30,380 bases of DNA. It comes from a virus. The notes below the pieces were generated by a model. That model was not told the DNA's origin. It saw only the letters and a program-made list of their open reading frames with translations, and did no database searches. Every line of letters begins with the position of its first letter. Position 1 is the first letter of the stretch. Positions 1-30,380 of the stretch are shown one piece after another. Made by a program: the position numbers and the translations under genes. The stretch spans positions 1-30,380 of IMG/VR virus record IMGVR_UViG_3300032462_000046, one strand, 5' to 3'.

Positions 1-957
1 TGAATGTCCGTATCTTTCATCACATCTGTATAGGAAAATATTATCCTTGAAATTAAAAGCGAAAACTTCTAGTGTTGGATTGATAAGATTGCTAACTCTC
101 TTAACAACATCTAATTCAACAAATGAGTCCATGTTGTTGGAAACTTCCAAAATAATTGGATAAAAATTCTTATTTACAATAGGAATAACTGGTGATGAGA
201 AAACGCTCTCTAATGTCGATTCACCGTTAAGCTCATCCTCATTAATAAAAAGTCCTTTCTTTTCTACACCAATACCAATAGTCAAATATTCAGAAATTCT
301 GAAATCGATTCTTGATTCTGAAACATTGCAAAATTGCAATGCTGTTTCTAGCGTTCTAAGTGTTCTTAGCTTATTGTCATCCTTTACATGTGCCTCTAAA
401 AGAGTTTTCTCAATGGTACCCTCTGATAATAGGAACCAAGAATCTTGAATAAATGCCAAGTGTCCTTCCTCAACATGCTCAACTATTGTATAAACAGGCT
501 CTACTCTACCACCGCTCAAAAGATTAGTCTTTTGCTCTGGAGAATCGGTAAGATTATGAACGAACAACCTTATTTCAGGAACCCAATCATAGACAGCTAA
601 TTCGTTAAGAATCTTAGACATTCTATCTTGATCAGTTTCAAGATTAATAGTCTGTAATAAAACATTCAATGGATGTCGATAAACCTCACCTTGGTTTTTT
701 GAATTTATAACATTATACAAGTTTTTCAATTCGTATAACAATTCATATTGTATGTAATCATCATTCAAACCCTCAAGAAGGGATTTTACTCCTGAATCGT
801 ACATAAACGGCTTTAATTTACCATTTAATGAGCTAATAACATTCTTTTCTTCGTTATCCGAAAAGTTCATGTGTCCCTCAATGATATAGGCTATTTCCGA
901 TCTGTCGAAGTTTAAGCCCTTTTTAAAGTTGAAAAGTTCAAGTTTAAGGTTTTTCAT
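1..957 (-). CDS. Hypothetical protein, C-terminus beyond window edge
   Basis: An open frame of 319 codons runs without a stop from an ATG at 957 to the left edge, so the C-terminus is missing. The product begins MKNLKLELFNFKKGLNFDRS. It is soluble-looking, with mixed charged and hydrophobic residues, and shows no signal peptide, membrane segment or nucleotide-binding motif. I do not recognise the family. It lies about 70 bp downstream of the gp15-like gene on the same strand, with an AATATATAC element and a second TATATAAA-like stretch in the gap, so it could have its own promoter. A virion or tail-assembly role is possible from context only. Confidence 0.75.
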   Translation of the reverse strand, partial: MKNLKLELFNFKKGLNFDRSEIAYIIEGHMNFSDNEEKNVISSLNGKLKPFMYDSGVKSLLEGLNDDYIQYELLYELKNLYNVINSKNQGEVYRHPLNVLLQTINLETDQDRMSKILNELAVYDWVPEIRLFVHNLTDSPEQKTNLLSGGRVEPVYTIVEHVEEGHLAFIQDSWFLLSEGTIEKTLLEAHVKDDNKLRTLRTLETALQFCNVSESRIDFRISEYLTIGIGVEKKGLFINEDELNGESTLESVFSSPVIPIVNKNFYPIILEVSNNMDSFVELDVVKRVSNLINPTLEVFAFNFKDNIFLYRCDERYGHS

Positions 958-1025
958 ACTAAAAATTTATTTTTTTATATAGAGTATATATTATCATAAA
1001 AAAACCACTTTTTTCTAAAATAATT

Positions 1026-1757
1026 TTAATCGGTTGTATCAGAATCCGGCCTGGTACTATTACCACTTTTATTCCTAAGCGCTATAATATTATTATACCA
1101 TCGTGTCCTATATGGATGAACGCTCTGATCTTCGATAAATGCTGGATAATATGTTTGAACCGATAGACTAAGAGTTAGTTTAATATTATTATCACTTGAT
1201 AAGTTCTTTTCCCTAACTATTTCAACACTGGTGTCATCTGGTACTAATAAGAAGGCATCTATATTCATATAATTATATTCAAAAAACATAAATTTATATA
1301 ACCAAAGTGTATTCAATATTGATTGTGAACATTTGAACACATCAATTTCTGTTTTCAATAATATTGATAACTCATAATTAACTGTTACTGGAATCGCCCT
1401 AACTTTTCTAAGAACTGTCTTTAAATTTTTCTTCTCTTCTGATATATCTCTTAACCAAACATTTGGGTTACGAAACTCATCAGATCTAACTGCCCAATTA
1501 GTCAGTGTTATATGACCCCTTGGTATAATATCAGTATTTAACTCGACAAATCTATTATTGGAGACAACATCATCTTGGAAGCTATCTAATAAAAATCTTT
1601 CGTCTCCGCTGAGTGAATAATAAAATGGGACATTAACCTCAACATCTCCTGATGAAAATTTATTTATCCATTTTACCCTACCTTCTAATGTATCTAGTAC
1701 GGTGAGTGTTAAGTCCCTAAGAAATGTTTCACTATAATTAAACCTTTCACCTATCAT
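1026..1757 (-). CDS. 15: gp15-like tail sheath stabiliser / tail terminator
   Basis: The 243-aa product resembles T4 gp15 (272 aa), which caps the contractile tail after sheath assembly and joins tail to head. I recognise the gp15 pattern: an N-terminal F-Y-N-x-x-F-R opening (here RFNYSETFLRDL), a GD-x-x-V-x-V-P-x-x-Y segment near residues 37-47, and a central V-x-Y-E-L-S-I-L-x-K-T-E-x-D-x-F motif near residues 125-140, matching I-Y-E-L-S-I-F-x-R-Y-E-x-D-x-F in T4. The C-terminal tail is shorter than in T4. Its start follows an AGGAGAA Shine-Dalgarno sequence, one of the few in this window. The assignment rests on remembered T4 sequence, so a profile search should confirm it. Confidence 0.72.
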   Translation of the reverse strand: MIGERFNYSETFLRDLTLTVLDTLEGRVKWINKFSSGDVEVNVPFYYSLSGDERFLLDSFQDDVVSNNRFVELNTDIIPRGHITLTNWAVRSDEFRNPNVWLRDISEEKKNLKTVLRKVRAIPVTVNYELSILLKTEIDVFKCSQSILNTLWLYKFMFFEYNYMNIDAFLLVPDDTSVEIVREKNLSSDNNIKLTLSLSVQTYYPAFIEDQSVHPYRTRWYNNIIALRNKSGNSTRPDSDTTD

Positions 1758-1831
1758 AAATTCTCCTGATTGCTTTTATCTAAACCTTCCAATAACATAA
1801 TACTATATATTAAACAAGTAAAACTCTTAAA

Positions 1832-2788
1832 ATGTCAATATCACAATTATTACTATGGGAAAGATCCAGACCTAAGACACTAGAAGACATAGTTCTACCA
1901 GAAAGGATAAGAAATCACTTCAAAGATGGTGAAGTAACACAGAATTACATATTCCACGGAAATTATGGAACTGGTAAAACATCACTTGCTCAGATATTGA
2001 TAGGCAAATATTCAAAGGACAAACCATTTTTAGAAATAAACACCTCACTTTACACATCTATTAATGTGTTAAGAGAAGAAGTTGATAAATTCTGTAAAAT
2101 TGTACCAATGCTAGAATCATCAGGTTCAACAAAATATGTTTTTCTTGACGAATTTGACAGGGCATCTGCTGAATACCAAGATGGCTTAAAAGCATTTATC
2201 GAGCATTATAAAAATGTTAGATTTATTCTAGTAACCAATCACTTTAATAGAATAACTGATGGTATTAAATCAAGATTCGCTGAATTGAACTTTAATCCAC
2301 AAAATGCCGATGAGATAAAATCTATGAAGATTGGCATTTATAAAAGAATGAGAGATATCGCTGAAAAAGAAGAAATAGAAGTTGATAAGGAAACATTAAC
2401 AGGAATTGTAAACAAAAAATATCCAGATAACCGGGAGATGTTCAAACAATTGGAAATTCTGAAACTCGGCAATGTTGATGATGGTATGGTCAAGATAGAC
2501 AATAAGTTAAAAACGGAATTATATAAACTAATATATGATGCAAATATTGATTATCCAACAACTTATAACTTTCTAATGAATTCATTTGGACCAGAAAGAA
2601 TTGATGAATTATTCAATATCCTAGGAAGGCCATTTATCGAAATATCAATATCACAGAAAAAGGATGTCGATAAATTATTTGAATGTAATAATATAATATC
2701 TGATTATAGGGATAAACTGGACACTAAGACAGATCCAATTGTTTTGGGCATGACGATTATAGGGAAGTTTAAGAAATTATTGAATTAA
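1832..2788 (+). CDS. 44: gp44-like clamp-loader AAA+ ATPase subunit
   Basis: This 318-aa protein is the ATPase subunit that, with gp62 in T4, opens and loads the sliding clamp gp45 on DNA for replication and late transcription. Visible motifs are Walker A GNYGTGKT (residues 43-50), Walker B FLDEFD (104-109), a sensor-1 VTN (134-136) and the arginine-finger motif KSRF (146-149). The length equals T4 gp44 (319 aa). The SRC motif of clamp loaders reads SRF here; the arginine is kept. It is a lone plus-strand gene between minus-strand genes; the usual neighbours gp45 and gp62 are not in the window. The start at 1832 gives a complete N-terminal domain and follows an AT-rich leader with TATATATT. 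Confidence 0.93.
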   Translation: MSISQLLLWERSRPKTLEDIVLPERIRNHFKDGEVTQNYIFHGNYGTGKTSLAQILIGKYSKDKPFLEINTSLYTSINVLREEVDKFCKIVPMLESSGSTKYVFLDEFDRASAEYQDGLKAFIEHYKNVRFILVTNHFNRITDGIKSRFAELNFNPQNADEIKSMKIGIYKRMRDIAEKEEIEVDKETLTGIVNKKYPDNREMFKQLEILKLGNVDDGMVKIDNKLKTELYKLIYDANIDYPTTYNFLMNSFGPERIDELFNILGRPFIEISISQKKDVDKLFECNNIISDYRDKLDTKTDPIVLGMTIIGKFKKLLN

Positions 2789-2790
2789 TT

Positions 2791-3567
2791 TTATTTGGTG
2801 AATATAGGATTTTGTAATTTACTAACAACAACATCTGATCCAACATACTTTAAAGACGCTACCAGCACTGTGTATTGACCAGGATTTAGGCTAATTTTAC
2901 CATTCCTATTTCTATAAACAATAGATTTTAATAGATGTGTATCATATGCATTTCTATAAACTCCTGATATCAAAACCTCTTCTATTGCCTCTATATCAAA
3001 TTCATCTACTTCAAACTCTAACTCTCTGTATTGACCAATATATAACCTAAGCCCCTTAAACATATGGTTATTATCAATAAACGCTAAACCTGTCTTGCCG
3101 GATTTTTTTGATAATTTTCGCAATATATCATCACAATCCATATTATAATCACCAACATTCATTTTACCACGATAAAGTTCTATATCCCAGAAGCAATTAA
3201 ATTGGTTATTGTTTACCACCTGTGCCACACAAGCATCAACCCCACCGCCATCATTCACTAATATAATACAGATATCATATAACTCCCTAGCGGTAAGCCC
3301 AGAAGGTGATGGATCAAGCGACTCGTTAATTAGAAATCTTTCATAGAATTCTTTATCTACTATATGTTTTTTCTTATATTCTTTATGTTTCACCATCTCC
3401 CCCGTTTTTTTATTATAGAATTTTATATCTGATTTATCATATGATGTATGGTTAAATGTTATCTCCTCATCACTATCTAATCTTATTCCCATTTTATTAG
3501 TCTTTAACCTAACCACTTTAGCATTCTTATATTCACCATCAACTCTACCACCACAATATGATACCAT
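2791..3567 (-). CDS. Hypothetical protein, probable C-terminal part of a frameshifted gene
   Basis: The 258-aa frame has no family I recognise. It contains two segments: a basic N-terminal part (KVVRLKTNKMGIRLDSDEEI, residues about 18-37) and a C-terminal part after residue 80 with several beta-strand-like stretches, ending NPIFTK. Its first ATG (3567) lies inside the upstream frame 3504-4055, overlapping it by 64 bases in the -1 frame, and no separate ribosome site is visible. The preceding in-frame stop is only about 20 bases upstream. The simplest reading is that 4055-2791 was one gene of about 420 codons, broken by a one-base indel near 3575-3585; translational coupling of two real genes is the alternative. 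It converges on the gp44-like gene with two bases between stops. Confidence 0.7.
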   Translation of the reverse strand: MVSYCGGRVDGEYKNAKVVRLKTNKMGIRLDSDEEITFNHTSYDKSDIKFYNKKTGEMVKHKEYKKKHIVDKEFYERFLINESLDPSPSGLTARELYDICIILVNDGGGVDACVAQVVNNNQFNCFWDIELYRGKMNVGDYNMDCDDILRKLSKKSGKTGLAFIDNNHMFKGLRLYIGQYRELEFEVDEFDIEAIEEVLISGVYRNAYDTHLLKSIVYRNRNGKISLNPGQYTVLVASLKYVGSDVVVSKLQNPIFTK

Positions 3568-4055
3568 ATCAACATATAATAGCCTTTATCAACCAAGTCA
3601 TTCAACTTATCCAGATCACTTAATCTAGGATCATTTCTCAATGATGTCATATTTTCTTCAATATATGATCTATTGAGATCATATCTATTTTTCACATTCT
3701 CCTCAGTATCATTAAGAGGATATGACATTAAAATGTCAAAGTTATCACCATTCCATACACCAACTGACCAGTGTGTGTTATCACTAACCGATTTGGATGT
3801 ATTGGCATGTAATTTACCATTTGATTTGAAATTACAATGATCACTCATTCGGTATGTACCATCCAATGTTTTACCCCAATCCTTATCCTTACTATAATAA
3901 GAATGACTCCATGGACTCTTAGAGAAATAATTACCAAACTTTTTCATCATGAAGTCAACTATTCTACAATCAACACTCTTTGGTAAAAGACCAAATAATT
4001 GCATTTTAGGACGAGGACCTTTTTTAATAGATTCAATTAACTGGTGCTTTAACAT
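3504..4055 (-). CDS. Hypothetical protein, probable N-terminal part of a frameshifted gene
   Basis: The 183-aa frame starts MLKHQLIESIKKGPRPKMQL. Residues 1-160 look like ordinary soluble protein, with an aromatic-rich centre (PWSHSYYSKDKDW, then TYRMSDHCNFKSNGKLHANT and THWSVGVWNGDNFDI). The last 23 residues (from MLIWYHIVVV) change abruptly in character and look like out-of-frame translation, while the -1 frame from the same place continues as plausible protein in 2791-3567. The start codon lies inside a 20-bp palindrome shared with the divergent gp25 gene. The function is unknown. The real product may be the fused protein if the shift is a sequencing error or a recoding event. Confidence 0.7.
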   Translation of the reverse strand: MLKHQLIESIKKGPRPKMQLFGLLPKSVDCRIVDFMMKKFGNYFSKSPWSHSYYSKDKDWGKTLDGTYRMSDHCNFKSNGKLHANTSKSVSDNTHWSVGVWNGDNFDILMSYPLNDTEENVKNRYDLNRSYIEENMTSLRNDPRLSDLDKLNDLVDKGYYMLIWYHIVVVELMVNIRMLKWLG

Positions 4056-4072
4056 TTAATATATATTAAATG
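4053..4072. promoter_or_regulatory. Perfect 20-bp palindrome containing two divergent start codons
   Basis: The sequence CATTTAATATATATTAAATG is identical to its reverse complement. Its outer three bases are the start codons of the minus-strand gene (4055) and of gp25 (4070). Each strand therefore carries AATATATAT, three bases, then ATG. There is no room for a leader or Shine-Dalgarno sequence. I infer a bidirectional promoter giving leaderless or nearly leaderless transcripts; a protein-binding operator is also possible. Confidence 0.6.
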
Positions 4073-4447
4073 GGAGAATTTGATTTTAGAGATCTATACA
4101 TAGGATACGAAGGACATCCAAGGTTCCAAGTAAACAGGATTATAACTGATGATGCTATTCGAGTTATAGTACAGAAGTACGAAATGATATTATTCACTAA
4201 TAAAGGTGAATTATTAGGAGATCCTGAATTTGGATGTGATTTACAAATACTTCTACACCAAACCAAAGTATCTGCTAAAGCAACAAAAGCTATAATCAAC
4301 GAACAAATTGATGAGTATATTTCAGAATTGAATGGTACATCATACCAATTAGATGTTACCTTCCAACAAGATGTTGAAAACTATCAAGATATTATGGTAG
4401 TTGACTTCAAAGTAAGGGATATCGAAATACAAGCTGTTATCGTTTAA
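4070..4447 (+). CDS. 25: gp25-like baseplate wedge protein
   Basis: This 125-aa protein belongs to the GPW/gp25 family, a conserved baseplate wedge component of contractile injection systems that sits where sheath polymerisation starts. The family core is visible: a D-D-A-I-R-x-x-V-Q helix (residues 27-35), then ILFTNKGELLGDPEFGCDL (40-58), matching the usual T-x-x-G-E-x-x-x-x-P-x-F-G-C-x-L signature, then L-L (61-62). T4 gp25 is 132 aa, so this is full length. It begins three bases after an AATATATAT element and has no Shine-Dalgarno sequence. Its stop overlaps the stop of the giant minus-strand protein gene in a TTTAAA hexamer, so the two genes converge without a gap. Confidence 0.9.
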   Translation: MGEFDFRDLYIGYEGHPRFQVNRIITDDAIRVIVQKYEMILFTNKGELLGDPEFGCDLQILLHQTKVSAKATKAIINEQIDEYISELNGTSYQLDVTFQQDVENYQDIMVVDFKVRDIEIQAVIV

Positions 4448-7400
4448 ACATAAGTGGTTCCTAAAGTAGCATCAATATATTGCTTACTTGTTAAGTTACT
4501 AAATGCTTCTAATTCCTGTATATCCAGTATTCCTCTTATCTCATAATTTTTCTTATCACGATATGTTGCCCCATATCCATTTTCTGAAGTAACTTCAATA
4601 ACAAGGTATGGATCAATATTAGAATCTATTGTAAAATTATATGGTTTAAGATCCGAAATTCTTCTCCTTTCCGTTATATGTTGTATAGGGGTCATGTCAT
4701 ATTCCCTCCATTCAGTAATATCTACCCAATTTGAAGCAGTTGTTCCACTATCAAAAGATGGATTCACAAAAGAGGCTGTTGCTGTCGATACGGTTACACC
4801 CCAAGCACTGTAAGCATAATAATCCCTATCCTCTTTAACAATATCACCAAGATTATAGAATGTACCAGATTTCCAAGTTGATATATTTTGATATTTTCTT
4901 GGATTATTAGCCTTATTAGTGGGTATCATTGACTCATATAATTTATCCAAATAAACTATTTTCTCACCAATACCATATGTTTTCAAAGCATACCACTCAC
5001 GATATATTTCATAAGTAGATATATCAACAGTATAATAATCTGGATTATATGAATATGTTCCATATAGATAAAAATCTAATACACAGTTATAAACTGTTGA
5101 TCCATTATTAACAGGCATCAAATAGGTTTCATTCAACTTAAATGAGACCGGGTTTAGATTCTCACTAATTTTAATTATCTGTATTTCCTTAACACTATGT
5201 GATATTGTATTAACTCCAACAAAATCAGCTCTGCCAGTAATATCCAATATTTTATGTGTTATAGGTATAATATTAGATTGTAACCAATACTTTAAACCTT
5301 GTAATTTTGTCTGTATTTCCTGTAAAGTATAATTAAGTACATTATTACCCTCTCTATCAGTTATCCTATATGTCAAATTAAATAAGTTAGTCTCCTCATA
5401 ACTCTTATTAGGGAATGTGTGTTTTATAAAATCATTCTCTGTCCAACCCTCCACACTATTATCAAATATATCAGGTATTTCAACCTTGTATAATTTATCA
5501 TAACTTTCTGATAAAATATCCACATTCCTATAATATTCATAAAGCTCAAGATCGTTATATCCAAAATGGTTAATAGCGTTTATAATAGACTTATATGATC
5601 CTATATAGGGGTATATCATACTTCTCATAAGTATCATCTCCTTTCTCTTACTATTTAGGTATGTCCAATCAATACCCTCTTCTTTTATATCATATTCTTT
5701 ATAGATATAAACATCATCGGATGATATTAATTTACCAGTATTACCAAGTTCAATTTTATATCTTATATCTTCTATTTCTGTCTGTCCAAAAACATTAAAC
5801 CTACCTATCTCACGGTCCCACACCTTTAACCTAACAGACAAATAGGTAGTTGATCCATCTGATGGATAGTCACTAACAATGGATGTCTCAGGTGACAAAA
5901 CATCAACTGATTTAAAGTAGTCAAATGTTATCTCTCTTGAGTAAACATTTCTTATTTTTAATAAGTACCCATTATTATTTGAGATATACTGATTCCTTGA
6001 GTTAGTAATATCTGTTATAAACATAGCTACATGTTGGCCAGGTTTAAACCCTCTTGGTAATCCATCACTATCTGTTAGGAATATATCAGTTGATAATGGG
6101 GCTAATGATATCTTACCATATCTATCTCCTGTAATCGGGTCATCGATATGATCAATGGATATTATATTACTAACATCTTTTGTCACATCAATTGTGTAAT
6201 CTACATTTTCTTCTTGGTATAATTGTAATATACTCCTCAAGGCTCCCTCCTCAACTGAATTAAACCCAATAAATGTTTCGATTGGTTCTGGCACAATTGA
6301 ATAATCATCCTCATCATCAACCTTAGCAAGTATATGATCAATTCTACCAAATACAGTCTGTTGATACTCAGGTGATTTTACTTTATCCATATCCCTATTA
6401 GCTGTCAAATTAAGCCTTACTGTCTCCAATGGCTTATCCCCAGTGTATGATAGGACGCTAGATGTTGGTAACATATTACCAGAGAAATCATAGAGGAAGA
6501 ATTCCGGCACATTACCAGAAAACCATTTCCAGTAAAGATTTACATCAACATCATCATTGAAATTAGCCCTCGGTCTTCTTATATAGTCCCTTGTATGCAA
6601 CCATAGGTAGTTTCTCTCAATATAATCCGATGCCAATGTCCCATAATTACTCTCTGTTATAGAAATAGGTGGGCCAGAAGGAACTGTGATTATTGATAAT
6701 GTTATAGATGATACAACCTCAATTAATCTTTTTAGTGTAGGTTGTATAAACCACATACTATTTCTATCAGGATCCCATGTTAATTTTGTCGTATTTTCAC
6801 CAACATTCAATAGAACTTGCTCATTAAAATCACCGGTATTACTATTATAGATATCAATAGAAGCTGATAACGGGTCCTGATTAGAAATATAAACCTGTCC
6901 ATCATAATAATTAATTAATTGATAACCATAAGCAGTGGTAACCTCATTGTATTTATAAGTGTCATCTGAAATATCTAAAGCGGAAAACAAAGGATTATCA
7001 TTAGATATGTTAATAGAATCTATAGTATTATTAAAGATCATATCATTAAAACCACCAGTCAATACAAGTGGTATTGGAGTTACAGAGTTATTATCAATCT
7101 TATAGAGATTAACTGATCCATATACATATACCGATTCGTTCACACGATCATAAACCAATTTATCATTGGTTAGACCAGCAATAGTATATGTCGATTGAAT
7201 GGATCTAGATGATCCATTTATTCTATTAACATCTGTACCATTTCTTCTAGCAACATACATATCTTTTTCAAAATCATTAAAAACAAGATTATAAGAAGAT
7301 CCGGATATTGTCTGAACCAATACAGCATTATTATAAATTAAAACAGACGAATCTGTTGTAACATAAACATCACCATTATCAGTATTATAATCAAATGCAT

Positions 7401-10188
7401 ATGCATTTGAATGTGATGCACTAGAAACTAAATTATTAGTGAATGGATCTATCTGGTATATACCATTTAATGAGAGAGCGTATACATAGCTATCAACATC
7501 GTTAAATAATATCGAAATACTACTAGTGTTGCCATTTAAATCAATAGAATCGGTATATGAAGCGTTAATAGCATCATAAACAATAACATTATTATCCAAA
7601 ACCATTATAGTATTGGATAGTTGAATATATTTAATATCTACCATACTAGCGGTGCTAGCAACATATGAAGAGATATTATAAGTATTAACACTATATGTTA
7701 TAGAATTTATATATGTTGTAGTAAAGGATCCACCGAACTGTAATGAATTAAACATCCCCAACCCGGATGAAGTAGCGGACACACAAGCAGTCGCCCCAAA
7801 CCCACCATTAAAAGCAATTGTTAAGAACGGGGAAACATTACACAATGAAGATGTTGATCCCCAAAAAGGACCTTCGTAACTTAAATTAATTACTTCTGGC
7901 TCTAGATATAGTGAATTATATTCAACATTTTGTAATGGATAAACGGTGCCATTTATACCAACAACCATTCCGGTAGCAAATCCAGCATTTTCCAAGGATT
8001 GGTACTGTGATTGTGTTGCCGAAGCGGTTCCTAACAATATCTCATTCGATGTTATCAAAGCACCATGGTTTCCAGTAAATTTTTTAGATAGTTTATAATT
8101 GAAATCTCCTGGTAATGTTGAAAGTCCAGGACTTACAACAATATCACACCTCTGCCTCTGTGATTTTACCCTAAATTCTAATGTAGATGCGGCATTTTTA
8201 ACATATATCCCATAATTATCTAAAATATCATAATAATTATCTACCCAATTTTGCAATGTTTGAGATATATCAGGAGTCAAATGTGATATACCATAAGATC
8301 TATTGTTTACTTGTATATTGATATAGTTACCAATTCCAGGAACAACACCCTCGTTAGAGGGATCATAGAAGGTCAAATATGAATGTTCGATATAAAAATC
8401 TGCTGTTGATCCAACCTTCACATTGAACTCAAGTGGTATATTTGGATATTGAGTTGCTAAATTTATAGAGTTATAATAAGGTGATACCGATCCTATTGTT
8501 TGAAGTGTTGGTATAATACCCAATAATATAAGACCGACAGCATTATTAGAATACCAATTCCGTAGTGTCTTATGCATGCTTCTTTCCATATCAACAACTC
8601 CTGAGGAGTATAAAAATTCTACCTCTTCTTGGTATACTTCCTTGTTTATAGTAACAATTATACCATATTCATCAATATCAGTGAATACTACATTATAATC
8701 AAAGTTCTCACTTATATCATAGTTAAATTCCCTAACAATGCTTTCCTCAATTTCTATAGCGTTCTCATATATCTTATTCGTTGATCCAACCGCTGTCCCT
8801 GGCAATGCGGTTGTGTAAAAATTGACCATTGCATATTGTGTAGGGTAAATTAAATCCGCTACCAATCTACTGTTATTAATATCATAGTATATGTCTATAT
8901 TCAGTGATGATAAATCCTCTTTGAATCTATCAGCTGCTGATGCCAGTGTTACTGCTGATGAAAATGTATATGATTGTGAAAAATATAAATGATCATTTGT
9001 TAGATATATATCACCCTGTAACAAAGTTTCATTAACAGGTGTCTGAGCAAGTGGCAAATATGTAGGGTCTCCCCAAAATGTTGCGCTATCTGGGTTAGTA
9101 GATGATGTAGCATACCATGTGTGTGACAAAACACACTCACTTATTTGATTATTCCACATAACTTGGTCACCGATAACATAGTTAATTAAGTTAGCATTTC
9201 CCGTAAAGTTTGAAACATTATCAACGGTGAAGAATTGTGTATTCAATACAGAATTTATCACTTTGAACTGTATTCCTGGCTTTAATAATGTTGGTATGTC
9301 CGATGTGAATATTAATTTATCAGATGCGCCTACAAATTGAACACCTCCTTGGTAAACCATTGGTAAATCGGTCCTTGTGATAACCTCAATCTCAACATCC
9401 TGGTTCACACCAACAGATAACTCGTTTAGATAGTACTCAAAATGAACTATGTCCAATATATCCGGATTCTCAATAGTAACAACCTCTACATCTTCATAAT
9501 TACCACCTGGTTTGTATTCATCATTCTTGGATGTATTAACTATATTCAACTTTCTACCAGTGTACAATACATCATAAAATCCAGGCTCATTCCAATCTGG
9601 TGATAAATTATCAACAAATGTAGTTGAGTCAACATAATTATATATACCAATAACATCCATAGAGGAAACTGTTTGATTAACATAAGATGATGCTAAACCC
9701 CAAGGATAAGCAAAATTAAATGTCTGATTATCAACAAATGTTATTATCATTATAGCTCCTCTTTTAGTTGAAATAACAACATATGTCTGGTCAGTATTAG
9801 TAAACTCAAATATATTTGAGTTAAATCTAAAAACTGTACCAATTGGGAACTTTCTATGGAATTCATCACCATATACCCATTTAGAATAATAGTCTGGTTC
9901 TTGGTTAACAGGTTCAATACTAATTATTGATTGTATAAAATATTTAGAATTGTAGAAATTAATACCAAACTCATTAAATAGTTGAAACTTTCTAATAGTA
10001 AGATCTGGTGGATTGTCATACTCAAAAGCATCTAACTTCTGAAACATATAAATAGCCTGTGTCTTATAAGTATCACTAGAATTCTCGTGAAATATAACAT
10101 CACCCTCATATCTTCCAATAGTAGAGTTATAATTGTAATTTAGTGAGTGTCCTTCCTTGTCGAAGAATATAAGTGAATCATCAAGCAT
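4444..10188 (-). CDS. Giant modular tail/baseplate protein with beta-propeller-like region
   Basis: At 1914 aa this is the largest product here. Four zones can be described. Residues 1-840 are beta-rich with many Tyr, Asn, Ser and Thr. Residues about 845-1170 hold repeated units of the form V-Y-V/A-x-x-x-x-x-I-Y-x-I/D with D-N-G-D-V-Y-V-T, typical of a YVTN/NHL-like beta-propeller. Residues about 1200-1730 include YIGSYKSIINAINHFGYND, resembling baseplate-wedge proteins. Residues about 1733-1796 have two W-x-x-x-x-x-Y-x-x-G-(D/E)-x-V-x-x-x-x-x-x-Y units like type 3 chitin-binding modules. Its position next to gp25 and its size suggest a wedge or peripheral baseplate/fibre protein (gp7-like role), but I cannot assign a T4 homologue. 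Its ATG overlaps the end of the upstream HNH gene by 8 bases. Confidence 0.85.
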   Translation of the reverse strand: MLDDSLIFFDKEGHSLNYNYNSTIGRYEGDVIFHENSSDTYKTQAIYMFQKLDAFEYDNPPDLTIRKFQLFNEFGINFYNSKYFIQSIISIEPVNQEPDYYSKWVYGDEFHRKFPIGTVFRFNSNIFEFTNTDQTYVVISTKRGAIMIITFVDNQTFNFAYPWGLASSYVNQTVSSMDVIGIYNYVDSTTFVDNLSPDWNEPGFYDVLYTGRKLNIVNTSKNDEYKPGGNYEDVEVVTIENPDILDIVHFEYYLNELSVGVNQDVEIEVITRTDLPMVYQGGVQFVGASDKLIFTSDIPTLLKPGIQFKVINSVLNTQFFTVDNVSNFTGNANLINYVIGDQVMWNNQISECVLSHTWYATSSTNPDSATFWGDPTYLPLAQTPVNETLLQGDIYLTNDHLYFSQSYTFSSAVTLASAADRFKEDLSSLNIDIYYDINNSRLVADLIYPTQYAMVNFYTTALPGTAVGSTNKIYENAIEIEESIVREFNYDISENFDYNVVFTDIDEYGIIVTINKEVYQEEVEFLYSSGVVDMERSMHKTLRNWYSNNAVGLILLGIIPTLQTIGSVSPYYNSINLATQYPNIPLEFNVKVGSTADFYIEHSYLTFYDPSNEGVVPGIGNYINIQVNNRSYGISHLTPDISQTLQNWVDNYYDILDNYGIYVKNAASTLEFRVKSQRQRCDIVVSPGLSTLPGDFNYKLSKKFTGNHGALITSNEILLGTASATQSQYQSLENAGFATGMVVGINGTVYPLQNVEYNSLYLEPEVINLSYEGPFWGSTSSLCNVSPFLTIAFNGGFGATACVSATSSGLGMFNSLQFGGSFTTTYINSITYSVNTYNISSYVASTASMVDIKYIQLSNTIMVLDNNVIVYDAINASYTDSIDLNGNTSSISILFNDVDSYVYALSLNGIYQIDPFTNNLVSSASHSNAYAFDYNTDNGDVYVTTDSSVLIYNNAVLVQTISGSSYNLVFNDFEKDMYVARRNGTDVNRINGSSRSIQSTYTIAGLTNDKLVYDRVNESVYVYGSVNLYKIDNNSVTPIPLVLTGGFNDMIFNNTIDSINISNDNPLFSALDISDDTYKYNEVTTAYGYQLINYYDGQVYISNQDPLSASIDIYNSNTGDFNEQVLLNVGENTTKLTWDPDRNSMWFIQPTLKRLIEVVSSITLSIITVPSGPPISITESNYGTLASDYIERNYLWLHTRDYIRRPRANFNDDVDVNLYWKWFSGNVPEFFLYDFSGNMLPTSSVLSYTGDKPLETVRLNLTANRDMDKVKSPEYQQTVFGRIDHILAKVDDEDDYSIVPEPIETFIGFNSVEEGALRSILQLYQEENVDYTIDVTKDVSNIISIDHIDDPITGDRYGKISLAPLSTDIFLTDSDGLPRGFKPGQHVAMFITDITNSRNQYISNNNGYLLKIRNVYSREITFDYFKSVDVLSPETSIVSDYPSDGSTTYLSVRLKVWDREIGRFNVFGQTEIEDIRYKIELGNTGKLISSDDVYIYKEYDIKEEGIDWTYLNSKRKEMILMRSMIYPYIGSYKSIINAINHFGYNDLELYEYYRNVDILSESYDKLYKVEIPDIFDNSVEGWTENDFIKHTFPNKSYEETNLFNLTYRITDREGNNVLNYTLQEIQTKLQGLKYWLQSNIIPITHKILDITGRADFVGVNTISHSVKEIQIIKISENLNPVSFKLNETYLMPVNNGSTVYNCVLDFYLYGTYSYNPDYYTVDISTYEIYREWYALKTYGIGEKIVYLDKLYESMIPTNKANNPRKYQNISTWKSGTFYNLGDIVKEDRDYYAYSAWGVTVSTATASFVNPSFDSGTTASNWVDITEWREYDMTPIQHITERRRISDLKPYNFTIDSNIDPYLVIEVTSENGYGATYRDKKNYEIRGILDIQELEAFSNLTSKQYIDATLGTTYV

Positions 10189-10885
10189 TGTAATTATTTC
10201 CTTTTTTTAGATTATCCTCGGCCCATAAAGGTTGTAAATTATCCAAGGAATTGATAACACTTATTTTATCCGATTCTTGAAAACTAGATATTGGTCTTAT
10301 ATGATCAATATGCCAATCACCATAATTATCCCAAGACATACCATCAATAAACAAACCTTCTAAATGATTCCTTAATTGACCAGGTGAATATCCTAAAAGA
10401 TTGTTGGTTGTGTTCTTTTTATCGGTACCAATATGCGCTAATGACCTCTTTACTATATTTCTACAAAAAATATAATGTGGGTTATTCGATCCCCATATTC
10501 TAATATAATTTCTTCTCTTTAGGAGAAAATCACTATCATTCTTAATATCATTATAATATATATTTCTTTTTTCTAGAATACTATCTTTATTATCGTGGTA
10601 ATAATTACTAGACCTTTCTATAACGCTTTCAATATTATCATTATACCAACCCTTTCTATACTCTAATAGCCTATCTTTGTTATTCTCATAATACCTGGTT
10701 TGGTATTCTGGATTCTCATCTACCCATTTAGATCGGTATGATTTCATCTTTTCTTTGTTTGATTTCCTCCATTTCGCGCTAGCAATATTTTTACATTCTT
10801 TACAACTCGAAGAGTATTTACCGTTTCGAATTGAGAAAATGGAAAATTCTTTAACACATTTACATTTACTACACTGTTTAGACAT
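10181..10885 (-). CDS. HNH homing endonuclease
   Basis: A 234-aa free-standing HNH endonuclease of the kind found in phage genomes. The N-terminus has a CxxC...CxxC zinc-binding pair (residues 5-8 and 28-31), followed by a long basic helical region with repeated K/R-Y/W and N-K-D/E units (residues 35-145) that may contact DNA. The catalytic domain shows DWHIDHIRPIS (190-200) and then NLQPLWAEDNLKKGN (216-230), the His-Asn-Lys pattern. Its TGA lies 8 bases inside the following giant gene, so it probably inserted just upstream and kept that gene translated. A TATATAA element lies three bases before its ATG. No disrupted gene or intron ends are evident. Confidence 0.88.
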   Translation of the reverse strand: MSKQCSKCKCVKEFSIFSIRNGKYSSSCKECKNIASAKWRKSNKEKMKSYRSKWVDENPEYQTRYYENNKDRLLEYRKGWYNDNIESVIERSSNYYHDNKDSILEKRNIYYNDIKNDSDFLLKRRNYIRIWGSNNPHYIFCRNIVKRSLAHIGTDKKNTTNNLLGYSPGQLRNHLEGLFIDGMSWDNYGDWHIDHIRPISSFQESDKISVINSLDNLQPLWAEDNLKKGNNYNA

Positions 10886-10888
10886 TAA

Positions 10889-10897
10889 TTATATATA
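10889..10897 (-). promoter_or_regulatory. AATATATA-type element before HNH gene
   Basis: On the minus strand TATATATAA ends three bases before the ATG at 10885, the same spacing seen at 4053-4072, 16110, 17179, 18430 and 30192. It partly overlaps the plus-strand TATAAATA. Promoter function is inferred from recurrence and position. Confidence 0.45.
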
Positions 10898-10901
10898 AAT
10901 A
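10894..10901 (+). promoter_or_regulatory. TATAAATA, T4 late promoter-like octamer
   Basis: An exact match to the T4 late promoter -10 octamer TATAAATA lies 56 bases before the ATG of the peptidase-like gene at 10958. In T4 this octamer is read by host RNA polymerase carrying gp55 and gp33 and activated by the sliding clamp. AT-rich DNA will contain such octamers by chance, so the call depends on its intergenic position. Confidence 0.4.
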
Positions 10902-10957
10902 ACTGCCTATCATCTAAACAATTTTTATATTCCAATAATAATATATATATTTGTAAG

Positions 10958-12088
10958 ATGACAAAACCAGAACTAAAAGAACTATTTTTAAAATTAACCG
11001 AATGGACAATACCATTTGGCAGGGAGCCAAAATTGGAAAAGTATCTACCAACAGGATTTAAAAAGGATTCTATCGGTAATTATTATTATGAAATAGGTAG
11101 ATCTGAAACACTTTTCACGACACACCTTGATACTTATTGCACGGATCATGAAAAAGTGAATCATGTTATTAACAAAAAGGACGAGTATAAAATATCAACT
11201 GACGGAACAACCATATTAGGAGGTGATAATAAACTAGGATGCTCAATTCTCATTGGAATGATAAATGATAGAATACCAGGAACATACTATTTCTTCCTGG
11301 GTGAGGAGCCATTAAAAAGCGGAGGACTATATGGATCTTCAAATGCTTTGAAATCAAACCCGGAGTATTTCAAAAGATTCAAAAGATGTATAGCATTTGA
11401 TAGAAGAAGGTATGGATCTATTGTAACACGACAAATGGGTAGATTTTGCTGTTCAGAAGAATTTACTGAAAAATTATCACAAGATTTAAAAAGATTCGGA
11501 ATACCACATGATGAAAGTGGAGCTTTTGGATATTATACTGACACTGCTACATTTATGGACGTCATACCAGAATGTACTAATTTAAGCGCTGGTGGATTTG
11601 ATGAACACCACAAATCAGAGTGGGTAGATCTTAACTATACTTGGAAAGTATTACAGGCAGCCATTAATATTAACTGGGAGGAATTACCAACAAGTAGGGG
11701 GTCGGAAGAAAGATTTTCAAATAAAAAGGATAGGTCAGTTGGTGGTTACAATTCTTTTATACAGGACGAAAATGCTGATAAAATAATCGACATGCTTTTA
11801 TTAATTGGTCTATTAAAAACAAGAGATATATCAAATAATGATTCGCAGAGGATAACATTTTCAAAATGGCTTGAGAATTTTGATATTGATATAACTCTTA
11901 AAGGTAAGAATATTAGTATGAATGGAAATGACATGACTATGCAACAATTCACCGATCATGTTATGAAAACACTAAAAAATGATATTTTATATCAACTAAA
12001 ATATGCTGAATCTGATGAAGAGGTTGAAGAAATATTAGACATATTCGGATTCAATTCACCACTTGAACTGGTAAAAAAGTTGTCATGA
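10958..12088 (+). CDS. Zinc aminopeptidase-like protein (M20/M28/M42 type)
   Basis: The first 240 of 376 residues carry the metal-ligand pattern of co-catalytic zinc aminopeptidases: TTHLDTY (His56, Asp58), the bridging-Asp motif GGDNKLG (Asp90), GEE (Glu116-Glu117, catalytic base and ligand), FDRR (Asp148) and GGFDEHHKSEWV (His217/218). All expected ligands are present, so activity on small peptides or N-termini is plausible. The C-terminal 130 residues (from about SRGSEERF) are a separate charged helical domain I do not recognise. It is a lone plus-strand gene with a TATAAATA octamer upstream and converges on the gp47-like gene. The role in the phage is unknown; host peptide use or maturation of a phage protein are possible. 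Confidence 0.78.
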   Translation: MTKPELKELFLKLTEWTIPFGREPKLEKYLPTGFKKDSIGNYYYEIGRSETLFTTHLDTYCTDHEKVNHVINKKDEYKISTDGTTILGGDNKLGCSILIGMINDRIPGTYYFFLGEEPLKSGGLYGSSNALKSNPEYFKRFKRCIAFDRRRYGSIVTRQMGRFCCSEEFTEKLSQDLKRFGIPHDESGAFGYYTDTATFMDVIPECTNLSAGGFDEHHKSEWVDLNYTWKVLQAAININWEELPTSRGSEERFSNKKDRSVGGYNSFIQDENADKIIDMLLLIGLLKTRDISNNDSQRITFSKWLENFDIDITLKGKNISMNGNDMTMQQFTDHVMKTLKNDILYQLKYAESDEEVEEILDIFGFNSPLELVKKLS

Positions 12089-12091
12089 TTA

Positions 12092-13183
12092 TCACACATT
12101 GCTCCTGTAATTATCCTGATATATCTCTATTATAGAATCATATTCTTTTAGTATTCCGCCCTGAAACTTACTATCATATTCTCTTTTAACAATCCACTCC
12201 CTTATAAATTCCTCATAATCCAACTGTATAGATACATCGATCATACCATCCAGATCCTCATCATCCTCTTTCTCCCTTGGTATATCATCAATATAAGATA
12301 CTGATGTAAATCCTCCAGATTCTAACATTATCTCTAACTTTCTACGAAGTCTTCTATCATTTATAAGTAAATTATTTGATACAGCTAAGTCAATATAATC
12401 CTTACTATCAGTATATTTTTCAAGAATATCAATGTCATCACTTGTTTTCACAATAACCTTTCTGAAAACCGGTGAATATGTATTTGGTACGAATTCAACT
12501 TCACCACTAACAATATCAAGTATAGTTATCCCCTTTTCATCACCAATATCGTTTCTATCCATATGATATGGAGCTCCAATAAATGTGAAATTATTATTTG
12601 TTTGTCTAAGGTGAATATGTCCGCTAAAAACATGCTTATACCCCTTAAATTCATAAATATCTATTTTATCTGGATTTCTATGAGCAACCGAACTAAGGTG
12701 CATTCTACAACCATTAAGATCTGAATGACAAAATAAGTAATCACCCGGATTATCCTTGATCGTTTTTATAAGATCTAACCTTTTCTCGACCCAAGGTATT
12801 AATATTAACTTCTTATCAAATATTTCAATATTTGCTGCCTCTGTATAAACACTAATATTATCGATATGGTCGAATAATCTAACAGAGTTTACATCATTAG
12901 ATCCCTTGTTATATAAATCATGATTACCAACTATTAAATGTATAGGCATTATCTTTGCTATTTCAGATAATATCTTTTCAACCTTATAAGAAGCAATAAT
13001 TGGAATTGAAGTTCGGTTATCATATAGATCCCCACAATGCACAAGTACATCACCTTCTTTTACATTTTTCTTTAAATATGGTATATAAAAATTATAGAAA
13101 TAATCTTCCATCATATTTATCCACTTGTTCAGATCATTAAGGTAAATACCGAAATGCCAATCGGTGGTCATGTAAACTTTCAC
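12092..13183 (-). CDS. 47: gp47-like SbcD/Mre11 nuclease subunit
   Basis: This 363-aa metallophosphoesterase matches T4 gp47, which with the Rad50-like ATPase gp46 resects DNA ends for recombination-dependent replication. All five phosphoesterase motifs are visible: DWH (residues 8-10), GDLYD (51-55), GNHD (86-89), CHSD with His153, and GHIH (188-191). An IPWVEKR segment near 129 parallels IPW in T4. I chose the GTG at 13183 over the ATG at 13171 because MKVYMTTDWHFG then aligns residue for residue with MKILNLGDWHLG of T4 gp47. gp46 is not in the window. The gene starts seven bases after the stop of the upstream 97-aa gene, so the two are probably co-transcribed. Confidence 0.92.
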   Translation of the reverse strand: MKVYMTTDWHFGIYLNDLNKWINMMEDYFYNFYIPYLKKNVKEGDVLVHCGDLYDNRTSIPIIASYKVEKILSEIAKIMPIHLIVGNHDLYNKGSNDVNSVRLFDHIDNISVYTEAANIEIFDKKLILIPWVEKRLDLIKTIKDNPGDYLFCHSDLNGCRMHLSSVAHRNPDKIDIYEFKGYKHVFSGHIHLRQTNNNFTFIGAPYHMDRNDIGDEKGITILDIVSGEVEFVPNTYSPVFRKVIVKTSDDIDILEKYTDSKDYIDLAVSNNLLINDRRLRRKLEIMLESGGFTSVSYIDDIPREKEDDEDLDGMIDVSIQLDYEEFIREWIVKREYDSKFQGGILKEYDSIIEIYQDNYRSNV

Positions 13184-13190
13184 TATAAAA

Positions 13191-13484
13191 TTATACTTTT
13201 TTTATATGAGAATCTTTATTAATATTTGGATAAACGCCAATTTCCGTCATCGGATTCCTTAATAGAGGTGTATAGCTATACACTTCAAAACTTTCCGGAC
13301 TTCCAGTAAGTGGATTTGATAAGCAAATATTTGACCATCCTGGTTGAATCATGCCATGATAAAAATACCCCTGTCTTATAGTTACTTTTTCTAAAAATCG
13401 TATACTACCATCAAACCTCTCTGGCTTAAATAGAAATTTAGTTATGTACCTTGTATCACCATCTTTTGGAAGATCTATTCTCAT
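13191..13484 (-). CDS. Small hypothetical protein
   Basis: A 97-aa product starting MRIDLPKDGDTRYITKFLF. It is rich in aromatic and proline residues in its second half (QGYFYHGMIQPGWSNICL) and predicted to be beta-rich, without membrane segments or cysteine motifs. I do not recognise it. It lies seven bases upstream of the gp47-like gene on the same strand, which suggests a shared transcript. The sequence AGTATAATCTAT just precedes its ATG and could serve as a -10 box. Confidence 0.65.
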   Translation of the reverse strand: MRIDLPKDGDTRYITKFLFKPERFDGSIRFLEKVTIRQGYFYHGMIQPGWSNICLSNPLTGSPESFEVYSYTPLLRNPMTEIGVYPNINKDSHIKKV

Positions 13485-13537
13485 ATAGATTATACTGGAT
13501 TACTTTATATTTGTTTATTCAAAACATCTCTTTATAC

Positions 13538-13705
13538 TTAGATGGTGAAGATTCCAAGTCCAATACCCTTTAAAGTATCTAATTTATTGTAGAACCCGGA
13601 ACTAGATCCCTTCTCTCTTTTTTCACCATCCTCTATTACTTTAAAGGTTTCTAAAGTTTTTCCAGTAAATAAAAAACCATCTCTTGATCTTTCTAATTTA
13701 AACAT
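13538..13705 (-). CDS. Possible small protein (55 aa)
   Basis: An ATG at 13705 opens a 55-codon frame beginning MFKLERSRDGFLFTGKTLET and ending GLGIFTI. Composition and codon use resemble the neighbours, and the same-strand spacing of about 50 bases to the next gene fits. A second frame, continuing from just past the endonuclease stop (13773) to a TAG that overlaps this ATG, also reads as plausible protein (see findings). No function is recognised. It may be a real small gene or what remains of a gene reorganised by the endonuclease insertion. Confidence 0.4.
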   Translation of the reverse strand: MFKLERSRDGFLFTGKTLETFKVIEDGEKREKGSSSGFYNKLDTLKGIGLGIFTI

Positions 13706-13773
13706 TTTATATTTTTTGAACCAACAATCGGTTTTCCATTTATAGATGGAATTTGATATGTTGTTGTTTTAAT

Positions 13774-15336
13774 TTAAAACCCCATTGGATCATAAATTAT
13801 ATACTCATATTTTATCTTACCACAGTCATATATTTTACTAAATTCTCCCATATTCTCAGATTCACTCAAGCCATTTTTAAATTTTGATTTTTTGAAATTT
13901 GATTTGTGTATCCTTTTGTCACCAACCACATATTTATAATCTGGATCGGTTTCATATAATTTATTAAATCCAAGATTTTCATATAATTTACCGAGACTCC
14001 ATGATTTATCAGCATAAGATATTATCCTATTAGGATTATAAACCTTTATAAAATAATTTATTAATTTCGATGCGCCACCAACCACGACATGGTTTGTTTT
14101 TGTACAAAATCTGTTTAAATTCCATTCATCACCTGATAATATTCCACGACCCTCAAAATGGTCAAATGTCATGAGTCCGACCATCTCACCGTCAAAAAAA
14201 AGTCCCAACTTTAAAGATGAATTGACCTTTCCTTGTATATGGTTCTCATTAAAAAATTCACTACATATTTTAGAATCCTTAACCTCTTCGATAACACATT
14301 TACGAGCAAATATCTTTTTTTCAGTTAAATTCAGTAAATTTCTTACCTGTGATCTGATTATATCAGTATTGTATTTCCAATCATCTTCCCAGATGTGGAT
14401 AATACGTATTTCCCTTTCTTTAAAATAATTAACCTTGTCCAAATGATATCTCTTATCCCGAAATTCCTCTGAATGCCAATATAATCCGTTATATTCAAAT
14501 CCAATATTCAAATCCGGTAAATAAACATATATTTCCAAACCATCCCTATATGATTGAATGATCTCACCATGATAAATACTGGATATATAATTATATAGTT
14601 CAAGCTCTCCCAGTGAGCAAGTATTATTTATAGGATAACACACAGTACATATAGGAGTTTTATTTTTAACCCTATCATTGAACATGGTTTTATGTATTTT
14701 AAATGTGTGATTAAAATCACTACATTTTATTTCTAAAACAGATCCGACTTCCTTATTTATAAATTCTAATGAATATTCAGATAGTTTGTTTTTCCAGTAA
14801 TTGATATGTCTATCAGTATTTGTTTCAATATTGCGAATAGTCATTGACCTGGAATTAATATCTCTCATAACGGGTCGTTGTGAATTATAATCAACCCCAT
14901 AATTTTCTTGGGTGGTATTTTTCTTTTTTAATTTAATATCATTTGATTGTGATATATTATCCACACCATATTTATCCTTTATTGTTTTTGATATACTGTC
15001 CTTGATGTCTTTATTTTCCAATACATATTCATGTCCATATTTTTTTAAATTTGTTTTTTTCCTTTTCTCTATGGTTTTAATTGAATTGGATTGGCACTTG
15101 GTTGAGCAATATTCTCGATACCCTAATTTAGCAGATATAAAGGAGACGTGGCCACCACAATAACATATTGGTTTAGAGGTGTTACTAATATATAGGTATA
15201 GTTTTTCCCTCCAACTGATATTATCAGATATATGTCTATCAACACATATATACTCATCCTCATAATTATCCATGAACCACTTAGAACTTCTAGTGGGATT
15301 TTTAGAAAAAATAATACCTATATGATCTGTCTTCAT
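13774..15336 (-). CDS. Full-length Vsr-like homing endonuclease (520 aa)
   Basis: A free-standing homing endonuclease with four visible parts. First, a zinc-binding CYCGG...CSTKC element (residues 58-81). Second, repeats of the type K-T-N-L-K-K-Y-G-x-x-x-x-x-x (residues 94-155, YGHEY, YGVDN, YGVDY). Third, a CTVCYP knuckle followed by a Vsr/EDxHD-like nuclease domain (about 245-335) with VYLPDLNIGFEYNGLYWHSE (271-290) and IWEDDW (315-320). Fourth, a C-terminal domain (about 343-480, ARKC...NHIQG...VVGGASKLINYF...LYENLGF) that looks acetyltransferase-like in pattern. It sits between the tail tube and the gp47 region, with AATATATAC four bases before its ATG. It is closely related in plan to the gene at 19315-21024. 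Confidence 0.87.
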   Translation of the reverse strand: MKTDHIGIIFSKNPTRSSKWFMDNYEDEYICVDRHISDNISWREKLYLYISNTSKPICYCGGHVSFISAKLGYREYCSTKCQSNSIKTIEKRKKTNLKKYGHEYVLENKDIKDSISKTIKDKYGVDNISQSNDIKLKKKNTTQENYGVDYNSQRPVMRDINSRSMTIRNIETNTDRHINYWKNKLSEYSLEFINKEVGSVLEIKCSDFNHTFKIHKTMFNDRVKNKTPICTVCYPINNTCSLGELELYNYISSIYHGEIIQSYRDGLEIYVYLPDLNIGFEYNGLYWHSEEFRDKRYHLDKVNYFKEREIRIIHIWEDDWKYNTDIIRSQVRNLLNLTEKKIFARKCVIEEVKDSKICSEFFNENHIQGKVNSSLKLGLFFDGEMVGLMTFDHFEGRGILSGDEWNLNRFCTKTNHVVVGGASKLINYFIKVYNPNRIISYADKSWSLGKLYENLGFNKLYETDPDYKYVVGDKRIHKSNFKKSKFKNGLSESENMGEFSKIYDCGKIKYEYIIYDPMGF

Positions 15337-15367
15337 ATAGGTATATATTCAAAAATTATCTACTTGA

Positions 15368-15991
15368 TTAGTATCCTGCAACAAATGGTGGTTGGATAGT
15401 AAAGTTATTATCAATATACTCGTCAACCCAGTAATCACTAACAAATTTAGCGCTACAGTCTTCCCAGATACCCTGTCCGCTCCAGTCCATTGGTGGACCA
15501 GCGACAGAGCTAAGTTGACAGTTTTGGAAAGTTAACCTTCTCAAAACAAGTCCTTTCTTATCATGTTGGTTAACAATTAATGTTCCGATCATATCAGCTT
15601 TATAGTGTAGGTAACCATTCTGTGAATTCCAAGCCAAGTCGTACCATGCTCTCAAAGTATTCCAAGTTTCCATAGAACCCTGATTATTAACATTGACATT
15701 GAACTTAATATCAAGATCAGCTGTTGATTTATCAGGACCAGCGTTTAAGTATGCTCTTGTAGAGTACTTATATCTTTGTTCTGATACAGCAATTGCCTTA
15801 TTGGTAACCCCCATATCAAAGTTCTTAGCCTGTTGTAACATAATAACAGGGTCTCTACCCTGAGCTTGTAAGATTACCGGAAAAATAAAGGTAATCTCAA
15901 ATAAATTTACATATACTGGCTCTTGTGGTTGAGTACCAGGTCCACCGGGTGAACCGGTCATGTTTAATTGAGTGAAATGTGGTAACGGCAT
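15368..15991 (-). CDS. 19: gp19-like tail tube protein
   Basis: The 207-aa product fits the T4 gp19 tail tube family, whose hexameric rings form the rigid inner tube through which DNA passes. Typical features are the N-terminal E-x-x-F-x-F-P strand region (YVNLFEITFIFP, residues 28-39), the central NAGPDKSTADLDIKFNVNVN, and TLRAWYDLAWN (118-128) as in gp19-type tube proteins. T4 gp19 is 163 aa, so this one has a longer N-terminal Gly/Pro-rich arm (SPGGPGTQPQEP) and a C-terminal extension (YIDNNFTIQPPFVAGY). An exact TATAAATA octamer lies 22 bases upstream, fitting strong late expression. Homing endonuclease sequences flank it on both sides. Confidence 0.88.
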   Translation of the reverse strand: MPLPHFTQLNMTGSPGGPGTQPQEPVYVNLFEITFIFPVILQAQGRDPVIMLQQAKNFDMGVTNKAIAVSEQRYKYSTRAYLNAGPDKSTADLDIKFNVNVNNQGSMETWNTLRAWYDLAWNSQNGYLHYKADMIGTLIVNQHDKKGLVLRRLTFQNCQLSSVAGPPMDWSGQGIWEDCSAKFVSDYWVDEYIDNNFTIQPPFVAGY

Positions 15992-16013
15992 ATTGTTTGT
16001 TATTTTTTCTTTC

Positions 16014-16021
16014 TATTTATA
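16014..16021 (-). promoter_or_regulatory. TATAAATA late promoter-like octamer before tail tube
   Basis: The minus strand reads TATATAAATAGAAAG here, containing the exact T4 late octamer, and ends 22 bases before the tail-tube ATG at 15991. The gene is a major virion protein, which is where such a promoter is expected. The leader is A-rich with no clear Shine-Dalgarno sequence. Confidence 0.55.
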
Positions 16022-16121
16022 TATTTAATAATATATTCCTCTTGTTTTATATATTAGTATAAAAAATCAACTTTTATTCAATATTAAGTAAAGGGTGATA
16101 CAAAAATCTAATATATACTAT

Positions 16122-16540
16122 ATGATAATAGAAAGAATATGTAATTATAGAAGGTGCAATAAACAATTAAATGGCAGGAAAGACAAAAAATTCTGTAATA
16201 GGGGATGCAAGGACATGGAACATACATATAGGAAAAGAAAATTATTCAAAATAAAAATATATCTACATGATTCTAAGTAAATCCGTGAAGTATGGTGGTA
16301 TAGGATTCCAATCCAAAGAATTATCTAAAAAGATCTCATTGGAGTGATGGTAATTTATATAAAAATCTTGGATTCAAAGAGATTAACAAGTCAAGACCAG
16401 ATTATAAATACCTTGTAAAGGATAAGAGAATACACAAATCAAGTTTCAAAAAATCAATAACTGGAGTGCCCGAATCTAAACTTGACATACCTAAAATATA
16501 TGATACTGGTAAATTAAAATATGAACTATTAATTCCTTAG
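16122..16540 (+). pseudogene. Decayed homing endonuclease remnant
   Basis: An ATG at 16122, three bases after AATATATAC, opens a 52-aa frame with a zinc-knuckle pattern (CNYRRC, then FCNRGC) ending at 16280. Downstream, a separate open stretch from 16304 to the TAG at 16540 reads SHWSDGNLYKNLGF, DYKYLVKDKRIHKSSFKKS and IYDTGKLKYELLIP, closely matching the last about 80 residues of the endonuclease at 13774-15336 (SWSLGKLYENLGF, DYKYVVGDKRIHKSNFKKS, IYDCGKIKYEYIIY). A different frame at 16306-16325 gives PIQRII, matching its NPNRII, so a frameshift lies near 16325. The nuclease core is absent. This is an internally deleted, frameshifted copy. The N-terminal piece could instead be an unrelated small zinc-finger gene. 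Confidence 0.8.
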
Positions 16541-17175
16541 ACCAAGCCCTTTATCTTTAACAAAGTATCAATTGATGGGAAATAATTTAACCCAACACCA
16601 ACTCTGGTTAAATGTGAATAAATATCTGAATAAAACTTATCTATCCTTTTTATCACATATTCCTTTTTATCACTATTATAATCTTGTATTTCTGTCTTGT
16701 TATATTGGTAATCCTTTATATCATCAACTGTGAATCTAGAACAAGCTCCCCCGATAATAACAGTCTTTTTACCAAATTTATCGAAGACAGATAGCTCATC
16801 ATTTAATGACAATAACTCATTGAATATTATATCTATAACCTCAGTATCCTCCATAAATATCCCAATCAAATTTTCGATCTCTTCTTCATCAAATCCAAAG
16901 GGCATCTTATAAACCCTTGATATTCCCTCAATACCGTGATTATCCTCAATCTCCTGTGATGGATATTTTGTCGGATAATAGATGTCTTCAATTGTATTAT
17001 CACCACTAGAATCATCTTTGAACTTTTTCAAAATCTCTCTAACAGCAACATAATCTGTTGAAGTAAATAACTCCCTAAGTCTCATAATATCTGTTTTATA
17101 CCTTTCAGGTGGCCATTCATCAGTATTTGATTCATTGATCAGTTTAAACTCTGAATACTTTTTAATAAGACGCAT
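16537..17175 (-). CDS. Hypothetical protein with capsid-targeting-like N-terminus
   Basis: A 212-aa acidic protein I cannot assign. The N-terminus MRLIKKYSEFKLINES resembles the short capsid-targeting peptides of T4 internal proteins (MKTYQEFIAE), which end in a hydrophobic-x-Glu site cut by the head protease; here the site would be after INE (residue 15). The rest is mixed alpha/beta with an acidic helix (FGFDEEEIENLIGIFMEDTE, about residues 92-112) and a KKTVIIGG strand (136-143). AATATATAG lies three bases before the ATG. Its stop overlaps the stop of the endonuclease remnant by three bases in convergent orientation. Packaging into the head is only a hypothesis. Confidence 0.7.
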   Translation of the reverse strand: MRLIKKYSEFKLINESNTDEWPPERYKTDIMRLRELFTSTDYVAVREILKKFKDDSSGDNTIEDIYYPTKYPSQEIEDNHGIEGISRVYKMPFGFDEEEIENLIGIFMEDTEVIDIIFNELLSLNDELSVFDKFGKKTVIIGGACSRFTVDDIKDYQYNKTEIQDYNSDKKEYVIKRIDKFYSDIYSHLTRVGVGLNYFPSIDTLLKIKGLV

Positions 17176-17178
17176 TGT

Positions 17179-17187
17179 CTATATATT
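17179..17187 (-). promoter_or_regulatory. AATATATA-type element before 17175 gene
   Basis: The minus strand carries AATATATAG, then three bases, then the ATG at 17175, the spacing seen before several other genes in the window. Promoter or start-site function is inferred. Confidence 0.45.
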
Positions 17188-17241
17188 AATACAGGGGCGA
17201 GAAAAATTCCAATATATATCTGAAAATACACTAAACTTATA

Positions 17242-18177
17242 ATGTCAAAAGAAATTCCAAAACCGGAAAAGACTGAAGATGATTATCTTAAGGACCATTT
17301 ATCATCATTTGAATCACCTCTAAGATCAGATCCATCAACTAAAAAAGCTCCTAGTAGCTCAAGATCCACCGACTTACAGTTTATATCAGTTGATATAACT
17401 GAACTACCATGTGGTAATCTTTACCCAAGGGGCACATCACTAATGGTTAGATCCGCACAAGTAAGGGAAATACAATCATATTCAATGGTTGATGATAAAA
17501 ATATTTATGATATTTTTGAAAAAATGAATGACATGCTGAAATCGTGTGTTAGGATAAAATTCCCAGATGGTGAAATGGGTAGTTATTTAGATCTAAAGGA
17601 TCAAGATAGAATCTATACAATATTCCTAATAAGGGAATTAACCTTCCAACAAGGAAATACATTAGCTGTTGATGCTGAATGTGCTTGTGGATGTCAGAAC
17701 CAAATCGAATTAAAAAGGTCTAGTTTTAAATTCCACAAAATGGATGATAAAATCAGTAAATATTACAGTGAAAGAACAAATTCTTTCGTATTCAACATAT
17801 CAAATGGCAAAGAATTTGAGTTGACTGTTCCAAGTATAGGAATATCTAAATCATTCACCGAATATATTGTTAAGGAGAATATAGATAATAAGAAACCAAA
17901 CATGGCATTTCTAAAAATCATACCATATATGTTGGAGAACAGAAACTCTATTACATATGATGGCATAAAATCAAAATTAGTTATGTTCCAAGGACTGGAT
18001 GATATTTCATTCCAATTTCTAAATTCAGCAGTTAATAAAATGACACTTGGTGTTGAGGGTCTAAGAACTGAATGTACTGAGTGTGGTTTGGAGGTCCACA
18101 CTGAGATGACATTTCCCAACGGAGCGTCAGGTATTTTCGTTATTCATGATGCCTTTGAGGCATTTATTAAAGAATAA
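17242..18177 (+). CDS. gp26-type baseplate hub/assembly protein with zinc ribbon
   Basis: The 311-aa product fits the T4-type baseplate protein family that includes gp26. Its hallmark is a core opening with L-P-x-G-x-x-Y-P (ITELPCGNLYP, residues 52-62), then helices, then I-R-E-L-T-F-Q-Q-G (130-138) and a split zinc-ribbon-like set of cysteines: CACGC (147-151) and CTEC (278-281). T4 gp26 is shorter (208 aa); the first 45 residues here are a Ser/Pro/Lys-rich linker. A small gene overlaps its 3' end in the +1 frame, an arrangement reminiscent of tail-assembly gene pairs. AATATATATC precedes it by 24 bases. The gp26 label is moderately secure; the family is more secure than the exact T4 counterpart. 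Confidence 0.7.
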   Translation: MSKEIPKPEKTEDDYLKDHLSSFESPLRSDPSTKKAPSSSRSTDLQFISVDITELPCGNLYPRGTSLMVRSAQVREIQSYSMVDDKNIYDIFEKMNDMLKSCVRIKFPDGEMGSYLDLKDQDRIYTIFLIRELTFQQGNTLAVDAECACGCQNQIELKRSSFKFHKMDDKISKYYSERTNSFVFNISNGKEFELTVPSIGISKSFTEYIVKENIDNKKPNMAFLKIIPYMLENRNSITYDGIKSKLVMFQGLDDISFQFLNSAVNKMTLGVEGLRTECTECGLEVHTEMTFPNGASGIFVIHDAFEAFIKE

Positions 18178-18394
18178 GTTACTGATACAAAAACACTATC
18201 ATGTAATCGAAACATCAATTGATTGCTGGCCATTCTGGATGCTAGAGGAAAACATTGATATAATAAATGAGATTGTTAGCGAGGAGGAAAAGAATAGGAA
18301 GAAGGAAGAGGATAGTCAACAAAAATCAATGCCAAACTTTAACCCAGGATCATATATGAATGATATGAGTAATATGGCTAATAAATTTAAGTAA
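18146..18394 (+). CDS. Small protein overlapping gp26-like gene
   Basis: This 82-aa frame overlaps the 3' end of the gp26-like gene by 32 bases in the +1 frame. The middle reads HYHVIETSIDCWPFWMLEENIDIINEIVSEEE, a short Trp/Pro segment followed by an acidic-basic helix. Comparable small partners follow tail-assembly genes in many phages. It could start at ATG 18146, by coupling, or arise by a +1 shift near the GAA TAA stop of the upstream frame as a C-terminal extension. The sequence around its start is repeated directly after its stop codon (18395-18422). Function unknown; a partner of the gp26-like protein is inferred from overlap only. Confidence 0.65.
   Translation: MMPLRHLLKNKLLIQKHYHVIETSIDCWPFWMLEENIDIINEIVSEEEKNRKKEEDSQQKSMPNFNPGSYMNDMSNMANKFK
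18152..18179 (+). repeat. Direct repeat, copy 1
   Basis: This 28-base stretch at the end of the gp26-like gene matches 18395-18422 at 25 of 28 positions, including CCTTTGAG and an uninterrupted TTATTAAAGAATAAGT. The copies are 243 bases (81 codons) apart, so both read PLR(H/N)LLKNK in the frame of the 82-aa gene. Confidence 0.85.
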
Positions 18395-18422
18395 CCTTTG
18401 AGAAACTTATTAAAGAATAAGT
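18395..18422 (+). repeat. Direct repeat, copy 2
   Basis: This copy starts at the first base after the stop of the 82-aa gene and ends 19 bases before the start of the truncated endonuclease. Its position suggests a duplication or recombination footprint of endonuclease insertion. Confidence 0.85.
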
Positions 18423-18429
18423 CATATTT

Positions 18430-18438
18430 AATATATAC
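18430..18438 (+). promoter_or_regulatory. AATATATAC element before truncated endonuclease
   Basis: AATATATAC lies three bases before the ATG at 18442. The identical nonamer and spacing precede the remnant at 16122, and a four-base spacing precedes the endonuclease at 15336. The mobile genes seem to carry this start signal with them. Confidence 0.45.
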
Positions 18439-18441
18439 AAT

Positions 18442-19308
18442 ATGATATTATCGAAAAATATATTAATAAAAACATCACATAATAAAAAGTTAAAACATTA
18501 TAAAGCATTGGGATATGATATCTCATTGAAATATATAACGGTCAATATTGAACATCTCCCAAAATCTATAAGTGATTTAATACAAGTTAAGTGTGATTAC
18601 TGTGAACATATACATTATCGAAAAAATGTTGACTATAATCGCATAATTAATAAGAACATTGATGGAAAATATGCCTGCTCAAGAAAGTGTGGAATATTAA
18701 AATTCAAAGAAACTATAAAAAAAACCACTAAAAAACCACACCCAAATCTTGGTAAGAAAGTAGATAAAAATAAGTTAAGACATATCAACGATAAGAGGAA
18801 AAAAACAAATTTGGAAAAATATGGGGTTGAACATGTACTACAGAATGAATCAATTCAAAGGAAGTTTAAAAATACAAACTTAAATAGACATGGAGTTGAT
18901 AATTACTCAAAAACCGAGGAATTCATAATACAACAAAGGGTAAATAATATCGAAAAATATGGAGTTGATCATATATCACAAATAGATAGTGTTAAGGAGA
19001 AAATAAAACAAACAAACCTAATCAGATATGGTGTAATATCAACTTTAAATATTGAGAAATCAAACAAAAAAAGATTAGAAAAATTCCAATCTGAGGATTA
19101 TAGAAAAAATTATGAAATATCTAATCATAAAAATTATTTAAACTATCTAAACAATAGCATATCACTTTTTAAATGTGATTGTGGATGTGATCACAATTTC
19201 GAGATCAAATATGATAACTTCAAAAGTAGATCAATATTTAATATACCACTGTGTACAATATGCCACCCAATAAGTGACTCAAGTTCAATAAAAGAACAGG
19301 AGTTGTAG
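18442..19308 (+). pseudogene. Truncated homing endonuclease (N-terminal 288 aa)
   Basis: The product has the N-terminal architecture of the Vsr-like homing endonucleases in this window but no nuclease domain. It shows a zinc-binding CDYC...CSRKC (about residues 51-83), four K/N-x-x-x-x-(K/R)-(Y/H)-G-V repeats (YGVEHVLQ, HGVDNYSK, YGVDHISQ, YGVISTLN), and a CDCGC...CTIC knuckle near 247-272. It ends at SSIKEQEL then TAG, exactly where full-length relatives enter the nuclease domain (SLGELELYNYI, SISQIEIYNFI). The convergent full-length endonuclease gene ends six bases later, so the missing C-terminal half was probably lost when that gene arrived. It could still bind DNA. I call it a degraded gene, though the remaining frame is intact. 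Confidence 0.82.
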
Positions 19309-19314
19309 TGCGAC

Positions 19315-21024
19315 CTAAATGGGTAACCCTATATTATAAATCCATTTTTTATTCCCAGCATTATATACCCTATATCGACCAAGTTCTGACATTATCTCCT
19401 CCTCTGTCTTATTCTTATTATATCCAAGTTTTACTAATTTTTGTTTTCTCCAATTAAATCTGTGGCTTCTAATACCATCTATTACATACCAGTATCCTGG
19501 ATTAGATGTATGTGAATATTTGAACCCTAGTTTATTATATAAATCACCACTTGATATAAAGTTATCAGAATATGTCTCAATCCGAATTGGATGGTAATTT
19601 TTCAGAAAATATCTCATTACCTTGGAAGCCCCACCGACAACAACAGTATCTAATATACTACAAAATCTAGTAAGCTCATAGATGTCCTTATTGTCCCTAC
19701 CATTTTTACCACTGATTGGTAATCTTAATTTAGAAAATGTCATAAGGCTAACAATTTCATCATTATTATATATACCAATCCTTATAGAAGATTTACAATC
19801 TCCTTGTAAGTGATTGTTATATAGAAATGTCCTAGATTCTTTATAACTAACTTCTCTTATATCACATTTCCTGGCAAATATTCTATTAGATGTTTTCCCA
19901 ATTTTATTTAAAATAAGAGACTTAACTATATCTCTTTTTATATTCCATTCATCCTCCCATATTGAAATTAAAGTGACATTATTATTTTCTGATACACGGT
20001 ATTTATTTAAATGGTAGTCTTTACTTTTAAATTTTTCAGAATGCCACCAAACACCATTGAATTCAAATCCTATTTTTAATTCGGGTAAATATATATCTAT
20101 TTCATATTGGTTTAGTATACCTTTACAATCAAGTATAACATCACCATGATAATTCGATACGATAAAGTTATAAATCTCAATCTGTGATATTGACGCATTT
20201 TCTGAAATAGGAAAACAATTGGTACATATGCTATTATTTCTATTAACTCTATCATAGAACTGATAAGTTAATATTTCAAAATTTGAATCACAAGTATTGC
20301 AGTGAAATTCCAAATTTGTTGATACTCCCCTTTTAAAGTCAATGAAAATAAAATCTGAACTTATCTTACTCTCGATTCTTCTCTTATAATCCGTATAAAA
20401 AAAATCTATTGTTTTTTTGTGTATATCCTTGATCATCCATGGATGATCAACACCATATCTTTTTAGACTTGTGCGCCGGAAGGATTCTTTATATGAGCTA
20501 TTTTTAAATGATTCTATTCTCTTTTTTAATAATTCCTCGGATTTATTCGGATTATCAACACCATAGTTAGACATAAGAGTGTTTATAGACTTTTTTTGCA
20601 CATCAACACTGGACATAGGTGAATTACCACCATATTTCTTCTGATTCGTTTTAATTATTTTTTCTTTTATTTGGTCCGACTGTGCTGGTGATTTTGTTCC
20701 ATATTTCTTTAATGATTTTTCCTCCTTTATTTTTTTAATATCTGGATCAGAAGAAACACATTTATTTGAACAATATTCATAATATCCAATTGTTGAGTTT
20801 TTAAAATTAACAATATTATCACAATGTAAGTTTTTACACACTGGGTAATGATCAACTTCATTAACCGATAAATATACCTTTTCTTTAAAAGGAATTCCAA
20901 GAATATTATTATTATCACAATAATTAGTTATATAATCATACTCTTCTTTGTAATTCTTAATCACAAAAGATTCTTTTGACATCCTACCAGATGGGTCCGA
21001 ATTTTTAAACACTTCTAAATTCAT
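19315..21024 (-). CDS. Full-length Vsr-like homing endonuclease (569 aa)
   Basis: It has the same plan as the 520-aa endonuclease. Residues 63-89 form a zinc element (CKNLHCDN...CSNKC). Repeats of the type KKYGxxSP and RYGVDHPW span about 105-200. A CNTC...CTNC pair (242-270) precedes the nuclease domain at about 281-370, with IDIYLPELKIGFEFNGVWWH (309-328) and IWEDEW (355-360). The last part (about 383-530: ARKC, NHLQG, LMTFSK, RFC, VVGGASKVMRYF, YNKLGF) is the acetyltransferase-like C-terminal domain. I-Bth0305I is the known model for Vsr-fold homing nucleases. It lies downstream of the sheath terminator, so it needs its own start; GATATATAC lies 18 bases before its ATG. Confidence 0.88.
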   Translation of the reverse strand: MNLEVFKNSDPSGRMSKESFVIKNYKEEYDYITNYCDNNNILGIPFKEKVYLSVNEVDHYPVCKNLHCDNIVNFKNSTIGYYEYCSNKCVSSDPDIKKIKEEKSLKKYGTKSPAQSDQIKEKIIKTNQKKYGGNSPMSSVDVQKKSINTLMSNYGVDNPNKSEELLKKRIESFKNSSYKESFRRTSLKRYGVDHPWMIKDIHKKTIDFFYTDYKRRIESKISSDFIFIDFKRGVSTNLEFHCNTCDSNFEILTYQFYDRVNRNNSICTNCFPISENASISQIEIYNFIVSNYHGDVILDCKGILNQYEIDIYLPELKIGFEFNGVWWHSEKFKSKDYHLNKYRVSENNNVTLISIWEDEWNIKRDIVKSLILNKIGKTSNRIFARKCDIREVSYKESRTFLYNNHLQGDCKSSIRIGIYNNDEIVSLMTFSKLRLPISGKNGRDNKDIYELTRFCSILDTVVVGGASKVMRYFLKNYHPIRIETYSDNFISSGDLYNKLGFKYSHTSNPGYWYVIDGIRSHRFNWRKQKLVKLGYNKNKTEEEIMSELGRYRVYNAGNKKWIYNIGLPI

Positions 21025-21071
21025 AATAACATACCCTTTTATGTATATATCAAAGACACCTATCTCCCTAT

Positions 21072-21105
21072 AAATAAAAAGTCCGAATTTTCGGACTTTT
21101 TATTT
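21072..21105. terminator. Bidirectional terminator after the sheath gene
   Basis: A perfect 16-bp inverted repeat with a two-base centre: AAATAAAAAGTCCGAA pairs with its complement, giving a GC-containing stem flanked by A and T runs. On the minus strand it follows the sheath stop codon by seven bases. Its symmetry would let it stop transcription from either side, isolating the sheath from the endonuclease gene. Confidence 0.9.
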
Positions 21106-21112
21106 ATTATCA

Positions 21113-24100
21113 TTATGAGTTAATAAATCCCCCTGAAGAAATTGCTCCTGTTCTAAGTATTGTAACATTGTTAACAATGATACCCATTCCCTTTATAGGC
21201 TCAACATAAGTGTCGAGAACTCCAATTTGATTATCAATAATCTCATTAGTATTATTCTCTTCATCACATTTGTTGAAATAGTTATATAAACCATTTCTAG
21301 AAACATAAGTCTCACAAATAACATCAGCTCTGAGTTTAATCTCAGATCTAACTTCAGGTGTGTTAAATTTCCACTGGAAGTCCAACAACATACGACCAAG
21401 TTCTCTTTCAAGTTCAATAAGAACCTCTCTAACATGTAGATAAGAAAGTGCTGAATTATATAGTGTCTGTCCTGTATTCTCAGTCTCAATAATATTTCCT
21501 CTATTTCTCTTGAATACAACCGGGTTCATTTGAGCCTGGTTCAAGAATTCAATATCAGTTAATGAGTAGTCATGTTCAAGTCCTGCAATTCCAGTAACTC
21601 TACCATTTGTAACACCAGCCGCAATTGTCCATGGAACAATACTTGTAACCGTTGAATTGTGCTTTCTCATATAAGTTGTAGCTATCCAAGCTGCTGGCGG
21701 AACATCAACTGGTCTACCATTATCATTCACGGTCAAATAAGGTGTGAAATAACCAACAGATGTTACACCAGCACCCTCACCGAATGAGTAAAGGAATGAT
21801 GGTGAGCTTTCTGGGTCTCCACCCTGAGCCATAAATTCAACACTTAGTACTCCCTCGTCATCAACAAATGATGGTGAGCTTGAGTTTTTAAATGATCTTA
21901 CAGATGGCATATTCAAGATACCCAAGGCATCTAGTCTATCACCACATATATCAACTAATTGTTGTTTAGATAGTTCAGTTAACCCAAGTCCAAATGAATC
22001 TACCAAGTATCTGAAATCGAATGATTCCTTATTAGTAATAGATTTGAACAATGGTGTTGACTTAGCAACCAAGTTAAGGATAGTACCCTGTTTCTCTTCT
22101 GTTCCATCAGGTAACGAATCTTGTCTGATACGGAAACCTTTAAGGCTTATAGCTTTGTATGTTGATACATAATCATCAATTTCAGTGTGTCTGAATGTCT
22201 GATAATCATTATTACCAAAATCGTTAACTTTTATTTCACTATCACAAGTAAGTTCAACAAGTGTTGTGTCTCCTGACCAAAGTCTCTTACTAGTAACTCT
22301 TGTAAGTTTTCTTGGAACCTCATTTGGATGAAGTGATGATGTCGCGTATGTTGATTCAAGATAATCACCAACTTTTACTTCAGTGTATCTACTTGCTCTA
22401 ACTAATACTTTATTAGGAACTGTTGTATATCCAACTGGATATTCAACTTCAACTGATTGTTTGAAGTTAGAGTCAAATGACTTAGCATAATATGTATTGT
22501 TTGACCTAAGTGCTTTTTCATCTTGATCACCAAATACTAGAGTACCAAATGATGCTCTTGATTGTAATTTATAATCCTCAAAGTAAACCTTAAGGTTTAA
22601 TGTATTATCAAGGTGAGCATCTATATAAAGAGGATTGTCTTCATAAGCATCACTGTAAGCGAATAAGTTTATCAAATTCGAAAGTGTTTCCAATGTTACA
22701 TTCTCATTTACCTCATATGCGTAATAGCTATATGTTGGGCTTCCTGTAAAGGAGTATCCACCACCACTCAATGTTGATAGTATATTAGCTCTATCACCCG
22801 CTCCTGTTGGAGGTGGACTAATACCAGCATCAGCTTTAGTAGTGAATACTCCTGTGTTGCTAAGACCGCTCATTAAGAACTGATATCCCTTATTGTTATC
22901 AACTTCTGCAAAGAATGCGTTATTAGCACCAATATTATCAGAGTTTAGGTTACCAAATACATCAACCTCTGTTAAATCAACACCAAACACGACATAATCA
23001 TATCCACCTAATGATGCGGTAACACCCTCACCCGGTACAAAATCAACTGTAACTGGTGAATAATTTGTTTTTTGGTAGATAACATCACCCGTGTTAATCT
23101 GACCTTGTTCGTATTTAAGGTACATAGTTGAATTGTTTGCCGCAACACCCATTCCACCTAATACAGCCTTCACAGCCTTGGTTTCAACACCATCAACACC
23201 TAATATAAGTTCATCATCCAATTTGTAAAATACAAGAGGTCCATCGCCATTAGCCATTTGAACAACATCTTCTACTGTTACAAAGTAATCATCTACATAA
23301 CCATCCTCGACAACAGCATTACTTGTTACATCGATTGGAACAGTTGTAGTTAAAACAAATGATCTGTTAAGAAGATTTGTATTTTTAACATCTGATACAG
23401 ATATGTAATTCATACTATATTTTTTACTTGAACCCTGAATTTCAGTTGGGTCAACAAGTATCACACCTTTATCAGATGATGAAGAGTCTATATAATCCAA
23501 TAGCTTATTAAAAGCTTTCAATCTTCTGTATTGTTCATAATCCCTTGTTGAGATTGATGAGCTAGTATTTAAGAATTCAACTTTAAATGTTGAAAGTGAG
23601 GTTACAGTATATTGATAATCTGTTCCATAAACAAATGGTTTAAATCTTGCATCAGCTGGTCCGTTAACATATATTGACATATTCAATGATACATCACTAA
23701 ATGATGGAGCTGGCACTGCTAACACACCACCATTCCCAACTGAGAATGAAGCGTATCCTAAAACAATATCAGTAGCACTTACCAATGGGTTCTGATTAGC
23801 CACTGTACTTTGTTTAACCGTAACTTCACCCGTTGATGTTACAACATAAGCTGCTCGATATGAGTTTGTAACACCAACTGCTATATTACCATAATATGAT
23901 GAAGATACTTCCATTACATATGGACCGTTATCAAGAACAACTTGAGAACCACCAATAACTGCGTATCCATTTTGTGATATTTGATCAACTTCAACAGTAA
24001 CAGAGAATGTTGCTGTTGAAACAGTTGTCCCAGAAACAAAAAGGTCATTTACATAGTCCTCAGTGAACCAGTATGTTCTTTCTGTATTATTTACCTGTCC

Positions 24101-25312
24101 ACCAGAGATACCACCCTCAGCAGTCATATAAGACGCTTTGTATGAGTGATCACCTACTACACTTGGGGATGAAGCTGTTCCAAACAATGCCATAACATTA
24201 CCTGGTCTATCAAGCACCTTCTGTGTAAATCCTAAACTTTCTGTAATAGTTTCTTGATATGATAGGAAATTAATCTTAACCTCACCATCATTTGTTCCAT
24301 CATTACTATCAAGTGAGCCATAATATGTTTCATCAGATGTTGGTGGGTTTGCAAGTAGGTCTTCTCCAACAAAATTATTACCAAGAAGGTCAACAAGACC
24401 ATTTGGATAATCTGTCTCAAAAAGATCCTGATTAAATGCACAGAATACACCATGTTTATCAGTTCCTCGATTTATAACAGTTTCAATGAAAATGTTTTGA
24501 CCTGTATTAATATCTCTAAAGTATGGGATTAATGACAATCCTTCTAAATACCCTAATTTGTTTATGTTTCTATCGTTAGCAAAATTACTTACTTGATCTT
24601 TTCTAAGACCGGTTGATGAGAAATATTGTGAAAATCTAGCATCAACAGCCAATGACTGATAATCTGAATAATCCCCACCTATAATAACAACATCAACCAT
24701 ATAGTCAGATGCCAAGTCCTTTGAATTAACATATGGTGGCATTTTCTCAACACTACCATACCATTCAAGTAAAGATCTGTCAAATCCACCCTTCTGTGAT
24801 TTGAATATAAATATTGTAACATACTTATCTGATAAGTTTGTAAGGTTCAATAATCTATCCGAATAACCTGGGTTAGTAGTTGTTTGATTTATGAATGCTT
24901 CAGTATCTCTCTTCCAAAATCCTGTAGTATCGAAAAATCTTCGATAAGGCCCAAGTCTCTCAACATCATTGTTAATAGTTGACGAGCTTGATAGTGTTTG
25001 ATACTCTATAGTGTCAAGTGTATCATCAGTCAATAGCAAATTAATAGCATATACTGGAGAACTCTCTAGCATCTTTGCGATTGTTCTATGGAAGAATGAT
25101 CCTTTTCGCTCAAGCTGTCTGTCTAGAGACCCGAAAACTGTTTCCAGGTCGTTAATATTTCTCAACAAAACGGGGGTGTTCACTGGTCCTCTCTTAGAGA
25201 CACCAATAACAGTGTTGGTTATACCATTAACTGTTGGACTAGAAATGACTGAGTCATCGAATTCTTCTAAGAATATTCCTGGTCTTTTGTATTTGCCAAT
25301 TTGGATTGCCAT
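21113..25312 (-). CDS. 18: gp18-like tail sheath protein, greatly enlarged
   Basis: The contractile sheath subunit. The N-terminus (IGKYKRPGIFLEEFDDS, then TVIGVSKRGPVNTPVLLRNINDLETVFG, residues 3-73) and C-terminal region (about 1225-1399: VNDNGRPVDVPPAAWIA, GVTGIAGLEHDYSLTD-like stretch, QTLYNSALSYLHVREVLIEL, GMGIIVNNVTILRTG) are typical of myovirus sheaths. The product is 1399 aa against 659 aa in T4 gp18. The extra length lies in the middle (roughly residues 330-1000), which is Ser/Thr/Val/Asn-rich and beta-strand-like, as expected for outward-facing inserted domains. The upstream gap holds TATATATAC and AT-rich leader; a terminator follows. Gp19-like tube lies about 5 kb away, separated by endonuclease genes, whereas in T4 the two are adjacent. 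Confidence 0.93.
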   Translation of the reverse strand: MAIQIGKYKRPGIFLEEFDDSVISSPTVNGITNTVIGVSKRGPVNTPVLLRNINDLETVFGSLDRQLERKGSFFHRTIAKMLESSPVYAINLLLTDDTLDTIEYQTLSSSSTINNDVERLGPYRRFFDTTGFWKRDTEAFINQTTTNPGYSDRLLNLTNLSDKYVTIFIFKSQKGGFDRSLLEWYGSVEKMPPYVNSKDLASDYMVDVVIIGGDYSDYQSLAVDARFSQYFSSTGLRKDQVSNFANDRNINKLGYLEGLSLIPYFRDINTGQNIFIETVINRGTDKHGVFCAFNQDLFETDYPNGLVDLLGNNFVGEDLLANPPTSDETYYGSLDSNDGTNDGEVKINFLSYQETITESLGFTQKVLDRPGNVMALFGTASSPSVVGDHSYKASYMTAEGGISGGQVNNTERTYWFTEDYVNDLFVSGTTVSTATFSVTVEVDQISQNGYAVIGGSQVVLDNGPYVMEVSSSYYGNIAVGVTNSYRAAYVVTSTGEVTVKQSTVANQNPLVSATDIVLGYASFSVGNGGVLAVPAPSFSDVSLNMSIYVNGPADARFKPFVYGTDYQYTVTSLSTFKVEFLNTSSSISTRDYEQYRRLKAFNKLLDYIDSSSSDKGVILVDPTEIQGSSKKYSMNYISVSDVKNTNLLNRSFVLTTTVPIDVTSNAVVEDGYVDDYFVTVEDVVQMANGDGPLVFYKLDDELILGVDGVETKAVKAVLGGMGVAANNSTMYLKYEQGQINTGDVIYQKTNYSPVTVDFVPGEGVTASLGGYDYVVFGVDLTEVDVFGNLNSDNIGANNAFFAEVDNNKGYQFLMSGLSNTGVFTTKADAGISPPPTGAGDRANILSTLSGGGYSFTGSPTYSYYAYEVNENVTLETLSNLINLFAYSDAYEDNPLYIDAHLDNTLNLKVYFEDYKLQSRASFGTLVFGDQDEKALRSNNTYYAKSFDSNFKQSVEVEYPVGYTTVPNKVLVRASRYTEVKVGDYLESTYATSSLHPNEVPRKLTRVTSKRLWSGDTTLVELTCDSEIKVNDFGNNDYQTFRHTEIDDYVSTYKAISLKGFRIRQDSLPDGTEEKQGTILNLVAKSTPLFKSITNKESFDFRYLVDSFGLGLTELSKQQLVDICGDRLDALGILNMPSVRSFKNSSSPSFVDDEGVLSVEFMAQGGDPESSPSFLYSFGEGAGVTSVGYFTPYLTVNDNGRPVDVPPAAWIATTYMRKHNSTVTSIVPWTIAAGVTNGRVTGIAGLEHDYSLTDIEFLNQAQMNPVVFKRNRGNIIETENTGQTLYNSALSYLHVREVLIELERELGRMLLDFQWKFNTPEVRSEIKLRADVICETYVSRNGLYNYFNKCDEENNTNEIIDNQIGVLDTYVEPIKGMGIIVNNVTILRTGAISSGGFINS

Positions 25313-25346
25313 AGTTTAAGTAATTTATTTTTATACAATTATGTAG

Positions 25347-25354
25347 TATATATA
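25347..25354 (-). promoter_or_regulatory. TATATATA element upstream of sheath gene
   Basis: The minus strand reads TTTTATATATACTACATAATTG here, 34 bases before the sheath ATG. It matches the TATATATAC element before other genes, at larger spacing. Late-promoter function is inferred. Confidence 0.4.
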
Positions 25355-25376
25355 AAAGAATAAAAGTGTAAAAAAT

Positions 25377-25937
25377 CTATTTTCTAGTATCTTCTATACT
25401 ATTAATATTACCTAAAATCTCTTTTTCCATTGATACCATCTTATCATCTATCTTCTTCTGATTTTCGATTATACTCCTTTTAAGTACCTCAATAGATATT
25501 TTTGAATCTGAGATTCTTTTTGATATTATGTTTATTGTCTCCTGTAATGATGTTTTCTGGTCATTACTATCACTCATAGATAGCAGTGACTTATTCTCTT
25601 GGAGAGACTTATTATCACTTGTAACACTATCCATAAGGTTCTCCAACCTCTTCTTATCATTAGCAACTTGTATATAGTTTGCAAGGAATGGATTATGATC
25701 TTCATCTGAGTTACCAATAACCTTAGCAACCTCATCATCCAACTTTGATTTCTCCATATCACTTTTGAACAGAGAATCTATTTGTGATTTCTTAGCTTTA
25801 AACTCATCCACTTGTGACTTAAGATCATTCATAGATGTTTTAGATGCCTTAACATCAACCGCGTCTGAATCATCTATTGATATTTTATTAACATCAACAT
25901 CCTCTTTAAATGAATTAAAACCTCTTAACCATTTCAT
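25377..25937 (-). CDS. Coiled-coil protein
   Basis: A 186-aa, highly charged protein with few aromatics. After a short start (MKWLRGFNSFKEDVDVN) it is almost entirely heptad-like helix (residues about 38-180, e.g. LKSQVDEFKAKKSQIDSLF and repeated I/L-x-x-x-I/L patterns). It has no cysteine, membrane segment or enzyme motif. Its ATG overlaps the TAA of the 965-aa gene in TAATG, so translation is probably coupled, and the two products may interact. The order 965-aa gene, coiled-coil gene, sheath is consistent with a virion or assembly role. Family unknown. Confidence 0.75.
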   Translation of the reverse strand: MKWLRGFNSFKEDVDVNKISIDDSDAVDVKASKTSMNDLKSQVDEFKAKKSQIDSLFKSDMEKSKLDDEVAKVIGNSDEDHNPFLANYIQVANDKKRLENLMDSVTSDNKSLQENKSLLSMSDSNDQKTSLQETINIISKRISDSKISIEVLKRSIIENQKKIDDKMVSMEKEILGNINSIEDTRK

Positions 25938-28834
25938 TATTTAGCCTTATTTATCAGTATATCGACAAGTGTATCGAGTCTATTACCATCGATATTATTA
26001 CCCATAACCATTTTAGTATATATACTCTTCTCATCAGATGATACCAAAACCTCAAGACTCTCAAGATCACATTCCACATTATTGGTTGTATTCTTATCAT
26101 CTGAATTGTTAAAAATAAACTTACCACTGCCCAAATGCAACGCTACATTGACGGGTGATATAGAAGATCCAGTTGTTATTGAATCACCAGCGGTATTAAG
26201 CATCTTTACAGAAGTATTATCAAAGGATGCCCCCTCTGAACAGAAGAACACCATTCTTCCACCGCCACCATTGTCCTTACTAACCTTTTTCAGAATAAAA
26301 AAGTTATATTTCTTATCGGATTTGTTTTTTATTCTGAAGCAAATTCCTGTTGGCGCTTTGCCATCATTCTTAAGAGCAACTAAATATTCGAAAATACTTG
26401 ACTTTTCCTGGAATAGTTTCCTAACATCATCATACTTCTTAAACTTAACGGTTGTAACGGTCTCTATTTTACCAGCAACCTCACTATTAATTCTAATATC
26501 CTTTTTATCCTTTTCACTAAATTTGCTATCCAAGGATGATCCATCAAGTCCAAAGTATTCATCCATGAATTTTGTAAGAGCTCCTTGTCTATACATCTCA
26601 CTATTACTCATCAATCTATTTATGAAACTTAATAGTATTTTACCAAGTGGTCTCTTTGTAGATTCACCAGTTTCCTTAGACTCTTTAGGCTTTTCTGATA
26701 CTTCAACATCCTCTTTTACAAGTTCTTCACCAATATTACTTTTATTCTTTCCACTACCTTTTATCGATTCCGGCTTTTCTCTTTTATCAGAGAAAACAAA
26801 TTCACATTCATCACTAAAAATCGTATTTCTAAATTCAGTATCAGCTAGTATATCATTAACACCCTTTAACCAGATATCCCATAGTTTAATATTTCTATAT
26901 GGACCAGCTTGAGGAGACGTTGGAGTGCCAGATTGACCAGTACCCATGTACTCATATTCTCTAAAAACACTATTGGAAACCTTACCATCCTTTCTACCAG
27001 AAGGTATAACACCAGGCGTGTGTATCCTCCAAGCTCTATGGAATATCATAACTATTTCCATAATAGGATCTGGAGATCTCAATACAAGTCTCCCAGATTT
27101 TTCCAACTTCTTTAATCGTATTTTAACCTCTCTATCCAAAACAAACATTTCGCTTATTTTTGGCTTAAACAGTTTTTCAAATTCAATCTTTATCGATCCT
27201 TGATTACCAACAGGCTTTTCACTTGTTGGTTCTCCAATAGATGATTCCGGATCTTCTTTAGATTCTGAACCATCTTTAACCTCTATCGCCTCATTCATTT
27301 TCATAAAATCCATATAAGTCCTAATTAGATGCTCATTTTTATCAATAGAAGCTCTTCTAACTTTATCACCTTCGGATTTGAAAGCCCCAATACCAGCCGC
27401 ATCAGGATCCTCCTTAAAAACGGATAATATCTTACCCATAGTGGAATTATATTTCTTTAATTCCTTTCCATAATCACCCAAAGGACCATAAAGTCCTTCC
27501 TCAGTATTAGCTAATGATAACGGGTTTTCATTATCATTAAATCTCAATGCTCTGTGTGTAAATCTAGCTATCTTCTCAGCTATTGGTTCCAATTTACCAC
27601 CCTTAGGATCATTTCTATATTCCTCAACAAATGATTCAAATAGTGGTCTAGTATCTGGATTTAGTGATGATTTCCTAGAACCATATAAATAATCATATAC
27701 TAATGAATATGTTTTTTTAATTAAGGATATACCAACCTTTTCTTTGTGGTGATTTAAAATATCTGTCAATAATTCCACATTTACTATGATACCCTTCTTA
27801 TTATCAGTAGATAATGTTTTAACATATCTTCGTAAATTAACAATAGATTGTGATGTGTGGGCATCTAATTTCTGACCCTTAGATCCTTTACTGACAATGT
27901 TTGACTTGGATTTATCAGATCCAAATTTCCTATCACCGGTCTTCATAACACCCCTCTGATTATCTCTATCATCAGAATTTTTAAACTCATTTATTGGTAA
28001 ATATGAACCATTTGTATATGACTCTATAACTTTTATATTTATATTCTTTGGGTTAATATCTGGGTTGTTTAATTGATCCTTGTCAATCTTTTTATCTTTT
28101 CTAAGATCCTTTGACCTATCAACCGTGTCTTTATTTTTATCCTCCTCCTCCTCCTCATCTATTGTTATATTATCAATGTTCTTAATAAGGTACAATAAAC
28201 TATTTAAGTTAGAAACCATCAATGGGTATAGTACCCTACTCTTATCACCATCTTTCTTGGTAACATCTGGATTTTCAACTTTCTCTTCACGATCATCTTT
28301 TTCCACTGTTTCTTCTTTCACACCAGATCCTTCTCCACTTTCTTCACCACTTTCTTTTTCCTTATCATCTCTCTCTCCTTTCAGGTCTTTCAACCACTTC
28401 ATAAATTTTTCCAAATTTGATATAATTTCTTCACTATTTTGGAGATCATATGATCCAAACTGTGATATCATAGCATTTATTGCCTCTAATAGTTCATCTA
28501 TATCAACATCGTCTTTATCAATAAGTGATGAAAATTGTTCAAATAATGTTAAAGATTCTATGAATTTGTAATCATCTCCACTCAGCCCTAACTGAACCGA
28601 ATCTCTCAATATCTCAAACTGAGCGTTTAATTCACCAATAAGACCACTGTCCTTATCACCAATTTTTCTTTTACCCCAAGAAATATTTGCCTTTCTAGCA
28701 ATAGAATTTATCATTCTACCAATCAAAGAGTCACCCCAAGGTATCTCACTAGAGAATACTTCATCTATTCTTTGTGATTGTTCAAGCTTTTTCCTATCTT
28801 TAAGGAATTGCTCTCTAAGTAGAATTCGATTCAT
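25937..28834 (-). CDS. Large acidic hypothetical protein, likely virion-associated
   Basis: I start this gene at the ATG at 28834 (965 aa, MNRILLREQFLKDRKKLEQS) because the frame extends only into intergenic promoter-like DNA upstream. An N-terminal segment (VFSSEIPWGDSLIGRMINSIARK, about 26-48) looks folded, followed by low-complexity charged linkers (about 170-215 and 245-280, Glu/Asp/Lys-rich, including a DEEEEED run). Two better-conserved-looking blocks follow: EPIAEKIARFTHRALRFNDN (about 423) and DPIMEIVMIFHRAWRIHTPG (about 600), each with an R/H-R-A-x-R core. The C-terminus (about 800-960) is beta-rich. I see no enzyme motif. The gene lies upstream of sheath on the same strand and is coupled to the coiled-coil gene; a structural role is inferred. 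Confidence 0.78.
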   Translation of the reverse strand: MNRILLREQFLKDRKKLEQSQRIDEVFSSEIPWGDSLIGRMINSIARKANISWGKRKIGDKDSGLIGELNAQFEILRDSVQLGLSGDDYKFIESLTLFEQFSSLIDKDDVDIDELLEAINAMISQFGSYDLQNSEEIISNLEKFMKWLKDLKGERDDKEKESGEESGEGSGVKEETVEKDDREEKVENPDVTKKDGDKSRVLYPLMVSNLNSLLYLIKNIDNITIDEEEEEDKNKDTVDRSKDLRKDKKIDKDQLNNPDINPKNINIKVIESYTNGSYLPINEFKNSDDRDNQRGVMKTGDRKFGSDKSKSNIVSKGSKGQKLDAHTSQSIVNLRRYVKTLSTDNKKGIIVNVELLTDILNHHKEKVGISLIKKTYSLVYDYLYGSRKSSLNPDTRPLFESFVEEYRNDPKGGKLEPIAEKIARFTHRALRFNDNENPLSLANTEEGLYGPLGDYGKELKKYNSTMGKILSVFKEDPDAAGIGAFKSEGDKVRRASIDKNEHLIRTYMDFMKMNEAIEVKDGSESKEDPESSIGEPTSEKPVGNQGSIKIEFEKLFKPKISEMFVLDREVKIRLKKLEKSGRLVLRSPDPIMEIVMIFHRAWRIHTPGVIPSGRKDGKVSNSVFREYEYMGTGQSGTPTSPQAGPYRNIKLWDIWLKGVNDILADTEFRNTIFSDECEFVFSDKREKPESIKGSGKNKSNIGEELVKEDVEVSEKPKESKETGESTKRPLGKILLSFINRLMSNSEMYRQGALTKFMDEYFGLDGSSLDSKFSEKDKKDIRINSEVAGKIETVTTVKFKKYDDVRKLFQEKSSIFEYLVALKNDGKAPTGICFRIKNKSDKKYNFFILKKVSKDNGGGGRMVFFCSEGASFDNTSVKMLNTAGDSITTGSSISPVNVALHLGSGKFIFNNSDDKNTTNNVECDLESLEVLVSSDEKSIYTKMVMGNNIDGNRLDTLVDILINKAK

Positions 28835-28859
28835 ATAATTTTTTAAGAAATTTACTATA

Positions 28860-28867
28860 TATATAAA
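28860..28867 (+). promoter_or_regulatory. TATAAATA octamer in divergent intergenic region
   Basis: TATATATATAAATAAA spans this site between the 965-aa gene (minus) and the 120-aa gene (plus). The exact octamer points rightward, 74 bases before the ATG at 28942. The same AT tract gives TTTATATATATAG on the other strand, 17-30 bases before 28834, so it may serve both directions. Confidence 0.42.
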
Positions 28868-28941
28868 TAAACCACAGTGTAAATTTGGCAAAACGGTATA
28901 TTCTCTGTATATTTAATGAACAACAAACAAACACTGTTAAG

Positions 28942-29304
28942 ATGAGAAATAAAAACATCATATCTATACACCTAAAGGCTTTCAAAACTGTTGAAGAATT
29001 CAAAGCTCTATTATCTGATAACAACATAACATTCTTATCACCAGAAAAATTAGCAGACGCTTTTGAGAAAGGCTGGAAAAAAGTATTTATCGACAAGTCT
29101 ACTGAAATTGTCATTGCTTATCTACACAGTGGTGCAAAAAAGATTAGCTTTGATGAAGAATTATTGGATGAATTAAATAACATGCCATCTATAGGTTTCT
29201 CAAAAGTAGAATTGACAATGGACTCTGTTTTGGACAAAATAAATGCTTATGGTATGGATTCTCTAAACAAAAGAGAAAAGGAATTTCTAAAAGTGGTTAA
29301 GTAA
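28942..29304 (+). CDS. Small protein with rhomboid-tail-like C-terminus
   Basis: I chose the ATG at 28942 (120 aa, MRNKNIISIHLKAFKTVEEF) over an upstream TTG at 28885 that would extend into the promoter region. The last 25 residues (SVLDKINAYGMDSLNKREKEFL) match the short motif I-L-D-K-I-x-x-x-G-x-x-S-L-x-x-x-E-K-x-F-L that ends many Bacteroidetes rhomboid-family membrane proteins (DUF6576-like). Here it is attached to a small soluble N-terminal part with no membrane segment. Function is unknown. A strong terminator follows 22 bases after the stop, marking a single-gene transcription unit. Confidence 0.75.
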   Translation: MRNKNIISIHLKAFKTVEEFKALLSDNNITFLSPEKLADAFEKGWKKVFIDKSTEIVIAYLHSGAKKISFDEELLDELNNMPSIGFSKVELTMDSVLDKINAYGMDSLNKREKEFLKVVK

Positions 29305-29326
29305 TCCATACTTATAATATAATGGC

Positions 29327-29359
29327 AAAAAAAACCTCGAAATATCGGGGGTTTTTTTT
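29327..29359 (+). terminator. Rho-independent terminator
   Basis: Eight A residues and CCTCGA pair, across an AATA loop, with TCGGGG and eight T residues (one T-G pair, one bulged G). It lies 22 bases after the stop of the 120-aa gene. The A run on the other side could also allow function in reverse. Confidence 0.9.
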
Positions 29360-29424
29360 ATTTTCTAAAAAAATCCACAACAACAGATTTTGCATCTAAA
29401 ATCTAATATATAAATTAATATTTT

Positions 29425-29715
29425 ATGAGATACACTAAACTAACCTATGGCGATAAGACCATAACCAACAATAAACACATTACAGAAATACTTTTAAGTA
29501 ATAAATTTTACTGGCTCATCGATTCAGAAATTGAAAATGCTGATATCGAGATAAATAATAATACCATTATATGGAATTCAGGCGAGTATTATACTGGCAA
29601 CTGGCATTATGGCATATTTAAAAACGGTGAATTTCATGGAAATTTTATAAATGGAATATTTGAAGACGGTAGATTTAAAGGAAAGTGGGTAAGCGGTATT
29701 AATCTTAATCAATAG
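29425..29715 (+). CDS. Small MORN-like repeat protein
   Basis: A 96-aa product whose second half is a chain of short beta units: GEYYTGNWHYGIFKNGEFHG then NGIFEDGRFKGKWVSG (residues about 53-91), of the form G-x-W/F-x-x-G-x-F-x-(N/D)-G-x-F-x-G. This resembles MORN-type or related pentapeptide-like beta-strand repeats common in phage hypothetical proteins. The first 45 residues form a head without recognisable motif. It follows the terminator and has AATATATAA 13 bases before its ATG, so it probably starts a new transcript. Function unknown. Confidence 0.7.
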   Translation: MRYTKLTYGDKTITNNKHITEILLSNKFYWLIDSEIENADIEINNNTIIWNSGEYYTGNWHYGIFKNGEFHGNFINGIFEDGRFKGKWVSGINLNQ

Positions 29716-29745
29716 TATAATTGATCGAAAAAATTAGTTTTTAAA

Positions 29746-30189
29746 ATGAGAGAAAAAAGAACTATGTTACATCCAAATAATATCTGGACATCAAAGGATA
29801 TAAATATAAGCTTTGAGTCAAATGATTATTATTTTGAGATAGGCGACCATGTAACAACAGATATATCAGAAGCAGTGTCATTAATGATACGATTAACTGA
29901 CTGGGATGATAATATATGGAATACAAAGATTAAGGATATAAATTTATATAACACAATTCCTAAAAATGCTTTATACTGGATGTCAGGAGGTGATGAAGAG
30001 TGGATGATAGAGGATAATTATATAAAGAGCTGGAATGAATGCTGTTCAGAATATCAAGAGGAATTTGGCATACCAATAATGAATATTTTGGAAAAATCTG
30101 AAACTCTAAAGGATGTTAGGGATGGATTTATAAAACAATTGAGTCTTGAAATACTATACGAATTCGCACTTAGTAGAGGAATATCATAA
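29746..30189 (+). CDS. Hypothetical protein
   Basis: A 147-aa acidic protein, rich in Trp, Asp, Glu and Asn (MREKRTMLHPNNIWTSKDIN at the start). A later ATG (29764) would give MLHPNNIW and is also possible. The C-terminal third (SETLKDVRDGFIKQLSLEILYE) is a probable helix. I see no motif or family. It follows the MORN-like gene by 30 bases on the same strand and likely shares its transcript. Confidence 0.65.
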   Translation: MREKRTMLHPNNIWTSKDINISFESNDYYFEIGDHVTTDISEAVSLMIRLTDWDDNIWNTKIKDINLYNTIPKNALYWMSGGDEEWMIEDNYIKSWNECCSEYQEEFGIPIMNILEKSETLKDVRDGFIKQLSLEILYEFALSRGIS

Positions 30190-30191
30190 TC

Positions 30192-30200
30192 TATATATAA
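30192..30200 (+). promoter_or_regulatory. TATATATAA element before last gene
   Basis: TATATATAA ends three bases before the ATG at 30204, repeating the spacing seen at other genes. It may be a promoter giving a leaderless transcript. Confidence 0.42.
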
Positions 30201-30203
30201 CTC

Positions 30204-30380
30204 ATGTTATCCTATAAAAAATTCTTTGAATCCAAACAGGAAATAGATTCCATCTGTAGAAAATATGGAATCCAAGACTATACAATAAATCCTGATGAAT
30301 CGATCGATGTTGACGGAGATGTTGATTTATCTAGTAGAGAATTAAAAAAGATTCCCCTGAAATTCCGAAACGTCCGTGGT
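30204..30380 (+). CDS. Leucine-rich-like repeat protein, N-terminal part only
   Basis: An open frame of 59 codons runs from the ATG at 30204 to the right edge without a stop. It starts MLSYKKFFESKQEIDSICRK and continues INPDESIDVDGDVDLSSREL, KKIPLKFRNVRG. The pattern V-D-G-D-V-D-L-S-x-x-x-L-x-x-I-P-x-x-F is a common opening of phage proteins that go on with leucine-rich-like repeats, so I expect repeats beyond the window. The short N-terminal part (SYKKFFES) vaguely resembles the start of the 16537-17175 product. Function unknown. Confidence 0.7.
   Translation, partial: MLSYKKFFESKQEIDSICRKYGIQDYTINPDESIDVDGDVDLSSRELKKIPLKFRNVRG

Follow-up and report, generated by a model that had tools for sequence, protein, structure and literature searches.

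Late genes of bacteriophage T4 are transcribed from promoters made up of an 8-bp box, TATAAATA, that functions with gp55, gp33 and the sliding clamp gp45, and transcription starts one helical turn downstream. Thermus phage phiYS40 expresses many of its genes from leaderless mRNAs (both middle and late transcripts) in a host that uses leaderless genes widely, and to our knowledge no gp55-type element has been described for it. The T4 late promoter has been characterized as a short TATA box lacking a -35 element and AT-rich just downstream, in the account consulted (PMC2988020). In reports on the leaderless genes of Deinococcus-Thermus and Actinobacteria a TA-like box lies about 10-12 bp before the start codon and there is no Shine-Dalgarno sequence (PMC3160421, PMC12340547). 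For giant phages, one report gives TATG as the late promoter of phiKZ, the G being the start site, and leaders of 26-491 nt for AR9 (PMC5312081).

The DNA analyzed here (the window) is a 30,380-nt fragment from a relative of the 634-735-kb "Mahaphages", which rank among the largest phages known. It carries an element with the core TTAATATATA which, judged from the sequence, we propose to be a -10-type promoter element of the gp55 type that would yield leaderless mRNA where it lies close to the ATG (probability about 0.75).

The TATATA element in the window

The original prediction placed nonamers exactly three bases before the ATG of seven genes and four bases before that of the gene at 15336(-). 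A TATATA-type element is indeed present at 8/8 of these starts, but the spacing needed correction: TATATA itself ends 4 bases before the ATG in the seven genes and 5 bases before 15336(-) (Table 1), because the nonamers take in one extra base. These spacings also explain why the octamer AATATATA is nowhere in the window found exactly three bases ahead of an ATG. Variants of the element stand at 10885(-) (TTATATATA) and at 30204(+) (CTATATATA). As the starts at 4055(-) and 4070(+) share one palindrome, the sites number seven independent ones rather than eight.

Table 1 Sites of the element and the adjoining genes in the window
Feature	Position	Strand	Relation to start codon or gene	Remark
14-bp palindrome TTAATATATATTAA	4056..4069		fills gap between divergent starts 4055(-) / 4070(+)	
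TATATA in palindrome TTAATATATATTAA	4060-4065		4 bases to ATG on either side	
gp25-like baseplate wedge gene	4070..4447	+		predicted leaderless
TATATA	10890..10895	-	4 before ATG of endonuclease VII-like gene 10181-10885	
TATATA	15342..15347	-	5 before ATG of homing endonuclease gene 13774-15336	
TATATA	16112..16117	+	4 before ATG of 52-aa ORF 16122-16280	
TATATA	17180..17185	-	4 before ATG of gene 16537-17175	product with capsid-targeting-like tag
TATATA	18432..18437	+	4 before ATG of gene 18442-19308	gene matches part of homing endonuclease family
TATATA	30194..30199	+	4 before ATG of gene at 30204	gene leaves window; N-terminus MLSYKKFFES
TATATA	25347..25352	-	34 before sheath gene	predicted leadered use
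TATATA	16018..16023	-	26 before tube-like gene	predicted leadered use
TATATA	17213..17218	+	23 before gene 17242-18177	predicted leadered use
TATATA	1804..1809	+	22 before clamp loader gene 1832-2788	predicted leadered use
TATATA	21044..21049	-	19 before homing endonuclease gene 19315-21024	predicted leadered use
TATATA	976..981	-	18 before gene 1-957 (open at window end)	predicted leadered use

TATATA at a spacing of 3-5 bases precedes 8 of the 26 genes on a list made by hand with the finding already known; when the 40-base upstream sequences of these 26 were dinucleotide-shuffled 2000 times, the mean was 0.48 and the maximum 4. A mechanical list (ORFs of at least 80 aa, first ATG) gave 6 of 23 genes at spacing 4-5, and TATATA at 3-5 precedes 11 of the window's 1208 other ATGs. 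The octamer AATATATA occurs 20 times in the window versus 11.5 expected, a mild over-representation (2 of 100 shuffles reach 20), and thus the signal is one of position rather than abundance.

Two spacings in four large relatives

A total of 2,791 genes were called in four large relatives (W01-W04), of which W03 was covered over 400 of 636 kb; ORFs cut by a piece end or starting at most 60 bases from one (80 or 90 in some logos) were left out of the counts. In all four genomes the TATATA-to-ATG distance is bimodal, peaking sharply at 4-5 bases and again, more broadly, at 17-28, and the core TTAATATATA is common to the close and distant modes. The distant mode has a peak of A five bases downstream of the hexamer (77, 76, 92 and 77% of the leadered sites of W01-W04), a place that in the close mode is taken by the A of the ATG or the preceding base. 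The close peak sets in sharply, at 4 or 5, the adjacent TA-like box about 10 bp before the start codon stands above shuffled background, and both a close and a distant hexamer are found at 18 of the 2,791 genes.

A motif no commoner before starts than in shuffled AT-rich sequence would have spoken against the original prediction, but it proved far commoner: W01-W04 have 79, 93, 32 and 38 genes at spacing 4-5, against means of 5.8, 6.3, 3.5 and 2.9 in 200 shuffles and largest values of 14, 14, 11 and 8. Internal in-frame ATGs have a close element in 8/3025, 14/3280, 2/1729 and 4/3721 cases (sum 28/11,755). When in-frame candidates were sorted by codon, it preceded 262 of 4228 ATG, 9 of 586 GTG and 2 of 1198 TTG codons in ORFs called from ATG, which favors ATG. 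A matrix trained on the leadered sites of a genome alone again yields a peak at 4-5, with 47 genes in W01 and 54 in W02. In W04 it recovers only 4 genes at spacing 5, the A-rich run of the leadered class peaks one to three bases later, and the trough at 9-15 exceeds chance (26 versus 9.3, largest shuffle 16). IMG/VR relatives, with duplicate upstream sequences removed, gave 60 genes at spacing 4 and 48 at 5 among 698, and a second set, which partly overlaps the first in contigs, gave 34 and 17 among 627. Of the genes whose hexamer lies at 4-6 or 17-28, those predicted to be leaderless make up 88/185, 113/216, 35/94 and 41/146, chance matches included.

The close element (spacing 4-6) precedes only 1 of 614 genes that overlap an upstream gene on the same strand versus 118 of 654 divergent genes, and hence it behaves as a promoter would. 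Among genes lying 1-20 bases behind a same-strand gene, 46 of 474 are in the close mode. Orthologs of W01 and W02 form 21 close/close pairs versus 5.2 expected (333 pairs); paired with W03 the close class shows little conservation, and with W04 no more than chance would give. With orthologs aligned at their N-termini, and those off by more than 6 residues dropped (one of 27 distinct rows for the gp25-like gene, that of W04), the gp25-like gene has spacing 4-6 in 23 of 26 relatives and the sheath gene has its hexamer at 22-32 in 42 of 42. The conserved predicted-leaderless genes also include those for a DNA methylase and a topoisomerase IV subunit A-like protein. As for the clade limit of the close mode, TATATA at 4-6 precedes 1/145 genes in the LR756500 samples, 0/40 in pT24, 0/43 in MA9V-1, 0/42 in MaF61, 4/102 in Lak-A1, a doubtful case, and 0/49 in the T4 late region.

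Seven palindrome-type gene pairs were located via gene calls. As a genome-wide device the two-way palindromic promoter was discarded, since the arrangement CAT..TATATA..ATG, found 5, 9, 4 and 0 times in W01-W04 versus 1-6, 2-6, 2-5 and 0-6 in five shuffles each, is not enriched except perhaps in W02.

A candidate reader and the competing readings

The element would most likely be recognized by host core RNA polymerase carrying a phage sigma factor like T4 gp55, a reader suggested by the lack of a -35 element. Transcription would start at an A about 5-6 bases past the hexamer. If the ATG lies 4-6 bases past the hexamer, the RNA 5' end should fall at or within 1-2 bases of the A of the AUG, giving a leaderless mRNA that would be translated from its 5'-terminal AUG; at 17-28 bases the mRNA would have a short A-rich leader.

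A T4 gp55-like sigma is encoded in all four relatives. Matches of phrog_234 to this protein in W01-W03 (E 1e-9 to 2e-5; W04 missed) came from a search at a limit of E<=1, in which 7 of 14 control genomes matched too; the W04 protein was found with the family profile (E 8e-33). A profile of the gp55-like protein built without T4 has T4 gp55 as its sole PDB match (E 2.1e-6), and the AlphaFold model has a mean pLDDT of 51. As the protein also occurs in phages whose samples did not show the close mode, its presumed role as reader of the element is drawn from the T4 precedent alone. In W01 and W02 no -35 element was seen: over 172 close sites and 214 leadered ones the information between -36 and -23, counted from the hexamer, does not exceed 0.06 bits. 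A is weakly preferred at -15 and at -20, and TTGACA occurs upstream 0 times in the close and 2 times in the leadered sites. Promoters with this element may act late, as suggested by its presence at sheath, tube and baseplate genes and by the gp55-like sigma; the predicted-leaderless topoisomerase and methylase genes, unlike classical late genes, point the other way.

The element could instead be a leaderless promoter read in early or middle infection by a sigma-70-type protein of the phage, ECF-like or otherwise, or by the host primary sigma. Further sigma-70-like (region 2) proteins are encoded in W01-W04, and the close element at the topoisomerase and methylase genes would suit such a factor. 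We nevertheless consider this unlikely given that a -35 element is lacking, as described for T4 late promoters (PMC2988020), that the element is found at sheath, tube and baseplate genes, and that the host-type box, given as TAnnTTTG, was not seen: TTTG reaches at most 4/172 close and 7/214 leadered sites at any single upstream position and is absent from the downstream logos.

Still less probable is the alternative raised with the original prediction, an AT-rich signal that aids translation initiation without a Shine-Dalgarno sequence while transcripts start further upstream. Although the closeness of the element to the ATG and the rarity of Shine-Dalgarno-like sequence in W01 and W04 agree with it, genes overlapping an upstream same-strand gene must also be translated and yet have the element about as rarely as internal ATGs do, and the core turns up again 17-28 bases before other genes, the number of genes with both being small; these two findings disfavor such a signal. 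Moreover, the onset at 4 or 5 is sharp, not a graded AT preference. Chance in AT-rich DNA combined with gene calling could be entertained from the few sites of the window and a gene list compiled with the finding known, but at genome scale it is already refuted by the mechanical gene lists set against shuffles, by the internal in-frame ATGs and by the gp25-like orthologs, which keep their spacing; we give it practically no weight.

Translation and comparison with known systems

The claim that most element genes lack a Shine-Dalgarno sequence is right, yet this is the general rule in W01 and W04 rather than special to these genes: AGGA, GGAG or GAGG precedes 24/757 and 62/782 genes, respectively. 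At close-element genes the counts are 0/79 and 0/38, an absence partly forced because the hexamer occupies that place. Huge phages with possible S1 proteins are described as rarely having Shine-Dalgarno sequences (Al-Shayeb et al. 2020, PMC7162821). Phage IF2 was rejected as an aid to leaderless translation, six genomes giving one sub-threshold match with stops and none above the cut-off. No paper on leaderless expression in these phages was among the matches listed, which is weak evidence of absence.

The capsid-targeting sequence of T4 is an N-terminus of about 10 residues ending in a prohead-protease site, L/I-x-E. Among the predicted leaderless genes, products with an N-terminal tag similar to such peptides are over-represented, with the E of the site at residues 8-18 (peak 11); cleavage and a head location of the products are putative. 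The prohead protease match in W01-W04 is below the family cut-off.

Leaderless mRNA is given as rare in Bacteroidetes, the available accounts citing 3.7% of 5' UTRs shorter than 10 nt in B. thetaiotaomicron and 5.5% leaderless mRNAs in F. psychrophilum. The close TATATA-ATG layout, with RNA probably starting at the first codon, is uncommon in the likely host bacteria. A broader proposal, which we regard as doubtful, is that the largest known phages possess a leaderless channel in which a gp55-type promoter is fused to the start codon in a host that hardly uses leaderless mRNA, with ribosomes altered by phage bS21, S1-domain proteins and, in some lineages, IF3, and which would mainly serve cassettes with capsid-targeting-tagged, head-packed products. 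The question bears on how huge phages without Shine-Dalgarno sequences initiate translation. If the gp55-type reading is true, both transcript 5' ends and start codons can be predicted from the sequence of these genomes, and leaderless translation in Bacteroidota becomes testable.

The element shares with the T4 late promoter a short TATA box, the lack of a -35 element, AT-richness immediately downstream, an encoded gp55 homolog and the sheath, tube and baseplate genes served. It differs in its core, TTAATATATA, the box being (A)ATATATA and not TATAAATA, for which W01-W04 show no preferred position. T4 itself has TATAAATA 14-28 bases ahead of gene starts in its late region (11 sites in 49 genes) and none closer, unlike the close mode here. 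Given the variant box, we say that the element would work like a T4-type late promoter, not that it is one. The phiKZ and AR9 phages are likewise giants with short AT-rich late promoters, but they encode multisubunit RNA polymerases, whereas no beta' match was found in the four genomes W01-W04. Phage phiYS40, the positive control for the spacing method, gave a weak TA...T peak on its first 50 kb, a third of the genome (8 of 55 genes at spacing 6). Finally, the adjacent TA-like box and missing Shine-Dalgarno sequence are as in bacterial leaderless genes; the boxes of those genes are cellular TANNNT sequences of the sigma-70 type, whereas TATATA is the box in the present phages, whose predicted hosts are Bacteroidetes.

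Hexamer spacing in the window and its relatives

A predicted leaderless promoter class, conserved gene by gene across much of the clade of largest phages, is well supported by sequence comparison, as is the mechanism proposed for it, and the combination of features is new as far as a limited literature search shows. The original prediction had placed an element three to four bases before eight start codons of the window. All eight sites are genuine, although the spacing, restated from the end of TATATA, is 4 bases in seven and 5 in one. On a hand-made list of 26 window genes, eight had the hexamer at spacing 3-5 (shuffles: mean 0.48, maximum 4, n=2000), and on a mechanical list 6/23 had it at 4-5. 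The sheath, tube and other genes have the hexamer too, at a greater distance before the start codon.

The window is a 30.4-kb virus record. Its sheath aligned over the full length with that of LR745206 (634 kb; W01) at 54% identity and with that of LR756502 (642 kb; W02) at 53%, followed in order by LR756504 (636 kb; W03), LR756501 (735 kb; W04), LR756500 (462 kb), and Lak and flavobacterial phages. Judged by length, W01-W04 are the largest Mahaphage-clade genomes, a clade with predicted Bacteroidetes hosts (PMC7162821). Contig IMGVR_UViG_3300027976_000073 matched residues 383-1399 of the window sheath at 99% identity and also carries the gene starting at 17175(-), at 100% identity and with its upstream unchanged. 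Three of the four homing or HNH-type endonuclease genes within the 30 kb are close-mode (hexamer at spacing 4-6).

Features of the window, including several homing endonuclease genes
Feature	Position	Detail
Tail sheath		1399 aa
Tube-like protein
Baseplate-wedge (gp25-like) protein
Clamp loader
SbcD-like nuclease
1757(-) gene	1026-1757
Homing or HNH-type endonuclease	10181-10885
Homing or HNH-type endonuclease	13774-15336
Homing or HNH-type endonuclease	18442-19308	matches part of its endonuclease family only
Homing or HNH-type endonuclease	19315-21024

In the large relatives, genes were taken as ORFs of at least 80 aa, each begun at its first ATG, and overlaps were settled by a greedy rule. 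The spacing profile has a sharp onset at 4 in W01-W03 and at 5 instead in W04, then a trough and a second mode. The trough at 9-15 matches the shuffles in W01-W03 and exceeds them in W04. IMG/VR relatives, with duplicate upstreams removed, gave the same pattern: 60 genes at spacing 4 and 48 at 5 among 698 on contigs around the gp55-like gene, and 34 and 17 among 627 on contigs around the sheath, some contigs being common to both sets.

Counts in the four large relatives (means of 200 shuffles in brackets; tag rows use the loose pattern)
	W01	W02	W03	W04
Genes called	757	786	466 (in 400 kb)	782 (in 720 kb)
Hexamer at 4	50	57	19	3
Hexamer at 5	29	36	13	35
Hexamer at 4-5	79 [5.8]	93 [6.3]	32 [3.5]	38 [2.9]
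Hexamer at 9-15	17 [18.1]	16 [19.0]	11 [10.3]	26 [9.3]
Hexamer at 17-28	104 [29.8]	110 [32.0]	62 [18.1]	106 [15.2]
Close share	88/185	113/216	35/94	41/146
A peak, leadered class	77%	76%	92%	77%
Tag, close-mode genes	35/88	44/113	14/35	20/41
Tag, leadered genes	19/97	18/103	17/59	24/105
Tag, overlapping genes	33/188	36/175	5/74	40/164
Tag, unclassified genes	59/384	55/395	26/298	65/472

Promoter or translation signal

The close element behaves as a promoter rather than a translation signal. Summed over the four genomes, the hexamer stood at 4-6 in 118/654 divergent genes and in 46/474, 57/326 and 43/603 genes with same-strand gaps of 1-20, 21-60 and more than 60 bases, and in only 1/614 genes overlapping or abutting an upstream same-strand gene, about the rate at internal ATGs. 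Scarcity is expected in the latter because their upstreams are coding; the telling point is that their starts manage without the element. TTA-A-TATATA is common to the close and leadered (spacing 17-28) modes. Leadered sites have an A peak 5 bases past the hexamer, and the A of the close-class ATG falls at that position or one base later. For W01 and W02, the peak at 4-5 was recovered by a matrix trained on leadered sites; such a matrix picked up only four genes there in W04. Unlike its relatives, this 735-kb phage has TATATAG at a strict spacing of 5 as its close element, with a pyrimidine just before the ATG (61% T, 32% C) that, together with the ATG, resembles a -1 Y/+1 A initiator; its leadered A run peaks 1-3 bases later (84, 85, 83%). 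Close and distant classes precede operon-like neighbours about equally often (W01, 30/86 vs 31/91; W02, 35/108 vs 34/98; W04, 15/38 vs 44/99).

No -35 element was found upstream of the hexamer, and a search for RNA polymerase beta' in the four genomes found none. W01-W04 all encode a gp55-like protein (121-134 aa), and a profile built without T4 had T4 gp55 as its sole PDB match (E 2.1e-6); further sigma-70 region 2 proteins are also encoded. The gp55-like protein extends to LR756500, Lak-A1, pT24 and MA9V-1, with a weak match in MaF61. Sampled stretches of LR756500, pT24, MA9V-1 and MaF61 showed no close mode, and the count in Lak-A1 (hexamer at 4-6 in 4/102 genes) is borderline, so the derived trait would seem to be close spacing and not the sigma. 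In a Pfam scan of ten conserved close-mode proteins of W01, the five above cut-off were two methyltransferases (one a DNA methylase), an M28 peptidase, topoisomerase IV subunit A and a 2H phosphoesterase, which is not the classical late list.

bS21 is encoded in 4/4 genomes and S1-domain proteins in 6/6 searched. Among W01-W04, IF3 is found only in W03 (LR756504:110044) and W04 (LR756501:50202), the genomes with the lowest close share. In E. coli, IF3 acts against leaderless mRNA, and thus its distribution fits the low close share (n=4).

Conservation by gene

Among 333 reciprocal best W01/W02 pairs (median identity 55%), 21 were close in both (5.2 expected), 31 leadered in both (9.1 expected) and 8 switched class. 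The close/close excess was small in pairs with W03 (4 vs 1.3 and 4 vs 0.7 expected) and absent in pairs with W04 (2 vs 0.8 and 1 vs 1.0; W03/W04, 0 vs 0.2). The gp25-like gene had the hexamer at 4-6 in 23/26 distinct relatives (43-64% identity) and at 8 in two. In those 23, chosen for having it, the four bases preceding the hexamer were 78-100% alike and positions -25 to -5 were 35-70% alike. Sheath relatives had it at 22-32 in 42/42, and the window sheath at 34. The 1757(-) gene would be a switch found in nature, leaderless in some phages and with a Shine-Dalgarno-like start in others: 22/31 relatives have the hexamer at 4-6, and the window copy has CAGGAG before the ATG and its nearest hexamer 46 bases away. 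The W03 gp25-like gene, with AAGGAG in place of the hexamer, is the reverse exception. Remaining genes were mixed; for example, SbcD-like genes lacked a hexamer within 60 bases in 25/32.

An N-terminal tag on close-mode proteins

Close-mode proteins frequently begin with a tag of about 11 residues resembling MKYLKxYKIFES or MIKKYLQFIKEA, which is found on many otherwise unlike proteins of W01-W04 and of the window (genes starting at 17175(-), 30204(+) and 25937(-)). By a loose pattern defined after inspection of these N-termini, and present in about 7% of internal-Met windows, the tag is enriched in the leaderless genes. The site [ILF]xE[ASGN], its E falling within residues 8-18, occurred in 67/236 close-mode, 37/259 leadered, 58/437 overlapping and 78/1077 unclassified genes of W01-W03. 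Its presence in overlapping genes argues for a peptide feature, not a leaderless start signal. A prohead-protease match was found in 7/7 genomes searched, above cut-off in three, none of them W01-W04. By this tag, candidates for head-internal proteins would number in the dozens in each phage. In T4, gp21 cleaves after L/I-x-E, and ten residues are enough to serve as a capsid-targeting sequence (PMC9026906). The tag resembles such T4 sequences with their L/I-x-E cut site.
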